This document shows, piece by piece, positions 1 to 64,000 of a DNA stretch of 64,000 nt. The notes beneath the pieces are model-generated. The model saw only the letters and a list, made by a program, of their open reading frames with translations, had not been told where the DNA came from and searched no databases. The translations under genes and the position numbers were made by a program. The stretch spans positions 124,001-188,000 of the forward strand of contig NZ_JACBXD010000003.1 of NCBI RefSeq assembly GCF_013870525.1, written 5' to 3'. The DNA comes from Amycolatopsis pittospori. Its GTDB lineage: Bacteria > Actinomycetota > Actinomycetes > Mycobacteriales > Pseudonocardiaceae. Position 1 is the first letter of the stretch; each line of letters opens with the position of its first letter.

Positions 1-247
1 CGAACCGCACTCCGTCGGGCAAGACGTCGATGGCCGCCGCGGCCGCGCGCCGTGCCTCGCCGATCTTGGTGCTGGGGAAGCGCATCGAGCTGGAGCAGTC
101 GATCAGCAGGACCTCGGCGGCCGTCCTGGCGGCGTTCGCTTCGCCGCCTCGTGAGACGACCCGGACGATCGCGGTCATCGCCCGGTCGCCCTCGGCCAGG
201 AACTTGTTCTGGTGTACTTCGAGGCCCAGACTCGGCTCCCCGCTCAT
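1..247 (-). CDS. VWA-domain protein, partial (C-terminus beyond left edge)
   Basis: The 82 visible codons are the N-terminus of a von Willebrand factor A protein. After about 45 residues the sequence enters a hydrophobic strand ending in a MIDAS-type motif (D50-C-S52-S-S54-M), the metal site that coordinates Mg2+/Mn2+ and ligand in VWA domains. The start is an ATG preceded by GGGGAAAG, 10 nt after the stop of the PknG-like kinase gene, so the two are almost certainly co-transcribed. No signal peptide is visible, which suggests a cytoplasmic protein. VWA proteins often act as scaffolds or chaperone partners in signalling operons; its partner here is unknown. The rest of the gene lies outside the window. 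Confidence 0.8.
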   Translation of the reverse strand, partial: MSGEPSLGLEVHQNKFLAEGDRAMTAIVRVVSRGGEANAARTAAEVLLIDCSSSMRFPSTKIGEARRAAAAAIDVLPDGVRF

Positions 248-257
248 CTTTCCCCTT

Positions 258-2492
258 TCACACCAGGGTCACCGGTCTCACCGAGTTGGCGAGATCGATC
301 AGGACGTCGTGCGCTTCGGGCGGCGGCGCGTGATGGGCGAGCCGCCGGTAGGACTTGTCGAGCAGCTTCCGCGCGCCGGTCTCGTCCGCCCGCAGGATCT
401 CGCCGTCGGTGATCCCGTCCTGTCCGATGAGGACGGCCGCCAGCCCGGTCTCGCGCACGGCCGTCACCAGCCTGTCCTGGGCGTCGCCGTCGAGGTCCAA
501 AGCGGACAGCCGGACCACCGCGTCGTCGAGTTCGGCCGAAACCGGGAGGTCCCCGGTCTCCGGCAGCGGCGCGGACAGTACGCGCACCCCGGCGATCCGG
601 GCCGCTTCGTCGTAACGCGAGAATTCCGGGACCTGGTCGAGGATCGCGACGGCGGCCGCGCGATCACCGCGCAGCAGCCGGACCCTCGCGAGCCCGAACG
701 CCGCGCTGACCTGGGCACGGTCCCGCACCCACAAGGCGTCGTAGTACCGCTCGGCGGCGGCCGCGCCGTTGAGGTGCTCCTCGCAGAGTCCGAGCGCCAG
801 TTTCGGCGGTTCCTCGCCGGGGATGTCGCGGTACACGACGTCGAACTTCCTCTTGGCCGCCTCGAAATCGCCCTCACCGAGCGCGAGCAGGCCGCGATGC
901 CAGGCCACTCGCCAGTCGTGGACGGCCCGCTCGCCCAGCAGCCGTTCCGCCTCCGCCACCGCCAGCGCGGCTTCGACGGTCGCCCCGCGTTCGAGATGCG
1001 CCCGGCAGCGGCGGAACTCGACCTCCACCGAACTGGGCACCTTGTCGAGTTTCTTCAGCAGCCTGGCCGCGTCGGGAGCACGGACGGTCCGCAGGAACGT
1101 CACCTGCGCGTCATCCGGGTCCTCGCGCGGCACCGGCAGGCCCACGGCGATCTCGGCGGCCTTCGGCCGTTCGCCGAGCGAGACGGGAATCCCCTCCGTC
1201 CAGTGTTCCAACAGCGGCGCCTGGCCGAGACCGGCATCGAGCAGTACGGCTCCCTCGGTGAACAACGTCGACCCGGCGGGCCGGGACTGCCTGTCCCGTA
1301 AGGAAAGGATCTCGGCGAGGACACCGTCCAGCTGGACGAGCATCTCGTCGGCGGAGGCGAACCGCTGCTCGAACGGGGCGGTCGCGCGGTCGAGGACGCG
1401 GATGAACGACTCGATGCCGAACCGGACGCCGCGGGCGTCGGGGGTCACCGACCAGCCGTCGCTGGCCTGGAAGAGTTCACGCAGCGTCATGCCGACGGTG
1501 TGGATGTCCGACCGGACGGTGAGCCCGCGTTTGGCCCGTTCCCGCGGCGTCACCTGGTAGTGCTCGGTGCCGACGGCCGGGCTCTCGTCGTCGGTGATCT
1601 TGCGGATGGCGCCGAAATCGATGAGCTTGATCCGCTTCTCGCCGTGGATCACGTTGTCCGGCTTCATGTCGCAGTACAGGAGACCTTCGCCGTGCAGGTA
1701 GCCGAGCGCGGTCAGGATCTCGCGCCCGTACGCCACGACGTGCTCGACCAGCAGTCGCCCTTCGCTGGAATCCAGTCCTGCGCGGCCACGATTCTTGATC
1801 TCTCGCAAGGAAAGGCCGTCGACGAACTCCATGACGATGTAGCGGGCACCGTCGTGCTCGACCACGTTGAGGATCCGGACGATGTTCGGATGTTCCAGCG
1901 CGGTGAGCACCTGGCTCTCGGTCTCCGCGATCCGCACGGCGGCGGTGTTGTTCGTGTTGATCAGGCCCTTGAGTGCGACGTGCAGCCCGCCGAGGCCGGA
2001 ATCCGTTGCCAGGTAGACGAAACCGAGGCCGCCGCGCGCGACACATCCGAGCACCTGGTACCGGCCGTCGACGATGTCACCGGCCTTGAGCTGGGGAGAG
2101 AAGGAGAACGACGTCCCGCAGACCGGGCAGAATCCCTCGGCGGGCGCGGTTCCGCCGCCGACCGAACGGCCGACCGGGGTGCCGGTGCAGCCGTGCTTGC
2201 CGCAGAACCGTTCCTCCTCCGGCACGTGTGGATCGGTCAGCAGACGGCCGCCGACATCGGGGAGTTCGACGATCGGCAGCGGGACGCGGTCGTCGGCGGT
2301 CGCGTGGCCCGCCATCTGCTGCGAGCGGGTGACCACCGTGCTCGCGATCCTGGTCGGCGCCTCACCGGGACCGGGGATCACCAGGGTCGGTTTCTCCGTG
2401 CGCTCGGGCTCGCCCGGCGGCAGGCCGCAGACCTTGCAGAATCCGGTCTTGCCGAGCACACCCGGGCAGCCGTCCCGGCCGCAAGCCGTCAT
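258..2492 (-). CDS. pknG: PknG-like serine/threonine protein kinase with zinc-ribbon/rubredoxin-type N-terminus and TPR tail
   Basis: At 744 aa the length is close to mycobacterial PknG (about 750). The N-terminus carries two Cys clusters, C4/C9/C19/C22 and C97/C102/C122/C125, the latter in the place of the rubredoxin-like redox domain of PknG. The kinase domain follows (about 145-390), with the ATP-binding lysine in ALKG (K175), catalytic D275 in the YCDMKPDN loop and D292 in DFG. The glycine loop (VARGGLGFVY) is PknG-like. The C-terminal 300 residues are Ala/Leu-rich helical repeats fitting PknG's TPR domain. The start was placed at ATG 2492 because it overlaps the upstream stop in an ATGA junction; a longer ORF to 2561 would run into the protease gene. 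In mycobacteria PknG senses amino-acid supply and controls 2-oxoglutarate metabolism through GarA/OdhI. Here it lies between a protease and a VWA gene, so its inputs may differ. Confidence 0.88.
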   Translation of the reverse strand: MTACGRDGCPGVLGKTGFCKVCGLPPGEPERTEKPTLVIPGPGEAPTRIASTVVTRSQQMAGHATADDRVPLPIVELPDVGGRLLTDPHVPEEERFCGKHGCTGTPVGRSVGGGTAPAEGFCPVCGTSFSFSPQLKAGDIVDGRYQVLGCVARGGLGFVYLATDSGLGGLHVALKGLINTNNTAAVRIAETESQVLTALEHPNIVRILNVVEHDGARYIVMEFVDGLSLREIKNRGRAGLDSSEGRLLVEHVVAYGREILTALGYLHGEGLLYCDMKPDNVIHGEKRIKLIDFGAIRKITDDESPAVGTEHYQVTPRERAKRGLTVRSDIHTVGMTLRELFQASDGWSVTPDARGVRFGIESFIRVLDRATAPFEQRFASADEMLVQLDGVLAEILSLRDRQSRPAGSTLFTEGAVLLDAGLGQAPLLEHWTEGIPVSLGERPKAAEIAVGLPVPREDPDDAQVTFLRTVRAPDAARLLKKLDKVPSSVEVEFRRCRAHLERGATVEAALAVAEAERLLGERAVHDWRVAWHRGLLALGEGDFEAAKRKFDVVYRDIPGEEPPKLALGLCEEHLNGAAAAERYYDALWVRDRAQVSAAFGLARVRLLRGDRAAAVAILDQVPEFSRYDEAARIAGVRVLSAPLPETGDLPVSAELDDAVVRLSALDLDGDAQDRLVTAVRETGLAAVLIGQDGITDGEILRADETGARKLLDKSYRRLAHHAPPPEAHDVLIDLANSVRPVTLV

Positions 2493-4093
2493 CCGTCGAT
2501 CCGTTTCCGTACGGTGTTCGCGTACTGCTCGACGGCGTCCGCCGCGGCCGCGAGGTCGCACGGTCCTTCGAAGAGCATCCGCCAGGCGGGAGCGTAGGCG
2601 GCATCCAGTTCGACGTCTTCGACGAAGCCACTGTTACGGGCCATCTCGCCGTACGCGTCGAGACGGGCACGGAGTTCGGCGCGCCGAGCGAGGTTTTCGT
2701 CGAGAAGCCGGCGCAGATCGCGGGCGCGTTCCTCGTCCCGGGCGACGGTCCGCTCACAGGCGGGCAGGTGCCGTTTCACCCAGTCGGGTTCACCGTCCTG
2801 TTCCGCCGCACGCAGTTGCGTCAGAGCGCCCTTGAGCCGCCGGGCCCTGGCCAGGACGTCCGGGGCGCCGGTGAACCGCGGCGCGTCACCCAGGTTGTCC
2901 TTCTCCAGCGCGGCGAGTTCGGCCACCCGGGTCTCCAGCAGCGCGAGGCGACCTTCGAGGTCGTCCTCGTCGGCGGGCAGGACATCGGTGTTCGACCGGA
3001 CCACGCTCACCCCCGGCGAGGTCTCCCGGCGGAAGGCGAGCGCGAGCCGCAGGCCGAGTTCGTGCGCGCGCTGGGCGAGCGGGACCAGGACCTCGCCGAC
3101 GAGCTTCTCCGGTTCGGCCGACTCGTCGATGCCGTAGACGACGACCGTCCTGCCGGTCCCGTGATGGCCGGCGGGCGAGTCCGCGACGACGTCGAGGCGT
3201 TCGGAGATCCGGCGGCGCACCTCGTCCGCGGTCTTGCCGACCGCGTCGACCGCGAGGACGACGCTGCCCACCGGCGGCACCGTCGGCCCGGACGCGCTCC
3301 GCCCCGCTCCGCGTTCGCGGTCGGCGAGCACCACCGCGCGGCGCAACGAGGCCGCGATGGCCGAATCGTCCTCGCCGGTGATGATCACCCAGACGTCCGA
3401 CCGGCCGTGCCCGCCCAGCCAGCCGGCGAATTCGCGCGCGAACGGCAGGTCGATCGCGGGCGGCTCCGGGTACTGGACGAAGCTGGGATCGATCGCCGGG
3501 CGGCCTTCGGCCCAGCGGCGCAGTTCCGGCAGGTAACCGAGCATGGTCTCGACCGGGATCATCCAGGAGACCCGGGCGGCCTCGGTCGCGTAGCGGGTCG
3601 CGACCATGCCGACGACGTGTCCGGTCTTGTCCGCGACCACGGCGGAACCGCTGAATCCGTGCGTGATCGGCTCGGCGTCGGGCGTCCGGTGCAATTGGAC
3701 GCGTTCGAGGCCATGGCCGCCGTCGCCGACGACGGTCGCGAGCGACCACATGCCGTCCGAACCCTGGGGGAAGCCGTAGGCGCGCACGCGCTGGTTGTCT
3801 TCGAGCGCCGTCCGGTGCAACCGAGCACCCGCGACCTGTTCCTCGGCGTCGCGCAACCGCAGCAGAGCGATGTCCCCGCCGTCGTCGCCGATCGGGTCGG
3901 CTTGGGCGACGAGGGTGGCGATTCCGGGCTCCACACCGGGAAGCGCCACGAAATCCACCGCGATCCCGTCGTGGCCTTCGATCACGTGAGCGCAGGTGAG
4001 AAGGTGCTCGCCGTCGAGCATGGTCCCGGCGCCCAGGATCCGCCCACGGTCGTCGCGCAGCCGCACCCGCCAGCGTCCGCGCTCGGAAGTCAC
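2489..4093 (-). CDS. Trypsin-like serine protease with C-terminal unknown region
   Basis: This 534-aa protein begins with a trypsin-fold domain (about 8-190). The triad is visible: H36 in TCAHVIE, D74 in GGDIALLRL and S148 in GFSGSAV. There is no signal peptide, so it probably acts in the cytoplasm. Residues about 220-350 look like an alpha/beta domain that I cannot name. Residues 370-534 are charged and helical, probably coiled coil. It is the first gene of the protease-kinase-VWA operon and shares an ATGA overlap with the kinase. Cytoplasmic trypsin-like modules beside kinases, VWA and TPR proteins occur in actinobacterial signalling and conflict-type operons, often as proteolytic effectors. 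The substrate is not predictable from sequence. Confidence 0.75.
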   Translation of the reverse strand: MTSERGRWRVRLRDDRGRILGAGTMLDGEHLLTCAHVIEGHDGIAVDFVALPGVEPGIATLVAQADPIGDDGGDIALLRLRDAEEQVAGARLHRTALEDNQRVRAYGFPQGSDGMWSLATVVGDGGHGLERVQLHRTPDAEPITHGFSGSAVVADKTGHVVGMVATRYATEAARVSWMIPVETMLGYLPELRRWAEGRPAIDPSFVQYPEPPAIDLPFAREFAGWLGGHGRSDVWVIITGEDDSAIAASLRRAVVLADRERGAGRSASGPTVPPVGSVVLAVDAVGKTADEVRRRISERLDVVADSPAGHHGTGRTVVVYGIDESAEPEKLVGEVLVPLAQRAHELGLRLALAFRRETSPGVSVVRSNTDVLPADEDDLEGRLALLETRVAELAALEKDNLGDAPRFTGAPDVLARARRLKGALTQLRAAEQDGEPDWVKRHLPACERTVARDEERARDLRRLLDENLARRAELRARLDAYGEMARNSGFVEDVELDAAYAPAWRMLFEGPCDLAAAADAVEQYANTVRKRIDG

Positions 4094-4110
4094 GCGGAAG
4101 ACCCTACCGA

Positions 4111-4154
4111 TCGTGAGTGGTAATGACGGTTCTCACCGTCATTACCACTCACGA
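4111..4154. terminator. Perfect 20-bp hairpin, CGTGAGTG family
   Basis: TCGTGAGTGGTAATGACGGT at 4111-4130 pairs perfectly with 4135-4154 around a TCTC loop. It lies 3 nt beyond the polA stop and 17 nt upstream of the protease start, so it fits a terminator of polA that insulates the next minus-strand operon. There is no U-tract, as is common in high-GC actinobacteria. The outer CGTGAGTG arm recurs at 18255, 52373 and, truncated, at 58150. Confidence 0.7.
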
Positions 4155-4157
4155 GGC

Positions 4158-6902
4158 CTAATGCGCGGCGTCGTTCCAGGACCGCCCGTACCCGACGGAG
4201 ACCTCCAGCGGTACGGCCAGCTCGTAGGCGGAGCCCATTCCCTGACGCACCAAGGCTTCCAGCTCTTCGCGTTCGCCATCGGCGACCTCGAGGACGAGTT
4301 CGTCGTGGACCTGCAGCAGAACGCGGCTCTTCAGTTTCGCCTCGGTCAGCGCACGGTGCACGTTGAGCATGGCGACCTTGATGATGTCGGCGGCGCTGCC
4401 CTGGATGGGCGCGTTGAGCGCCATCCGCTCGGCCATTTCGCGGCGCTGGCGGTTGTCGCTGTTGAGGTCCGGCAGATACCGACGTCGGCCGAAGATCGTT
4501 TCGGTGTAACCGACCTTGGCCGCGTCTCCCACGACGGAGTGGAGGTAATCGCGCACGCCGCCGAAGCGGGAGAAGTACGCCTCCATCTGTTCCTTGGCGT
4601 CTTCGGTCGAGATCCGCAGCTGCTGTGAAAGCCCGTATGCCGAAAGCCCGTACGCGAGGCCGTACGACATCGCCTTGACCCGGAACCTCAGCTCCGGCGT
4701 GATCTCCTCCGGCGGCAGCGAGAACGCGCGCGACGCCACGAACGTGTGCAGATCCTCGCCGCTGTTGAAGGCCTGGATCAGCCCTTCGTCCTGCGAAAGG
4801 TGCGCCATGATCCGCATTTCGATCTGGCTGTAGTCCGCCGTCATCAACTCGGTGTACCCGTCGCCGACGACGAAGGCGTCGCGGATCCGGCGGCCTTCCT
4901 CGGTGCGGATCGGGATGTTCTGCAGGTTCGGGTCCACCGAGGAGAGACGTCCGGTGGCGGCGATCGTCTGCAGCAGCGTGGTGTGGATGCGGCCGTCGTC
5001 GGCGACCGCCTTGATCAGGCCCTCGACCGTGGTGCGCAGCCGGGTCGCGTCCCGGTGCTCCAGCAGATGCTGCAGGAACGGGTGCTCGGTCTTCTCGAAC
5101 AGGCTCTGCAGCGCCTCGGCATCGGTGGTGTAGCCGGTCTTGGTGCGCTTGGTCTTCGGCATGCCGAGCTCGTCGAACAGGATCACCTGGAGCTGCTTCG
5201 GCGAGCCGAGGTTGACCTGCTTGCCGATGACCGCGTACGCCTCGTCGGCGGCCTGCGTGACCCGGCCGAGGTAGTGCGATTCCAGATTCGTCAGGTGTTC
5301 GATGTCGACCGCGATACCGGCCGCTTCGAGTCCGGTGATCACCTGCAGCAGCGGCAGTTCCAGCTCGACGAGCAGCTGGGCGCCGCCGAGTTCCTCGAGC
5401 TCCTTCGTCAGCGCGCCCGCCAGTTCGGAGACCGCGCGGGCCTTGACCAGCTCGGCCTGGATCTCCTTCTGTTCCAGGTCCTCGGCGCCGCCGCCGTCGA
5501 GCAGCGACAGCTGGCCGTCGCCGGTGTCGGCCTCGGAGCGCAGCTCGCGGTGCAGGTACCGCAGGGCGAGGTCGTCGAGTTCGAAGGTGCGCTGGCCGGG
5601 GCGGACCAGATACGCCGCGAGCGCGGTGTCCATGACGAGCCCGGCGAACGTCCAGCCGCGCGCGCGGACGGCGTGCAGCGCGACCTTGAGCTCGTGGCCG
5701 ATCTTCTGGATCTTCCCGTCGGCGAGCCAGGCCGTGAGGGCCTTGTCGTCCTCGGCGTCCATGGCGGTGACGTCGACGTACGCGCCTTCGCCGTCCGCCG
5801 CCGCGAAGCTGATGGCCTTCAGGTCGGCGCGGACCGAAGCGCCGGTGGTGCGGAACGCCAGGCCGACCGGCTCGTCCTGACCGGTGTGCGCCGAGAGCCA
5901 GCCGGCGAGAGCGCCCGAAGCGAGCTTCGCGCCTTTGACCTCGAAGCCCTCTTCGGCCTCCGGCTCGGCGCTCTGCAAGGTCGCGAAGAGACGGTCACGC
6001 AGGACGCGGAATTCGAGCTCGTCGAACAGCGCGTGCACGGCCTCGCGGTCCCAGGGACGCAGTTCGAGACCGGACGGGCCGAGCTCCAGCTCGACGTCGC
6101 GGATCAGCTCGGTGAGCTGGCGATTCAGCATCACCGCGCCGAGGTGCTCGCGCAGCGCGTCGCCGACCTTGCCCTTGACCTCGTCGACCCGGTCGATCAG
6201 GTCGTTGAAGGAGCCGAACTGCCGGATCCACTTGGCCGCGGTCTTCTCACCGACGCCGGGGATGCTGGGCAGGTTGTCCGAGGGGTCGCCACGCAGTGCG
6301 GCGAAGTCCGGGTACTGCGCCGGGGTGAGGCCGTATTTCTCCTCGACCGCCTCCGGGGTGAACCGGGTCATCTCCGACACGCCGCGCTTCGGGTACAGCA
6401 CGGTGACCTGGTCGGTCACCAGCTGGAGCGCGTCACGGTCGCCCGTACAGATGAGGACGTCGAAGCCTTCGGCGGTCGCCTGTGTCGTGAGCGTGGCGAT
6501 GATGTCGTCGGCTTCGTAGTTCTCCTTGGTCAGCGCCGGGATGCCGAGGACCTTCAGCACGTCCTCGACCAGCCCGACCTGACCCTTGAACTCGTCCGGT
6601 GTGGCGCTGCGGTTGGCCTTGTACTCCTTGAAGGTCTCGGACCTGAACGTCTTGCGCGAGAGGTCGAACGCCACCGCGAGGTGGGTCGGCGCCTCGTCGC
6701 GCAGGAGGTTGATGAGCATCGAGGTGAACCCGAAGACCGCGTTCGTCGTCTGCCCTGTCTTCGTCTTGAAGTTCTCCGCGGGCAGCGCGAAGAAGGCGCG
6801 ATACGCCATCGAATGGCCGTCGATCAGCAGCAGCTTGGGCCGCTCGGCCTGTGCGGTCGCGGGTGTGGCGTTGGCAACGGTCGTGTTCTCACTCGGGCTC
6901 AC
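4158..6902 (-). CDS. polA: DNA polymerase I
   Basis: This 914-aa family A polymerase fills Okazaki-fragment and excision-repair gaps. The N-terminal 5'-nuclease domain starts at LLLIDGHSMAYRAFF and carries the acidic metal-binding motifs (ADDIIATL, CTGDRDALQL) and a helix-hairpin-helix (PGVGEKTAAKW). The central 3'-5' exonuclease-like domain (about 320-500) lacks the canonical DxE motif, so proofreading is probably absent, as in mycobacterial PolA. The C-terminal polymerase domain has motif A (TADYSQIEMR), motif B (KAMSYGLAYGLSAYG) and motif C (VHDELVLEV). The first in-frame ATG gives a normal family length. It is divergent from the thioesterase gene; both promoters must lie in the 62 nt between them. 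Confidence 0.97.
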   Translation of the reverse strand: MSPSENTTVANATPATAQAERPKLLLIDGHSMAYRAFFALPAENFKTKTGQTTNAVFGFTSMLINLLRDEAPTHLAVAFDLSRKTFRSETFKEYKANRSATPDEFKGQVGLVEDVLKVLGIPALTKENYEADDIIATLTTQATAEGFDVLICTGDRDALQLVTDQVTVLYPKRGVSEMTRFTPEAVEEKYGLTPAQYPDFAALRGDPSDNLPSIPGVGEKTAAKWIRQFGSFNDLIDRVDEVKGKVGDALREHLGAVMLNRQLTELIRDVELELGPSGLELRPWDREAVHALFDELEFRVLRDRLFATLQSAEPEAEEGFEVKGAKLASGALAGWLSAHTGQDEPVGLAFRTTGASVRADLKAISFAAADGEGAYVDVTAMDAEDDKALTAWLADGKIQKIGHELKVALHAVRARGWTFAGLVMDTALAAYLVRPGQRTFELDDLALRYLHRELRSEADTGDGQLSLLDGGGAEDLEQKEIQAELVKARAVSELAGALTKELEELGGAQLLVELELPLLQVITGLEAAGIAVDIEHLTNLESHYLGRVTQAADEAYAVIGKQVNLGSPKQLQVILFDELGMPKTKRTKTGYTTDAEALQSLFEKTEHPFLQHLLEHRDATRLRTTVEGLIKAVADDGRIHTTLLQTIAATGRLSSVDPNLQNIPIRTEEGRRIRDAFVVGDGYTELMTADYSQIEMRIMAHLSQDEGLIQAFNSGEDLHTFVASRAFSLPPEEITPELRFRVKAMSYGLAYGLSAYGLSQQLRISTEDAKEQMEAYFSRFGGVRDYLHSVVGDAAKVGYTETIFGRRRYLPDLNSDNRQRREMAERMALNAPIQGSAADIIKVAMLNVHRALTEAKLKSRVLLQVHDELVLEVADGEREELEALVRQGMGSAYELAVPLEVSVGYGRSWNDAAH

Positions 6903-6964
6903 GGGAGCGAGTCTAGGGTGAGGGTCTGACAGTCCTACCTGTCGTGTCGTTTAAGGAGCTCTGC

Positions 6965-7393
6965 GTGACCGAACAAGCCCTCGAATCCTTCGCGGGGATC
7001 GACCCGGCCTTCGCCGGCCAGCAGCTCAACGACAAGATCGGGCTCGAAATCAGCGAATTCGGCCCCGAACGCGTCGTGGGCAGCATCCCGGTAGAGGGCA
7101 ACCTCCAGCCGTACGGCCTCCTCCACGGCGGCGCGAACGCCGTCGTCGCCGAGGCGCTCGGCTCGATGGTCGCCGCGCTCAACGCGGGTACCGACAAGGC
7201 CACCATGGGCCTCGAACTTTCGTGCACGCACCACCGGGCGGTCCGCGCCGGCCGGGTCACCGGCGTCGCGACGCCGGTGCATGTCGGGCGGGGCACCATC
7301 ACCGCGGAGATCGTGCTGACCGACGACCAGGGCCGCCGCTCGTGCACCGCACGGCTGACCTGCGTCGTGCGGGACCGGCCGCCGGGCGCCTGA
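6965..7393 (+). CDS. Hotdog-fold thioesterase, PaaI/YdiI-type
   Basis: This 142-aa protein has the hotdog acyl-CoA thioesterase pattern: the PYGLLHGGANAVVAEALGS segment carries the His-Gly-Gly and the acidic residue typical of the 4HBT/PaaI active site, followed by the LELSCTHHRAVRAG strand. Likely reaction: hydrolysis of an acyl- or aryl-CoA thioester in the cytoplasm; the substrate is not predictable. I chose GTG 6965 because AAGGAG lies about 8 nt upstream; an ATG at 6944 would add seven residues and place that site inside the gene. It is divergent from polA and ends just before a strong hairpin. Confidence 0.85.
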   Translation: MTEQALESFAGIDPAFAGQQLNDKIGLEISEFGPERVVGSIPVEGNLQPYGLLHGGANAVVAEALGSMVAALNAGTDKATMGLELSCTHHRAVRAGRVTGVATPVHVGRGTITAEIVLTDDQGRRSCTARLTCVVRDRPPGA

Positions 7394-7411
7394 GCGCGCG
7401 CCAGTCTTCGG

Positions 7412-7470
7412 AAGTCCGTGAAGGCCTCCTTCCCTACCTTGAGAGTAGGGAAGGAGGCCTTCACGTACTT
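7412..7470. terminator. 26-bp near-perfect hairpin after thioesterase gene
   Basis: 7417-7437 pairs perfectly with 7445-7465 (21 bp, loop CTTGAGA). Beyond a single mismatch a further AAGT/ACTT closes the stem. It begins 18 nt after the thioesterase stop and ends 8 nt before the GTG of the LysR gene, so it may terminate the former and shield, or sit in the leader of, the latter. The core GTGAAGGCCTCCTTCCC differs from the other palindromes in this window. Confidence 0.6.
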
Positions 7471-7478
7471 TTGAGCGC

Positions 7479-8447
7479 GTGGATCTCGACACGGCTCAGG
7501 TGCGGGCGTTCGTCGCGACCGCCGACCACAGCCATTTCGGTCGCGCGGCCGAATCCCTGTACCTCACGCAACAAGCACTCTCGAAGCGGATCCGGAAGCT
7601 CGAGGACGCCCTGTCGGTCCAGCTCTTCCGGCGCACCAACCGGTCCGTCGAGCTGACCCCCGACGGCGACCGTTTCCTCCCGCACGCGCGCGAGCTGATC
7701 CGGGCCGCGGACGCCGCCGTCGCCGCGATGGGGCTGCAGGACCGTCCGCCGCGCCTCGACGTCATCGATCCGCGCCTCTCCCCGATGTACATGTTGCGGC
7801 GGATCGCCGAGCGGGACCCGGCGCTGGCCGTCGAGCGGGTGGCCGGGCGCGGGCTGGCCAACGCGCTGGACCCGCTGGTCCGCGGCGAGATCGACCTCGC
7901 GTTCGGGCGGGTCGCCGACCTCGGCCGGGAGATTCCCGCCGAACTCGAACACCGGCTCGTCCGCTTGGAGCCGCTGGTCGCGCTTCTCGCCCCGGAGCAT
8001 CCGCTGGCGAAGAACGACGTCCTCCATCTCTCCGACCTCGAGAATGACGGGATCTGGATCCCGCAATTGGCGGGTCCGGTCGAATGGCTTTCTTATTTGC
8101 AACGCCTATGCAAAGAATTCGGCGTTCCGATCGACCAGTCCGGCGTCAGTTACGACCTCCGGCACACCCTGGAGCAAACCCGCTACGGGAAGCAACGGGT
8201 CACGCTCGCCGGCGCCGACATGGACCTCGCCGCCGACCTCAACCTGCGCGTCCTCCCTTTCGAGCCCTCGCCACTGTTCCCCTGGTCGGTGGTGTGGCGG
8301 CGCGGCGAGGGCCCGGCCCTGCGGCGCCTGCTGGCGCTCGCGGGCCGGACCAGCCACGAAGAGGGTTGGTGCGCCTACGATCCCGAGCGGTCCTGGCTGC
8401 CCGACGACGACCTCAGACAGTTAGGTGCCGGGCGAACCACCGGGTGA
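7479..8447 (+). CDS. LysR-family transcriptional regulator
   Basis: This 322-aa protein has an N-terminal winged HTH (about 3-62) with the classic FGRAAESLYLTQQALSKRIRKLE recognition region split across helices, then a substrate-binding co-inducer domain (about 90-300). It starts at GTG 7479, directly after the hairpin. LysR proteins usually control a divergent or adjacent gene; the nearest candidates are the convergent hydrolase at 8413 and the upstream thioesterase. Its last 35 bp overlap the 3' end of the convergent hydrolase. Ligand unknown. Confidence 0.87.
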   Translation: MDLDTAQVRAFVATADHSHFGRAAESLYLTQQALSKRIRKLEDALSVQLFRRTNRSVELTPDGDRFLPHARELIRAADAAVAAMGLQDRPPRLDVIDPRLSPMYMLRRIAERDPALAVERVAGRGLANALDPLVRGEIDLAFGRVADLGREIPAELEHRLVRLEPLVALLAPEHPLAKNDVLHLSDLENDGIWIPQLAGPVEWLSYLQRLCKEFGVPIDQSGVSYDLRHTLEQTRYGKQRVTLAGADMDLAADLNLRVLPFEPSPLFPWSVVWRRGEGPALRRLLALAGRTSHEEGWCAYDPERSWLPDDDLRQLGAGRTTG

Positions 8448-9228
8448 GTTCGGCGTCGACGAGCTTGGCGTGCGCGGTCTGCGGCGCCGGTTCGAGACCC
8501 GGTGCCTCGGCGAACTCGTGCGCCATTCCCGGGATGGTGACCAGCTCGGATCGCTGCTCCCCCAGCGCCTTGTACAGCGCCGCGGCGGGTTCGGTGATGG
8601 AGACGTCGTCCTCCTCGCCGATGACGAGCAGCACCGGCGCGGTCAGTTCGCCGGCGCGGCGGACGTAGTCGTACTCGTTCGCCACCGCCCTCGACCGGTC
8701 CGACCAGTGATAGGTGACGTCGTAGACCCGCTCGTTCGCGGCGATCACCGGCGCCAGCTGCGTCACCGGGTTCACCAGCGCGGCCGCCGCGACCGGGATC
8801 TCCGCGTGGGTCAGCATCTGCAGTGCGACCCCGCCGCCCTGCGATCCGCCGACCAGGCCGATCGGTCCGTCCTCAATGGACAGCCGCGACCGCAGTTCCG
8901 CCACCGCGGCCGGGAACTCCGCCTCGACCTGCTTCGTCATCGGCTCGACGACGTTCAGCACGTTGTCCTCGGCGGCGAGGCCGAAGAATCCCTCGAAACC
9001 GCCTTCGGGGAAACGTTTCCCGGTCAGCGGCAACCCGAGGTGCACCCGCCAGGCGTGCAGCTCCCGCATCGGCAGCGCCGCCGCCATCGCCGCCTCGCTG
9101 AACGGCGCGCCCAGCAGGTGCCAGGTGAGCACCAGCGGCGCCGGACGGTCCTTTTCCACCGGGGGCAAGGCCACGAACGGAACCCCCGCCGCCACGCCTT
9201 CGATAGCTCCGCTCAGTTCGACGCTCAT
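8413..9228 (-). CDS. Alpha/beta-hydrolase family protein
   Basis: This 271-aa cytoplasmic alpha/beta hydrolase has a nucleophile elbow GGSQGGG, a probable acid Asp in VLLVIGEEDDVS and His in GMAHEFAE, in the right order for an esterase or dienelactone-hydrolase-like fold. The substrate cannot be named. It converges on the LysR gene with a 35-bp 3' overlap. The ATG start gives a normal N-terminus. Upstream lies a 467-bp intergenic region shared with the liv operon. Confidence 0.78.
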   Translation of the reverse strand: MSVELSGAIEGVAAGVPFVALPPVEKDRPAPLVLTWHLLGAPFSEAAMAAALPMRELHAWRVHLGLPLTGKRFPEGGFEGFFGLAAEDNVLNVVEPMTKQVEAEFPAAVAELRSRLSIEDGPIGLVGGSQGGGVALQMLTHAEIPVAAAALVNPVTQLAPVIAANERVYDVTYHWSDRSRAVANEYDYVRRAGELTAPVLLVIGEEDDVSITEPAAALYKALGEQRSELVTIPGMAHEFAEAPGLEPAPQTAHAKLVDAELTRWFARHLTV

Positions 9229-9695
9229 CGTTCTTCTCTCCCAGGTCCGGCCGGTGTTTTCCGGCTCTGGGAACAGCTAACCGCGAGGTCGGGGTGGTGA
9301 TCCAACAGCCGTTCGGGCCTCGATGACAACCATCGGTTGTCACTCGGGACAGGCGCCGGAGGCACCGTTGGCGCCCTTTGGGGCAGCATCACTACGACGA
9401 ACAGACGCCCTCGAAGGGAGTGAAAAGCGCGAGATACGCGCCCGAAACATGATCATTACCCACGAGCATGATCGACGTGGTAGCGGTGAATCCCCAGCGT
9501 GACCAGCGAAGACTCGACAACCGGCAACATTCGCCTTTTCGTGCAATTCGTTCTGGTTTCGACCGTCACGATGTGGACACAGAGTGATGGGCGTCTGGGC
9601 AGATCATGGCGTAGGGGGATATCTTCCTGCCCTAACCTAGCCCCTGTGTCGGGGGCAACGCCTACCGGCGGCTGGTTGGTCATGGGAGGTAGTCG
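9229..9695. other. 467-bp intergenic region upstream of liv operon
   Basis: This region separates the divergent hydrolase gene and the branched-chain amino-acid binding-protein gene. Short ORFs here overlap the binding-protein signal peptide or have poor codon use, and I do not support them. It should hold the promoters of both flanking genes. A Shine-Dalgarno GGGAGGT lies just before GTG 9696. I see no clear repeat or RNA structure. Confidence 0.5.
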
Positions 9696-10859
9696 GTGTC
9701 AGGAGTGCGTTTTGGACGGGTATTCGCCGTCGCGGCGGCTGCATCGCTTGCGCTGGCAGGCTGCGCTGGCGGCAGCAGCTCGTCCGGCAGCGGTGACAGC
9801 AGCACGCTGAAGATCGGGTTCATGGGTGACCTCACCGGTGAGAACTCCGGGATCGTGATCCCGCCCCGCAACGGCGCGAAGCTCGCTATCGACGAGTACA
9901 ACAAGACGAACCCGGCGACGAAGCTGGAGCTCAAGGAGTACGACAGCCAGGGCAAGCCCGAGCAGGCGACGTCGCTGATCGCGACCGCCGTCGGCCAGGA
10001 CAAGATCACCGCGCTGATCGGCCCGGCCTTCTCCGGCGAGTCGAAGGCCATCGGCGGTCAGCTGGAGCAGAACAAGATCCCGAGCGTCTCGCCCTCGGCG
10101 ACGAACCCGGGTCTGGCCTCGAACGGCTGGAAGTACTGGCACCGTGTCGTCGCGAACGACAACGACCAGGGTCCGGCCATCGCGAACTTCTTGATCACGG
10201 CGAAGTCGCCGAAGAAGGCCTACGTCATCTCGGACGACCAGGAGTACTCGGTCGGCCTGGCGGACGCCTTCGAGAAGACCTTCAAGGAGAAGAGCGTCCC
10301 GACCGAGCGCGACAAGTTCGCCAAGGACGCGTCGGACTACTCCTCGACCGTGCAGAAGGTCAAGGCCGCGAACCCGGACGTCATCGCCTTCGGTGGTTAC
10401 TACGCCCAGGGTGGTCGTCTGCTCAAGCAGCTGCGTGACGGCGGCGTGACCGCCACCTTCGCCACCGGCGACGGTTCACTCGACGCTCAGCTGGTCAGCG
10501 GCGCGGGTGCCGCCGCCGCGGAGAAGGCCGTCATCGGCTGCCCCTGCAACATCAAGGACGCCGGTTCCGGCGACGAGTTCGTGAGCAAGTACAAGGCCGC
10601 GTTCAACGTCGACCCGGCGATCTACGCGACCGAGGGCTACGACGCCGCGACCGCCATCATCAACGCGGTCAAGGCCGGTAACACCACGGCGGAGAAGATC
10701 AACGAATTCCTCAAGACCGTCGACTTCAAGGGTGCCTCGAAGCAGATCAAGTTCAAGGAGAACGGCGAGCCGCAGACGAACGCGATTTACGTCTACCAGG
10801 TCACCGGTGGCGTCATCAAGAACCTCGGCGCCTCGACCGAAGCCAAGCTCAACGGCTGA
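9696..10859 (+). CDS. livK: Branched-chain amino-acid ABC transporter substrate-binding lipoprotein
   Basis: This 387-aa periplasmic-binding-type lipoprotein has a signal peptide ending in lipobox LALAGC (C23), then a Ser/Gly linker and the type I binding fold of Leu/Ile/Val-binding proteins (KIGFMGDLTGENS start; IGPAFSGES and VSPSATNP hinge segments). It captures the ligand outside the membrane and delivers it to the LivHM permease. Start GTG 9696 has GGGAGGT upstream. It is the first gene of a five-gene operon and is followed by a hairpin that may raise its mRNA level over the downstream genes. Ligand could be Leu/Ile/Val or another small amide or amino acid. Confidence 0.9.
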   Translation: MSGVRFGRVFAVAAAASLALAGCAGGSSSSGSGDSSTLKIGFMGDLTGENSGIVIPPRNGAKLAIDEYNKTNPATKLELKEYDSQGKPEQATSLIATAVGQDKITALIGPAFSGESKAIGGQLEQNKIPSVSPSATNPGLASNGWKYWHRVVANDNDQGPAIANFLITAKSPKKAYVISDDQEYSVGLADAFEKTFKEKSVPTERDKFAKDASDYSSTVQKVKAANPDVIAFGGYYAQGGRLLKQLRDGGVTATFATGDGSLDAQLVSGAGAAAAEKAVIGCPCNIKDAGSGDEFVSKYKAAFNVDPAIYATEGYDAATAIINAVKAGNTTAEKINEFLKTVDFKGASKQIKFKENGEPQTNAIYVYQVTGGVIKNLGASTEAKLNG

Positions 10860-10882
10860 CGGAGCAGGTAGGAACACCTAAC

Positions 10883-10922
10883 GGAAGCGGGGGCGCTGTG
10901 CGGGCACAGCTCCCCCGCTTCC
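10883..10922 (+). terminator. Intra-operon hairpin between livK and livH
   Basis: GGAAGCGGGGG (10883-10893) pairs with CCCCCGCTTCC (10912-10922), and GCTGTG pairs with CACAGC inside it, with one mismatch and a CGGG loop. It follows the binding-protein stop by 23 nt and precedes livH by 51 nt. This fits a partial terminator or mRNA-stabilising hairpin giving excess binding protein over permease. Confidence 0.65.
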
Positions 10923-10973
10923 CGCAAATGTGGCGAAAGAAATCCTCGCCCCGTCCCGTAAGGCATCCACGTC

Positions 10974-11938
<965 letters not shown>

Positions 11939-11942
<4 letters not shown>

Positions 11943-13078
11943 AGGGCAACGAAGAAGTGGCTGAAAAGTCTCCGGAAAACGAAAAGCCCGCGCGCGCCGG
12001 CTTTCACCCTGTCGACGGTCTGCGGGATTGGTGGGCCGACGCTCCGCATTGGCAGCGTTATGGCGTTTACCTCGCCCTGATCATCGGCGCGCTGATCCTG
12101 CCCGCGCCGGCGATCGGCTCGTTCATGTCCCCGGAGTCCGACTGGACGACGGTGCTGATCTTCCCGGTCGGGACCTACATCCTGCTGGCGATCGGCCTGA
12201 ACATCGTGGTCGGCCACGCGGGCATGCTGGACCTCGGTTTCGTCGCGTTCTTCGCGATCGGCGCCTACACCCTGGCCGTGATGGGCACCAAGTACGGCTG
12301 GGGATTCTGGGGATGTCTCGTCCTCGGGATCTTCCTGGCGGCGATGTCCGGCGTCATCCTCGGTGCGCCGACGCTACGACTACGCGGTGACTATCTGGCC
12401 ATCGTGACACTCGGCTTCGGTGAGATCGTCCGCATCACGGCGAACAACACCGACGGCATCGGCGGCGCCCGCGGTATCACCAACGTGCCGCACCCGGACG
12501 CGATGTTCGGTGTCGAGTTCCTGCTCGACCCGGCGCCGTACTACTACCTGATCCTGGCGGCGATCGTGATCGCGATCGTCTTCTCGGTGCGGCTGCACCG
12601 GAGCCGGGTCGGCCGCGCGTGGGCCGCCATCCGCGAGGACGAGGACGCCGCCGAACTGATGGGCGTCCCGACGTTCAAGTTCAAGCTGCTGGCGTTCGCC
12701 ATCGGCGCGATGCTCGGCGGTATGGCCGGTGTGGTCTACGCCAGCAAGGCCGTCTTCATCGAACCGAACAACTTCCCGTTCATCCTGTCGGCGACCATTC
12801 TCGCGGCCGTCGTACTCGGTGGTGCGGGGAACCTGCCCGGGGTCATCCTCGGCGCTTTCCTGGTCGCCTGGCTCCCGGAGCGGTTCCGGTTCCTGTCCGA
12901 GTACCGCATCCTGATCTTCGGCGGGGTGCTCGTGCTGATGATGGCGCTGCGGCCGGAGGGTCTGCTGCCGTCGCGGCAGCGCAAGGCGGAACTACGTGAA
13001 GGAACGGGCGGGATGGGCGCCATGGGCGCCGAAGTCGCGGGTCCGGATTCCGAGGCTTCGGCGGAGGTGACGAAATGA
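11939..13078 (+). CDS. livM: Branched-chain amino-acid ABC transporter permease LivM
   Basis: This 379-aa multi-pass permease has LivM hallmarks: GLNIVVGHAGMLDLGFVAFFAIGAY, LRGDYLAIVTLGFGEI, and the EDEDAAELMGVPTFKFKLLAF coupling loop. It is longer than minimal LivM because of a charged N-terminal extension (about 45 aa) and a Gly/Ala-rich C-terminal tail. ATGA overlaps join it to livH upstream and livG downstream. Confidence 0.93.
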
Positions 13079-13848
13079 GCGCACTGCTCGAATTCGACAA
13101 CGTGACCATGCGCTTCGGCGGTGTCACGGCCTTGAAGGAAGTCAACCTCACCATCGACCAGGGCGAGATCTTCGCCTTGATCGGGCCGAACGGCGCGGGC
13201 AAGACCACGGTGTTCAACGTGATCACCGGCGTCTACCAGCCGACCGAAGGCCAGGTGCGCTTCAACGGCACCCAGGTCAGCGGGATGAAGCGGTTCAAGG
13301 TCAACCAGGCCGGGATCGCCCGCACGTTCCAGAACATCCGGCTGTTCCACAACATGTCGGCGCTGGAGAACGTGATGGTCGGTGCCGACTCGCACCACAA
13401 GACCGGCGCGATTTCGGCGACCCTCGGGCTTCCGGTGCACCGCAGGGAAGAGAAGCGGGGCCGCGAGCTCGCTCGTGAGCTGCTGGACTTCGTCGGTATC
13501 GGGCGGGTCGAGCACAACACCGCGAAGAACCTCTCCTACGGCGACCAGCGGCGGCTGGAGATCGCGCGTGCGCTCGCGACCGATCCGAAGCTCCTGCTGC
13601 TCGACGAGCCCGCCGCCGGCATGAACCCGGCGGAGAAGAACTCGCTGCAGCAGCTGATCCGCAAGATCCGTGACGACGGTCGGACCGTGCTGCTCATCGA
13701 GCACGACATGGGTTTGGTCATGCAGATCGCGGACCGGCTGGCCGTGCTCGACTTCGGCCAGAAGATCGCAGAAGGGCTCCCCCACGAGGTGCAGAACAAC
13801 CAGAAGGTGATCGAGGCTTACCTGGGGGTGGCGGAAGATGCTTCTTGA
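13075..13848 (+). CDS. livG: Branched-chain amino-acid ABC transporter ATP-binding protein LivG
   Basis: This 257-aa ABC ATPase has Walker A GPNGAGKT, a signature region NLSYGDQRRLEIARAL (degenerate LSGGQ, as usual for LivG), Walker B LLLLDEPAAGMNP and the switch His in LLIEHDMG. The GVTALKEVNLTI start and the long insertion after FQNIRLF are typical of LivG. It powers LivHM with LivF. Its start overlaps livM, and livF begins 11 nt before its stop. Confidence 0.94.
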   Translation: MSALLEFDNVTMRFGGVTALKEVNLTIDQGEIFALIGPNGAGKTTVFNVITGVYQPTEGQVRFNGTQVSGMKRFKVNQAGIARTFQNIRLFHNMSALENVMVGADSHHKTGAISATLGLPVHRREEKRGRELARELLDFVGIGRVEHNTAKNLSYGDQRRLEIARALATDPKLLLLDEPAAGMNPAEKNSLQQLIRKIRDDGRTVLLIEHDMGLVMQIADRLAVLDFGQKIAEGLPHEVQNNQKVIEAYLGVAEDAS

Positions 13849-14551
13849 GGTTCAGGACATCAACGTCCACTACGGGAAGATCGCCGCGCTCAAGGGAATG
13901 ACCATCGAGGTCGGCGAGGGCGAGATCGTTTCGCTCATCGGGGCCAACGGTGCCGGCAAGACCACGACGCTGAAGACGATCTCGGGCCTGCGTCCGCTGA
14001 CCAGTGGCCGGATCCTCTTCGACGGCAAGGACATCTCGAAGACACCCGGGCACAAGCGGGTCGAACTCGGGATCGGCCAGGCACCGGAAGGCCGGGGCGT
14101 GTTCCCCGGTATGACGGTGCAGGAGAACCTCCTGATGGGTGCCTACACCCGTAAGGACGATCTGAAGGCCGACCTCGCCGAGGTCTACGAGCTGTTCCCG
14201 CGGCTGAACGAACGCAAGACCCAGTTCGGCGGCACGATGTCCGGTGGCGAGCAGCAGATGATCGCCATCGGCCGCGCGCTGATGACCAAGCCCAAGGTGC
14301 TGCTGCTCGACGAGCCGTCCATGGGCCTGGCACCGATGTTGATCGCGCAGATCTTCGACATCATCCGCGAGATCAACAAGCGCGGGACCACGGTCCTGCT
14401 GGTGGAGCAGAACGCGCAGCAGGCGCTGAAGCTCTCCGACCGCGCGTACGTGCTGGAGACCGGTGAAGTGGTCAAGAGCGCCCGCGGTTCCGAGCTGCTG
14501 GACGACCCGCAGGTGCGGGCCGCCTACCTCGGTGGCGACCTCGGCGTCTGA
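13838..14551 (+). CDS. livF: Branched-chain amino-acid ABC transporter ATP-binding protein LivF
   Basis: This 237-aa second ATPase of the system has Walker A GANGAGKTTTLKTI, signature MSGGEQQMIAIGRAL, Walker B VLLLDEPSMGLAP and LVEQNAQQAL. The APEGRGVFPGMTVQENL stretch is characteristic of LivF. It is the last gene of the liv operon and is followed after 11 nt by a bidirectional terminator facing a convergent lipoprotein gene. Confidence 0.94.
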   Translation: MLLEVQDINVHYGKIAALKGMTIEVGEGEIVSLIGANGAGKTTTLKTISGLRPLTSGRILFDGKDISKTPGHKRVELGIGQAPEGRGVFPGMTVQENLLMGAYTRKDDLKADLAEVYELFPRLNERKTQFGGTMSGGEQQMIAIGRALMTKPKVLLLDEPSMGLAPMLIAQIFDIIREINKRGTTVLLVEQNAQQALKLSDRAYVLETGEVVKSARGSELLDDPQVRAAYLGGDLGV

Positions 14552-14562
14552 CGCTCTTTTGG

Positions 14563-14595
14563 AGGGGCCTCGTCGCTTTCCGCGGCGGGGCCCCT
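14563..14595. terminator. Bidirectional terminator between livF and lipoprotein gene
   Basis: A 14-bp stem (14563-14576 with 14582-14595, two G-U wobbles) closes on a short TTTCC loop and is followed by TTCGC on the plus strand. It sits between the livF stop (14551) and the stop of the convergent lipoprotein gene (14600), so it can end both transcripts. Confidence 0.7.
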
Positions 14596-14599
14596 TTCG

Positions 14600-15136
14600 C
14601 TATCCCAGCTTGATGTCGGTGCCGGCGAGGTTCTTCATGTCGGTCAGCGTCGGGCCGCCGAAAGCCCGCAAGACCACGGGTTTCGCCTCCTTGGGCGCGT
14701 CGAAGTAGAGGTCGAACTCGACCCGCACACCACGTCCGAGCTCGAACTTGTCGGGCTGGCGTTTGATCGTCATGGCTTGGTTGTCGACCTCGATCACGGC
14801 ACCGGAATCGGTGAGGAGCTGCTGGCGCCTGGTGTCGAAGAGGATTCCGGACAGGCCCTTCCCGGTGACCACCAGCCGGATCCGCACGAACTGTCCCTTC
14901 GCGTCGAATTCGGCGTGGCTGCCGGTGAGACTCGGGAGCCCCGCGGCCAGCCCGATCAAGGAGAACTCGGTCTCCCCGTTCGTCGACGGTGGGAGGTGTA
15001 GCGCGGTCTCGTCCGGCCGGACCTCACGCGCGGGCAGGTCGTAGACGGGTTTGGCGGGGGTCTGCTGCGGCTCGCCGCCGGAACAGCCGGTCAGCAGGAG
15101 GACGGACAGGACAGTCACCGCGATTCCAGTGCGCAC
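14600..15136 (-). CDS. DUF4352-like secreted lipoprotein
   Basis: This 178-aa protein has a short signal peptide and lipobox LLTGC (C18), then a Pro-rich linker and a single beta-sandwich-like domain. The run of KGQFVRIRLVV, LFDTRRQQLLTDSGAVIEVD and GRGVRVEFDLYFD fits the DUF4352/telokin-like extracellular domain of Gram-positive lipoproteins. Function is unknown; such domains are generally thought to be ligand-binding or protective. Starts at GTG 15136, 38 nt from the divergent LysR gene, which is therefore a candidate regulator. Confidence 0.75.
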   Translation of the reverse strand: MRTGIAVTVLSVLLLTGCSGGEPQQTPAKPVYDLPAREVRPDETALHLPPSTNGETEFSLIGLAAGLPSLTGSHAEFDAKGQFVRIRLVVTGKGLSGILFDTRRQQLLTDSGAVIEVDNQAMTIKRQPDKFELGRGVRVEFDLYFDAPKEAKPVVLRAFGGPTLTDMKNLAGTDIKLG

Positions 15137-15174
15137 CCCGCTGATTCTGCCCGCTGGACGGCTACTGTGCGGCT

Positions 15175-16026
15175 GTGGAGTTACGACGTCTTCGGTATCT
15201 GTGTGTCGTCGCCGAGGAGGAGCATCTCACCCGCGCGGCGGAGCGCCTCGGTATCCGGCCGTCGTCGCTCAGCCAGCAGATCATCGCGCTGGAACGGGAA
15301 CTGGACGCGACCCTGTTCGTCCGGACCCAGGCGGGGATGACGCCCACCGAAGCCGCGCGGGCGCTGCTCCCCCATGCCCGGCGAACGCTCGAAGCAGCCG
15401 ACCTCGGCATGCGAGCCGTCCGGGACGCCGTGTCCGGCGAAGGCCGCGTGATGCGCATCGGCGTGACCCCGGGTGCGCCGCCGACCGTCCTCTCCGTGCT
15501 CTACGCGGCCGGTGCGGTGGAGTTGCTCGATCTCTCCGCCGCTCGTCAGGTGGACCTGCTGGGCCGCGGTGCGCTCGACGTCGGCCTGATCGCCCTTCCG
15601 GAGGACCTGAGTGGCTTACGGACCGCCGTGGTGAGTGAAACGCCGCTGGGTGTGCTCGTCGCCGACACCCATCCGCTGGCGGGCGTTCACGACGTCGGCT
15701 GGAGCGACCTCGACGGCCGGGATCTCCTGCTGTACGCCCGGGATCTCGCCCCGGGCTACCACGACGCGCTGCTCGCGGAATGCGCCACGGCGGGCTGGCG
15801 GCCGAGCGACGTCCGGCCCGGTCCGCCCCGGCGGTCGCTGTTCGCCGCCGAGCTGCGGCACGGCGGTGACGTCGTGGCTCTGCGTCCCGAGTGGGACTCC
15901 GCGGAAGGGTTGCGCTGGCTGCCGTTGCGGACGGCGGTGCCGCGTGTCCGGCACGCGCTGGTGTGGGACCCGGCGCACGAGTCCGCGGACCGGATGGGGA
16001 AGCTGGTGCCGCGCCTCGCGGTATGA
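15175..16026 (+). CDS. LysR-family transcriptional regulator
   Basis: This 283-aa protein has an N-terminal winged HTH (RRLRYLCVVAEEEHLTRAA, then GIRPSSLSQQIIALERE) and a shorter, Ala/Leu-rich effector domain. It starts at GTG 15175 and is divergent from the lipoprotein gene, the usual arrangement for a LysR target, though the target could also be the downstream DUF6506 gene 140 bp away. Effector unknown. Confidence 0.85.
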   Translation: MELRRLRYLCVVAEEEHLTRAAERLGIRPSSLSQQIIALERELDATLFVRTQAGMTPTEAARALLPHARRTLEAADLGMRAVRDAVSGEGRVMRIGVTPGAPPTVLSVLYAAGAVELLDLSAARQVDLLGRGALDVGLIALPEDLSGLRTAVVSETPLGVLVADTHPLAGVHDVGWSDLDGRDLLLYARDLAPGYHDALLAECATAGWRPSDVRPGPPRRSLFAAELRHGGDVVALRPEWDSAEGLRWLPLRTAVPRVRHALVWDPAHESADRMGKLVPRLAV

Positions 16027-16166
16027 CCGTGCCCACAACGGTTTCGTCCCGCGTCTGCCCGACCTCGTCTCTTCGGCGCTCCCGAACGGCTGTGCGGATC
16101 CGCCTCGTGGACAGCGGTCCCGTCTCGCGATTACCTCAGGGTGTCCGACGACGAAGGAGAATTGTC

Positions 16167-16478
16167 ATGCGACAGTGGGGTTTCGTGTACTTGGCCGACG
16201 GCTGCGACCCGGACCGGGACGTGTCCCGTGTGGACACCGGGAGGTGCCTGACGGTGCTGGTCGGCGTCGGCCGTGCGGACCAGGTCGTCGAAGCGGCCGA
16301 ACGGCTCGTCGCCGAAGGGGCGCAGCTGGTCGAGCTGTGCGGCGCGTTCGGTCCGGTGTGGACGGCGCGGGTGATCGACGCGGTGGGAAGCAAGGTACCC
16401 GTCGGAAGTGTCATGTACGGCGGTGAGGCGACGAAACAACTTCACGATCTGTTCGGCCTCGGGGTGCCTTCTTCCTGA
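16167..16478 (+). CDS. DUF6506-like small protein
   Basis: This 103-aa protein starts at ATG 16167 with AAGGAGA six nt upstream. It has a first beta strand WGFVYLADGCDP and repeated Val/Ala-rich strand-helix units ending in VGSVMYGGEA. This matches my memory of the DUF6506 family, whose function is unknown; the assignment is not verified. The stop overlaps the next start (TGATG), implying coupling. Confidence 0.65.
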   Translation: MRQWGFVYLADGCDPDRDVSRVDTGRCLTVLVGVGRADQVVEAAERLVAEGAQLVELCGAFGPVWTARVIDAVGSKVPVGSVMYGGEATKQLHDLFGLGVPSS

Positions 16479-17038
16479 TGCTCGGGTACAACCGAAGGAT
16501 GGCCCCGGTTCCGTGCTCCGACCTGTCCCCCGCCGGCTGGATCGCGTCGAGCGACCTGCCATGGCAGCGCCTGGTGACCTTCGGCCCGGCGGGTTTCGCC
16601 GGCTACGCGCGTTTGCGGCTGATCCCCGACCCGGCGTTCGAAGGTCAGAGCGAGAACGACGTCACGGCTCCGGAAGCACCGGAAGACGAGCAGTTCTGGC
16701 GGCTCTTCGCCTTCCTCGCTCGCGCCACCCGGACGCCGGCCGAATGCTACTTCTGCGTCTGGGACGGCTACGGCGACGTCGCCGGGCAAGCCAAGGTCGT
16801 TGTCCCCCAACGGAGTTACTTCCTGTTCAGCGGCCGGCTCGAAGACGCGGGCTTCTGGGGAACACCGGGGCCCGCCTTCGTCTGGCCAGCCGATCACGCC
16901 TGGTGCGTGGCCAAGGACGTCGATCCGCATTGGGCGGGTATCGGCGCCGGCACCGCAGTCCTCGACCGGCTCGTCGCCGACTCCGGGCTGGACGTCGTTC
17001 CCGCGGATCCCGCGCTGGAGCAGCCCGCCTACCGCTGA
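16478..17038 (+). CDS. Hypothetical protein
   Basis: This 186-aa soluble protein is not recognised. It is rich in aromatic residues (WRLFAFLARAT, CYFCVWDGYGD, SYFLFSGRLEDAGFW, FVWPADHAWCVAKDVD), and the final part contains a GIGAGTAVLDRLV segment. There are no membrane segments or metal motifs. The start at 16478 overlaps the previous stop (TGATG). ATG 16499 is an alternative that removes seven residues. Codon use is normal for the neighbourhood, so it is a real gene. Confidence 0.7.
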   Translation: MLGYNRRMAPVPCSDLSPAGWIASSDLPWQRLVTFGPAGFAGYARLRLIPDPAFEGQSENDVTAPEAPEDEQFWRLFAFLARATRTPAECYFCVWDGYGDVAGQAKVVVPQRSYFLFSGRLEDAGFWGTPGPAFVWPADHAWCVAKDVDPHWAGIGAGTAVLDRLVADSGLDVVPADPALEQPAYR

Positions 17039-17048
17039 GCCTCGGGGT

Positions 17049-17528
17049 TCAGCAGTCGTCGACGTGCACGGCTTCGACGCAAGCGACGGTCTCGGTCCGG
17101 CTGGTCGCCTGCTGCAGCAGCGAGTAGAGCGTCTCGCGCTGGTCGCCGTCGAGCGCGCCGAGCACCTCGTCCTCGACCCCGGCGAGGGCGAACTCCGCCT
17201 TCGCGAGTTGCTTGGCGCCGACGTCGGTGAGTTCGACGATGTGTCGCCGCCGGTCCTCCGGGGACCGCCGTCGCTCGATGAGGTTCGCGGACTCCAGGTC
17301 GTTGAGCAGCCCGACGACGTTCGTGCTGTCCATCTCCAGCGTTTTCGCCAGGTGCTGCTGCGAACTGCCACCGAGGTCGCGCAGCACGGTCAGCGCGACG
17401 AGATGCCGGGGACGCAGGCCGAGCGGCGCCAGGACGGACTCGCTGCGGAGCCGGATCCGCCGGGTGACGTGGTCGAGCAGCGCGCCGCAGCGATGCGGGG
17501 GCTGGTTGACGACCGGGAGCTCGGACAC
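17049..17528 (-). CDS. MarR-family transcriptional regulator
   Basis: This 159-aa winged-helix protein has the MarR pattern: helix, then LRDLGGSSQQHLAKTLEMDSTNVVGLLNDLE recognition region in two helices, and the wing basic motif RRRSPEDRRRHIVELT. It is divergent from an azoreductase gene; the 83-nt gap holds a 23-bp near-perfect palindrome. It most likely represses the azoreductase, and perhaps itself, until a quinone or electrophile releases it. Confidence 0.88.
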   Translation of the reverse strand: MSELPVVNQPPHRCGALLDHVTRRIRLRSESVLAPLGLRPRHLVALTVLRDLGGSSQQHLAKTLEMDSTNVVGLLNDLESANLIERRRSPEDRRRHIVELTDVGAKQLAKAEFALAGVEDEVLGALDGDQRETLYSLLQQATSRTETVACVEAVHVDDC

Positions 17529-17570
17529 AGGTCGAGTGTACGTTCCCGCATGATGGTCGCCACCCCATCA

Positions 17571-17593
17571 ATGGTTTGCGTTACACAAACCAT
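17571..17593. promoter_or_regulatory. Palindromic MarR operator in marR-azoR intergenic region
   Basis: ATGGTTTG (17571-17578) is inverted at 17586-17593 (CAAACCAT). The centre CGTTACA is also nearly symmetric (NGTNACN), so the whole 23-bp site is an almost perfect palindrome. It lies 43 nt upstream of the marR start and 19 nt upstream of the azoreductase start, ideal for repressing both. Confidence 0.7.
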
Positions 17594-17611
17594 CTGTGCA
17601 TGATTATGGGT

Positions 17612-18253
17612 ATGACGCATCTGCTGCACATCGACTCGAGCATCACGGGCGAGAACTCGGCCAGCCGCCGCCTCACCGCCCGGGCCGCCGCCGCCTGGCG
17701 CGCCGCGCATCCGGAAGGCACGGTCACCCACCGCGACCTGAACGCGGAGCCGCTGCCGCATTTCGACGCGGCGAGCAACGCGGCCAGGATGGTGCCGCCG
17801 GACCAGCACACCCCCGAACAGGCCGCGGCCTGGCGGCTCATGACCGAACTGATCGACGAGGTCAAGGCGGCCGACACCGTCCTGCTGGGCCTGCCGCTCT
17901 ACAACTTCGGCGCGCCGAGCACGGTCAAATCCTGGGTCGACCACCTCATCGTGCCGGGGCTCGCCTTCGACCCGGAGACCGGCCAGGGCCTGCTCGGCGG
18001 CCGCGACTTCATCGTCCTGGCGTCCCGCGGCGGCGGGTACGGCGAAGGCACCCCGCGCGAAGGCTGGGACCACGCGGAGTCCTGGATCCCCCACGGCGTC
18101 TCCATGACGGGGCTCGAACCGAGGTTCGTCACCGCCGAACTGACCCTCGCGAAGGTCAACCCGGCGATGGCGGACCTCATCCCGCTGGCCGACGAAAGCC
18201 AGGCCGCCGCCGAACGCGCCATCGACGCGCTGTGGACGTCGGTGGCGGCCTGA
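17612..18253 (+). CDS. azoR: FMN-dependent NADH-azoreductase / NAD(P)H dehydrogenase (quinone)-like flavoprotein
   Basis: This 213-aa flavodoxin-like protein has the AzoR pattern LLHIDSSITGENSASRRL at the N-terminus (phosphate-binding Ser residues for FMN), then LLGLPLYNFGAPSTVKSWVDH for the flavin ring and the VLASRGGGYGEG loop. It reduces quinones or azo compounds two electrons at a time in the cytoplasm. I chose ATG 17612; ATG 17606 would add two residues. The palindromic operator and divergent MarR gene suggest induction by electrophiles. Confidence 0.85.
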   Translation: MTHLLHIDSSITGENSASRRLTARAAAAWRAAHPEGTVTHRDLNAEPLPHFDAASNAARMVPPDQHTPEQAAAWRLMTELIDEVKAADTVLLGLPLYNFGAPSTVKSWVDHLIVPGLAFDPETGQGLLGGRDFIVLASRGGGYGEGTPREGWDHAESWIPHGVSMTGLEPRFVTAELTLAKVNPAMADLIPLADESQAAAERAIDALWTSVAA

Positions 18254-18254
18254 C

Positions 18255-18298
18255 TCGTGAGTGATTTGGGTCGTTCTAACGACCCAAATCACTCACGA
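18255..18298. terminator. Perfect 21-bp hairpin, CGTGAGTG family
   Basis: 18255-18275 (TCGTGAGTGATTTGGGTCGTT) is exactly complementary to 18278-18298, with only CT in the loop. It lies between the azoreductase stop (18253) and the stop of the convergent GH31 gene (18304) and so can serve both. The outer nine bases match the elements at 4111, 52373 and 58150, while the inner bases differ. Confidence 0.75.
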
Positions 18299-18303
18299 CC
18301 TGG

Positions 18304-21300
18304 TCAGGCGATACCGGCGGAGAACACGTGCATCGCGGCGTTGGAGGGAAGCGTCACCGCGACGACCTCCTTCCCCGCGGCCAGCGGGACGGAGTTCGCG
18401 AACACCCGGTACGGCGTGGTCGGATACGCCGCACCGGTGCGGGTGTTCTTCCCCAGCACGGTCGCCACCGTGGCCGCGCCGTACTGGGCGGGATCGGCAC
18501 AGCACCAGTTGGGGAAGCCGAGTTCGGCCTGGCTCGTGGTGCCGTCGGCGTAGCGGACGACGACGGTGCCCTTCGCCGTTCCGGTACCGGTCCCGGCCAG
18601 CACCAGCTTGGCTCCGGTACCGCGTACGGCCACCGTCTGGCCCGACGCGAGGGCGTTGTCCTTCGCGCCGGTGCCGGCGTTCGGCCAGGTCAGCTGGGCA
18701 CCGAGCGCGGTGAAGGACGCGCCCGGCTTCAGCCCGGCCTCGGCCAGGCCCTCGGCCCGGAAGCTGCTGCCGCCGCCGTCGAGGTCACCCGCCGCGACAT
18801 GGGCCGCGTCGGTGACGCCGACGTTGCCGTAGGCGGCGGCCAGTGAAGCGTGCGGAACGGTGACCGTCACCGAGTCCGTGACCCGGTTCTCCCCGAGCCT
18901 CGCCCGATACGTCGCCGTAGCGGTGAGCTGGTAGTCGTCCGGCTTGATGCCCGCGTCGGGCGTGACCTTCACCGGGACCCGCACGGTCTTTCCCGGCATC
19001 ACCAACCGGGGCCCGGCGGGCACCTCGACACGGAAGCCGTTGGCGGGCAAGGAGAACGTGACGTCCCGCACCGGCAGCGGTGTGCCGTTGGTGAAGCTCA
19101 GCGTGCCCGTCGCGGTCTGGCCGGGACCGGCGACCGCCGGCACGGACAGGGCGACCGCCCCGTTGCGGTCCTCGGGGAAGATCCCGCCGACCGCGCTGGT
19201 GCCGAACAGCCGGACGTCCTGGCGGTCGGCGGCGCCGACCTTGCCGGTCTTGACCCGCACCACACCACCGGTGGCCGAGTCGTACCACCAGCCGGACGGC
19301 GCCGCGTCCAGTTCGGCCTTGCTGCCGTACTGCCGCAGGATCGACGTCCCCGCCAGGACGGTCGCGGGCTTGCTTCCAGTGTGGACGGTCAGCTGATAGT
19401 TCCGCGACGCGGGCTTCCCGGCGTACGAACCCGTGCTGGCGCCGATTCCGACGGTCACCGTGCCCAGACCGGACGTCGGCGCGTCGACGGTGAACGTCTG
19501 CTTCGCCTGGTCGCCGTTCTTGTAGGCGCGAGTGACGCCGTCGTCCTCGGTGAGCGTGAACGAGCCCTTGCCCTGCGGGTAGACGTCGAGATCGAGCACA
19601 CCCTTGTCCCGGGTCTGCCAAGACTTCGTGCCCTCCGCCCACATCGGGACGACGGCCCCGGCGCGGACGAACAGCGGCAAGGTGTCGAGCGGAGCGTCAT
19701 AACCGTCCACAGTGGTCGGTCCGGTGTAGGTCTTGCCGCTCCAGTAGTCGACCCAGGTCCCCTTCGGCAGGTAGATGCCGTTGCGGACGTTGGAGTTCTC
19801 GTACACCGGCGCGACCAGGAAGTCCTTGCCGGACAGGAACTCGTACTTCGCCTTCTCGCCCCACACGTTCGGGTCGTCGGGGTATTCGAGCGCGAGCGGG
19901 CGGACCTGGCCGACACCGGTCTTGTGCGCCTCCACCGAATGGCTGTACGTGTAGGGCAGCAGCCGTTCCTTGAGCAGCAGGTACTTGCGGTTGATCGAGG
20001 TGAACGGTTCGCCGTGGCGCCACGGCTGCTTGTCCGACGCGGCCCAGCCGTCCATCGTCATCGCGGTCGGCAGGAACGACTTCCACTGCAGGTCGCGGGC
20101 GTAGGTCTGCGGGCTGCCGCCGAAGATGCCGTCGATGTCGCCGGTGTTGTACGCGATACCCGACGTCGTGGTGCCGGCGTACGTCGGGATCTGCCACTTG
20201 ATGTAGTCGTAGGAACCGGCCTGGTCGCCGCTCCACAGCACGCCGCACCGCTGCGCGCCCGCCCAGCTGACCGGCGTCCAGACGAACCCGCGCGCGTCGC
20301 TGTTGTCCTCGATGCCCTTGTGCGCCGTGTCGCAGGCGTCCAGCGCGAACTGGTAGCCCGGGCCGACCCACGCGACGTCGAGTTTGCGGACCCGCACGCC
20401 CGCCTTGACCTCTTCGGCCTGGTTCGGGACGCCGTTCTCGGTCCACAGCCCGAGTTGCATGTCGTTCTTGCGGAGGCCTTCGCCCGTCTGCTGGAGGTTT
20501 TCGTACCCGCAGCCGTAGCCGTCGTTGACCAGCATCCAGCCGTTGGGCATCCCGTGCTCGGTGTACCCCTCGGCGACCTTCACCGCGTCCAGCGTGTGCC
20601 GTTCGCCGCGGTTGGCGTTGTGCAGGTAGCAGTCGGCGTCACCGGTTTCGAGCCCGTAAAGCGGCGGCAGGAAAGGTTTTCCGACCAGATCGGTGTAGCC
20701 GGTGATGATGTCCTTGAGTCCGTCGCCGACCACGTACGTGGCGTCGAAACGTCGTTCGTCGTGGGTGGTGCGCACCGGTTCGGCGAAAGCGTAGGTGCCT
20801 TGCGCGAAGGTGTTGCGCAGCACGCCGTATCCGGCCGTGGAAGCGTAGAACGGCTGCGAGTTCGGGGCCCCGCCGTCGTCCCAGTTGTAGTCCGCGAAGA
20901 TCCGGATCGTCTGGTCGCGATGGCTGAACCGGCCGTTCTGCTCGCCCCCGCCGACGAACTGTTCGGTCGCCGTCCGCGCCAGGGTCTGCGTGGTCTGCTT
21001 GTCGGTCCAGGACAGCGGCGCCGACTCCTCCCAGAGCCGCTTGCGATCCGCGCCGTCGTAGAGCCCGAGGCGCATCGGGTGCTTGTACGCCCGCAGCGTC
21101 GCCTTGCCGGTGGAAATGGCCCAGTAGTCCCCCTTGTCGGCCTTCTTCGGGGTGACCGGGTCCGTGGTCTTCGGCAGCACGATCTTGCTGCCGGCGGGGT
21201 CGGTGAACGTCCCGTCCGGCGCCAGCCAGACCCGGACCGCGCCTTCGGACGGGAAGCTGACGCGCACCGCGGCGCTTCCCGAATTCAGCTTGACCGTGGG

Positions 21301-21438
21301 GCCTTCACTGGAGATACCGGTCAGATCGCCCAGTTTGCCGGACGGCGCCTCGGCGGGAGCGGCGTGGGCCGCGACCGGGGCGAGCCCGAGGAGGGTCACT
21401 GCGGCCAAACAACGTAGGGATTGCGCAACTCTGCTCAT
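18304..21438 (-). CDS. Secreted GH31 family glycoside hydrolase, possible exo-alpha-N-acetylgalactosaminidase
   Basis: This 1044-aa enzyme starts with a Sec signal peptide (cleavage near AHA-APA). An N-terminal beta-sandwich precedes the TIM barrel (about 255-590). D353 in RKLDVAWVGPG, at the end of a barrel strand, is the probable nucleophile; D405 in LWSGDQAGSYD is the likely acid/base. A GH31 proximal beta domain follows (LVAPVYENSN, FVRAGAVVPMW), then DUF5110-like and NEW3-like sandwiches (about 590-850) and a C-terminal beta domain. The LDVAW nucleophile motif differs from that of ordinary alpha-glucosidases. With a GH101 enzyme in the same island I infer the GH31 subgroup that removes terminal alpha-GalNAc, but alpha-glucosidase or alpha-galactosidase activity is not excluded. 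Its promoter region has repeats shared with other genes of the island. Confidence 0.85.
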   Translation of the reverse strand: MSRVAQSLRCLAAVTLLGLAPVAAHAAPAEAPSGKLGDLTGISSEGPTVKLNSGSAAVRVSFPSEGAVRVWLAPDGTFTDPAGSKIVLPKTTDPVTPKKADKGDYWAISTGKATLRAYKHPMRLGLYDGADRKRLWEESAPLSWTDKQTTQTLARTATEQFVGGGEQNGRFSHRDQTIRIFADYNWDDGGAPNSQPFYASTAGYGVLRNTFAQGTYAFAEPVRTTHDERRFDATYVVGDGLKDIITGYTDLVGKPFLPPLYGLETGDADCYLHNANRGERHTLDAVKVAEGYTEHGMPNGWMLVNDGYGCGYENLQQTGEGLRKNDMQLGLWTENGVPNQAEEVKAGVRVRKLDVAWVGPGYQFALDACDTAHKGIEDNSDARGFVWTPVSWAGAQRCGVLWSGDQAGSYDYIKWQIPTYAGTTTSGIAYNTGDIDGIFGGSPQTYARDLQWKSFLPTAMTMDGWAASDKQPWRHGEPFTSINRKYLLLKERLLPYTYSHSVEAHKTGVGQVRPLALEYPDDPNVWGEKAKYEFLSGKDFLVAPVYENSNVRNGIYLPKGTWVDYWSGKTYTGPTTVDGYDAPLDTLPLFVRAGAVVPMWAEGTKSWQTRDKGVLDLDVYPQGKGSFTLTEDDGVTRAYKNGDQAKQTFTVDAPTSGLGTVTVGIGASTGSYAGKPASRNYQLTVHTGSKPATVLAGTSILRQYGSKAELDAAPSGWWYDSATGGVVRVKTGKVGAADRQDVRLFGTSAVGGIFPEDRNGAVALSVPAVAGPGQTATGTLSFTNGTPLPVRDVTFSLPANGFRVEVPAGPRLVMPGKTVRVPVKVTPDAGIKPDDYQLTATATYRARLGENRVTDSVTVTVPHASLAAAYGNVGVTDAAHVAAGDLDGGGSSFRAEGLAEAGLKPGASFTALGAQLTWPNAGTGAKDNALASGQTVAVRGTGAKLVLAGTGTGTAKGTVVVRYADGTTSQAELGFPNWCCADPAQYGAATVATVLGKNTRTGAAYPTTPYRVFANSVPLAAGKEVVAVTLPSNAAMHVFSAGIA

Positions 21439-21448
21439 TCAAGACACC

Positions 21449-21499
21449 TTTCGCGCATGAATACGCAATATGGTCTCTGTATAGCGCACCGTTCGCGCA
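21449..21499. promoter_or_regulatory. Candidate DeoR-type operator repeats upstream of GH31 gene
   Basis: TTTCGCGCA at 21449-21457 and TTCGCGCA at 21492-21499 are direct repeats in the leader/promoter of the GH31 gene. TTTCACGCA occurs upstream of the transporter operon (31981) and the AgaS-like operon (34771). DeoR-family regulators often bind spaced direct repeats, and a DeoR gene lies next door. The spacing here is not identical to the other two sites, so the assignment is tentative. Confidence 0.4.
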
Positions 21500-21588
21500 A
21501 AGTCATCCGCCGAAGCGGTGCTGCCGACTTTCGTCGGGTCCTTATGCGACAAGGAAAGGGCTCAGCCACCAGGGGGCCAGAAGGACAC

Positions 21589-21641
21589 GTTGCGAAAGCC
21601 ACTTTCGCAACGTTGAAGGTTGCGAAAGTGGCTTTCGCAAC
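21589..21641. repeat. 53-bp nested palindrome, copy 1
   Basis: Two 23-bp arms, GTTGCGAAAGCCACTTTCGCAAC and its exact reverse complement, flank a GTTGAAG spacer. Each arm is itself a palindrome of 10 bp around three bases, so the element can form one long hairpin or two small ones. It begins 28 nt after the deoR stop (minus-strand sense). Identical copies lie at 25649 and 36822; a copy with spacer GTTCAGC lies at 52282. Confidence 0.9.
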
Positions 21642-21669
21642 ACCTCCCGCGAGACCAGCGCCAGGGAGG

Positions 21670-22455
21670 TCAGACGGCCTGGACCTCGACCCCGGCGGCT
21701 TCGAAAGCGCGCAGTGCCTTCGGATCGGCGTTGGAATCGGTGACCAGGGCGTGCACCTGTGTCGTCGCGCAGATCCGCGCGAACGCGCGGCGGCCCAGCT
21801 TCGAACCGTCGGCGACCGCGACGACCCGCTCGGCGCGCTCGACCATCAGCCGGTTGATGCTCGCTTCGCCTTCGTGGTGGGCGAAGGCGCCCGCCTCGGC
21901 GTCGAACGCGTCGACGCCGAGGAACAGCAGGTCGATCGTCAGTTCGCTGAGCACCCGCGTGGCCAGCGGGCCACTCAGTTCGAACGACTGCGGGCGCGCG
22001 ACACCGCCGGTGACGACGATCTTCACATGCGGCCGCACCGCCAGTTCGTGCGCGATGTTCAGCGCGTTGGTGACCACGGTGAGCCCCGGCGAATCACCGC
22101 GTCCCGCCAGGTCGGAACGCGTGGCCAGCGACCGCGCGACCCCGGCGGTCGTCGTCCCGCCGTTGAGCCCGACCACCATGCCCTGCGCCACCAGCGAAGC
22201 CGCCGCGACGCTTATGCGCTGTTTCTCCGGCACGTGCCGCGCGGTCTTGTACCGCAACGGCAGGTCGTAGGCGAGATCGTTCGCCACCGCGCCACCCCGG
22301 GTGCGGGTCAGCAGCTGCTGTTCCGCGAGGTGGTCGAGGTCGCGCCGGATGGTGGCCGCGGAGACGTTCAGCTCCTCGGCGACGTCCTCGACGTCGATCT
22401 TCTCCCGCTGTCCCAACAGGTCCAGCAGGGTGCTCAGCCGTTCGTGCCGGGCCAT
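21670..22455 (-). CDS. DeoR/GlpR-family regulator of the GalNAc island
   Basis: This 261-aa sugar-phosphate-responsive regulator has an N-terminal DeoR HTH (RHERLSTLLDLLGQREKIDVEDVAEELNVSAATIRRDL in two helices) and a C-terminal effector domain with the family markers GLNGGTTT and VTNALNIA, plus a LFLGVDAFD segment. Starts at ATG 22455, with AGGAG 8 nt upstream; a GTG at 22464 overlaps that site and is less likely. It sits between the GH31 and GH101 genes and is the only regulator in the island, so it probably controls it, with a phosphorylated sugar such as galactosamine-6-P or tagatose-6-P as inducer. It resembles AgaR in role. Confidence 0.88.
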   Translation of the reverse strand: MARHERLSTLLDLLGQREKIDVEDVAEELNVSAATIRRDLDHLAEQQLLTRTRGGAVANDLAYDLPLRYKTARHVPEKQRISVAAASLVAQGMVVGLNGGTTTAGVARSLATRSDLAGRGDSPGLTVVTNALNIAHELAVRPHVKIVVTGGVARPQSFELSGPLATRVLSELTIDLLFLGVDAFDAEAGAFAHHEGEASINRLMVERAERVVAVADGSKLGRRAFARICATTQVHALVTDSNADPKALRAFEAAGVEVQAV

Positions 22456-22564
22456 CCGCGCCACTCCTAGCTCGCTGCGGCCTATCGCGCATCACGTTGC
22501 GCTGTTGGCCACTGTTTCGAGCAGTATGCTGCATCGCGGCTGTCCGTCGCGAGCGGCACGCCGT

Positions 22565-25555
22565 TCACCTCGCCCCGAGGTCTTCGACGATCAGGTCGTC
22601 GAGGATCAGGTCGCGGTCCTGCTCTTGGGTCGCCGGGGTCAGTTTCGAGATCCCGATCCAGTCGGTGCCTTCGATGGTCGCGGTGAACGTCGTCGGCGTA
22701 TGCGCCTCCGCGAACGTCGAACTCGTTCCCGCGCCGGTCACGAAGGCGTAGTCACCGGTCTTGGAGGCTTCGTAGGTGAACGAAATCCGGTACCGGTGCC
22801 CCGGGTCGAACCGCAGCGTCTGCGGGATCGTCCGGTAGATCAGTCCCTGGTTCTCCTCGTGGGATTTCAGGGATTCGTTGCCCGACAACACGTCGTCGAC
22901 GAGTTTGCCGTTCCAGCCCCGCTGAGTGTACGGCGCGTTCTTCTGCGCGATATGCGTGCGGGGGTCTTCGGCCGCGCCGGCGTTGCCGCCGTAGACGAAC
23001 GGACCCCACCCGGTGTCGACGTTCTCGAAGTCCTCGGCGAAGTAGTGCCCGCCGGGCTTGTTCCCGGTGCGCACGACGCGGACGTCGTCGAACGCCACCG
23101 GCGTGCTCCCGGCGTCGGCGCGCACGGCGAGGTTCGCAGTCGTCTGTCCCGGCGGGACGGTGAACGTGACCTTCATCCGCTGGGTGTTCGTCCCGGCGTA
23201 CTCACTGGCACGGACGTAGTTCTTCACCGTCGAACTGTCCGTCCACTCGGTCACCTTCGCCCCGCCCGGCGGCGTCACGTCGAGGCTCGCCTTACGCTTG
23301 CCGGTGACTTCGACATTGACCGACGCCGTGTACGTCCCCGCCGACAGGCCGGTGACCTGCTGCGACGCCGAGCCGGCATCGCCTGGCGCGAACTCCAACC
23401 GCCGCTGGCCCGCCGCGTTCTGAGGCACCGACGCGCTGCCGGTCACCTCCCAGCCGTCGAGTTTCCCGGAGTAGAACGACGGATCCTTCAATCCCGTGCC
23501 GTCACCCCAGTTCTGCTCGACGTTCGGACCGGGATCGGCCGGATAGACGACGTACGGCGTGTTCGCGTCGGCCGCGATGGTCACCTTGCGGTCGTTCACC
23601 TTCAGGTCGGAGACGAACTGCCTGCCGGTGTCGGTGAGGCGGTACAACTTCGCCTTCGGACGTGGCCCCCACGACGACGGCAAGGTCCAAGTAGTGCTGC
23701 CGCCCGTCGCGTTCCAGTGGTACAGCTTGCTTTCCTTCTGCTGGTCCCACGGCAGGAGATAGCTGCCACCGTCGAGCACGAGATGGCCGTCCTTGGTGAT
23801 CTGCCGGGCGCCCGACGCCTTCGAGACGCTGACGCCGTCGCTGAGCCGGATCTCCTCCGGTGCCCACTTCTGGATCTGGAAACCCTGCAGGTACTTCGTC
23901 GGGACGTCGACGGCGAAGGTGCGCTTCAGGAAACCGGGGTATCCGGAACCGCCGACCCAGCCTTCGTAGGCGGCCAGTTCGCCGCCGCCGAGCAGCGGAT
24001 CGCCCGCGATCCAGTCGTCCTTCTGGTGGTTACGGATGAACCGGACGATGGTGCTGTTGATGCCCTTGTAGTTGCTGCCGCCGTAGTTGACGTCGTTCGC
24101 CCAGTGACTCCAGGTGTTCTGGCGTTCGAACTTGTCCGGGAACTCGGTGGCGATCGCGTAGCCGAGGTCGTTCATCTCGCGGGCGAACTTCTCCGAAACC
24201 TGGCCGTCGCCGTACCAGACGTCGACGTAGAGGAAGTCCAGGTTCGGCGCCTTCCGCTTGAGTTCTTCCAAGCGGGACAAGCGCTTTCCGCTCTGTCCGT
24301 CCAGGCGGTAGTCGATGTGGTAGCTCTGGTCGAGCCAGTCCCAGCCGAGGTCCTTCCGCACATCGGTCGCGATCGCGGGGTCGAAGGCGGGCGAGACCGG
24401 GTACTGCTCGGTGTCCTGGATGTGCACGCCGACGTCGGCGTTGTAGCGGTGCGCCCCGTCGATCAGCTTGTTCAGGTCACCGACACCGCCCTGCCGTTTG
24501 CCGATGCCGCCGTAGTCGGGATGCGCCGAGTCGTGGCCCTCCGAGCCGTAGCCCTTGAGCAGCACGAACTGGCCGAGCCCGTCGGTGTTGAGCGCGACGC
24601 GTTTGGTCTCGTCGAGCGTCTGCAGGAACGGGTGCTCGGCGTTGGAGGCGAAGTTGAACGGGATGCGCATGACCGGCCGTCGCGCGACCTGCTCCCAGCC
24701 CTTCGGGTCGACCATGATGTCGCGGAAGGCGATCGCGCCGTCCTGCCAGTCGACGACACGGTCCGCGTTACGGTCACCGGCGATCACGATCTTGGCGTAC
24801 GGCAAGGGATCCGTGTCAGCGGGTTTCGAGCCGTCGGCGCGGTACGTCCAGTCCCCGCTCCACAGCCCGGCGCGTTTGAAGGTCCCCTTGTCGGTGACCT
24901 GGGCGCGGATACGCCCGTTGTCCTTGGCCGTGGGACCGGACGGCTTGTCGTAGGTGGAGTTCGTTTCGATCGCGGCGGCGAGACCACCGGTGTTGACGAT
25001 GGCGTACATCGCGCTGCGCGCGGCGGTGTCGACGGGCGTCGCCGCGGTGATCGGGGTGAACGTGTCCCCCGTTCCGGTCGTCGCGTTGTGCATCTTCGCC
25101 GTGGAGAGCGCCGAGCCGGGCTGATCACTGCGCACGGAGACCAGGTTGTGGTCCGGAATGGACAGTGACTTCACCGGATTCGCGGTGGTGTCGGAGATCT
25201 TGGTGACGGCGAACTCGGTCGTGCGATCGCGCAGCCGGATAGTGGCGTCGATCCGGACCCCGCCGTAGGACGGGAAGGCCAGCCGGTAGTCGACGCGGTC
25301 CCAGGACCGGCGGCTGGTGACCTCCGGCGTGTACGCCGTGCCGTTGAGCACGACCTGGCCGAGCTGATCGGTGTTGCCGTCGAGACGTGCGCCGCTGCGG
25401 TTGTCGGTGTAGCCGACGACGCGCGGAAAGGCCGAATCGGCCGTCACCGTCAACGCGCCGGAGCGCAGGGTGACGAGTCTTTCCCGAGCGTCCGCCGGAG
25501 CGGGCGCGGCTAAGAGACCAGCGAGAAGCACGGGGACCAGGACGAGCCGGACCAT
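22565..25555 (-). CDS. Secreted GH101 endo-alpha-N-acetylgalactosaminidase
   Basis: This 996-aa enzyme has a signal peptide (cut near ADA-RERL) and an N-terminal galactose-mutarotase-like sandwich (about 25-280). The GH101 barrel follows (about 290-600). D445 in FLYVDVWYGDGQ is the predicted nucleophile and E471 in AIATEFPDKFE the acid/base, in the order known for GH101 enzymes such as EngBF. SHWANDVNYGG and DPLLGGGELAAYEGW are further GH101-like segments. Two C-terminal beta-sandwich CBM-like domains follow (about 680-830, 840-996). GH101 removes intact Gal-beta-1,3-GalNAc from Ser/Thr of mucin-type glycoproteins. I chose ATG 25555, since GGAG precedes it; a GTG six nt earlier is possible. 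The gene follows a nested palindrome. Confidence 0.9.
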   Translation of the reverse strand: MVRLVLVPVLLAGLLAAPAPADARERLVTLRSGALTVTADSAFPRVVGYTDNRSGARLDGNTDQLGQVVLNGTAYTPEVTSRRSWDRVDYRLAFPSYGGVRIDATIRLRDRTTEFAVTKISDTTANPVKSLSIPDHNLVSVRSDQPGSALSTAKMHNATTGTGDTFTPITAATPVDTAARSAMYAIVNTGGLAAAIETNSTYDKPSGPTAKDNGRIRAQVTDKGTFKRAGLWSGDWTYRADGSKPADTDPLPYAKIVIAGDRNADRVVDWQDGAIAFRDIMVDPKGWEQVARRPVMRIPFNFASNAEHPFLQTLDETKRVALNTDGLGQFVLLKGYGSEGHDSAHPDYGGIGKRQGGVGDLNKLIDGAHRYNADVGVHIQDTEQYPVSPAFDPAIATDVRKDLGWDWLDQSYHIDYRLDGQSGKRLSRLEELKRKAPNLDFLYVDVWYGDGQVSEKFAREMNDLGYAIATEFPDKFERQNTWSHWANDVNYGGSNYKGINSTIVRFIRNHQKDDWIAGDPLLGGGELAAYEGWVGGSGYPGFLKRTFAVDVPTKYLQGFQIQKWAPEEIRLSDGVSVSKASGARQITKDGHLVLDGGSYLLPWDQQKESKLYHWNATGGSTTWTLPSSWGPRPKAKLYRLTDTGRQFVSDLKVNDRKVTIAADANTPYVVYPADPGPNVEQNWGDGTGLKDPSFYSGKLDGWEVTGSASVPQNAAGQRRLEFAPGDAGSASQQVTGLSAGTYTASVNVEVTGKRKASLDVTPPGGAKVTEWTDSSTVKNYVRASEYAGTNTQRMKVTFTVPPGQTTANLAVRADAGSTPVAFDDVRVVRTGNKPGGHYFAEDFENVDTGWGPFVYGGNAGAAEDPRTHIAQKNAPYTQRGWNGKLVDDVLSGNESLKSHEENQGLIYRTIPQTLRFDPGHRYRISFTYEASKTGDYAFVTGAGTSSTFAEAHTPTTFTATIEGTDWIGISKLTPATQEQDRDLILDDLIVEDLGAR

Positions 25556-25648
25556 GAACACTCCGATCGGGAAGCGGTCGGTTACTGGGCGGTAAGGCGA
25601 AGGTGCCGTGTCTCGTGCCGGCCTCGGGCACCCGGTCCTGTGGCGGGT

Positions 25649-25701
25649 GTTGCGAAAGCCACTTTCGCAACGTTGAAGGTTGCGAAAGTGGCTTTCGCAA
25701 C
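25649..25701. repeat. 53-bp nested palindrome, copy 2
   Basis: Identical to the copy at 21589, including the GTTGAAG spacer. It begins only 6 nt beyond the stop of the DUF5107 gene (minus-strand sense) and lies upstream of the GH101 gene. This would fit termination of the long transporter operon before GH101. Confidence 0.9.
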
Positions 25702-25707
25702 TCCTCG

Positions 25708-27560
25708 CTACTTCATGCGGAAGTCGTACTGTTTCGGCAGCGGCTCAGCGGAAACGGCCGCCCAAGTGTCTGAAAGGGACGTATCCCCTTCTCGGATGTT
25801 CGGTACCTCGAAGCCCGCTTCGTACACGGCTTCGGCGGCTTCGATGTCGCCTTGGGCAAGATGGGTCCGGGCCGCCAGCAGGGCGATCCGGCCTTCCCGC
25901 GGAAGTCCGTCCAGCAATCCGGCCGCTTCCCGCGCGAGCCCGGCGGCGAGCTGCGCGGCGATCGCCTCGACGACCAGCGGACGCAAGGACGGCGTGAGGG
26001 CGACAGCGCGGCGGTAGAGCCAGGCGGCTTCGTGCCCGGCCGTGGCGACCGCGAGATTCCGCAGTGCCCAAGGGTTCTCGTCGGCGGCCACGGACTCGCG
26101 CCAGGCGCCGACGGCGTCCGAGTGCCGTCCGGCCGCCCAGTGGGCGACGCCGCGGTGATACCAGGTCAGCCAGTTCTTCGGGGCGTACTCCATAAGATCC
26201 GCCCAGTACCGGTTCACCAGCGTCGGAGGGGGCACCACGAGCGGGTCCCCCGCCGGAGGCGTTCCGTCGAGCAGTGCGAGCCAGGGCGCCTGCTCCGGCC
26301 CGAGGGAGTCGTCCGGGAACGGCGTGCCGGGAAGACACATCGGCGCCCGGCGGTTCTCCAGCGCACCCCAGCCGGATCCGGTGGCCAGGAACGATTCCGG
26401 GGTGACGTCGGCGATCTTCCGCCAAGCGTCGTGGTACTCGTCCAGCGTCTCCGCCGACGGCAGCTCAGCGGCCACCGCCTCACGAGCCGCCGCCCAGTCG
26501 TCCCCGTGCACCGAGGCGGGATCGACGGTGACCGGGCCATAGACCTCAAGCCAGTCCCAGCTCTCCCCCGGCGGCAACCGCAGATGCTCCAGCTGGGTAC
26601 GCGCGAGACCGGCCTGGATCTCCAGGTAGCCGCCGGCACCGGGCGCCAGCCATTCCTGCCAGCGGCGTCCACCGGCGGATTCGCCCCACAGGAACAGTTT
26701 CCGCCCGCGCAGCCGGGACGTCGACAGCTGGGCGAGGCCCGTGCCGTCACCGTCGACGGCCGCGACCCAAGGCCGTTCGGTCACCTCGAAGAAGTAGTCG
26801 GCCGCGGCGTCGGCCCTCGCCGGATACGTCAGCTCACCCGGGACGTCGACCAGGTCCAGCCGTCCCGAGTAGCCGTAGTGCCAGGCCTTCGTCGCGGGCG
26901 CCAGCACCCGTGTGTCGTCGTGCTGCGGCACCGCGATGTTCGACCACCAGTACACCGGGACGTCGTACGGATGCGGATTCCGCAGCCGCACCGCCACGAG
27001 CAGGTGGTCCGAGTCGGCGGGCAGCCAGAAATCGATCTGGTACGGCAGGTCGCGGGTGCGTTCCCACTCCCACAGCCGCAGGACCGGCGTGCCGTCGGGG
27101 CCTTCGACCTCGGCGGCGAACATCGGCTCGCAGGTCAGGGTGGTGTGTCCGGTGCTGCCGAGGTTCCACTCGACACCCCCGGCGAACCACGCGTCCCGCA
27201 GGGCCAGGTTCGCGGGCTGGAACACCGGGTTGCGGTAGAGCAGTTCGCGGCCGGACGGCTTGTGGAAGAGCGAGTAGAGCCGCCCGCCCAACGACGGCAG
27301 CACAGTGGCGCGGAGCTTGTCGTTCTCCAGCACCAGTGCGGGAAGCTCACGTTCGGTGCGCTCACGCGTGTAGCCGTCCTGCAACAGGCACGGCAGGCTG
27401 GTGTCCAGCCGCCCGTAGCCGATGCCCTCCGCCAGCTCCGGCGGCAGCTCGTCCACATTGGACACTTTCGCCACCGCTTCGGGTTTCTTCAGCGGCGGTA
27501 ACGGGTTCTCCGGACCCAGCTCGGCGGCGGGGAGCTTCAGCCCCTCGCGGTAGAGGCGGG

Positions 27561-27564
<4 letters not shown>
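25708..27564 (-). CDS. DUF5107 domain protein with C-terminal TPR region
   Basis: This 618-aa protein has no signal peptide, so it should be cytoplasmic. Residues about 40-330 form a beta-sandwich region of the DUF5107 type (KLRATVLPSLGGRLYSLF and YQIDFWLPADSDHLLVAVRL), resembling galactose-mutarotase-like folds. The last 170 residues are Ala-rich helical repeats of TPR type (WLTWYHRGVAHWAAGRHSDA). ATG 27564 overlaps the ATPase stop (ATGA), so it is the last gene of the sugar-transporter operon. A role in processing the imported oligosaccharide is inferred from context only; DUF5107 has no function that I can state with certainty. Confidence 0.75.
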
Positions 27565-28628
<1,064 letters not shown>

Positions 28629-28634
28629 CAGGTC

Positions 28635-29564
28635 CTACTTTCCGGCGCCGAGGGTCATGCCGGTGATGATCCGGCGGGCGAGCACGAGGTAGAGCACGAG
28701 CATCGGGAGGACGACGATCGCCACACCGGCGATCAGACCGCCGTACTCCGACTGGTAGCTCGCGGCTCCGTAGAAGGTGAACAACGCGCGGGACAGCGTG
28801 AAATGCGCCTGGTCCTTGAGGAACACGATCGCCAGCAGCGTCTCGTTCCACAGGCCGATGGCGTTCAGCGTCAGCGCCGTGATCATCCCGCCGCGGGTCA
28901 GCGGCAGCATGACTGAGAAGAACGTCCGCGTCGGCGACGCGCCGTCGAGTGCCGCGGCCTCCTCCAGTTCGTCCGGCAGGGACCGGAAGAAGCCGGTCAT
29001 CAGGAACACCGTGAACGGGATGGACAGGGCCACGTACAGCACGAACAGGCCGTACTCGTTGTCCATGTGGATCTTGCTCATGACCACGAACAACGGGATG
29101 ATGACGGTCTGGAACGGCACCCCCATGCCGATCGCGACGGCGTTGGTCATCGGCCCGGCACCGCGCACCCCGAGCCTGGTCAGCGCGTAGGCGCAGGGCG
29201 CCGACACGGCGACCGTCGCGACCGTCGCCAGCCCGACCAGGACCACCGTGGTCAGCACCGCGTCGCCGAAACCGGCGTTGTTCCAGGCGTAGATGAAGTT
29301 CCGGAACGGCTTGCCGACGTGGAACCACTGGTACGGCAGGGCGAACGGCTTGGTGAAGATCTCCACCGGCGTCTTGAACGACGCCGTGAGCAGCCAGTAC
29401 AGCACCAGGACGTTGCCGGCGGTGAACAGCCACACGATCGTGGAGCCGAGTATTCGCAACGGGCTCAGCCGTTTCGAACCGGGCGCCGGACGCGGTTTGC
29501 GCGGTGGCTTGCGCACCGGTTTCGCCGGTCGCCGCGCGGGCGCCTCGACGTCGGTGACGGACAT
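28635..29564 (-). CDS. Carbohydrate ABC transporter permease (MalG-type)
   Basis: This 309-aa protein has six transmembrane helices after a basic, Pro-rich N-terminus. The cytoplasmic coupling loop EEAAALDGASPTRTFFSVMLPL is the binding-protein-dependent transport permease signature (EAA motif). Start ATG 29564 follows a GGGAG site 10 nt after the preceding permease stop; an ATG at 29594 would overlap that gene. It forms the channel with the permease at 29575-30528. Confidence 0.9.
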   Translation of the reverse strand: MSVTDVEAPARRPAKPVRKPPRKPRPAPGSKRLSPLRILGSTIVWLFTAGNVLVLYWLLTASFKTPVEIFTKPFALPYQWFHVGKPFRNFIYAWNNAGFGDAVLTTVVLVGLATVATVAVSAPCAYALTRLGVRGAGPMTNAVAIGMGVPFQTVIIPLFVVMSKIHMDNEYGLFVLYVALSIPFTVFLMTGFFRSLPDELEEAAALDGASPTRTFFSVMLPLTRGGMITALTLNAIGLWNETLLAIVFLKDQAHFTLSRALFTFYGAASYQSEYGGLIAGVAIVVLPMLVLYLVLARRIITGMTLGAGK

Positions 29565-29574
29565 TCGGTCTCCC

Positions 29575-30528
29575 TCAGAACTGGATCGCGTCACGGCGCA
29601 TCAAACGGCGTAGCAGGACGACGAGCACGGACACCAGCACGATCATCGCCACCGCGCAGGCACAGGCGGCACCGAAGTCCGGGGTGCCGTTCGAGCCGAA
29701 GGTCCGGTCGAACACGTAGATCCCCAGCGTCCACGCCTGGTTGGGCGGGGCGTAGGTACCCGGCCCGGCCAGCACGAACACCAGCTCGAAGATCTTGAGC
29801 GCGTTGATCGTCCACAGGACACCTGCGACGCCGACGACGTCCCAGGTCATCGGCAGCGTGATGTTGCGGAACTTCTGCCACGGCGACGCGCCGCCCAGTT
29901 CGGCGTCCTCGTAGAGATACGGCGGGATCCGGTCGACCGCGGCCATCAGGATGGTGATGTAGAAGCCGGAACTGGCCCAGATCAGCGAAGCCGTCACCAC
30001 ACCGGTCACATTGGACGGAGCGAGGAACTTCGCCGCGTCCGCGCCGAGCCCTTCGAGCACGTAGTTCGCGAGGCCCTGTTTCCCCGGCTGATACTTGAAC
30101 ACGAAGCCGAGGAACATGCCGAGCGCCACCGGCGCCACGATGTTCGGGAAGAACAGGATGGCGCGGACGATCTTCCCGCCCTTCATGTCCCTCAGCACCA
30201 TGGTGAACAGGAACGCCAGCGCGAACGTGCCGATACCGCCGAGGAACACGTAGATCAGGGTGTTGCGGAAGGCGTACTGGAACGAATCGCTCGCCCACAT
30301 CTGCGTGTAGTTGGTGACGCCGTTGGGTTCCGGCGTGTCACCGGCGCCCGCCCAGCTGGTGAAGCTCAGGACCACGGTCGCGATCGTCGGCAGCACCAGG
30401 AAGGCGAGGTACAGCACCAGCGCGGGCGCGGCGAACGGCCAGAACAGCCGTTTCTTGCGGCGCAGGTGCGCGCCAGCCTTCACCACCCGCGCCGGCGCCG
30501 GTGTCGTCGAAGTCGTGACCGTGGCCAT
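29575..30528 (-). CDS. Carbohydrate ABC transporter permease (MalF-type)
   Basis: This 317-aa protein has a short basic N-terminus followed by about six transmembrane helices. The EAA-type loop is PYLYEDAELGGASPWQKFRNITLPM. Start ATG 30528 overlaps the stop of the binding-protein gene (TGATG), which fixes the start; the upstream continuation of the frame is only a shadow. Partner of the MalG-type permease. Confidence 0.9.
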   Translation of the reverse strand: MATVTTSTTPAPARVVKAGAHLRRKKRLFWPFAAPALVLYLAFLVLPTIATVVLSFTSWAGAGDTPEPNGVTNYTQMWASDSFQYAFRNTLIYVFLGGIGTFALAFLFTMVLRDMKGGKIVRAILFFPNIVAPVALGMFLGFVFKYQPGKQGLANYVLEGLGADAAKFLAPSNVTGVVTASLIWASSGFYITILMAAVDRIPPYLYEDAELGGASPWQKFRNITLPMTWDVVGVAGVLWTINALKIFELVFVLAGPGTYAPPNQAWTLGIYVFDRTFGSNGTPDFGAACACAVAMIVLVSVLVVLLRRLMRRDAIQF

Positions 30529-31919
30529 CAGCCCTGGTTCTTCCAGAACTCGGCGCCCTTGGTGGCGAGCTGGTCGATGAACTGCTCCGGGGTGAGCTGG
30601 CCCTTCAGCAGCCCGATGTCGGCCGGGTCGAAGACGTCGGTCTGCCATTTGCCGCCGGCGACACCGTCGATGCCGTCGTACTGCAGCACGTGTTCCTTCT
30701 TCGGGTCGTCCATCGCGGCCTTGACCTGCTTGAGGTCGTCCGGCACGGCGAGGTCGGCGCGCGGTACGAGGTTGTCGGCCACCGCGGGGATCCCGGAGAG
30801 CAGGTCCTTGTTGAGGAAGTAGGCGATGAACGCCTTGGCGGCTTCGGCGTGCTTGGCCTTCTTGGTCACCGAGAAGCCGATCGACATCTGCTCGACGGTG
30901 TCGTGCGTCGCGCCGGCGGGCATCGGGAACTGGAAGGAACCGTAGTTGATCTTCGTCCCGGCACCCTGCTTGTCCAGGTACTCGCGGGTCTCGCTCGGCG
31001 CCCAGCTGCCGACGTAGAGGAAGCGGGAGTCGCCGTCGGCCCAGCGCTGCTGCACCTGCGGGAACTTCGCCGCGTCCCAGCCGTCGATGAAGTACTTGGG
31101 CAGCTTCGCGGTTTCGGCGGCGGCCTTGAGGAAACCGGGCTCGGTCTTCCACGCCTGACCGGTCTTGTCGGTCGCGGCCTTGTACAGCCCGCCCGCGCCG
31201 ACGTACCGCTCGGCGAGCTGGGTGTAGAAGTACATGTTGTAGAACGGGATGTCGCCGTCGAGGCTGATCGCGGCCGTGCCGTCGGCCTTCGCCTTGTCGA
31301 ACAGCCCGATCATCTCGTCCATCGTCTTCGGCTGCTGGATGTCACCGGCGGTGTCCTTGTTGAACCACCAGGCGCTCGACTGGATCGTGTACGGGACCAT
31401 GAAGTTGTGGCCCTCGCGGTCCTTGTTCTGCGGGAAGTCGTACGAGCTGGGCGAAAGCACGTCCTTGACGGTCTTGTCGCCCTCGCCGACCTTCATCGCG
31501 AACACGTCGTCGACGCTCTGCGTGCCACCCGGCGTCATGATCGCCGCGCCGACCTTGCTGACGTCCTGGTCGAACAGGTCCGGCACGGCGTCGGTGTTCA
31601 GCGCGGGCACCAGGTTCTGGGTGTAGGCCTTGCGGCCCAGCCACTGCACGTCGACCTTGACGCCGGTCTTCTCCTGGAAGCATTTGAAGGCCTTCTGCAG
31701 GACCTTGCCCTGCGGCTCGTCGGCCGTCCACATGGACCAGTACGTGAACTCCTTGTCCGTGGCGGGTTTCACCGCCGCCTCCGGACAGGGCGCGTTGAGG
31801 AACTGGTCGACGCCGGGAAGGGCGTTCTCGCCGGTTCCCCCGGCCGTGTCCCCGCCGCCGCATCCCGCGAGCAGGAGCGACGCCCCCGCCGTCAATGCCA
31901 TCAGCTTGCCTATCCGCAT
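30528..31919 (-). CDS. Carbohydrate ABC transporter substrate-binding lipoprotein
   Basis: This 463-aa extracellular solute-binding protein has a lipoprotein signal ending LLLAGC (C20), then a Gly/Thr linker and a type II binding fold (EFTYWSMWTADEPQGKVLQ start; FMVPYTIQSSAWWFNKD hinge; QRWADGDSRFLYVGSW). It should capture an oligosaccharide or sugar for the following permeases. The neighbouring GH101 and GH31 enzymes make galacto-N-biose or GalNAc the best-guess ligand. I used ATG 31919, which begins the classical signal peptide; ATG 31949 would add ten residues. Confidence 0.9.
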   Translation of the reverse strand: MRIGKLMALTAGASLLLAGCGGGDTAGGTGENALPGVDQFLNAPCPEAAVKPATDKEFTYWSMWTADEPQGKVLQKAFKCFQEKTGVKVDVQWLGRKAYTQNLVPALNTDAVPDLFDQDVSKVGAAIMTPGGTQSVDDVFAMKVGEGDKTVKDVLSPSSYDFPQNKDREGHNFMVPYTIQSSAWWFNKDTAGDIQQPKTMDEMIGLFDKAKADGTAAISLDGDIPFYNMYFYTQLAERYVGAGGLYKAATDKTGQAWKTEPGFLKAAAETAKLPKYFIDGWDAAKFPQVQQRWADGDSRFLYVGSWAPSETREYLDKQGAGTKINYGSFQFPMPAGATHDTVEQMSIGFSVTKKAKHAEAAKAFIAYFLNKDLLSGIPAVADNLVPRADLAVPDDLKQVKAAMDDPKKEHVLQYDGIDGVAGGKWQTDVFDPADIGLLKGQLTPEQFIDQLATKGAEFWKNQG

Positions 31920-31964
31920 CCGCCACCACCTGGATCGAAGATCACACAAGTTCTGCTTGTTCTT

Positions 31965-31989
31965 GCGCAGTTTTGTGAGGTTTCACGCA
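31965..31989. promoter_or_regulatory. Shared operator/promoter block upstream of sugar-binding-protein gene
   Basis: GCGCAGTTTTGTG (31965-31977) lies 46-58 nt upstream of the binding-protein start. A block differing by one base (GTGCAGTTTTGTG) is at the same 46-58 nt distance upstream of the AgaS-like start at 34687. TTTCACGCA follows at 31981-31989 and recurs at 34771. This is probably the DeoR operator or core promoter of the island's two minus-strand operons. Confidence 0.55.
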
Positions 31990-32000
31990 CATGTCAACAG

Positions 32001-32882
32001 TCAATCGCGCAAACTCTGCTCAATCGTCACCTTTTCCGGTTCAGTCTGATCAAGCTTGAGCACTCCGAGCAGACGCCGCACCTCGACGGCGACCGCCGCC
32101 CGGCCGGCACCGAGGTACTTCCGCGGGTCGACACGGTCCGGATGTGCTCGCCAGTCGTCCGCCGCGGCCGCGGTGAACACCTTGTTGAGCTGGGTGGCGA
32201 TATTGATCTTCGTCATCCCGGCGCGCACCGCCTCGGCCAGCCCGCCGTCGGGCACGCCCGACGATCCGTGCAGCACCAACGGCACCGGCACGCGGTCCCG
32301 CAGCCGGGTGATCAGCTCGAAGTCCAAGGCGGCGTCGCGCGTGAGCATGGCGTGCGAACTGCCCACCGCCACGGCCAGCGCGTCGACCCCGGTGGCCGCG
32401 ACGAACTCCGCGGCCTCGTCCGGATCCGTGCGCGCGCCGGGCGCGTGCACACCGTCCTTGCCCCCGACCTCGCCCAGTTCGGCCTCGACCCAGACACCGT
32501 GACCGTGGCAGTACTCGACGACTTCCCTGGTGGCACGCACGTTGTCGGCGTAGTCCAGTTTGGACGCGTCGAACATGACCGAACCGAAGCCGAGCGCGAC
32601 GGCCTCCCGGACCAGATCCACCGACTCCGCATGGTCGAGGTGCACGGCGACCGGGGTACTCGCGGCCCTGGCCGAGGCGAGCGCCGCGGTGCCGACCGGC
32701 GCCAGCGAACCGTGATACTTCACGGCGTTCTGGCTGAGCTGCACGATCACGGGTGCTTCCGCGGCGGCCGCGCCGTCGATGATCGCGGTGATGTGTTCGA
32801 GCTGGATCGCGTTGAACGCGCCGCAGCCGTGCCGGGCCGCCGCGGCGGCTCCGACGATCTCCCCGGTTCCCACCAGAGGCAT
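32001..32882 (-). CDS. Class II fructose/tagatose-bisphosphate aldolase
   Basis: This 293-aa class II (zinc) aldolase has GCGAFNAIQLEHITAII near the N-terminus. The zinc ligands include the VAVHLDHAES pair, Glu in WVEAELGEVGG and His in VLHGSSGVPD; KINIATQLNKVF is the phosphate-binding region. The sequence type is GatY/KbaY-like, and with an AgaS-like protein and a PfkB kinase in the same operon, cleavage of tagatose-1,6-bisphosphate to DHAP and glyceraldehyde-3-P is likely. Fructose-bisphosphate activity is possible. ATG 32882 has GGAGAA upstream. It is the last gene of a three-gene operon. Confidence 0.87.
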   Translation of the reverse strand: MPLVGTGEIVGAAAAARHGCGAFNAIQLEHITAIIDGAAAAEAPVIVQLSQNAVKYHGSLAPVGTAALASARAASTPVAVHLDHAESVDLVREAVALGFGSVMFDASKLDYADNVRATREVVEYCHGHGVWVEAELGEVGGKDGVHAPGARTDPDEAAEFVAATGVDALAVAVGSSHAMLTRDAALDFELITRLRDRVPVPLVLHGSSGVPDGGLAEAVRAGMTKINIATQLNKVFTAAAADDWRAHPDRVDPRKYLGAGRAAVAVEVRRLLGVLKLDQTEPEKVTIEQSLRD

Positions 32883-32892
32883 GACGGTTCTC

Positions 32893-33798
32893 CTAGGTCG
32901 TGTCCAGTAAGCCTGGGCGGGCGCGCACGGCGACCAGCCCCTGTTCCCGGTGGTAGTGCGCGAGGTCGACGTCCCCCGCGAGCGGGCCGAGCACGGCCGC
33001 GCCGGACAGCGCGACGGCCCCGCGCAGGATGTCCGGCCAAGATTCGCCTTGGCCGAGTCCCAGCGCGAGCGCCGCGACGACGGCGTCACCCGCGCCTGTG
33101 GTGTTGCCACTGAGCAAAGTGGACGGCGCCGCGTGCCAGGTGCCGGACCCGGTGACCGCCAGCAGTCCTTCGCCGCCCAACGAGACGACGACCGCGCCGG
33201 CCCCGGCCTTGCGCAGTTCGGCCGCCGCGGCCACCGGATCGCGCAGACCGGTGACCTCACGCAGTTCTTCGGCGTTCGGTTTGACCACGGAAGGCCGTCC
33301 GGCCAGTGCGGCGAGGAGCGCTTCACCGGAAGTGTCCAGAATGGACTTCGAGCCGCCGAGGAGTTCCGCGTAGCCCCCGGCCCCCGGCGGCAGGCTGCCG
33401 GAACAGACCAGCACGTCCGGTTTTCGGGTCCGGACGGCCGCCGCAAGCGTTTGCCATTCGGTTCCCGTGAGCCGCGGCCCGGGTTCGTTCACCAAGGTGA
33501 CTGATCCGTCGTCGGCCAGAACCGTGGTGGTGCGCCGGGTTTCGCCTCCGATGGGGACGACGTCCGCGGGGATTTCCGCCGCCGCGAGGTCCGCCTCGAC
33601 GGCGGCTCCCGTCGAACCGCCCGCCGTCAGGATCGCGCGGACGTCGGCGCCGAGCGCGTGCAGCACGCGGGCGACGTTGACGCCCTTGCCGCCCGCCCGG
33701 TGCCGGACGTCCCTGGCCCGGTGCACCTCACCGGGCCGCAGACCGTCCACTGTGTACGTGACGTCGAGCGCGGTGTTCGGCGTGACGGTGACGATCAC
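32893..33798 (-). CDS. PfkB-family hexose-phosphate kinase (tagatose-6-P kinase / 1-phosphofructokinase type)
   Basis: This 301-aa ribokinase-fold enzyme of the LacC/FruK subgroup has the N-terminal TVTPNTALDVTY, the AGGKGVNVARVL motif and the C-terminal catalytic signature SGNTTGAGDAVVAAL with the base Asp in GAGD. It probably phosphorylates tagatose-6-P at C1, feeding the aldolase 10 nt downstream. 1-phosphofructokinase is the main alternative. It is 7 nt after the SIS-domain gene. Confidence 0.88.
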   Translation of the reverse strand: MIVTVTPNTALDVTYTVDGLRPGEVHRARDVRHRAGGKGVNVARVLHALGADVRAILTAGGSTGAAVEADLAAAEIPADVVPIGGETRRTTTVLADDGSVTLVNEPGPRLTGTEWQTLAAAVRTRKPDVLVCSGSLPPGAGGYAELLGGSKSILDTSGEALLAALAGRPSVVKPNAEELREVTGLRDPVAAAAELRKAGAGAVVVSLGGEGLLAVTGSGTWHAAPSTLLSGNTTGAGDAVVAALALGLGQGESWPDILRGAVALSGAAVLGPLAGDVDLAHYHREQGLVAVRARPGLLDTT

Positions 33799-33805
33799 GG
33801 CAGCC

Positions 33806-34687
33806 TCAGGTGAGCACGACGGAACGGGTGAGGCTGCGGGGGTTGTCCGGGTCGAGGCCCTTGCGGGCGGCGATCGCCCCGGCCACCCGCTGCGCGCGGA
33901 CCAGATCCGCCAGCGGGTCCAGGCCGCTCTCGACGAACAGGCCGCCCGCGCGGGCGACGTCCTCGGCCAAGCCCTCCGGCGCCTGCCCGAACATCCAGGT
34001 CACGCGGCCGGGCTCACTGATACTGATCGGGCCGTGCCGGTAGTCCCAGGCCGGGTACGACTCCGTCCACAGCAGACACGCCTCGCGAAACTTGAGCGCG
34101 GCCTCGTTCGCGATGCCGACCGACCAGCCGGTGCCGAGGAAGCTGAACTGTTCCGCGCCGAGCAGCTCGTCGGGCAGCTCTTCGGCGAGCACCCGGTCGG
34201 CCTGGTCCGCGACCGCGGTCAGGTCTTCGCCGAGGTGTGCGCGCAGCATCGCCAGCGCCGTGGTGGCGAACCGGGTCTGCACGACCGAACGTTCGTCCAC
34301 GACGGACAGATCGACGATGGTGTCCGCGGCCGCCTCGATCTCGCCGGGCACACCCGTGATCGCGATGGTCGGCGTCTTCCCGCGCAATCTCGCCAGGAGG
34401 GCGTGGACTTCGGTCGTCGTCCCTGACCTGGTCAGCGCCACGACGTGGTCGTACTCGCGGGCAGACGGAAACTCCGACGCGGCGAACGCGTCGGTCTCGC
34501 CGAGCCCGGCGGTTTCGCGAAGGACGGCGTACGCCTGGCCGATGAACCACGACGTGCCGCAGCCGACGATCGCGACCCGCGCGCCCGGCGGCGGCAGCAG
34601 ATCACCGTTCGCCGAGGCCAGCGCCGCCGCGTCCCGCCAGCAGCCGGGCTGGCTGGCGATCTCCGCAGCCATGAAGGTCCCGCTCAT
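33806..34687 (-). CDS. SIS-domain sugar isomerase/deaminase, AgaS-like
   Basis: This 293-aa protein has two SIS (phosphosugar-binding) modules: ARVAIVGCGTSWFIGQAYAVL, with LTRSGTTTEV, in the first; QFSFLGTGWSVGIANEAALKF in the second. This architecture fits AgaS (galactosamine-6-P deaminase/isomerase) or the isomerase half of GlmS. There is no glutaminase domain, and the genes after it handle the tagatose phosphate that AgaS would make. ATG 34687 has GGGGAG upstream; the frame continues to 34717 but without a better start. It is the first gene of the operon and has the shared promoter block 46 nt upstream. Confidence 0.85.
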   Translation of the reverse strand: MSGTFMAAEIASQPGCWRDAAALASANGDLLPPPGARVAIVGCGTSWFIGQAYAVLRETAGLGETDAFAASEFPSAREYDHVVALTRSGTTTEVHALLARLRGKTPTIAITGVPGEIEAAADTIVDLSVVDERSVVQTRFATTALAMLRAHLGEDLTAVADQADRVLAEELPDELLGAEQFSFLGTGWSVGIANEAALKFREACLLWTESYPAWDYRHGPISISEPGRVTWMFGQAPEGLAEDVARAGGLFVESGLDPLADLVRAQRVAGAIAARKGLDPDNPRSLTRSVVLT

Positions 34688-34732
34688 GAGCTCCCCATCC
34701 GTGCCTGTTGTGCGCAATAGCTGTCACGTTAG

Positions 34733-34779
34733 GTGCAGTTTTGTGCAGCGTCAATGCTCTGTTAGCGCACTTTCACGCA
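34733..34779. promoter_or_regulatory. Shared operator/promoter block upstream of AgaS-like operon
   Basis: GTGCAGTTTTGTG (34733-34745) matches 12 of 13 bases of the block upstream of the binding-protein gene and sits at the same distance from the start codon. TTTCACGCA is at 34771-34779. The region also serves the divergent BtuF-like gene at 34829. Confidence 0.55.
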
Positions 34780-34828
34780 TTTGGCTCGCTCAGATGTGCA
34801 GGAAGTGCTGGTCGCCTACCGTGGACGG

Positions 34829-35691
34829 ATGCGGATCGTCTCGCTGCTCCCGGCCGCGACGGACTTCGTCGCGACCCTCGGCCTCCTGCCATCGCTGGTA
34901 GGGCGGACCCACGAATGCGACTGGCCACCCGGCTCGCTCGACGACGTCCCGGTGGTCACGAGCAGCGCGATCGACCACGACGTGCTGTCCAGTCGCGAGA
35001 TCTCGGCCGCGGTCGGCGGCGAGCACCGCGGTTCGGGCCTCTACTCGCTCGACGCCGGCCTGCTCGCGGCAGCCGAAGCCGACGTCGTCCTCACGCAGGA
35101 CCTCTGTGACGTCTGCGCGGTCTCGTACCGGCAGGTGTCCGAAACCGTACGCGCGATGGAGGGCGATACGCGGGTCGTCAGCCTGGAACCGCGGACGATC
35201 GAAGGCGTCTTCACCTGCCTGACCACGCTCGGAGAGGTACTGAACGTCCCGGAGAGGGCCGCCGTCGAGGTCCGGCGTCTTCGAGAGCGCCTGGAGGCCG
35301 TCCGCGCCGGGGTCGCCGGACGGCCGCGTCCGACGGTGGCCGCCATCGAATGGCTCGACCCGCTCTGGCCGGCCGGACACTGGGTCCCCGAACAGATCGA
35401 AGCCGCGGGAGGCGCGCCACTGCTGGCCACCGCGGGCGAACACACTCGGCCGATCTCGTGGGACGCCGTCGTCGAGGCGCGGCCGGACGTGGTGATCCTC
35501 ATCCCTGCGGCTTCCCGCCCGAGCGGACCGCGGCCGAACTCCCCCTCCTGACCGGCCTGCCCGGCTGGGACGACCTACCGGCCGTCCGCGCGGGCCGGGT
35601 GCACACGCTGGACGGGCCCGCCTACTTCAACCGGCCCGGCCCCCGCGTCGTCGACGGCGCCGAGATCCTCACGGACCTTCTCCATCAGTGA
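34829..35691 (+). pseudogene. Frameshifted BtuF-like (helical-backbone) cobalamin/metal-binding protein
   Basis: The first part (34829 to about 35505) encodes RIVSLLPAATDFVATLG, the classic BtuF/FepB-type N-terminus, and LTQDLCDVCAVSYRQV. The expected C-terminus (FPPERTAAELPLLTG, then VHTLDGPAYFNRPGPR, then ILTDLLHQ) continues in another frame to 35691. The break is at the CCC run 35503-35505; one more C would give IPCGFPP and restore 287 aa. There is no signal peptide, so this belongs to the cytoplasmic BtuF-like group common in actinobacteria. Either the gene is inactive or the base is a sequencing error. If read unshifted it ends prematurely at 35551. Confidence 0.75.
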
Positions 35692-35711
35692 CCGGCGTCA
35701 CTTTCCCAAGC

Positions 35712-35738
35712 TGTCACAACCTCTCCGGCCCATCCGTC
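35712..35738 (+). promoter_or_regulatory. ECF41-type sigma factor promoter
   Basis: TGTCACA (35712-35718) is followed after exactly 16 nt by CGTC (35735-35738), the two elements reported for ECF41 sigma factor promoters. The downstream gene at 35770 is an AhpD/carboxymuconolactone decarboxylase-like protein, the class of gene that ECF41 factors typically control. No ECF sigma gene lies in the window. Confidence 0.7.
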
Positions 35739-35769
35739 ATGTGTGTGAACCCGACGGAGAGGAAAGATC

Positions 35770-36243
35770 ATGGAACCCCGCCTCAACCTTTTCGAGAACG
35801 AGACCGCCCTCAAGTTCGTCAAGCGCCTCGGCGCCGCGAGCCGCCCCATCGAGGAGTCGTCGCTGCCGCACTCGACCCAGGAACTGGTGAAGCTGCGCGC
35901 CAGCCAGATCAACGGCTGCGGCTTCTGCACCGACATGCACAGCAAGGACGCCGCACACGCCGGGGAGACCTCGGTGCGGCTCAACCTGGTCGCCGCGTGG
36001 CGCGAGGCGAACGTGTTCACCGAGGCCGAGCGCGCGGCGCTGGCGCTCACCGAGGAGGGCACCCGCATCGCCGACGCCCACCATGGCGTCAGCGACGAGA
36101 CCTGGGCGCAGGTGCGCAAACACTACGACGACGAGGAGATCGGTGCGCTGATCTCGCTGGTCGCGACGATCAACGCGTACAACCGGCTCAACGTCATCGC
36201 CGGGACCCCGGCAGGTGACTACCAGCCCGGCCAGTTCGGCTGA
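35770..36243 (+). CDS. AhpD-like carboxymuconolactone decarboxylase family protein
   Basis: This 157-aa helical protein has the CMD/AhpD redox motif C50-G-F-C53 with H57 (NGCGFCTDMHSKDA), used for peroxidase-type thiol chemistry. RNAi-free prediction: cytoplasmic alkylhydroperoxidase-like oxidoreductase. ATG 35770 has GAGAGGAAAG upstream. It has its own ECF41-type promoter. The next gene, a MoaF-like protein, follows closely and may be co-transcribed. Confidence 0.87.
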   Translation: MEPRLNLFENETALKFVKRLGAASRPIEESSLPHSTQELVKLRASQINGCGFCTDMHSKDAAHAGETSVRLNLVAAWREANVFTEAERAALALTEEGTRIADAHHGVSDETWAQVRKHYDDEEIGALISLVATINAYNRLNVIAGTPAGDYQPGQFG

Positions 36244-36336
36244 CACTCACCGACAAGAGGATTGCCTTGGCGGACAACGATTACGGCGTTCCCTGATGCT
36301 AAACCTGCGGAAACACGCGATCCGGAGGTTCAACCC

Positions 36337-36789
36337 GTGGAACTCGACGTCCGCTTCTACCCCGTGACCGGGACCCATCCGCTGAGCACCGACCTGGTCG
36401 GGCTCCGCGCGAATTTCCACTACGGCTCGGGGAACGTGCTGCAGCAGCACTACGCGGACAAGACGACGATGATCTGGACGGGGATGTCCGGCGACTTCGC
36501 CGGTGTCCGGCAAAAGGAACAGACGTTGCGGGTCTTCGCGACCGGACCGGCCCAGTACTTCGTCACCTGGTACGAAACCGGAACGGTCGCGACGGCCGCG
36601 CACGGCGAGATCTTCGACGGCGGCTACCCCATCGCCGTAATGGCCGACTTCGCCCAGTTGGTCGCGACGGCCGCCTATACCAATCCACGCGAGGACGGCG
36701 GCCAATACTTCCTCGTCGACCAGGCCACGATCGAGATCCTGGACCGGCCGCACGGCTGGCCGACCTTTCCGGAGCCGCGCGGGTCGTGA
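36337..36789 (+). CDS. MoaF-like lipocalin-fold protein, possibly frameshifted near its start
   Basis: This protein of at least 150 aa is beta-rich (NFHYGSGNVLQQHYADKTTMIW, split; WTGMSGDFAGVRQKEQ; AQYFVTWYET; GGQYFLVDQATIEIL), which suggests a MoaF/phenolic acid decarboxylase-like calycin barrel; substrate unknown. GTG 36337 has GGAGG 8 nt upstream. However, TTG 36267, with AAGAGG 6 nt upstream, opens a frame encoding MADNDYGVP and then stops at 36294. Removing one C from the run 36291-36293 would fuse that frame to this one. The true start may therefore be 36267 with a frameshift. Confidence 0.6.
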   Translation: MELDVRFYPVTGTHPLSTDLVGLRANFHYGSGNVLQQHYADKTTMIWTGMSGDFAGVRQKEQTLRVFATGPAQYFVTWYETGTVATAAHGEIFDGGYPIAVMADFAQLVATAAYTNPREDGGQYFLVDQATIEILDRPHGWPTFPEPRGS

Positions 36790-36821
36790 GTGGCGACCCC
36801 CTTACCGACCCGCCCTCCGGG

Positions 36822-36874
36822 GTTGCGAAAGCCACTTTCGCAACGTTGAAGGTTGCGAAAGTGGCTTTCGCAAC
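36822..36874. repeat. 53-bp nested palindrome, copy 3
   Basis: Identical to the copies at 21589 and 25649. It starts 32 nt after the stop of the MoaF-like gene and precedes the APC permease gene. Confidence 0.9.
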
Positions 36875-37044
36875 CCCCGCCACGGAATCGGGTCCGAGGC
36901 CGGCGCCGGCCGCGCCACTGTCGCCCTGCCCTGGCCGCTGCGCTCACGAACAAGCGGTCCGCACGCAAAGGCAAAGCCCGTGAAGGCGACCGCTCGCATA
37001 CTGGCGGCCCCGGGAGTCCGATCGGGTCAGAGCAGGGAGCGCGG

Positions 37045-38490
37045 ATGAGCCAGGACGACACGTCACTCGCCAAGAACGTCCTCGGCGTACCCGGCATCGT
37101 GTTCCTCGTCCTGGCCGCGGTCGCACCGCTGACCGGCATGGTCGTGATCGCCGCGATCGGCATCGCGCTCGGGAACGGCGGCGGCATGGTCGCGGCCTTC
37201 CTGTTGGCCACGGTGGTCCTCCTGCTGTTCGCGGTCGGCTACGCGCAGATGTCGAAGGTGCTCACCAGCGCGGGTGGCTTCTACGCGTTCGTGGTCAAGG
37301 GGCTGGGCCGGACGCCCGGTCTGGTCGCCGGGTTCGTCGCGATGCTCGGTTACAACTGTTTCGTCGCGGGCGCGATCGGCACGAGCGGGTTCTTCACCTC
37401 CACGGCGATCGACGACGTCTTCGGCCTGAAACTCGATTGGATCTTCTGGAGCGCGCTTTCGGTCGTACTGGTGCTCCTGCTCAGCCGCCGGGGGATCGCC
37501 GTCAGCGCGAAGGTGCTGGGAGTGTCGCTGATCCTCGAGGTGTCGATCCTGCTGATCATGGACTTCAGTGTGCTGTTCCGGCACGGTTTCTCGTTCGCCG
37601 CGTTCAGCCCGTCCGTGCTGTTCCAGGGTGCGAGCGGGCTGGCGTTGTTGTTCGCCGCCAACGCCTTCATCGGTTTCGAGGCGACGGCGTTGTTCGGCGA
37701 GGAGGCCAAGGACCCGAAACGGACGATCCCGCGGGCGACCTACATCGCCATCGGGTTCATCGGGGTGTTCGCCGCGTTCACCACCTGGGCCGTGGTCAGC
37801 GCGATCGGCGCCGAGCAGGCGCAGGACGTGGCCGCCGCACATCTGTCGAGCGGGGACCTGGTGCTTTCGGTCTCCCAGGAGTACCTCGGCGGTTTCCTGA
37901 CCAAGGTGATGCTGCTGCTCCTGGTGGTCAGCCTGTTCGCGGCCTTGCTCGCGTTGCACAATTCGGCCACCCGCTATCTGTACGCGCTGGGCCGCGTCGG
38001 TGTGCTGCCCCGGCCGCTGGGCAAGACCAGTCCGCGCAACGGGTCGCCGCGCTTCGCCTCGATCGTCCAACTGGCCTTCGGATCGTTGGTGGTGCTGGGC
38101 TTCTGGCTCGCCGGACTCGATCCGGTCGCGGATCTCACCGCGAGCATGACCGGCTTCGGCACCCTCGGCATCCTCACACTGCAACTGTTCGCGGCGGTGG
38201 CGATCCTCGTCCACTTCCGCCGGAGCCGCGATCGCCGCGTCGTGCGGACGCTGCTCGCTCCGGGACTGGGCGCGATCGGGCTCGGGATCATCGTGACGCT
38301 GGCGATCCTCAACTTCCCGACCCTCGCCGGTTCGAGCAACGGCGTCGTCCCGCTGCTGCCGTGGCTGCTGCTGGTCGTCGCGCTGGCCGGGCTCGCGGTC
38401 GCCGTCTGGCTGCGCCGGTTCCGCCCGGCGGTCTATGACGCGCTGGAGTCCGATCTGGAACGCGAGCCGTCAGACGTTGTTGGTCAGTGA
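37045..38490 (+). CDS. APC-superfamily amino-acid/amine permease
   Basis: This 481-aa membrane transporter has about 12 hydrophobic helices. The first helix carries the APC glycine motif (NVLGVPGIVFLVLAAVAPLT), and FIGFEATALFGEEAKDPKRTIPRA is the conserved APC helix 6 to loop segment. It imports or exchanges an amino acid or polyamine by proton symport or antiport. ATG 37045 has GGGAG upstream. It converges with the GntR gene with a 21-bp overlap. Substrate unknown. Confidence 0.87.
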   Translation: MSQDDTSLAKNVLGVPGIVFLVLAAVAPLTGMVVIAAIGIALGNGGGMVAAFLLATVVLLLFAVGYAQMSKVLTSAGGFYAFVVKGLGRTPGLVAGFVAMLGYNCFVAGAIGTSGFFTSTAIDDVFGLKLDWIFWSALSVVLVLLLSRRGIAVSAKVLGVSLILEVSILLIMDFSVLFRHGFSFAAFSPSVLFQGASGLALLFAANAFIGFEATALFGEEAKDPKRTIPRATYIAIGFIGVFAAFTTWAVVSAIGAEQAQDVAAAHLSSGDLVLSVSQEYLGGFLTKVMLLLLVVSLFAALLALHNSATRYLYALGRVGVLPRPLGKTSPRNGSPRFASIVQLAFGSLVVLGFWLAGLDPVADLTASMTGFGTLGILTLQLFAAVAILVHFRRSRDRRVVRTLLAPGLGAIGLGIIVTLAILNFPTLAGSSNGVVPLLPWLLLVVALAGLAVAVWLRRFRPAVYDALESDLEREPSDVVGQ

Positions 38491-39225
38491 CAGGTTGAAC
38501 GAGTAGCGCGAGGCGCGGTAGACGTGCCAGCCGTACTCGACGACCCGGCCGGTGTCGTCGTACGTGGTGCGCTCCATGGTGAGCAGCGCCGCCCCCGGCT
38601 TCTCCCCCAGCAGTTCGGCGTCCTCCTCGGTGGCGAGGCGGGCGCCGACGTTCTGGTGGGCGGCGTGCAGCCGGACGCCCGCCGACCGCAGCAGCTGGTA
38701 GAGGCCCCTGTCCCGCAGTTCGTCGTCGTCCGGGTCGATGATGCCGTCGGGCAGCTGGTTGTTCATGATCGCCAGCGGTTCGCCGCCGGTCGAGCGCACC
38801 CGCTTCAGGCGCCGGACCCGGGTCAGCCCCGGTGTTTCCAGCCGTTCGACGGCGTCCTCGCCGGCGGGGTCCACCCGGTTGATCAGCACGACCGTCTCCG
38901 GCTTGTCGCCTAGTTCGTTCAGGTCGTCGAAAAGGCTGCTCAAGCGCAGCGGGCGGGCGACCTTGGTGCGGACGACCTGAGTGCCGACGCCGCGTTTGCG
39001 CACCAACAGCCCCTCGTTGACCAGGGACTGGATGGCCTGGCGGATGGTCGGCCGCGACAGATGCAGCCGCGAGGCGAGATCCACCTCGTTGTCCAGCCGC
39101 GCGCCCGTCGGCAGCCTGCCGTCCTCGATCGCCGCGCGGAGCTGCCGGGCGACCTGGGAATACAGCGGCTCCGGGCTGCCCGGGTCGACGACGATCTCGC
39201 CGGGTGCCCAGGTCGGGGGATTCAT
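38470..39225 (-). CDS. GntR-family regulator (HutC/UTRA type)
   Basis: This 251-aa protein has a GntR winged HTH (PLYSQVARQLRAAIEDGRLPTGARL; SRPTIRQAIQSLVNEGLLVR) and a C-terminal UTRA effector domain (ELLGEKPGAALLTMERTTYDDTGRVVEYG, split). It is divergent from the aldolase-like/mmsA genes of inositol catabolism, which it probably represses; a myo-inositol catabolite is the likely inducer. The 108-nt gap contains an imperfect AT-rich inverted repeat and a TTGACA -35 box. Confidence 0.87.
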   Translation of the reverse strand: MNPPTWAPGEIVVDPGSPEPLYSQVARQLRAAIEDGRLPTGARLDNEVDLASRLHLSRPTIRQAIQSLVNEGLLVRKRGVGTQVVRTKVARPLRLSSLFDDLNELGDKPETVVLINRVDPAGEDAVERLETPGLTRVRRLKRVRSTGGEPLAIMNNQLPDGIIDPDDDELRDRGLYQLLRSAGVRLHAAHQNVGARLATEEDAELLGEKPGAALLTMERTTYDDTGRVVEYGWHVYRASRYSFNLSLTNNV

Positions 39226-39250
39226 GCGCGGAGCTTACCGCGAAGCGCGC

Positions 39251-39278
39251 TATGACCTTATGTCCATATGTCTTGACA
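39251..39278. promoter_or_regulatory. Candidate GntR operator overlapping a TTGACA -35 box
   Basis: The region TATGACCTTATGTCCATATGTC contains an imperfect inverted repeat, TTATG-TC-CATAT, unusually A/T-rich for this genome. TTGACA follows at 39273-39278, 56 nt before the GTG at 39334, fitting a -35 element with the operator upstream. No strong -10 box is evident, so the assignment is tentative. Confidence 0.4.
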
Positions 39279-39333
39279 AAGTCTCGGCCACTTTGCGATG
39301 GTCCTGGTGGAACGCGAGCCAGGAGGAACAAGA

Positions 39334-40203
39334 GTGTCCGACACAGTTCGGCGAGTCGTCGCCAAGCGGGTACGCGATCCGGAAGCGATCGCGGAGGCCG
39401 CGGCCGCCCGGGTCCGGGCGAAGTCACCGTTCAACGACAAGGGCCGCACGATGATCATCGCCGCGGACCATCCGGCGCGCGGCGCGAACGGCGTCGGCTC
39501 CGACCCGCTGGCGATGGCCGACCGCGGCGAACTGCTGGACCGCCTCTGCCTGGCGCTGGACCGGCCGGGCGTCACGGGTGTGCTCGCGACCCCGGACATC
39601 GTCGACGACCTGCTGCTTCTCGGTGTCCTCGACGGCAAGACCGTCCTCGGCTCCATGAACCGCACGGGACTCGCCGGATCGGCTTTCGAGATCGACGACC
39701 GGTTCGCCTGCTACGACGCCGAAGCGATCGAACGGATGCGCTTCGACGGCGGCAAGACCCTCACCCGGATCTGCCTGACCGACCCGGCGACGCCTGCCGC
39801 GCTCGAGAACACCGCGAAGGCGATCAACGACCTGGCCGACCGGAAACTGATCGCGATGGTCGAACCGTTCCTCTCGGACTGGGTCGACGGGCGTCTCCGC
39901 AACGACCTCTCCCCCGACGCCGTGATCCGCTCGATCACCATCGCCTCCGGGCTCGGCCGCTCGTCCGCCTACACCTGGCTGAAGCTTCCCGTCGTCGAGG
40001 AGATGGAGCGCGTGCTGGCGGCCTCGACGCTGCCCGCCGTCCTGCTGGGCGGCGAGGTCAAGGACCCCGACGCCGCGTTCGCCGCCTGGCAGCGGGCGCT
40101 CGCCCTGCCGACCGTGCAGGGCCTCGTGGTCGGCCGATCGCTGCTCTACCCGCACGACGGCGACGTCGCGAAGGCCGTCGACACGGCCGTCGGGCTGCTG
40201 TAA
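39334..40203 (+). CDS. Cgl0158-family (beta/alpha)8-barrel aldolase-like protein (inositol catabolism)
   Basis: This 289-aa TIM-barrel protein of the DeoC/FbaB-like aldolase group has FNDKGRTMIIAADHPARGANG, MNRTGLAGSAFEIDDR and a late active-site-like LPAVLLGGEVKDPDA. Members of this family sit in actinobacterial iol clusters, where they probably cleave or handle a 2-deoxy-5-keto-gluconate-6-P derivative. Start GTG 39334 follows AGGAGG, 7 nt away. It is followed 19 nt later by mmsA. No other iol genes are in the window, so this is a partial cluster. Confidence 0.8.
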   Translation: MSDTVRRVVAKRVRDPEAIAEAAAARVRAKSPFNDKGRTMIIAADHPARGANGVGSDPLAMADRGELLDRLCLALDRPGVTGVLATPDIVDDLLLLGVLDGKTVLGSMNRTGLAGSAFEIDDRFACYDAEAIERMRFDGGKTLTRICLTDPATPAALENTAKAINDLADRKLIAMVEPFLSDWVDGRLRNDLSPDAVIRSITIASGLGRSSAYTWLKLPVVEEMERVLAASTLPAVLLGGEVKDPDAAFAAWQRALALPTVQGLVVGRSLLYPHDGDVAKAVDTAVGLL

Positions 40204-40222
40204 CCCCTGTGGAGGACAACGC

Positions 40223-41707
40223 GTGAAGACCATCGAACACTGGATCAACGGCACCGCGACCTCGGCGGGCTCGACCCGCACCGGCCTGGTCTACGACCCG
40301 GCCGCCGGACGGCCGCAGGCGGAGGTGCTCCTCGCCGAACCGTCCGATGTGGACACCGCGGTCGCCGCCGCGGGCAAGGCCTTCGAGTCGTGGGGTGATT
40401 CGTCGCTCTCGCAGCGGACCAAGGTGATGTTCGCCTTCCGCGAGTTGCTGGTGAGGCATGAGGACGAACTCGCGCGGATCATCTCCTCCGAGCACGGCAA
40501 GGTGCTCGACGACGCGCGCGGCGAGATCGTCCGCGGCCGCGAGATCGTGGAGTACGCCTGCGGGATCGCCGACGCCTTGAAGGGCGGCTTCTCCGACCAG
40601 GTGTCGCGGGACGTCGACGTCCACGACTTCCGGCAACCGCTCGGGGTGGTCGCCGGGATCACGCCGTTCAACTTCCCGATCATGGTGCCGCTCTGGATGC
40701 ACCCGATCGCCATCGCCACCGGCAACACGTTCGTGCTCAAGCCCAGCGAACGGGTTCCGTCCGCTTCCCGGCTGGTCGCCGAGCTGTACGCCGAGGCTGG
40801 TCTGCCGGACGGCGTGTTCAACGTGGTCAACGGGGACAAGGTCGCGGTCGACGCGATCCTCGAACACCCGGGGATCTCCGCGGTGTCGTTCGTCGGGTCG
40901 ACCCCGATCGCCAAATACGTGCACGAACGTGCCACCGCGACCGGTAAACGCGTGCAAGCCTTGGGCGGGGCCAAGAACCACGCCGTCGTCCTGCCCGACG
41001 CCGACCTCGAATACGCCGCGAACCACCTCACTGCCGCCGCGTTCGGTTCCGCCGGGCAGCGCTGCATGGCGATCTCCATCGGCGTCGCCGTCGGCTCGGC
41101 CGGCGACCAACTGGTCGAGATCCTCAAGCGCAAGGCCGCCGAGGTCAAGATCGGGCCCGGCCACGACGCCGGCAACGACATGGGCCCCGTCGTCACCCAG
41201 GCCGCGCGGGAACGGGTGATCGACGCCGTCACGACCGGCGCGAAGCAGGGCGCGACCGTGGTCGTCGACGGCCGCGCGGTCCGCGTCGAGGGGCACGAAG
41301 GGGGCTTCTTCGTCGGACCGTCCCTTTTGGACAACGTGACCGCGGAGATGGCCGCCTACCGCGAGGAGATCTTCGGCCCGGTGCTCGGGATCGTGCGGGT
41401 CTCCACCGTGGACGAAGCCATCGCGCTGATCAACGCGAACCCGTACGGCAACGGCACCGCCATCTTCACCGGCAGCGGAGAGGCGGCGCGACGATTCCAG
41501 CGGGAGGTGAAGGTCGGCATGATCGGCGTGAACGTGCCCATCCCGGTGCCGATGTCGTACTACTCCTTCGGCGGCTGGAAGGACTCCCTCATCGGGGACA
41601 GCCCCATCCACGGCCCCGAAGGCGTCCGGTTCTACACCCGGGCGAAGGTCGTCACGACCCGGTGGCCGCACACCGCCGCCGCCTTCACCTTCCCGACGTC
41701 CAGCTGA
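40223..41707 (+). CDS. mmsA: CoA-acylating methylmalonate-semialdehyde dehydrogenase
   Basis: This 494-aa aldehyde dehydrogenase of the MmsA/IolA group has the catalytic Cys C281 in FGSAGQRCMAIS, the NAD-binding ITPFNFPIM and FVLKPSERVP and the MmsA-type PIPVPMSYYSFGG C-terminal region. It converts malonate- or methylmalonate-semialdehyde to acetyl- or propionyl-CoA, the final step of inositol and valine catabolism. GTG 40223 has GGAGG upstream. It is coupled to the Cgl0158-family gene. Confidence 0.93.
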   Translation: MKTIEHWINGTATSAGSTRTGLVYDPAAGRPQAEVLLAEPSDVDTAVAAAGKAFESWGDSSLSQRTKVMFAFRELLVRHEDELARIISSEHGKVLDDARGEIVRGREIVEYACGIADALKGGFSDQVSRDVDVHDFRQPLGVVAGITPFNFPIMVPLWMHPIAIATGNTFVLKPSERVPSASRLVAELYAEAGLPDGVFNVVNGDKVAVDAILEHPGISAVSFVGSTPIAKYVHERATATGKRVQALGGAKNHAVVLPDADLEYAANHLTAAAFGSAGQRCMAISIGVAVGSAGDQLVEILKRKAAEVKIGPGHDAGNDMGPVVTQAARERVIDAVTTGAKQGATVVVDGRAVRVEGHEGGFFVGPSLLDNVTAEMAAYREEIFGPVLGIVRVSTVDEAIALINANPYGNGTAIFTGSGEAARRFQREVKVGMIGVNVPIPVPMSYYSFGGWKDSLIGDSPIHGPEGVRFYTRAKVVTTRWPHTAAAFTFPTSS

Positions 41708-41709
41708 GC

Positions 41710-41763
41710 CCCGCGTTTAGTCCTCTGAATGCGCCTTTGCGCATTCAGAGGACTAAACGCGGG
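41710..41763. terminator. Perfect 25-bp hairpin between mmsA and permease gene
   Basis: 41710-41734 is fully complementary to 41739-41763, with a CTTT loop. It starts 3 nt after the mmsA stop and ends 10 nt before the stop of the convergent permease gene, a bidirectional terminator position. The core CGTTTAGTCCTCTGAATGCGC is unlike the CGTGAGTG family. Confidence 0.78.
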
Positions 41764-41772
41764 TCGAGATCG

Positions 41773-43161
41773 TCAGCGCACTTGCTGCTGTTGCCGCTTC
41801 CCGACGTAGCGCCAGCCCACCAGGAGCACGATGGCCAGCACCGGGATCGAGTAGAACGCGATCTTCTCGGCGCCGTCGGAGAAGCCCATCAGGACGACGA
41901 CCAGCGCGAGGAACCCGAGTGTCGCCCAGCCGCTGTAAGGCGCCCACGGCATCCGGTAGGACGGCCTTTCCAGTTCACCGCGCAGCGCGGCCTGACGCAG
42001 CCGCATCTGGCAGAAGATCAGCGTCGCCCAGGTGGTGATCACGCCGAGCGAGGCGATCGCGATCGCGATGTCGAACGCGTCCTTCGGCACCAGGTAGTTG
42101 AGCACCACGCCCAGCACATAGGCGCCGGACGTGAACAGGATGCCGCCGTAGGGCACGTGACGGCTGCTCATCTTGCCGACGAACTTCGGCGCTTCACCCT
42201 TGTCCGCCAGCGCGCGCAGGATGCGGCCGGTGGAGTAGAGGCCGGAGTTGCAGCTCGACAGCGCGGCGGTGAGCACGACGGCGTTCATGACGTCGCCGAT
42301 ACCCGGGATCCCGAGTCGGCTGAACACGGTGACGAACGGGCTCTCGCCGCCGTTGTAGAACGGCCAGGGCAGCAGCATCGCCAGCAGCAGCACGGAACCG
42401 ACGTAGAACACGCCGATCCGCCAGACCACGCCGTTGATCGCCTTCGGCAGAACCTTGCGGGCGTCCTTGGTCTCACCGGCCGCGATGCCGACGACCTCGA
42501 TCGCGGAGTAGGCGAAGATGACGGCTTGCAGGGTCATCAGCGCGATGCCGATGCCGGCCGGGAAGAATCCATTGTGGGCGGTCAGGTTGTGCACGCCCGC
42601 CTGGGTTCCGCCGATGTCGGCGCTCGTGAGCACCAGACCGGTCGCGGTGACCAGGAAGACCACGATGGCCAGCACCTTGACCACCGAGAACCAGAATTCC
42701 AGCTCGCCGAACAGTTTCACCGACAGCAGGTTCACCAGGATCAGCACGCCGAGCGCGACCAGCGCGGTGATCCACTGTGGCACGTCGGGCAGCCATTTGT
42801 GCACGTAGATCGCGACCGCGGTGATCTCCGCGATGCCGGTCATCGCCCAGTTCACCCAGTACATCCAGCCCGACGCGAAGCCGGCCCACGGCCCGATGAA
42901 CTTGCGGGCGTAGGTGACGAAACTGCCGGAAGTCGGCTCGTGGAGCACGAGTTCACCGAGCGCCCGCATCACGAAGTACGCGGCGATACCGCAAAGGGCG
43001 TAGGACAGGACGAGCGACGGCCCGACCTGCTGGAGCTTGCCACCGGCACCGAGGAACAGCCCGACGCCGATCGCACCGCCGATGGCGATCATCTGCACTT
43101 GGCGGTTGCCCAGTGCTTTTGAGTAGCTTTCACCTTTGTCGGTGAGGAGCGAGGAATCCAT
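41773..43161 (-). CDS. AAT-family amino-acid permease
   Basis: This 462-aa protein of about 12 helices has the AAT/LysP-type N-terminus ALGNRQVQMIAIGGAIGVGLFLGAG, ALGELVLHEPTSGSFV and YSAIEVVGIAAGETKDARKVLP. It imports a neutral or amide amino acid with H+. Glutaminase is divergent from it, which makes glutamine or asparagine a sensible guess. Its 170-nt upstream gap must hold both promoters. Confidence 0.88.
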   Translation of the reverse strand: MDSSLLTDKGESYSKALGNRQVQMIAIGGAIGVGLFLGAGGKLQQVGPSLVLSYALCGIAAYFVMRALGELVLHEPTSGSFVTYARKFIGPWAGFASGWMYWVNWAMTGIAEITAVAIYVHKWLPDVPQWITALVALGVLILVNLLSVKLFGELEFWFSVVKVLAIVVFLVTATGLVLTSADIGGTQAGVHNLTAHNGFFPAGIGIALMTLQAVIFAYSAIEVVGIAAGETKDARKVLPKAINGVVWRIGVFYVGSVLLLAMLLPWPFYNGGESPFVTVFSRLGIPGIGDVMNAVVLTAALSSCNSGLYSTGRILRALADKGEAPKFVGKMSSRHVPYGGILFTSGAYVLGVVLNYLVPKDAFDIAIAIASLGVITTWATLIFCQMRLRQAALRGELERPSYRMPWAPYSGWATLGFLALVVVLMGFSDGAEKIAFYSIPVLAIVLLVGWRYVGKRQQQQVR

Positions 43162-43331
43162 GGTTGCCAGACGCTAGAGCGTGTGCGTCAGGTCACCAAC
43201 AATGCTAAGGAAGACTTAAGGTGTGCGAGACGTCACTCTAGGGGTTTTACCGGTATTTCCCGATTCGATTTGACAAATTCACCCGCGAACCCCGATCTTC
43301 GCGCGCGAAGACGGCCTCCTACGCTACGCCC

Positions 43332-44237
43332 GTGGACCTCGCAGCGTTGCTGGACCGGATCGCCGACGACGTCGCGCCGGAGATCGGCCGCGGCTTCGTC
43401 GCGGACTACATCCCCGCCCTCGCCCGGGTCGAACCGGAACGGTTCGGGATGGCCGTGGCCGAAGTGGACGGTGCGGTGCACGGGGTCGGCGACTGGGAGC
43501 GGCCGTTCTCCATCCAGAGCATGTCGAAGGTCTTCACCCTGGCGCTCGCGCTCTCCCACGGCGACGGCCTGTGGGCGCGGGTGGGCCGCGAACCGTCCGG
43601 CAACCCGTTCAACTCGCTGGTGCAGCTGGAAAACGAGGACGGCATTCCCCGCAACCCGTTCATCAACGCGGGCGCGCTGGTGGTGACCGACGAACTGGCG
43701 CAACGCGGTGACGCGGCGGCGGCGTTGCTCGAGTTCCTCCGCGAGGAGAGCGGCCGGGCGGATATCGGCATCGACCCCGAGGTCGCCGCCTCCGAGGCCG
43801 ACCACGCCGACCGCAACCGCGCGCTCGCGTACTTCATGGCCTCTTACCAGAACATGCTGCATCCCGTGCCCGCCGTACTCGACCAGTACGTGCGCCAGTG
43901 CTCGATCGCGATGAGCTGCGCCGACGTCGCGCGCTCGGCGCTCTTCCTGGCCCGCCACGGCGTCCGCAACGACGGGTCCCGGCTGCTGGGGCTCAGCGCG
44001 GCGAAACGGGTCAACGCGGTGATGCTGACCTGCGGCACCTACGACGCGGCGGGCGAATTCGCTTACCGTGTCGGGCTTCCCGGCAAGAGCGGCGTCGGCG
44101 GCGGCATCCTCGCGATCGTCCCCGGCCGGTGCGCGGTCTGCGTATGGAGTCCCTGTCTGGACGCCCGCGGCAACTCCGTCGCGGGTGTCGCGGCTCTCGA
44201 CCGCTTCACCACGCTGACCGGCTGGTCGATCTTCTGA
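43332..44237 (+). CDS. glsA: Glutaminase A
   Basis: This 301-aa glutaminase of the beta-lactamase-like fold has the S63-x-x-K66 motif in FSIQSMSKVF. NPFNSLVQLENEDGIPRNPFINAGALVV carries the conserved substrate-binding segments (given here in outline), and KSGVGGGILAI is the glycine-rich lid. It hydrolyses glutamine to glutamate and ammonia in the cytoplasm. GTG 43332 gives the family-standard N-terminus. It lies beside an amino-acid permease. Confidence 0.94.
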   Translation: MDLAALLDRIADDVAPEIGRGFVADYIPALARVEPERFGMAVAEVDGAVHGVGDWERPFSIQSMSKVFTLALALSHGDGLWARVGREPSGNPFNSLVQLENEDGIPRNPFINAGALVVTDELAQRGDAAAALLEFLREESGRADIGIDPEVAASEADHADRNRALAYFMASYQNMLHPVPAVLDQYVRQCSIAMSCADVARSALFLARHGVRNDGSRLLGLSAAKRVNAVMLTCGTYDAAGEFAYRVGLPGKSGVGGGILAIVPGRCAVCVWSPCLDARGNSVAGVAALDRFTTLTGWSIF

Positions 44238-44247
44238 CCCTGGATCC

Positions 44248-44664
44248 TCAGGTGCTGGGATTTCCCATCTCGTGCCCGGGCCGCCCTTCGGTACGCCGGT
44301 CGCGTTTGATCCGCTCCTCGTGCAGATGCCGCCGTCCGCCGGTCAGATCGGCGGCGACGTCCCGCGTCAGCCCGCGGAAGGTCGCGTAGTAGCCGTCGTC
44401 GTACTCCTCCACCAGCTGGAAGGTCCACCGCTCCGGCAGTACGTTCAGGCCGATCAGCTCGGTCCGGATCCGGTCCGCCCATGCCGGGTGCCCGGCCTTC
44501 CGGAGCGCCTCGACAGCCTCACCCAGTGCGAAATCGGCGCTTCCGGTGAGGTGGTGGAAGGCGTAGAGATGTCCTCGCGCCTGCTCGATCGTCTCGAACG
44601 CGGCGACCACTTTCCCGACGGCGTCGACGGTCTCGTCGTCGGGCTCTGAAGGTGTGTCCGGCAT
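44248..44664 (-). CDS. Actinobacterial hypothetical protein
   Basis: This 138-aa soluble protein is not recognised. It starts with acidic residues, then helices (AVGKVVAAFETIEQARGHLYAFHHLTG, split; VEALRKAGHPAWADRIRTELIG). RWTFQLVEEYDDGYY is a likely strand, and the C-terminus is basic. Composition and codon use are normal. It converges on glsA, 10 nt apart. Confidence 0.75.
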   Translation of the reverse strand: MPDTPSEPDDETVDAVGKVVAAFETIEQARGHLYAFHHLTGSADFALGEAVEALRKAGHPAWADRIRTELIGLNVLPERWTFQLVEEYDDGYYATFRGLTRDVAADLTGGRRHLHEERIKRDRRTEGRPGHEMGNPST

Positions 44665-44706
44665 GGACGGGAGATTCCCTGGAACCGGCGTTTCTACACG
44701 CGGGGG

Positions 44707-45567
44707 CTAGCGGTGGCTTTCGACGGCGATCCGCGCGAACGAGCGGATCAGCGGACTCTCCTGCCCCGTCACCCAGGCCACGACGAGCGGGCTCGGCGGC
44801 ATGTCGGCCAGCGGAACCCAGGTCAGGCCGTCCGGCAGCGCGTGCGTGAGCGGCGCGATGCCGACCATGCCGTTCCACAGGACGGCTTGCAGGCATTCGC
44901 TGACCGTGCGCACCACCGGTCCCGGGAGCCGCGACCCGACCGGCGCCGCCCCGTTCCAGTACTCGCGCCACAGCGGGTCCGTCCCCTCCGGCAGCCGGAA
45001 CCACGGCCGGTCGGCGACCTCGGCGAGCCGGAGCGAGTCGTGGCCGGCCAGCGGGTCGCCGTCACGCAGCACGATCCCGACCGGGTCGGTGCGCAGCGTG
45101 CGGAGACTGATCCCGGTCTCGTCGAACGGCGACCGGGTCAGCGCGACGTCGGCCAGCCCGGCACGCAGGCCGGTGGTGGGGTCGGTGAAATCCGCCTCGC
45201 GGAAACGGATCGTGACTTCGGGATGATGACGGCGGAACGCCTCGGCCAGCCGGGTGCTCGCCTCGCCGGCGCCGTCGGCGAGGGTGCCGACGGTGAGCGT
45301 CGCCGGGCCGGCCGCGGCCATCACCCGGGCGCGGGCCCGCTCGGCCTGGTCCAGCAGGGTGCGGGCCTCGGCGTACAGGGTGGTTCCGGCGGCGGTGGGT
45401 TCGACGCCGGCGGCCGAGCGGTGCAGCAGCACGACCCCCAGGTCGCTCTCCAGCTGCCGGATGGCACGACTCAGCGGCGGCTGGGTCATGTGCAGGCGCG
45501 CGGCGGCCCGGCCGAAGTGCCGTTCCTCGGCGACGGCCACGAAGTACCGCAGCAGACGAAGATCCAT
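44707..45567 (-). CDS. LysR-family transcriptional regulator
   Basis: This 286-aa protein has a LysR HTH (LRLLRYFVAVAEERHFGRAAARLHMTQPPLSRAIRQLE in two segments) and effector domain. Start ATG 45567 is preceded by a GTG that could add one residue. It is divergent from the MBL hydrolase gene, with an inverted repeat in the 82-nt gap. It probably activates the hydrolase gene. Confidence 0.88.
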   Translation of the reverse strand: MDLRLLRYFVAVAEERHFGRAAARLHMTQPPLSRAIRQLESDLGVVLLHRSAAGVEPTAAGTTLYAEARTLLDQAERARARVMAAAGPATLTVGTLADGAGEASTRLAEAFRRHHPEVTIRFREADFTDPTTGLRAGLADVALTRSPFDETGISLRTLRTDPVGIVLRDGDPLAGHDSLRLAEVADRPWFRLPEGTDPLWREYWNGAAPVGSRLPGPVVRTVSECLQAVLWNGMVGIAPLTHALPDGLTWVPLADMPPSPLVVAWVTGQESPLIRSFARIAVESHR

Positions 45568-45577
45568 CACCAGCGAT

Positions 45578-45594
45578 GATACCCATCCGGTATC
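45578..45594. promoter_or_regulatory. LysR binding site, GATACC-N5-GGTATC
   Basis: A perfect 6-bp inverted repeat with a 5-nt spacer, GATACCcatccGGTATC, lies 11 nt upstream of the lysR start and 56 nt upstream of the hydrolase start. It contains the T-N11-A pattern of LysR sites. GGTATCGG recurs at 45627-45634, which might be the second (activation) half. Confidence 0.6.
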
Positions 45595-45649
45595 GGGTCC
45601 AGGGAATCGGTCTTGGACGGCGGCCGGGTATCGGCGGGACATTCGGATC

Positions 45650-46609
45650 ATGCCCTTCGAACCTGTTACCCATGAGCCGGCCGTCGAGCCCGGCAAGGCC
45701 CAGGAACTCGCCCGCGACCTGGTGGTGATCCCGAATCACGGTGTCGACCTCGTGCCCAATATCGGCGTCATCGGCGGCGAGCACTCGGTGCTGGTCGTCG
45801 ACACCGGGCTCGGCCCGCGCAACGCCGAGAAGGTGCTCGCCTTCGCGACCGAGTACGCCCGCGGGCGACGGCTGTACCTGACGACGACGCATTTCCACCC
45901 CGAGCACGCGTTCGGCGCGCAGTCCTTCGAGGATCAGGCGACCTACCTCGTCAACAGCGCCCAGGCGGCGGACCTGGTCCACAAAGGACCCGGCTACCTC
46001 GAAATGTTCCGCGGCCTCGGCGCGCCGGTCGCGCGGAACCTGGAAGGCGTCCGCCTGGCCGAGCCGGATCTGGTCTACGACGACACGTACGACCTCGATC
46101 TCGGCGGCCGGATCGTCCGGCTGCGAGCCACCGGACGCGCGCACAGCAAGGGCGATCAGGTGGTGACCGTCCCCGACGCGGGCGTGCTGTTCACCGGAGA
46201 CCTGATCGAGGCGGGTCAGTTCGCCATCTTCCCCTGGTTCCCGCCCTACGACGCGGACGTCTCGGGCCTGCGGTGGATCGAGGTGCTGCGCGGGCTGGCC
46301 GCCGCCGGGCCGGACGTCGTCGTACCGGGCCACGGCGGCGTTTCCGGACGTCAGGTGCTGACCGACGTCCGCGAGTACCTCGAACTGCTGCGCGACGAGA
46401 CATGGAGGCGGCGGGACTCGGCTCTCCCCGAAGAGACGATCGCCGCCGAAGTCGAAGCACTGATGATCGAACGTCATCCGGAATGGGAAGGCCGGGACTG
46501 GATCGCCAAAGGCGTCGGCTGCTTCTGCTCCGAGCACACAGGGCACTCAGCGCACTCAGGGCATGAGACAGCAGGCGCCGGTGAAGCAGCCGTAAGCCCC
46601 TCCGTTTGA
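45650..46609 (+). CDS. Metallo-beta-lactamase-fold hydrolase
   Basis: This 319-aa MBL protein has H81-F-H83-P-E85-H86 in place of HxHxDH; the other ligands include His in ATGRAHSKGDQ, Asp in LFTGDLIEAGQF and His in VVPGHGG. Its substrate is unknown. The Cys-rich GCFCSEH near the C-terminus precedes a His/Ala-rich tail. ATG 45650 gives the first natural N-terminus. The last 54 bp overlap the antisense Cys-rich peptide gene at 46556. Confidence 0.85.
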   Translation: MPFEPVTHEPAVEPGKAQELARDLVVIPNHGVDLVPNIGVIGGEHSVLVVDTGLGPRNAEKVLAFATEYARGRRLYLTTTHFHPEHAFGAQSFEDQATYLVNSAQAADLVHKGPGYLEMFRGLGAPVARNLEGVRLAEPDLVYDDTYDLDLGGRIVRLRATGRAHSKGDQVVTVPDAGVLFTGDLIEAGQFAIFPWFPPYDADVSGLRWIEVLRGLAAAGPDVVVPGHGGVSGRQVLTDVREYLELLRDETWRRRDSALPEETIAAEVEALMIERHPEWEGRDWIAKGVGCFCSEHTGHSAHSGHETAGAGEAAVSPSV

Positions 46610-46732
46610 CGGGTTCTTCCGGTTGTCGAAGTGGTCGATCACCAGGTCGACGTCGGCCTGCCCCGCCAGGGCGACGTCGATCCCGGAGTCGGCGAAGAGC
46701 GAACGGATATCGTCGGAAACGGTGGTCTTCAT
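46556..46732 (-). CDS. 58-aa Cys-rich peptide, candidate RiPP precursor
   Basis: ATG 46732 has an excellent GAGGGAG upstream. The peptide has an acidic N-terminal leader-like part (SDDIRSLFADSGIDVALAG, then VDLVIDHFDNRKNP) and a short C-terminal segment with C49, C54 and C55 (AYGCFTGACCLMP) directly after a double glycine (G44-G45). An acidic leader, a GG cleavage-like site and a Cys/Thr/aromatic core are the general shape of ribosomal peptide precursors. No LanB/LanM, YcaO, radical-SAM or peptidase gene is visible nearby, so the product is open. It overlaps the MBL gene antisense by 54 bp. A metal-binding or regulatory peptide is the alternative. Confidence 0.65.
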   Translation of the reverse strand: MKTTVSDDIRSLFADSGIDVALAGQADVDLVIDHFDNRKNPSNGGAYGCFTGACCLMP

Positions 46733-46878
46733 GGAAATCTCCCTCTGAACCTGCGGTGTTCGATACCGAAATCGTGCAGGTTCGGGCCCACCGCCCGACA
46801 GTGCGAAGCGCCACGGACGACGTGTGGCTTTCCTATGCTCCACTCGCTTCAATCACGCCGCGCAAGTGGAGCACAGTG

Positions 46879-47652
46879 TCACTTGAAGATGGCGATCGGA
46901 TGGACGACGAGTTCACCGGTCTCGGAATCCCAGTCCTCGACCTTGCCGAGGCAGCGCGCCCGGAACGCGCCCGACGGAACGGAATCCCGCAGATCGCCGG
47001 TCACACAGGTGAACCGGATCCGTCTGCTCCGCTCCGGATCGTCCGGGTTTCCGTACGGGGCGAAGAAAACCGTCTCCTCACCGGACTGGGATCGCTTACG
47101 GAACAGGCCCTTCACCGAGACGAACGCCTCGACACCGCGAAGCCGGGTCTTGAGCTGCCGCGTGGTCTCCGGACCGTCGGACCAGCCGAGTTCCTTGACC
47201 AGCGCGCGATTGTGGGTCAGTTCCTCTTTCACCAGATCGACGTAGATGATGTCGTGATGTTTCTCGAGCACCTTCATCACGATGCCGATCACCGTGATCG
47301 GCTCGGCCTTGCGGATGTACCGCCGGAACTCCTCGTCGGTGTCGGTACGCTCCGCTTCACCTTTCAGCGGACCGAATCCGCCGGATCCCCAGAAGCGCCA
47401 CCCGCGGCTCTTCCGTTTCTCGACCTCCTGTTCCAGCGCCTCGTTGTAGCGATGCAACTGGTAGAGGCCCATCACGGATTTCGTGTTCAGGTAGAACCCG
47501 ATACCCCGGATCATCCCCTGATCGCCGTCGGAACGCACACGACGCCAATGCTTCAGGAGGACCACGGCCGCGACGACGAAGGCGGCCAAGGTCAGGACCC
47601 AGACGGCCAGCCACAGTCCCCAGACTTCCCACCACAGATTATCGGCAGCCAC
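46879..47652 (-). CDS. Single-TM protein, third gene of unassigned VWA operon
   Basis: This 257-aa protein starts at GTG 47652 with AAGGAG four nt upstream, inside the end of the previous gene (14-nt overlap). A single N-terminal transmembrane helix (about 8-31: WGLWLAVWVLTLAAFVVAAV) is followed by a basic stretch and a soluble, presumably cytoplasmic, domain. That domain is helical and charged (MGLYQLHRYNEALEQEVEKR; VIGIVMKVLEKHHDIIYVDL), and its last 80 residues are beta-rich. I do not recognise the family. It is the last gene of a three-gene operon with a VWA lipoprotein and a membrane-anchored protein. Confidence 0.75.
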   Translation of the reverse strand: MAADNLWWEVWGLWLAVWVLTLAAFVVAAVVLLKHWRRVRSDGDQGMIRGIGFYLNTKSVMGLYQLHRYNEALEQEVEKRKSRGWRFWGSGGFGPLKGEAERTDTDEEFRRYIRKAEPITVIGIVMKVLEKHHDIIYVDLVKEELTHNRALVKELGWSDGPETTRQLKTRLRGVEAFVSVKGLFRKRSQSGEETVFFAPYGNPDDPERSRRIRFTCVTGDLRDSVPSGAFRARCLGKVEDWDSETGELVVHPIAIFK

Positions 47653-49174
47653 GGATCTCCTTGAACGCGTCGAGCAGGGAGGTGGAGTTCGCGTCGACCA
47701 TCCGGCCACCGGTGGCCTTGGCCGCGCGGTCCAGCTCGGCGGGATCCGCCTCACCGAACCGGATGGTGTACGTGCGCACGCCGGAATCCCTTGGCGCGCG
47801 CAGGAATTCTTCGATACCTTGACCGGTGTTGCTTTCACCGTCGGTCATCAGCACGATCGAAACGTCCCGGCCGGGTTCCGCCTTGCGATAGCCGCCGGCC
47901 TTCGCGTAGGCCTCGCCGAGCGCCGACCAGACCGCCGTATCACCGTCGAAGTCGTCGGCCGCGATGAAGGTGCGCAAGGCGTCCAGGTCCTGCGGGCCGT
48001 TGATGATGAACTCCTTGTCCCCCAGTACCTTCCCGCCGAACCGGAGCACCGTGAGGCGCTCTCCCCGGTAGAACCGGTCGAATCCGCCGCCCGGTCCGCC
48101 GCTCAGCCCGGCGAACGTCGCACGGAGCGCGGCGATCCTCGGCCCCTTCATCGACCCGGAGAAGTCCAGCACGAACAGCACGCGCCCGGGTGCCCGGCCG
48201 GCCGGATCGCCGTAGTCGGCGAGGAGCCGGTCCACCACGGCCGGGTCGTCGGGGAAGTACAGCGAATTCCCGATCGAGGCGGGCAGTCTCGGATCGAGAC
48301 CCACTCCGCCGGTGATCGGCCGCCGGAGCGTCCTTTCCATCAGCTTCTTCTGCGTCTCCGGGCTTCTGAGCCAGGAGACGACCTTGTCGTACGCGTCCCG
48401 CTTGGCCGGGTCGAGCAGCAGGATCGGGTGATCCGCCTGGACGATGCCGTCGCGCGGGTACACCAGTTCCAGCGGCGCCTTGAGCCTGCCGCTGCCGTTC
48501 AAGGTGAGCAAAGTGGACTCGTAGCCGATGATCGCGTCGGCGTCCTGGCGCTCGGCGAACCGGTCGGCCAACGCGGCCGAGGTGTCCGCGGTGACCGTGT
48601 GCCCGACGCGGAAGCCCCGGAGTTTGTCGCACTTCACGTCTTCGAGCCGCAGCGCCGCTCCGGTCCCCGAGGCGGCCGTCGCCACACCGATGAGCGAGGT
48701 GAGTCCGCTGGTCGACGTGGCCGGTTCCGCCATCGCGAACCGGAACGACCCGCTCGCGGCGGCGTCCGCGAGATCCGCCCAGGACAGTGTGCCGCCCGGT
48801 TTCCCGCGGCGCAGTTCCGCCGCCTTCGCCGAGGTCATCGCGACGACCACCGGCGAGACCATGGTCGTGGTGGCGAGTGGCCGCTCACCCTTGTCCGCCG
48901 CCCGCCGGAACTCGAGCTGGAAGAACCGATCGGTGGAAAGCCAGGCGAGATCGTGCGAGGCCCGGCCGGGAATCAAGGCGGTACTCGTGTTGACGGCTGC
49001 CTGGAAATCCATCTCCAGGGCGATTCCGGTATCCCCGCGGAGATCGTCGAGGATCGGCCCGAGGTCGGCGAGTTCGGGACTGGCCAGTACCCGCAGCTTC
49101 ACCGCCTCCCCGCCGCTAGTGCACGCGGTGGCCACCAGGAGCAGGCAGCACAGGACCGCCAGGACCCGCTTCAC
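47639..49174 (-). CDS. Lipoprotein with solute-binding domain fused to VWA domain
   Basis: This 511-aa protein has a lipobox VATAC (C18). Residues about 25-300 form an extracellular solute-binding type II fold (LRVLASPELADLGPILDDL; FRFAMAEPATSTSGLTSLIG; DAIIGYESTLLTL). From about 330 a VWA domain begins with an intact MIDAS D337-F-S339-G-S341, and SIVLMTDGESNTG carries the distal Asp. It is anchored to the outer leaflet of the membrane. Fusion of a binding protein to VWA suggests an adhesive or assembly sensor rather than a simple importer; no ABC permease is nearby. ATGA overlaps the upstream gene, and the next gene starts inside its 3' end. Confidence 0.85.
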   Translation of the reverse strand: MKRVLAVLCCLLLVATACTSGGEAVKLRVLASPELADLGPILDDLRGDTGIALEMDFQAAVNTSTALIPGRASHDLAWLSTDRFFQLEFRRAADKGERPLATTTMVSPVVVAMTSAKAAELRRGKPGGTLSWADLADAAASGSFRFAMAEPATSTSGLTSLIGVATAASGTGAALRLEDVKCDKLRGFRVGHTVTADTSAALADRFAERQDADAIIGYESTLLTLNGSGRLKAPLELVYPRDGIVQADHPILLLDPAKRDAYDKVVSWLRSPETQKKLMERTLRRPITGGVGLDPRLPASIGNSLYFPDDPAVVDRLLADYGDPAGRAPGRVLFVLDFSGSMKGPRIAALRATFAGLSGGPGGGFDRFYRGERLTVLRFGGKVLGDKEFIINGPQDLDALRTFIAADDFDGDTAVWSALGEAYAKAGGYRKAEPGRDVSIVLMTDGESNTGQGIEEFLRAPRDSGVRTYTIRFGEADPAELDRAAKATGGRMVDANSTSLLDAFKEIRGCR

Positions 49175-50406
49175 GGGCAGTCACCGACGGTCTTGATCAT
49201 CTCTTCGAGCACCAGGTTGTCCGGCAGCGGCGTGGTGCCGTCGTTGTCCGCGCTCTCCGGGGTCGGCAGGCCCTGTTCGCGGAGGAAGTCGTACAGCCGC
49301 GCGCTCTTCGTGCTGCCCGCGGGAGTGGCGACGCCGAATCCGAGTTCCATCGCGCGGCGCTGCAGTTCCGGGTCGAAGGTGATCAGCTCGCCCAGCCGTT
49401 CCGCCTCCGGTTTCAGTGCCAGGAACTGCGGTTTCGTCAGGATGTTGTCCCTCGGGTACAGCAGGACGCGGTCGGCGTCCGCCTGGCCGCTCCGCGCCTT
49501 GGCCCGCAACTGCATGGCGAGGTACTGATGCTCGTAGAGGACGACGATCGGCCGATCCCCCTCGGCCAGGTTCGCGTAGGACTCGGACAGATCGGCCGAC
49601 GGGAAGCCTTGGGCCGCCATGAGCGGCTTGACGCGGTCGGCCACCGCCCGCGCGGCCGAAAGGACGGGCGGGCCGGTGGGCGCTCCCGCCGGCCGCGGAT
49701 CGACGACCGGCACCTGACGGCCGTTCTCCAGGAAGGCCAGCAGGGTCAGGTACGTCGCGGCGGAGTTGGAATCGCAGACGTTCGGGGTCTGGGCCAGCAC
49801 CTGGTTCCCGTTCGCGGCACCGAACCGGGCGACGCCCAGCGAATCCCAGGTCTGCTTCCGCTTCATCGTCTCGGCGAACTTCTCGGTGTCCAGCGTGTAG
49901 TAGAGCGGGCTCTCACCGGCCGGTTTCGTCGCGATCTTGTTCTCCACCAGGGTTTCCGCGTAGCGGCGATAGGTGGCGAGGACGATCGGGCTGGTGAACG
50001 GCTGCCGGGCACTGCCCGTCCACTGGTTCGCCCTGGACCGCCGGACGAGGCCGGCGGCGGACTCTCCGGACAGGAACACGAAGTCGTACTGGCTGAGGTC
50101 GTGATTGGCGGCGTCCCGGGAGCCCGCCCTGGTCACGTGGACGCGGATGTGGTGACGCATCAGGATTTCCTGGATCTCGGCGTCCTCGAAGAGATCCGAT
50201 TTGGAGCCCATTTTGCCGCGCAGGACCAGCGTCTGCTGGAAGGGCACCACGATCGTCCCGCTCACGAGCAGGGCGACCAGACCGGTGACGGCGAGGACCA
50301 GCGCGGGTCCGAAAGTGCGCAGGAAACGCCGCCGCAGAAAGAACGCCGGCGGCTTGGGACCGATGGTGAGCTGCGGTTCTTCACGAAGTGATCGATCGGT
50401 CGTCAC
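49171..50406 (-). CDS. Membrane-anchored solute-binding-like protein
   Basis: This 411-aa protein has an N-terminal cytoplasmic stretch, then one transmembrane helix (about 33-55: FGPALVLAVTGLVALLVSGT), then a large extracellular domain. That domain has binding-protein-like segments: FVFLSGESAAGLVRRSRANQ, TSPIVLATYRRYAETLV, RPIVVLYEHQYLAMQLRA and RVLLYPRDNILTKPQFLAL. The last of these resembles the LVYPRDGIVQADHPILLL segment in the lipoprotein encoded next, so the two domains may be distant relatives. First gene of the three-gene operon; ATGA overlap downstream. Function unknown. Confidence 0.78.
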   Translation of the reverse strand: MTTDRSLREEPQLTIGPKPPAFFLRRRFLRTFGPALVLAVTGLVALLVSGTIVVPFQQTLVLRGKMGSKSDLFEDAEIQEILMRHHIRVHVTRAGSRDAANHDLSQYDFVFLSGESAAGLVRRSRANQWTGSARQPFTSPIVLATYRRYAETLVENKIATKPAGESPLYYTLDTEKFAETMKRKQTWDSLGVARFGAANGNQVLAQTPNVCDSNSAATYLTLLAFLENGRQVPVVDPRPAGAPTGPPVLSAARAVADRVKPLMAAQGFPSADLSESYANLAEGDRPIVVLYEHQYLAMQLRAKARSGQADADRVLLYPRDNILTKPQFLALKPEAERLGELITFDPELQRRAMELGFGVATPAGSTKSARLYDFLREQGLPTPESADNDGTTPLPDNLVLEEMIKTVGDCP

Positions 50407-50586
50407 CGATTTCCTCCCCGAATGTCCGGCAAGCCCATTTTACCGGGATGCACCGACGGAAAAGCACGTCTCGATTCGGCTTCCCGCTGGTTCAGGACCC
50501 GCCCTAACCAGGCCGGGAGGCCGGACGGCTACGCTCTTCGGTGGCGAAAAAGCCATGCACCACGACGCCGGGAGATCTGAACCGCC

Positions 50587-52239
50587 ATGCTGGACCGAGC
50601 AGTCATCGACGCCCTGTTCCCCGCCGACCTGCCCGAACCCGAGCACTGGGAGCAGCGCTACCCGGCCCGCGACCTCCCCGAGGGCGCCCGGGTCACCCGC
50701 TTCGGACCGTCCCCCACCGGGTTCGTCCACATCGGCGGCATCTACGTCGCCACCATCGACCAGGACGTCGCCCGCCGCACCGGCGGCCGCTACCTGGTCC
50801 GGGTCGAGGACACCGACCGGTCACGTGAGGTCGAAGGCGCCCTCGACCAGTTCGAGCGCGGTTTCTCCTACTTCGGCCTCGCCTCCGACGAAGACATCCA
50901 CCGCGGCGGCGACTACGGCCCGTACCAGCAGTCCGAGCGCGAGCAGATCTACCTGACCTACGTCCGGCACCTGCTCCGCCTCGGCCGCGCGTACCTCGAC
51001 TTCGCCACCAAGGACGAACTGGCGGCGATCACCGCGCGCCAGCAGGCCACGAAGCTGCCGACCGGTTACTACGGTTCCTGGGCCATCTGGCGCGACGCCG
51101 ACCCAGCCGACGTCCAGGCCAAGCTCGACGCCGGTGACCCGTACGTCGTGCGGTTCCGCGCGCCGGACGACACCGGTGCCCGCGCCCGGTTCACCGACGC
51201 CATCCGCGGCCCGCTCGAAGCCGAGGCCAACCGCAACGACGTCGTCATCCTCAAGAGCTCCGACCAGAGCCCGCGCCTGCCGACCTACCACTTCGCGCAC
51301 GCCGTCGACGACCACCTGATGCGCGTCAACCTGGTCATCCGCGGCGACGAGTGGATCTCGTCGGTGCCGACACATCAGCAGCTGTTCGACGCGCTCGCCT
51401 TCGAGCCGATCACGTACGCGCACATCGCGCCGCTGATGAAGCAGGAGGGCGGCAGCAAGCGCAAGCTGTCCAAGCGCAAGGACCCGGAAGCTAGCGTCGA
51501 CTTCTACATCGAGTCGGGCTACCCGGCGAAGGCGGTGCTGTACTACCTGCGCGGTCTCGCGAACGGCCGTCTCGCCGAGATGCCGCTCGACCAGGCCCTG
51601 ACCGAGCCGATCAACCTCGACGAATGCGGTGTCGCCGGCCCGCTGGTCGACCTGGTCAAACTCGACGACATCTCGGCCGACCACATCGCGACGCTGTCCG
51701 GCGCCGAGATCCTCGCCGAGGTGAGCGCCTGGGCGGAACGGTTCGACCCCGCGCTGCGCACAGTCCTCGACGCCGAGCCCGAGCTCGCGCTGCGCGCGCT
51801 GGCCGTCGAGCGCGACGGCGCGGAGAACCCGCGCAAGGACCTCAAGAAGTGGAGCGAGTTCCGCGCCGTCTACGGGTTCTTCTTCCCGCAGCTGCACGCC
51901 GCCGTCGCCGGCCCGGACGACGAGCGGATCGCCGCACTCGGCGTCGACCGCGACGTCGTCCAGGCCGTGGCGCGCGACTTCGTCGGCAACTACCAGCAGC
52001 TCGACGACGGCCAGGAATGGTTCCAGCAGATCCGCGACGTGGCCGCGAAGCACGGTTTCGCGAAGAACGCCAAGGAACTCAAGAAGAACCCCGAGGCCTT
52101 CCCCGGCTCGATTCGCGAGGCTTCGCAGATCATCCGGATCGCGATCACCGGCTCGACCCGGAGCCCGGACCTGCACTCGATCACGCAGGCGCTGGGCCGC
52201 GAGGAGACGCTGGGCCGCTTCAACGGCCTCGTCGGCTAA
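50587..52239 (+). CDS. gltX: Glutamate--tRNA ligase family protein, likely second GltX paralogue
   Basis: This 550-aa class I synthetase has HIGG (48-51) for the HIGH motif within RFGPSPTGFVHIGGIY, RVEDTDRSRE and KLSKR (293-297) for KMSKS. The anticodon-binding region spans about 350-550. The length and the sequence around HIGH fit a GluRS longer than the usual actinobacterial gene (about 490 aa), so a second, more Firmicutes-like gene is likely, though I cannot see the rest of the genome. Usual function: charging tRNA-Glu. ATG 50587 begins the protein; GGGAGATCTGAACCGCC lies upstream. It is followed by two palindromes. Confidence 0.87.
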   Translation: MLDRAVIDALFPADLPEPEHWEQRYPARDLPEGARVTRFGPSPTGFVHIGGIYVATIDQDVARRTGGRYLVRVEDTDRSREVEGALDQFERGFSYFGLASDEDIHRGGDYGPYQQSEREQIYLTYVRHLLRLGRAYLDFATKDELAAITARQQATKLPTGYYGSWAIWRDADPADVQAKLDAGDPYVVRFRAPDDTGARARFTDAIRGPLEAEANRNDVVILKSSDQSPRLPTYHFAHAVDDHLMRVNLVIRGDEWISSVPTHQQLFDALAFEPITYAHIAPLMKQEGGSKRKLSKRKDPEASVDFYIESGYPAKAVLYYLRGLANGRLAEMPLDQALTEPINLDECGVAGPLVDLVKLDDISADHIATLSGAEILAEVSAWAERFDPALRTVLDAEPELALRALAVERDGAENPRKDLKKWSEFRAVYGFFFPQLHAAVAGPDDERIAALGVDRDVVQAVARDFVGNYQQLDDGQEWFQQIRDVAAKHGFAKNAKELKKNPEAFPGSIREASQIIRIAITGSTRSPDLHSITQALGREETLGRFNGLVG

Positions 52240-52281
52240 GACGCATTCTGTCGAGAGGCGGACGAACGTCTCGCGGGAGGC

Positions 52282-52334
52282 GTTGCGAAAGCCACTTTCG
52301 CAACGTTCAGCGTTGCGAAAGTGGCTTTCGCAAC
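52282..52334. repeat. 53-bp nested palindrome, copy 4
   Basis: Both 23-bp arms are identical to the other copies, but the 7-nt spacer is GTTCAGC rather than GTTGAAG. It begins 42 nt after the gltX-like stop. The arms are conserved while the spacer varies. Confidence 0.9.
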
Positions 52335-52372
52335 ACGCCTTCGCGGCTGCGCCCGTACCAGGACGAGGGCTG

Positions 52373-52414
52373 CGTGAGTGATCAGTGACGTTGGAACGTC
52401 ACTGATCACTCACG
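52373..52414. terminator. Perfect 20-bp hairpin, CGTGAGTG family
   Basis: CGTGAGTGATCAGTGACGTT (52373-52392) pairs perfectly with 52395-52414, with GG in the loop. The right arm overlaps the last codons and stop of the convergent HPF-like gene, so those codons are constrained by the hairpin. It sits between two convergent genes. Confidence 0.72.
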
Positions 52415-52782
52415 ACCACGCCGACCTGCTCCGGGTCCTCCGGGGCGGGCATGTGACGGATGCTTTCGCTGCCCTTGTGGTCGTGGGCGCGGCTGTACCG
52501 GGAATCGAGCACCCGTCCCAATTTGTGCGCCGCCCCGGCGTACGCCTCGTCCACGGTGGCCGCGTGGTGGGTGACCGCGAGCGGTTGTTTACCACCGGGC
52601 CGCGCCTCGATCACGCACTTCTTGTCCTCCGGTTTGCCGCCGGCGTCCTCGCTGAGGTGTACCTCCACCCGGGTCAACCATCCGCCGAACCGGGACAGGC
52701 TGTCCTCCAAGTCGGTCGACACGAAGGTGACCAGCTTTTCGCCACCGGGGATGTTGTGGTCGGTGTTGACCTGGATCTGCAC
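52399..52782 (-). CDS. HPF/RaiA-family ribosome-associated protein
   Basis: This 127-aa protein has a beta-alpha-beta-beta-beta-alpha pattern like the N-terminal domain of hibernation factors (VQIQVNTDHNIPGGEKLV; VEVHLSEDAGG; KKCVIEARPGGKQPLAVTHH; VDEAYAGAAHKLGRVLDSRY). It probably binds the 30S decoding centre in stress or stationary phase. It lacks the C-terminal dimerisation domain of long HPF. GTG 52782 is used because GGAGG lies 6 nt upstream; the GTG at 52788 abuts that site. Its 3' end is inside a hairpin. Confidence 0.8.
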   Translation of the reverse strand: MQIQVNTDHNIPGGEKLVTFVSTDLEDSLSRFGGWLTRVEVHLSEDAGGKPEDKKCVIEARPGGKQPLAVTHHAATVDEAYAGAAHKLGRVLDSRYSRAHDHKGSESIRHMPAPEDPEQVGVVVSDQ

Positions 52783-52981
52783 GAGCACCCTCCAAAACGG
52801 GGAACGGCGATGATCTCCTTCAGTACCACGGGAGCGGCCGGCTCAAACCCCCTCGGTTCAGCGACAGGAACCGACCGTGGAAACCGCGACCTTCGCCGGG
52901 GCCATTCGCGAGGTTTCGCAGATCTCTCTTGCGACAACCGGAATTTCGTGCCCCCCGAGGCAGGCCGATAGCGTCGAATTC

Positions 52982-54433
52982 ATGGAATGGAGCTTTGAAT
53001 CGGCCGAAGAACTCGTTGCCGCGTTGCGCGCCGGTGCGGTGACATCGGTGGAACTGACCGACGAGGCGATCGCCCGTATCGAACGCGAAGACGAGGTGGT
53101 CAACGCGATCTGTGTGCCGGACTTCGACCGTGCGCGGGCCGCCGCACTCCAGGCCGACCAGGCACGTGCGCGCGGCGAGGACCGGCCGCTGCTCGGTGTT
53201 CCGGTGACGGTCAAGGAGTCGTACGACATCGCCGGGCTGCCCACGACCTGGGGTATGCCACCGCACCGGGATCACATGCCTGCCGAAGACGCGGTCCAGG
53301 TCTCGCGGCTTAAAGCCGCGGGCGCGGTGGTGCTCGGCAAGACCAACGTGCCGTTGGGGTTGCAGGACATCCAGAGCTTCAACGAGATCTACGGCACCAC
53401 CACCAACCCGTGGGATCACACTCGCACGTCGGGCGGATCGTCCGGCGGCTCGGCGGCGGCCCTCGCGTCCGGGTTCGGCGCGCTGTCCATCGGCTCCGAC
53501 ATCGGAGGCTCGCTGCGCACTCCCGCGCATTTCTGCGGCGTCTACGCGCACAAGCCGACGCTCGGGCTGGCGGCGACCCGCGGCATGGTCGCGCCGTCCG
53601 AGCCTGTCTTGCCGGTCGACCTCGACCTCGCCGTCGTCGGCCCGATGGCGCGCACCGCCCGCGACCTCACGCTCCTGCTGGACGTCATGGCCGGACCGGA
53701 CCCGCTGACGCACGGTGTGGCCTACGACCTGGCACTGCCGCCCGCCCGCCACGAACGGCTCCGCGATTTCCGGGTCTTGGTCCTCGACGAGCATCCGCTC
53801 ATTCCGACCGGGTCCGCCGTCCGAACGGGCGTGAATCGGGTGGCCGCCGCGCTCGTCGACGGCGGTGCCCGCGTCGAACGGCACAGTCCGCTGCTGCCCG
53901 ATCTGACCGAAGCCGCGACGCTCTACCTGCAGTTGCTGATTTCGGGCTCCGTCGCACGCTTTCCCCTCGACTCGTACGAGGAGCTGCAGGCCCGCGCCGC
54001 CGGACTGAGCGCGGACGATCAGAGTCTCGACTCCGTGCGACTGCGCGCCATGGTGTTCAGCCACCGCGACTGGCTCGAGGCGAACAACCGTCGCGAGGTC
54101 CACCGCCAGGGCTGGCGGCGGTTCTTCGCCGAATTCGACGCCGTGGTGTGCCCGATCACGCCGACGCCCGCGTTCCCGCACGACCACGACCCCAATCCGT
54201 TGGAACGGCACATCGACATCGACGGCGTCGAGTACCCGTACTTCGACCAGCTCGTCTGGGCAGGCCTGGCCACCATGCCCGGCCTGCCCGCCACCGCCGT
54301 CCCCGCGGACCGGTCCCCCGAGGGCCTGCCGGTCGGAGTGCAGCTCATCGGTCCGATGTTCGAGGACCGCACCCCGCTGCGTCTGGCCGAACTGCTGGAA
54401 CGGGAGATGGGCGGCTTCCAGGCACCGAAGTAG
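52982..54433 (+). CDS. Amidase (amidase signature family)
   Basis: This 483-aa amidase has the Ser-cisSer-Lys triad: K78 in VTVKES, S154 in GGSSGGS and S177 in GSDIGGSLRTPA. It hydrolyses a carboxamide in the cytoplasm; substrate unknown. ATG 52982 gives a normal N-terminus; an in-frame ATG at 52877 would add residues without homology-like character. It converges with helD, and their 3' ends overlap by 89 bp. Confidence 0.9.
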   Translation: MEWSFESAEELVAALRAGAVTSVELTDEAIARIEREDEVVNAICVPDFDRARAAALQADQARARGEDRPLLGVPVTVKESYDIAGLPTTWGMPPHRDHMPAEDAVQVSRLKAAGAVVLGKTNVPLGLQDIQSFNEIYGTTTNPWDHTRTSGGSSGGSAAALASGFGALSIGSDIGGSLRTPAHFCGVYAHKPTLGLAATRGMVAPSEPVLPVDLDLAVVGPMARTARDLTLLLDVMAGPDPLTHGVAYDLALPPARHERLRDFRVLVLDEHPLIPTGSAVRTGVNRVAAALVDGGARVERHSPLLPDLTEAATLYLQLLISGSVARFPLDSYEELQARAAGLSADDQSLDSVRLRAMVFSHRDWLEANNRREVHRQGWRRFFAEFDAVVCPITPTPAFPHDHDPNPLERHIDIDGVEYPYFDQLVWAGLATMPGLPATAVPADRSPEGLPVGVQLIGPMFEDRTPLRLAELLEREMGGFQAPK

Positions 54434-56522
54434 GGCGTATCGGCAGTGCGGCCAGTTCGGCCGGTGGCTGCCCGGGGTGTACGACGCCCAGCCGGTGCGT
54501 GGCTCTGGTCATCGCGACGTACAGGTCGTTGTGGCCGCGAGGTGCGGTGCGGAGGATTTCGCCCGGGTCGGCGATCAGGACCGAGTCGAACTCCAGGCCT
54601 TTGGCCTGTCCGGGGGTGAGCAGTACGACCTTGCCGGTCAGGTCCGGGAAGGTGGTGAGGGACAACGCCGCGGCCAAGGGCTCGATGAGAGTGCCGGGGG
54701 CGATGATCCCGAGTTGGCCGTCGGTGTGTGCCGCGGCGAGGTCGGCGAGGGTGGTGATCAGGTCGGCGCGGGCGGTGCCGAGTCGCCACGGTGGTGTACC
54801 GGCCGAGCGGACCGACCGGACCGGCGGCGTCCCGGGGTGGTGGGCGGCGAGCAGGTCCGCGGTGGCGGCCATGATCTCCGCGGGTGTGCGGTAGTTGACC
54901 GTGAGCCGGGCGAGCTGCCACCGATCCCGCACATGTGGCCGCAGCACGCGATCCCACGACGAGGCGCCCGCCGGGTTCCCGGTCTGGGCGAGGTCTCCGA
55001 CGACGGTCATCGATCTGGTGGGGCACCGGCGCATCAGCATCCGCCAGTCCATTTCGGACAGTTCCTGTGCCTCGTCGACGACCACATGCCCGAACGTGAC
55101 ATCGGCGCCCTGGCCGATCAAGGTGGCGGCCTCGTCCAGCAACGGGACATCCGCGGCACTCCAGCCGTCGGCCCGCTCGCCGAGGAGGTCCGACACCAGG
55201 CGCTCCGGTGTCAGCGGCGGCCACAGCATGTCGAGTGCGGCTTGGACGCCGGTGTCGGCGAGCAACGAGTGTCGTAAACCGGTCCGGTCGATCTCGTCCA
55301 GCAGGGTCTTCGGCCCGGTGTCGTGATCATCCTGGCCGAGCACGACACCGGCGGCGGCGAGCGCGCGCAGATCGGCCTCGCCGAGTCTCCCGTCCGAACT
55401 GCCGCCGTCGATCGACTCGCCGGTATCGGTGAGCACGACCGCCTCCATACCCTCGATCAGGAGCCGCGCGAGCACATCCACGATCTCCCGCTGGAAGACC
55501 AGTCTGGCCTGGTTGTGCGGAAGTCCGGAGCGTCCGGCCTTCCGCAGGGCCCGGCCGCACTCGCGCGGTTCGAGCCGCAGCATCTGCTGTTCGAACTCGA
55601 TGTCGACCGGGTGTTCCGGTGTCCTGACCCGCGAACGCACCGCCGCCGCCAGCCGTTCGGCCATGACCGCCTCGCCTTTGCGCTCGACGATCCCGGGCGG
55701 GTCCACTCGATCCACCTCGACGTCCGGCCTCAGGTCGGCGATGGTCGTGGTCACCACGCTGTTCTCGCCGAGACCGGGCAGGACCTGGCCGATGTAGTCG
55801 AGAAAGATCCGGCTGGGACCCACTACCAGGACACCGCGGGTGCGCAGATGAGGACGGGTGTAGAGCAGGTACGCGACCCGGTGCAACGCGACCGCCGTCT
55901 TCCCCGTGCCGGGACCGCCCTGCACCACCAGCACCCCGCCGGACTCGTGCCGGATGATCCGATCCTGCTCGGCCCGCAGGGTGGTGACGATGTCGTGCAT
56001 GCGCCCGGTCCGCTCCCCGGTCACCGCCGCCAGCAACGCCGCCTCGCCGACCAGACCGTCATCGCCGGCACCGTCGGCGTTCAGCAACTCGTCGTTCACC
56101 GCGACGACGGTCCGGCCTCGCGTGGTGATGCGCCGCCGTCGCCGCACCCCGTCCGGCGCGGTCGCGGTCGCGGTGTAGAACGCCCGGGCCGCCGGGACGC
56201 GCCAGTCCAGCAGCAGCGGTTCCTCGCCCCCGTCCCGGAACAGGCCGAGCCTGCCGATGTAAACGCGCCGGCCGTCGTGCATGTCCAGGCGCCCGAAGCA
56301 CAACCCCTCCTCGACCGCGTCCAGCCGGGCCATCTCCGCTTGCCAGACGGCCGCCGCCTCCCGGTCCCCCTCGGCCCGCCGGGCCACCAGCCGCTCGGCC
56401 GTCTCCTCGCGCAGCGCGTCCAGACGGGCGTACAGGGTCGCTAGGTATTCCTGCTCGATGTCGGTCTCACGGTCGATGCCGGTCACGGCCACCCATGCCT
56501 CCAGGTCGGCGATCAGTGCCAT
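54345..56522 (-). CDS. helD: HelD-like UvrD/Rep-family helicase (RNA polymerase recycling factor)
   Basis: This 725-aa SF1 ATPase has Walker A QGGPGTGKTAVALHRVAYLL (motif I), DEAQELSEMDW (motif II) and VVGDLAQTG. The C-terminal motif is NDLYVAMTRATHRL. The N-terminus has a coiled-coil-like ETDIEQEYLATLYARLDALREE, as in HelD proteins that pry stalled RNA polymerase from DNA. HelD is common in actinobacteria and may affect rifampicin tolerance. Start ATG 56522 lacks a clear Shine-Dalgarno, so it is not secure. The last 89 bp lie antisense to the amidase gene. Confidence 0.85.
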   Translation of the reverse strand: MALIADLEAWVAVTGIDRETDIEQEYLATLYARLDALREETAERLVARRAEGDREAAAVWQAEMARLDAVEEGLCFGRLDMHDGRRVYIGRLGLFRDGGEEPLLLDWRVPAARAFYTATATAPDGVRRRRRITTRGRTVVAVNDELLNADGAGDDGLVGEAALLAAVTGERTGRMHDIVTTLRAEQDRIIRHESGGVLVVQGGPGTGKTAVALHRVAYLLYTRPHLRTRGVLVVGPSRIFLDYIGQVLPGLGENSVVTTTIADLRPDVEVDRVDPPGIVERKGEAVMAERLAAAVRSRVRTPEHPVDIEFEQQMLRLEPRECGRALRKAGRSGLPHNQARLVFQREIVDVLARLLIEGMEAVVLTDTGESIDGGSSDGRLGEADLRALAAAGVVLGQDDHDTGPKTLLDEIDRTGLRHSLLADTGVQAALDMLWPPLTPERLVSDLLGERADGWSAADVPLLDEAATLIGQGADVTFGHVVVDEAQELSEMDWRMLMRRCPTRSMTVVGDLAQTGNPAGASSWDRVLRPHVRDRWQLARLTVNYRTPAEIMAATADLLAAHHPGTPPVRSVRSAGTPPWRLGTARADLITTLADLAAAHTDGQLGIIAPGTLIEPLAAALSLTTFPDLTGKVVLLTPGQAKGLEFDSVLIADPGEILRTAPRGHNDLYVAMTRATHRLGVVHPGQPPAELAALPIRPTSVPGSRPSPVPAVRPDAAGCGPRTSDR

Positions 56523-56712
56523 CGAGCGTGCACGGCGGCACCGGGGAAGAACAGTCTTGTTCTTCTCCGCCGCCTCAGCCGCCCACGTCAGGCCCTGGTC
56601 GCCGCGGTAGGGCCCGCCCCCGCCTCCCTCGGTGGCCGCCCCCAGTGTGTTCCCGCTTCCGCTTCGGCAGGCTCGACTCCGAGCGAAACCGACACGGAGC
56701 AGGGGAATCGTC

Positions 56713-58158
56713 ATGACGGTGGACGACCGCAGACAGCCAGGCACGACGATGGCCGCGATCGGAGCGACGGCGGCCGCGGCCGCGTTGCTGTACTTCGGGA
56801 CCGGGCCGGATCCGATCCCGGCACTGACGTGGCTCGCTGCACTGCCGTTGTTCCTGCTGGCCCCTCGCGTGAGCGCCCGTGTGGCACTGCTCGCCGCGTT
56901 CGTCGCCGGGTTCCTGGGGACGGCCAACAGCTGGTCGTACTTCCTCGGCTCGGACTCGATCCCGTTGCCGATGGTGGCGGTGATCGTGCTCGGTTCTTCT
57001 TCGCTGCTCTTGCTTTCCGTCGCGCTCTTCCGGGCACAGGTACTCCGGGGACGGCCGCTGACGGCCGCGCTCGCCGCACCGGCGATCTGGGTGAGCGGGT
57101 TGTACGTGGTTTCGCTGACCAGTCCGGTCGGGGTGATGGGGACCTTCGCGACAAGCCAGGCCGACCAGCCCACGGTGGTCCAGATCGCCGCCGTCACCGG
57201 CGCTTGGGGGGTGGAGTACCTGGTGCTGCTCGTCCCCGCCGCGGTAGCCGCACCGCTCGCGCCCGGGATCGCCAAGGCGGCCCGTCTTCGCGCCGGTGCC
57301 GTCGTGGCGCTCTTCTTGGTCGCGGTGCTCGGCTACGGGCTGGTGCGACAGCAGGGCTCGACGACGTCGCAGCTGCGTGTCGCCGCCATCGCCCAGACGG
57401 ACAACAAATGGGCGACCGACGTGAACAGCCCGTCGGGCAAGGAAATCCTTCAGTCCTATGTGGACCAGATCGCGGTTCTGCCCGCAGGCGTCCGGATCGT
57501 CGTCCTACCGGAAGCGGTGTTCACCGTGGAGGAAGCGGACACCGACGCCTTGGTGCTGCCGATCCGCCAGGCAGCGGCGGCCAAGGGGGCGGACGTCGCC
57601 GTCGGCGCGATCGTGAAGCGGTCGCAGGGAAGCAAGTACAACGCCGTCTTCGGCGTACCGGCCGATGGCGGGCCCGCGGCCGTGTTCCACAAATGGCACG
57701 TGGGCGACTCCCCCGGCACGGTCCCCGGCGACAAGCTCGCGTACCTGTCCACCGGGGTGGGCCTGCAGAACTGCATGGACGTCAACTTCCCGTCCCCGGC
57801 CCGGGACTACGCGCTGGAGAAGACGTCGCTGCTCGCCGTCCCCGCCGACGACGAGGACGTCGACGGCTGGCAGCACAGCCGGACGGCCTTGCTGCGCGGC
57901 GTGGAGAACGGCCTGGCGATGGCGTGGGCCGCCACCGACGGCCGGACACTCGTCACCGACCCGTTCGGCAAGGTGCTCGCCGAGGACCGCACCGGCGGCA
58001 AGCCGTTCGCCGTCGCGGTCGCCGACGTGCCCGGCGGCGTCGCCCCTACGCCCTACAGCCGGCTGGGCGAGTGGTTCGCCTGGCTGTCCGCGGCCATGAC
58101 ACTGATCGCCACCGTGACCAGCCTGCGCACTCGTGCGACCGGCCGCGGTCGTGAGTGA
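56713..58158 (+). CDS. Lnt-like apolipoprotein N-acyltransferase / carbon-nitrogen hydrolase
   Basis: This 481-aa protein has about seven hydrophobic segments (residues 10-210) followed by a nitrilase domain. The triad is E267 in VVLPEAVF, K327 in VFHKWHV and C354 in LQNCMDV, as in Lnt. It could N-acylate lipoproteins in the membrane, although WSYF-type N-terminal features are divergent and another acyl substrate is possible. ATG 56713 has AGGGGAA upstream. Its stop lies inside the hairpin remnant at 58150. Confidence 0.8.
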   Translation: MTVDDRRQPGTTMAAIGATAAAAALLYFGTGPDPIPALTWLAALPLFLLAPRVSARVALLAAFVAGFLGTANSWSYFLGSDSIPLPMVAVIVLGSSSLLLLSVALFRAQVLRGRPLTAALAAPAIWVSGLYVVSLTSPVGVMGTFATSQADQPTVVQIAAVTGAWGVEYLVLLVPAAVAAPLAPGIAKAARLRAGAVVALFLVAVLGYGLVRQQGSTTSQLRVAAIAQTDNKWATDVNSPSGKEILQSYVDQIAVLPAGVRIVVLPEAVFTVEEADTDALVLPIRQAAAAKGADVAVGAIVKRSQGSKYNAVFGVPADGGPAAVFHKWHVGDSPGTVPGDKLAYLSTGVGLQNCMDVNFPSPARDYALEKTSLLAVPADDEDVDGWQHSRTALLRGVENGLAMAWAATDGRTLVTDPFGKVLAEDRTGGKPFAVAVADVPGGVAPTPYSRLGEWFAWLSAAMTLIATVTSLRTRATGRGRE

Positions 58159-58175
58159 AAGGGTCCGTTCTCACG
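58150..58175. repeat. Truncated CGTGAGTG-family hairpin
   Basis: CGTGAG (58150-58155) and CTCACG (58170-58175) remain paired, and the left half continues as TGAAAGGGTCCGTT with the family's CGTT end, but the complementary inner right arm is missing. This looks like a deletion derivative of the hairpins at 4111, 18255 and 52373. It contains the stop of the Lnt-like gene and precedes the convergent gene at 58186. Confidence 0.55.
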
Positions 58176-58185
58176 GGCGCCCGCG

Positions 58186-58916
58186 TCAGGTCGTCACGCC
58201 CGCTTGGGTCAGCGGCAGGAACTGGTCGTAGAACCCGGTTTTGATCGCGATGACCGCCTCCTCTGTCTCGCGGAACCGCTCCTCGGCCGCGCTCGAGTCG
58301 ATCAGCTGGACGAGCCTCATCCCCAGCTGGTCGGAGTGCGTGAGCGAGAGCGGGGACGCGGCGGCGAGCGGGCGGGACTTCGCGTCGTGCACGTGGTGCG
58401 GGTAGTAGAAGACGGATTTGTCGCCGAGCACCGGGCCGATCCGGCGCCACAGTTCGCCGTACTCGACGGAGACCAGCACCTCGCCCCAGAAGCGCAGGAT
58501 CGTCAGCAGTTCGACGTCGGCGTGCTCCGAGTCGCCGGCGAGGGCGATCAGTTCCATCGTCGCGTCGATACAGGCCGACGTGGCCAGCGATTTCCGGGAG
58601 CGCACCAGCGCTTCCCGGGGACGCCGAGCGCGAGGATGTCGGCCATCATGTCCTCGCGGTGCGAAGGCGTGTTGCCCGGTGAATTGTTGTCCGGGTACTC
58701 CTCGCGGACGATCACGCGCGCGATCCGCTTCGACTGCTCGTCGGTGAGCAGGTCGATCGCGAGGTCGTAGGCCATGGTGAAGGCCAGCGACAGGAACCGC
58801 CGCTGCAGCAGGACGGTCTGCAGATCCTCCTGCCGCAGATCGGTGAGGTCCCGCAACGCCGGATGATCGCGGAACCGCTCGATCAAACCGTCTTCGAACT
58901 CGTCCAGGTCTCGCAT
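58186..58916 (-). pseudogene. Frameshifted heme-oxygenase-fold-like protein
   Basis: The N-terminal half (58916 to about 58617) contains RFLSLAFTMAYDLAIDLL and REEYPDNN...SHREDM; the C-terminal half (to 58186) in another frame contains SRKSLATSACIDATMELIAL, VSVEYGELWRRI and FYYPHHVHD. The join would be ALGVPREALVRSRKS if one C/G is added in the GGGG run at 58617-58620; the total would be 243 aa. The Glu/His pattern (E, H, then EY and HH) resembles heme-oxygenase-like di-iron proteins or TenA-like folds, a weak assignment. It follows the PLD-like gene by 16 nt. Either a pseudogene or a sequencing error. Confidence 0.65.
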
Positions 58917-58932
58917 CGGTACACCCCTCTGC

Positions 58933-59766
58933 TCAGAATCGGATCATGTCGATGCTTCGGTTCCAGTCGCCGAGATCCACGTCGCGGCCGATGTCCCACA
59001 ACGTGTCGAGCTCACGCTGGATCTGTTCGCCGAGCACGGTGTCCCGCGTGCCCTCGATCTCGAACTGCGGCGAATTGATCGCCAGCTGGCCGTGCAGGAA
59101 CATGCTGACCAGGTAGCGCTCGTCGGCCCGGTACACCGAAACGGAGGCCTGCGAGTTGAACACCCGCACCTTGAGGTTGCCCTGCCGTTTCGCGAGCCGC
59201 CGGTGCAGCCGCGCCAGCGTCTCCAGGCAGTTCGTGATGCCCGTGCTCACGAAGGCGTTGCCCGCCCCGTCGGACCGGCCGAGCGCCGCCTCGCGCAATC
59301 CCACCAGCAGTGATCTGGGATGCAGCAACATGATGCGGACTTCGGCCCGGCGGTCGACGATCGCCGCTTCCAGTTCCTGTTCCAGCAGATCGAGGTTCGG
59401 GATCCAGGTGTTCAGGATCGTCACCTGTTTGGCCTTGGCGACACGGGACGCGAATACGTCGTCCGGAAAACGTTTGTGCACTTCGACCACCCCGCCGTAA
59501 TGCGAACGGCGAAGGCTCGCGGCGATGGTGTCGATGTCGAGTCCGGCGAGGCGGTCGCGGATGTCTTCCAAGGCGCGCAGCGGGCTGAGTTCGACGAGCA
59601 GCATCACGACCACACCGCTGACCATCAGCAGGGTCAGCGTGGCGACGCCCTTGGGCGCGACCTTGTCCAGCCAGCCGAGCTGATCGGCGATACCGACCCC
59701 GAAGCCGACCACCGCCAAACCGCCGAGACCGAGCAATTCGAGCCAGCGACGTATTCTGCGGGGCAT
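58933..59766 (-). CDS. Membrane protein with PLD-like domain
   Basis: This 277-aa protein has two N-terminal transmembrane helices (about 9-30 and 42-60), then a cytoplasmic or extracellular domain. RRAEVRIMLLHPRSLLVGLREAALGR and RVFNSQASVSVYRADERYLVSMFLHGQ (outlined) resemble PLD-like sensor families, without the full HKD catalytic motif. Function unknown. It is the first gene of an operon with the heme-oxygenase-fold-like gene. ATG 59766 is the natural start. Confidence 0.7.
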   Translation of the reverse strand: MPRRIRRWLELLGLGGLAVVGFGVGIADQLGWLDKVAPKGVATLTLLMVSGVVVMLLVELSPLRALEDIRDRLAGLDIDTIAASLRRSHYGGVVEVHKRFPDDVFASRVAKAKQVTILNTWIPNLDLLEQELEAAIVDRRAEVRIMLLHPRSLLVGLREAALGRSDGAGNAFVSTGITNCLETLARLHRRLAKRQGNLKVRVFNSQASVSVYRADERYLVSMFLHGQLAINSPQFEIEGTRDTVLGEQIQRELDTLWDIGRDVDLGDWNRSIDMIRF

Positions 59767-60009
59767 TCACCCTCCGGGAGCCGGAAACGGGACGACTCAT
59801 TTTCCCACGATCGGGTAAGTCGCTGTGATCGGGGTCACCGATTCGGCCGCATCCGCTTCCGCATACGAAATTCACGAAAAGAAGCGGATCCGAAGCGGAA
59901 TCCGCAGCTCCGCGGCCATCGCCGTCGCACCGTTCCCGACGCTCCCAGGCCGGCCACGCGGTCACCGGCGGGCACACAGCGTGAAACGCCCGGACCGCGA
60001 CGAACGACT

Positions 60010-60030
60010 TACTCGGTACGCGAGTACCGA
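60010..60030. promoter_or_regulatory. Overlapping palindromes upstream of small ORF
   Basis: TCGGTAC-GCGA-GTACCGA (60013-60030) and TACTCG-GTACG-CGAGTA (60010-60026) overlap. Such a compact double palindrome is typical of TetR-family operators. It lies 13 nt upstream of ATG 60043 and in the 276-nt gap after the divergent PLD-like gene. No TetR gene is in the window. Confidence 0.45.
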
Positions 60031-60042
60031 AAGTTGTGGTCG

Positions 60043-60267
60043 ATGAGTTCTGATCGTGTGGTCCAGCTGCACTGGGAGTCCCGGCAAGTCGCCGCCGACG
60101 GCCGCTGCACGCTGTCCTATCCCGGTATCGCCGTGATCCGCCGCCATGACGGTGAAGTCGTCGACCGCACCTGGGTGCCTGTCGGGGACGAACCCAGCTT
60201 CAGCGACGACGAGGCCCTCATAGCCGCCCTGCACGCGGCGTGGCGGTGGAGCGGACGCGCCGCCTGA
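60043..60267 (+). CDS. Small hypothetical protein
   Basis: This 74-aa protein is soluble: VVQLHWESRQVAADGRCTLS, PGIAVIRRHDGEVVDRTWV, and a C-terminal helix DDEALIAALHAAWRW. It is not recognised. The beta-beta-alpha pattern and normal codon use suggest a real gene. The palindrome just upstream may regulate it. The longer reading frame starting at 59320 is not credible, since it runs antisense through the PLD-like gene. Confidence 0.6.
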   Translation: MSSDRVVQLHWESRQVAADGRCTLSYPGIAVIRRHDGEVVDRTWVPVGDEPSFSDDEALIAALHAAWRWSGRAA

Positions 60268-60458
60268 CCGTCCTTCCCACCCCGGGCTACTCGCCGCTCT
60301 TGTACTTCCGCCGATGGTCCCCACAGATGAAGTCTTCCGTCGAGGACAACGCGGGGAAGGCCCCGGTCCCTGCTCTTTTCGGGCTAGCCCGCCAGGCCGA
60401 CCCGGTGTCAGCCCGTGCGGCGAGGTACCGGGCGTCTGACCCGCTTTACAGTGACGAG

Positions 60459-61577
60459 GTGCTCGGTGAACGGCTCGATTCCTGGCTGCGCGGACACGAA
60501 TCGCTCGTCGATGTCCTGATCGCGCTCCTGCTCTGCGCCTCTTGCGTCCTTTTCGGACTTTTCGTGCGCGCGGACGCCGCGTACTTCGTGTTCTCCCTGG
60601 TCTTACCGCTGCCCTTGGCGGTGCGACGACGGAAGGCCACGGTATGCGCGGCACTGGTGCTGGGCGGCGCGGCGGTCCAATGGCTCACGGTCCGGGACGG
60701 CAACGGCGCGCTCCCCGCGGACCTCGCCGTTCCCCTGGCGGTGCACGCGGCGGCGGCCTACGGACCGCGGTGGACAGGCCGGGCCGGGCTCGCCGCGGGC
60801 CTTTTCGGCGCGGTGCTGGGTGGGCTGAGCTGGCCGTTGCTGCCCTCCTCCGTGACGGCGCACGTGCTCGTCGGCGCGTTACTGGCCAGCACGGTGGTGG
60901 CCGCGTGGGCGATGGGATCGCTGCGACGGGTGCGGCTCGCCGAGCGCGACCAGCGAGCCCGCCTGGCAGTCTTGGCGGAGCGGACCCGGATCGCCCGCGA
61001 GATGCACGACATCGTCGCCCATTCGCTGGCGGTCGTGATCGCGCAGGCCGACGGGGGCCGGTACGCGGCGGCCACGTCGCCGGAGGCCGGACGGACCGCG
61101 CTGGCCACGATCGGCGACTGCGCCCGGCAGGCGATGGGCGAACTCAGGCGCGTGCTCGGCGTGCTTCGGGACGGCCCGGAGACCGCGGAACCCCAGCCGG
61201 GCCTGGACGACGTACCGGAACTGGTCGATCGCGTGCGGGCCGGCGGGCTCGACGTCCGGCTCGTCTTCGAAGCGCCGCCCGGACCGATCGAGGCCGGGTT
61301 CTCCCTTGCGGCGTACCGAATCGTCCAGGAAGGGCTGACGAACGTCCTGAAACACGCGGGGACGGCCGCCCGCGCCGAGGTTTCCGTGCGCTGGCCCGGC
61401 GGACGACTGGAGATCGACGTCCTGGACGACGGCCCGGCGCGGACCGCGGGCCCCGGCGGCGGGCACGGACTGGCGGGTATGCGCGAGCGCGCGGCGGCCT
61501 ACCGCGGGACGGTGACGCTGGAACCGAGGCCCGGCGGCGGCCATCGGCTCAGCGCACGGCTCCCGGTGCTCGCATGA
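60459..61577 (+). CDS. NarL-type two-component sensor histidine kinase
   Basis: This 372-aa kinase has four to five N-terminal membrane helices (about 15-150), a HisKA_3 dimerisation region with phospho-acceptor H183 (RTRIAREMHDIVAHSLAVVI) and a HATPase domain (GHGLAGMRERAAAYRG). It phosphorylates the response regulator that follows. The start is uncertain: GTG 60459 gives a usual length, while ATG 60327 or GTG-like codons upstream would add a non-membrane stretch. The regulator gene overlaps its stop (ATGA). Confidence 0.85.
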   Translation: MLGERLDSWLRGHESLVDVLIALLLCASCVLFGLFVRADAAYFVFSLVLPLPLAVRRRKATVCAALVLGGAAVQWLTVRDGNGALPADLAVPLAVHAAAAYGPRWTGRAGLAAGLFGAVLGGLSWPLLPSSVTAHVLVGALLASTVVAAWAMGSLRRVRLAERDQRARLAVLAERTRIAREMHDIVAHSLAVVIAQADGGRYAAATSPEAGRTALATIGDCARQAMGELRRVLGVLRDGPETAEPQPGLDDVPELVDRVRAGGLDVRLVFEAPPGPIEAGFSLAAYRIVQEGLTNVLKHAGTAARAEVSVRWPGGRLEIDVLDDGPARTAGPGGGHGLAGMRERAAAYRGTVTLEPRPGGGHRLSARLPVLA

Positions 61578-62242
61578 CCGGCGAGCGTCCCGTCCGTGTC
61601 CTGCTGGCCGACGACCAGGCGCTGGTCCGGGCGGGGTTCCGGATGGTCATCGACTCCCAGCCGGATCTGACCGTGGTCGGCGAGGCGGGTGACGGGCTCG
61701 CCGCGGTGGAGCAGGTCCGGCGGCTGGCTCCCGACCTGGTCCTGATGGACGTGCGGATGCCGATGCTCGACGGCATCGAGGCGGCGCGCCAGGTGCTGCG
61801 TCCGCCGGACGCGCCAAAGGTCGTCATGCTCACCACCTACGACCTCGACGAGCACGCCCTGGCCGCGATCCGCGCGGGTGCCAGTGGGTTTCTGCTCAAG
61901 GACGCCACCCCGGAGGAACTGCTGGCCGCGGTCCGGACGGTACATGCCGGTGACGCGGTGATCGCCGCGTCCACCACCCGCAGACTGCTGGACCGCCTGG
62001 CTCCCCCGGTCGATCCCGCCGCGGCCCGGTCGGCGGCGACGCTGACCGGGCGCGAGCGGGAGGTCCTCGCCGGGATGGCACGCGGCTGGTCCAACGCCGA
62101 GATCGCCGAGCGGCTGACGGTGGCGCCGGGCACGGTGAAGACCCACGTCGGCAACATCCTGGCCAAGCTCCGGGTCCGGGACCGGGTCCAGGCGGTGGTC
62201 CTCGCCTACGAGGCGGGGGTGGTCCGGCCCGGTGAACGCTGA
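61574..62242 (+). CDS. NarL/LuxR-type response regulator
   Basis: This 222-aa regulator has a receiver domain (phospho-acceptor D59 in LVLMDVRMPMLDG; acidic DD at VLLADDQ) and a LuxR HTH (LTGREREVLAGMARGWSNAEIAERLTVAPGTVKTHVGNI in segments). It is coupled to the sensor kinase by ATGA. Target genes are unknown; the convergent peptidase gene overlaps its 3' end by 37 bp. Confidence 0.92.
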   Translation: MTGERPVRVLLADDQALVRAGFRMVIDSQPDLTVVGEAGDGLAAVEQVRRLAPDLVLMDVRMPMLDGIEAARQVLRPPDAPKVVMLTTYDLDEHALAAIRAGASGFLLKDATPEELLAAVRTVHAGDAVIAASTTRRLLDRLAPPVDPAAARSAATLTGREREVLAGMARGWSNAEIAERLTVAPGTVKTHVGNILAKLRVRDRVQAVVLAYEAGVVRPGER

Positions 62243-63750
62243 CCGGCGCAGACGACATCGGTACCGGGCAAAGAACCGCCCAGGAGGTACGACTCGACGG
62301 CGTCGGTGACGCAGGCGCTCGTGTCGAAAAGATAGACACCGTGCCGGAAGGCACCGTCCAGCGTGATCATGCGGGAGCCCGTCAGCGCGCGGCGCAGGCC
62401 CCGTTGGCCCGGGTACGGCGTGACGGGATCGCCCGACGCGCCCACGAGCAGCGCGGGGTGGCCGTTGCCGATCGTGGTGGGCGGCTCCGCCGGCGAGACG
62501 GGCCAGAACGCGCAGGGCGTGATGTGCCGCGCGAGCGGGCCGAACAGCGGCTCGGAGACCCGGTGCGCCTGGATGTCCCGGTAATAGGTTTCCGGGTCGC
62601 GGGACGCGGCGCGATCCGCGCACTGGTTAGCGACCGTGGCACTGAAACCGAAAGCGGGCTCCACATCCTGGTCGCGGTAGAGAGAAAGCTTCAGCTCCTG
62701 TTCGGGAGTCGGGGTGACCGCGAGACCGCGAGCGGCATCGCGCAAGACGACGAGCTGGGCGCTGAACTCCGCGTAGAAGGCGTCGCTGTCGTCAACGGTG
62801 AGCAGTAGCCCCGGGATCATCGCCGCATCGATCCGATGGCCGCCCACTTTCAGCGGTTCGCGGGCGGCGGCGCGAGCGATCCGGTCCACCGTGGCGAGGA
62901 CGTGGTCCGCCGTCGCGCCCAGGTGATAGCGCCGGTCCCGGCCCGCGGCCCACCGGGCCCAGTCCCGCAAGGCGGCAGCGTCCGCCGGGGCCGTCTCACG
63001 GGTCAGCGCCGGGCCGGTCGCCTCGGGCGCGGCGGCGCTGTCGAGCACGATCCGGTCGACGCGCCGGGGAAAGAGCTGAAGGTAGGTCGCACCGAGATGA
63101 CTGCCGAAAGACCAGCCCAGGTACGAAATCCTCGTTTCACCGAGAGCGGCGCGCACGAGGTCCATGTCCCTGGCGATGTCACGCGTGGACGCGTACGGGA
63201 GAACGTCGCTCCGGTCCGCGCAGCCGGCCGCGAGTTCCTTCGCGACGGCGACACTTCGGTCGAAGGTGACCCGGTCGGGGCTCGCGAGCTGAGCGCTGTG
63301 CAGGTACCGGCCGGTGGGCCAGCCGCACTCCAAAGGGTTGCTGAGCCCGAAGAATCGGGGATCGATCCCGACCAGGTCGTATCGCGCGGCGATCCCCGGT
63401 GCCCCGGACGGGACCTCCGGCGGGAGCCCCTTCGCGACGAGTGCCACGCCGTCCCGTGACGGGCCGGGTCCGCCGGTATCGACCATAAGTGTGCCCAGCC
63501 TGCGTCCGGGATCGGACGCGGCGCGGCGGGCGACGGCCAGCGACAGCGTCCGGCCGCCGGGATCGCCGTGGTCCAGCGGCACCGTGATCTCGCCACAGCT
63601 CGCGCCCGCCTCCGCCAGCCGGTGTCCGGTCTCGTCGGCCGGACTCGTCCGGCAGTCGTGCCAGGCGATCCCCCGGCCCTCGGCCGCCGCGTCTCCTTGC
63701 AGGGCCCCGGCCGTCAACACCGCCGCCAAGGCGATCAAGCGAATCTTCAT
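62206..63750 (-). CDS. Secreted alpha/beta-hydrolase peptidase (TAP-like)
   Basis: This 514-aa protein has a signal peptide (cut near AAA-EGRG). The alpha/beta hydrolase domain has the nucleophile S214 in YLGWSFGSHLG, oxyanion-type DTGGPGPSRDG and late triad residues Asp in GASGDPVTPYP and His in FRHGVYLF. This fits the tripeptidyl aminopeptidase family (TAP C-terminal domain) of actinomycetes: release of N-terminal peptides from secreted proteins. ATG 63750 is the natural start. It overlaps the response regulator by 37 bp. Confidence 0.85.
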   Translation of the reverse strand: MKIRLIALAAVLTAGALQGDAAAEGRGIAWHDCRTSPADETGHRLAEAGASCGEITVPLDHGDPGGRTLSLAVARRAASDPGRRLGTLMVDTGGPGPSRDGVALVAKGLPPEVPSGAPGIAARYDLVGIDPRFFGLSNPLECGWPTGRYLHSAQLASPDRVTFDRSVAVAKELAAGCADRSDVLPYASTRDIARDMDLVRAALGETRISYLGWSFGSHLGATYLQLFPRRVDRIVLDSAAAPEATGPALTRETAPADAAALRDWARWAAGRDRRYHLGATADHVLATVDRIARAAAREPLKVGGHRIDAAMIPGLLLTVDDSDAFYAEFSAQLVVLRDAARGLAVTPTPEQELKLSLYRDQDVEPAFGFSATVANQCADRAASRDPETYYRDIQAHRVSEPLFGPLARHITPCAFWPVSPAEPPTTIGNGHPALLVGASGDPVTPYPGQRGLRRALTGSRMITLDGAFRHGVYLFDTSACVTDAVESYLLGGSLPGTDVVCAGQRSPGRTTPAS

Positions 63751-64000
63751 CGTTTCCTCGCTGCTGGTTCCTGTCCGACACCGGCGACGCTAAGGGCGGA
63801 ATACCGCGGAAACCTCTGCCCGCGGAACGAAATCAGCGCTGGGAAACCAGTCCCTGAGGCTTAGCCCGATCGTGACCCGGTTCGCCCTTCGACCAGGCTT
63901 TTTGCGCGAGGGCGCAAAAGGGTCGTGCGGCGTCGGCCGCCTCCGGCAGGCTCATCCGGGGAGAGCCGCACCCAACGGGGTCTGACTGTGCCGCACCATC
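63751..64000. other. Right-edge intergenic region
   Basis: I see no supported gene here. A short hairpin, TTTTGCGC-GAGG-GCGCAAAA (63900-63919), is present. Two tiny minus-strand reading frames (63952-63999 and 63833-63955, joined by ATGA) exist but have weak codon bias. They could be the end of an operon that continues past the edge. Confidence 0.4.

What the first reader, a model, noticed from the sequence alone, without database searches (positions are those of the whole stretch)
18304..34687. A mucin-type O-glycan / N-acetylgalactosamine utilisation island in a Pseudonocardiaceae-like actinobacterium
Seen: a continuous minus-strand block with secreted GH101 and GH31 enzymes, a DeoR regulator, a CUT1 sugar transporter, a DUF5107-TPR protein, a SIS (AgaS-like) protein, a PfkB kinase and a class II aldolase. 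Known: GH101 releases Gal-beta-1,3-GalNAc from Ser/Thr; AgaS, tagatose-6-P kinase and tagatose-bisphosphate aldolase form the lower GalNAc/galactosamine pathway. Inferred: the bacterium cuts O-glycans outside the cell and imports and catabolises the sugar. Such islands are known mainly from gut bacteria; in a soil-type actinomycete the natural substrate, for example a fungal or animal glycoprotein, is open.
Basis: partly seen in the sequence, partly recalled or inferred. Interest (0 to 1): 0.82.

Follow-up and report, generated by a model that had tools for sequence, protein, structure and literature searches.

The report
Soil actinomycete GalNAc island gaining GH101
A soil-type actinomycete carries a compact gene set that appears to clip the sugar N-acetylgalactosamine off glycoproteins, import it and burn it, and one enzyme of the set, which releases whole two-sugar O-glycans, seems to have been dropped recently into an older island that works on single sugars.

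Summary
The genes are as described: secreted GH101 and GH31, DeoR, a sugar ABC transporter with its own ATPase, DUF5107-TPR, SIS, PfkB and aldolase. The GH31 is nearest to solved GH31 alpha-N-acetylgalactosaminidases (6m76, E 5e-107). The N-acetylgalactosamine (GalNAc) reading is supported: two relatives of one genus (G201, G228) hold SIS, kinase (ROK), deacetylase (NagA), PfkB and aldolase in one run, and G267 and G295 end the island with GH109, another GalNAcase family, instead of GH31. The steps missing here are elsewhere in the genome (ROK on C160, NagA on C125). Two corrections. SIS is not AgaS (27 bits, cut-off 529) but GlmD/GlmS-like. GH101 is not part of the conserved island: ten close relatives have it in the same order without GH101, as does outgroup G171 (with a ROK added); in the window a 3,146-bp segment replaces a 19-20-bp spacer between DUF5107 and DeoR. 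This GH101 groups with Kutzneria's, not with those of its own genus, which sit elsewhere in the island: at least two gains. The older system is thus a GalNAc scavenger; core-1 release looks like an add-on outside the conserved promoter boxes. DUF5107 has a mutarotase-like fold; a GalNAc mutarotase role is proposed, not shown.

The parts
33806..34687 (-). SIS-domain sugar-phosphate isomerase/deaminase (GlmD/GlmS-like; predicted galactosamine-6-phosphate deaminase-isomerase)
   Evidence: Pfam SIS 36 bits; NCBIfam GlmD 74, AgaS 27 bits vs cut-off 529; PDB 2cb0 E 1e-17 with RHG motif aligned. ATG at 34687; ORF opens with TTG at 34717
32893..33798 (-). PfkB-family hexose kinase (predicted tagatose-6-phosphate kinase)
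   Evidence: TIGR03168 266.6 bits over cut-off 216.4; LacC TIGR01231 112 bits, below its cut-off
32001..32870 (-). Class II ketose-bisphosphate aldolase (predicted tagatose-1,6-bisphosphate aldolase)
   Evidence: TIGR00167 226.7 bits over cut-off 215.6; GatY/KbaY models below cut-off
34728..34744 (-). Promoter element ACAAAACTGC-N-AAC upstream of SIS
   Evidence: One of only 2 matches in the whole genome; upstream region largely conserved in relatives
31959..31976 (-). Same promoter element upstream of the transporter operon
30528..31919 (-). Lipoprotein sugar-binding protein of a CUT1-type ABC transporter
   Evidence: SBP_bac_1; lipobox LLAGC read in translation
29575..30513 (-). ABC permease 1
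   Evidence: BPD_transp_1
28635..29594 (-). ABC permease 2
   Evidence: BPD_transp_1
27561..28628 (-). UgpC/MalK-type ABC ATPase
   Evidence: NF008653 457 bits over cut-off 432
25708..27564 (-). DUF5107-TPR protein, mutarotase-like fold domain plus TPR, no signal peptide seen
   Evidence: Pfam DUF5107; AF2 pLDDT 69.8; Foldseek galactose mutarotases among best hits
22564..25709 (.). 3,146-bp segment carrying GH101, absent from 10 close relatives
   Evidence: junctions measured against four relatives; relatives
25649..25701 (.). Paired 23-bp palindrome just inside the left junction, 6 bp after the DUF5107 stop (dispersed genomic element)
22565..25561 (-). Secreted GH101 endo-alpha-N-acetylgalactosaminidase (likely ATG at 25555)
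   Evidence: Pfam GH101 domains; SpGH101 5a55 E 3.5e-176; D447, E473 invariant in 11 GH101s
21670..22464 (-). DeoR-family regulator, nearest model AgaR
   Evidence: NF040755 AgaR 202.8 bits, cut-off 260 not reached
18304..21438 (-). Secreted GH31 alpha-N-acetylgalactosaminidase
   Evidence: PDB 6m76/6m77, 7f7r, 7f7q best, E 5e-107 to 6e-106; D354 aligns with the residue that is N in chain 7f7r
34771..34779 (-). Box TGCKYGAAA upstream of SIS (others at 31981-31989, 22515-22523 and 21449-21457 upstream of SBP, DeoR and GH31)
   Evidence: 4 in the window, all 4 in island promoters; largely conserved in 12 (SIS, SBP, DeoR) and 15 (GH31) aligned upstream regions

Best explanation
The island is a GalNAc scavenging system. 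Outside the cell a secreted GH31 alpha-N-acetylgalactosaminidase frees GalNAc from alpha-GalNAc (Tn-type) glycoproteins. The lipoprotein-dependent ABC transporter imports it. Inside, a ROK kinase encoded elsewhere (C160) makes GalNAc-6-phosphate, a NagA-type deacetylase (C125) makes galactosamine-6-phosphate, the island SIS protein deaminates/isomerises it to tagatose-6-phosphate, PfkB phosphorylates it and the aldolase splits it. DUF5107-TPR probably speeds interconversion of the alpha anomer that the retaining GH31 releases. An AgaR-like DeoR protein controls the promoters. GH101 was inserted later, in this lineage, between DUF5107 and DeoR, and adds release of Gal-beta-1,3-GalNAc from core-1 O-glycans. 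Shown here: gene content, order conservation, presence and absence of the GH101 segment, enzyme families, promoter elements. Inferred: substrates, reaction order, anomer role, regulation, and gain rather than loss of GH101 (by parsimony).
For: GH31 nearest to solved GH31 alpha-GalNAcases, nucleophile Asp aligned. G267 and G295 lack this GH31 (no match, and only E 4e-26) and end the island with GH109; B. theta GH109 and GH31 both release core GalNAc (PMC11992087, passages). SIS-ROK-NagA-PfkB-aldolase in one run in G201 and G228, next to SIS-GH35-GH101; SIS-ROK-PfkB-aldolase in G267, G171, G273 and Arthrobacter L131. Own genome: ROK 59% to the G267 island ROK, beside a DeoR paralogue 65.5% identical to the island DeoR; ROK at 70% or more in 18 of 26 same-genus genomes, 96-97% in the ten close relatives; NagA equivalog TIGR00221 met. 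Insertion: 10 of 10 close relatives and G171 lack GH101; window sister to the ten, G171 outside; GH101 tree pairs window with Kutzneria (support 100), apart from G267, G295, G254, A. anabasis.
Against: No biochemistry. The transporter ligand cannot be read from sequence (best PDB match E 7e-12). PfkB and aldolase fail the tagatose-specific models LacC and GatY/KbaY. The ROK scores best against a glucokinase model, below cut-off. Mutarotase role: the model is of moderate confidence, profile comparison of DUF5107 with GalM/YphB gave no match (probability 0.2%), and the same fold search also returns YidC and GH94 phosphorylases. In the three scanned of five g53 genomes with DUF5107 its neighbours are arginase, peptidase or other non-sugar genes. 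GH101 is mostly not near GalNAc genes: in 10 of 16 family loci and 74 of 80 named loci no SIS, PfkB, aldolase, DUF5107 or DeoR homologue was seen. As the window is sister to the ten relatives, an earlier gain with a loss is not excluded.
Confidence: 0.78

Rival explanations
1. One reading: an integral mucin-type O-glycan island whose primary job is to release and import galacto-N-biose through GH101.
For: GH101 is present, catalytic residues conserved; GH101 lies with GalNAc genes in other lineages too (Kutzneria, Catelliglobosispora, G267, G295, Arthrobacter).
Against: GH101 absent from the otherwise matching island of ten relatives and of G171; no known disaccharide-splitting family in the island; neither TGCKYGAAA nor the ACAAAACTGC element lies before GH101.
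Confidence: 0.15
2. The island serves another GalNAc or galactosamine polymer of the soil, such as fungal galactosaminogalactan, rather than animal-type O-glycans (substrate idea from recall).
For: Conservation in ten close relatives without GH101.
Against: Nearest solved enzymes are named alpha-N-acetylgalactosaminidases, and GH31 homologues of that kind act on mucin GalNAc (PMC11992087 passages); recruitment of GH101 and GH109 points to O-glycans.
Confidence: 0.2
3. A GlcNAc/glucosamine pathway: GlmD-like SIS makes fructose-6-phosphate, PfkB and aldolase are ordinary glycolytic enzymes.
For: SIS is nearest to GlmD/GlmS; PfkB and aldolase pass only general models.
Against: Dedicated kinase and aldolase would be needless; the hydrolases in the island variants read here (GH31, GH109, GH101) are of GalNAc-releasing families, apart from the GH35 of G201/G228; DeoR is nearest to AgaR.
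Confidence: 0.08
4. DUF5107-TPR is the cytosolic cleaver of Gal-beta-1,3-GalNAc, replacing GH35.
For: In 80 named GH101 loci DUF5107 (4) and GH35 (16) never coincide; G201/G228 have GH35, no DUF5107 in the stretches read; the fold search also returns GH94 phosphorylases.
Against: Chance overlap expected is only 0.8; DUF5107 persists in ten islands without GH101.
Confidence: 0.04

Closest known systems
Enterobacterial/streptococcal aga (GalNAc) pathway
   Same: Deacetylase, deaminase-isomerase, tagatose-6-phosphate kinase, aldolase, AgaR-like DeoR control
   Different: ABC import plus ROK kinase in place of a PTS; SIS protein not of the AgaS family; deacetylase and kinase outside the island
Bacteroides thetaiotaomicron BT4240-50 (PMC11992087, passages read)
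   Same: GH109/GH31 alpha-GalNAcases with a GalNAc kinase
   Different: SusD-like surface uptake; GH2 beta-1,3-galactosidase; APH-type kinase that phosphorylates O1; the words isomerase, aldolase and tagatose do not occur in its main text
Galacto-N-biose route with ABC transporter LnbABC and phosphorylase LnbP (PMC5583593 passages; bifidobacterial GH101 and family number GH112 recalled)
   Same: An ABC transporter, and GH101 acting before it
   Different: No GH112 found (controls silent); GalNAc-6-phosphate/tagatose route instead
gnb cluster with intracellular GnbG (PMC5583593 passages; that GnbG is GH35 is recalled)
   Same: G201/G228 islands pair GH35 with GH101 and the aga-like genes
   Different: The window island has no GH35
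E. coli yph operon (YphG is annotated as DUF5107)
   Same: DUF5107-TPR protein with a sugar ABC transporter
   Different: 22% identity; separate epimerase-like YphB and a dehydrogenase; no function found in the searches made

Membership tests
GH101 | GH101 catalytic and accessory domains | tested here: met
   five GH101-type Pfam domains over cut-off, 402 bits for the barrel
GH101 | catalytic Asp and Glu (D764, E796 in SpGH101, numbers recalled) | tested here: met
   D447 and E473 align with SpGH101 and are invariant in 11
GH101 | release of core-1 disaccharide | not testable with these tools
   no assay
GH31 alpha-N-acetylgalactosaminidase (EfNag31A kind, name recalled) | closest to characterised GH31 GalNAcases, not to glucosidases | tested here: met
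   6m76 E 5e-107; next other GH31 E 3e-55
GH31 alpha-N-acetylgalactosaminidase (EfNag31A kind, name recalled) | nucleophile Asp in KxDVAWVG and acid Asp in GDQ | tested here: met
   D354 and the SGDQ Asp aligned; the role of the GDQ Asp is recalled
AgaS | AgaS family model TIGR02815 | tested here: not met
   27 bits, cut-off 529; Arthrobacter homologue 27.6
aga GalNAc pathway | GalNAc-6-phosphate deacetylase | tested here: inconclusive
   NagA equivalog met but on another contig; sugar preference untested
aga GalNAc pathway | tagatose-6-phosphate kinase and bisphosphate aldolase specific models | tested here: not met
   LacC 112 of 409.55; TIGR01858 221 of 443.55; only general models met
AgaR | NF040755 cut-off | tested here: not met
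   best model, 202.8 of 260
Galacto-N-biose phosphorylase route | GH112 | tested here: inconclusive
   no match, but controls silent too
Aldose 1-epimerase (for DUF5107) | galactose mutarotase fold | tested here: met
   Foldseek 3mwx, 4bze, 3nre E 3e-10 to 2e-9, model pLDDT 69.8; YidC and GH94 also match
Aldose 1-epimerase (for DUF5107) | sequence-profile homology to GalM | tested here: not met
   probability 0.2% with a two-sequence profile

The most novel reading that the evidence does not exclude
Actinomycetes hold a GalNAc pathway assembled from non-aga parts: ABC import, a ROK GalNAc-6-kinase, a new GlmD-like family of galactosamine-6-phosphate deaminase-isomerases, and a DUF5107-TPR protein that is the first GalNAc mutarotase of its family (kin of E. 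coli YphG); GH101 is a module that has been plugged into this pathway several times independently.
Probability: 0.35. Interest if true: 0.62.

Novelty: new variant of a known kind. Interest (0 to 1): 0.47.

Why it matters
It gives a complete, testable GalNAc pathway for actinomycetes that uses neither AgaS nor, in the island, a PTS; a functional lead for DUF5107 (E. coli YphG); and a clean natural comparison (island with and without GH101 among close relatives) that lets one ask directly what a newly gained O-glycanase adds to a bacterium.

Tried and rejected
GH35 replacement by DUF5107: attractive from loci (0 of 80 with both), but the expected overlap is 0.8 and DUF5107 occurs without GH101; set low. 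The counts are lower bounds: the GC-based gene caller shows no GH101 itself in 8 of the 80 loci, all Bacteroidota, and 31 of the 80 loci are cut short by contig ends (lengths).

Sequence-profile link of DUF5107 to GalM/YphB: no match. No function for DUF5107 or YphG came from the paper searches (one paper, not opened; twelve, listing and abstract starts only).

Codon usage and GC do not mark GH101 as foreign, so the insertion rests on synteny and trees. Rfam gave nothing at gathering thresholds. The ARAGORN hit at 23927-24021 has no assigned amino acid and lies inside GH101; taken as false.

Early ORF calls missed or mis-framed genes (PfkB in G267, SIS and ROK in G201/G228); corrected by tblastn maps. 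In the GH101 tree 92 loci plus the window were used; L024, L025, L030 and L056 were left out, and two pairs are identical copies of one genome; its root is a drawing midpoint.

Plasmids: 5 of 72,556 records hold a GH101 relative, best 56%; no vector for the insertion was found.
Full report
Observation. The stretch 18304-34717 (minus strand) holds, in order of transcription, SIS, PfkB, class II aldolase, sugar-binding lipoprotein, two permeases, an ATPase, DUF5107-TPR, GH101, DeoR and GH31. All pass Pfam cut-offs. GH101 and GH31 begin with signal-peptide-like sequence and the binding protein has a lipobox; I saw none in SIS, PfkB, aldolase or DUF5107 (read by eye in translation). The window is C116:124001-188000 of an 8.42-Mb draft genome. 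The genus is probably Amycolatopsis, because the GH101 of A. anabasis groups with those of same-genus genomes G267, G295 and G254; this is inference.

Enzymes. The GH31 protein is nearest to GH31 alpha-N-acetylgalactosaminidases in the PDB (6m76/6m77, 7f7r, 7f7q; E 5e-107 to 6e-106), the next GH31 being at E 3e-55. Its D354 aligns with the Asp that is Asn in chain 7f7r. GH101 matches SpGH101 over catalytic and accessory domains at 3.5e-176; D447 and E473 are invariant in 11 aligned GH101s. SIS is nearest to GlmD/GlmS and archaeal glucosamine-6-phosphate enzymes; the AgaS model gives 27 bits against a cut-off of 529, while a published pipeline takes AgaS as the signature of the GalNAc route (PMC5583593, passages). 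PfkB and aldolase pass only general models. DeoR is nearest to AgaR, 203 of 260 bits.

Relatives. GH101 occurs in 15 of 297 genomes of the family, in 6 of 46 genera, the window genome included. In 6 of the 16 other family loci read it lies with island homologues (L019, L021, L023, L026, L032, L033); in 10 it does not. Of the 80 named loci 6 hold DUF5107 or the SIS group (L056, L060, L088, L129, L131, L133). The linked neighbourhoods are: G201 and G228, DeoR, then SIS-ROK-NagA-PfkB-aldolase, then SIS-GH35-GH101; G267, SIS-ROK-PfkB-aldolase, DeoR, transporter-DUF5107-DeoR-GH101-GH109; G295, the same set without the ROK; Kutzneria, PfkB, transporter-DUF5107-SIS-GH101; Catelliglobosispora, DeoR, binding protein-permeases-DUF5107-GH101; Arthrobacter L131, DeoR-aldolase-PfkB-ROK-SIS beside GH101. 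Together these supply every step from GalNAc to triose: kinase, deacetylase (TIGR00221 met), deaminase-isomerase, kinase, aldolase. In the window genome the kinase candidate is on C160 (59% to the G267 ROK), beside a DeoR gene 65.5% identical to the island DeoR. Of 30 genomes searched 28 have a match at E<=1e-70 (misses G223 and G273); in G201, G228 and G267 that match is the island ROK itself. At 70% identity or more it is in 18 of the 26 same-genus genomes. The deacetylase is on C125 (53%).

GH101 as an insertion. The GH31 protein is 92-94% identical in ten same-genus genomes (in G283 it is split into two overlapping frames), none of which has a GH101. All ten hold SIS-PfkB-aldolase-transporter-DUF5107-DeoR-GH31 in the same order at 85-99% protein identity, with the same two genes (CMD, MoaF) beyond SIS. 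Their DUF5107-DeoR gap is about 120 bp. In the window, similarity to them stops at 25710, in the DUF5107 stop codon, and resumes at 22563, just after the GH101 stop codon: 3,146 bp in place of 19-20 bp in the four relatives measured. Outgroup G171, with ROK inside its operon, also lacks GH101, as does G273, whose island is rearranged. On a tree of ten island genes the window is sister to the ten (support 93/80), G171 being the outgroup; a single gain is the shortest history, though an earlier gain followed by loss is not excluded. In a tree of 93 GH101s the window pairs with Kutzneria (support 100, 66% identity), in a group with Streptomyces, Paenibacillus and Bacteroidota, while G267, G295, G254 and A. 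anabasis fall across the midpoint root. In G267, G295 and A. anabasis GH101 lies after DeoR, not before it. So GH101 joined this kind of island at least twice within or near one genus.

Regulation. ACAAAACTGC-N4-6-AAC occurs twice in 8.42 Mb, upstream of the SIS and transporter operons, and recurs before the transporter operon of G267 and G295, with a variant in G201 and G228. The pattern was read off these sites, so the informative part is its absence elsewhere in the genome. TGCKYGAAA occurs four times in the window, all upstream of SIS, SBP, DeoR and GH31 (mean 1.4 expected, 8 of 100 shuffles reach four anywhere); this pattern too was read off the promoters. The boxes are largely conserved in 12 to 15 aligned upstream regions. 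Neither pattern precedes GH101.

DUF5107. It is found in 10 of 396 genomes of the phylum over cut-off, the window genome included. The model (pLDDT 69.8, five sequences) matches 5cd6, a TPR protein of no stated function, then galactose mutarotases, but also YidC and GH94 phosphorylases. E132, H140 and E315 are invariant across 15 homologues and in an alignment with E. coli YphG. It stays in islands that have only GH31, so its role should concern GalNAc itself. A mutarotase for the alpha anomer released by the retaining GH31 fits, but a profile comparison with GalM/YphB was negative, and in three genomes of genus g53 (L150, L152, L154) the scanned neighbours are arginase, peptidase or other non-sugar genes.

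Conclusion. An actinomycete GalNAc scavenging island with a secreted GH31, to which a GH101 appears to have been added in this lineage. It is a new variant of the aga kind: same logic, but other import, kinase and isomerase families. Of the literature I saw two papers as passages that bear on it (PMC11992087, PMC5583593), passages of PMC7674204, no matching passage in PMC11861894, and the rest as listings with abstract starts. The searches listed no paper on such a GalNAc pathway in soil actinomycetes (98 and 102 showed 10 of 19 and 8 of 129). From recall, an endo-GalNAcase activity of a Streptomyces strain was reported in the 1990s; one search named that strain and its author, and none of the ten papers shown, of 44, holds either term.

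Noticed in passing
window 21589-21641, 25649-25701, 36822-36874, 52282-52334: A 53-bp pair of 23-bp palindromes (GTTGCGAAAGTGGCTTTCGCAAC and its reverse complement, 7 bp apart), each within about 45 bp after a gene's stop codon; 116 + 118 exact copies of the 23-mer in the genome. In several relatives the DeoR-GH31 gap holds other palindrome-like sequences at that place (read by eye). Possibly a terminator-like or REP-like element family.
   Followed up: partly
L051:8974-10654 (own genome, C160): DeoR paralogue and ROK kinase converge and overlap by 11 bp; the pair looks like a satellite of the GalNAc island.
   Followed up: partly
L149:150-2908: DUF5107 next to and convergent with an aldolase 66% identical to the island aldolase, in a distant actinobacterium; no GH101 in the 12 kb read.
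   Followed up: no
L222:1817-12057 (E. coli K-12 yph operon): YphG is annotated as DUF5107; it lies with a sugar ABC transporter, an epimerase-like YphB and a dehydrogenase, all marked putative.
   Followed up: partly
L084, L091, L094 and 13 other Streptomyces GH101 loci: GH35 beta-galactosidase beside or near GH101 in 16 of 80 named loci, a second architecture for core-1 use.
   Followed up: partly
L187:12985-16112 (G283): The GH31 gene of this relative reads in two overlapping frames: a frameshift or a sequencing error.
   Followed up: no
plasmid record NZ_CP151545.1: A 33-kb record named Pseudomonas aeruginosa holds a GH101-like reading frame, 39% identical; unusual, possibly a mis-assigned contig. 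Listing only, not fetched.
   Followed up: no
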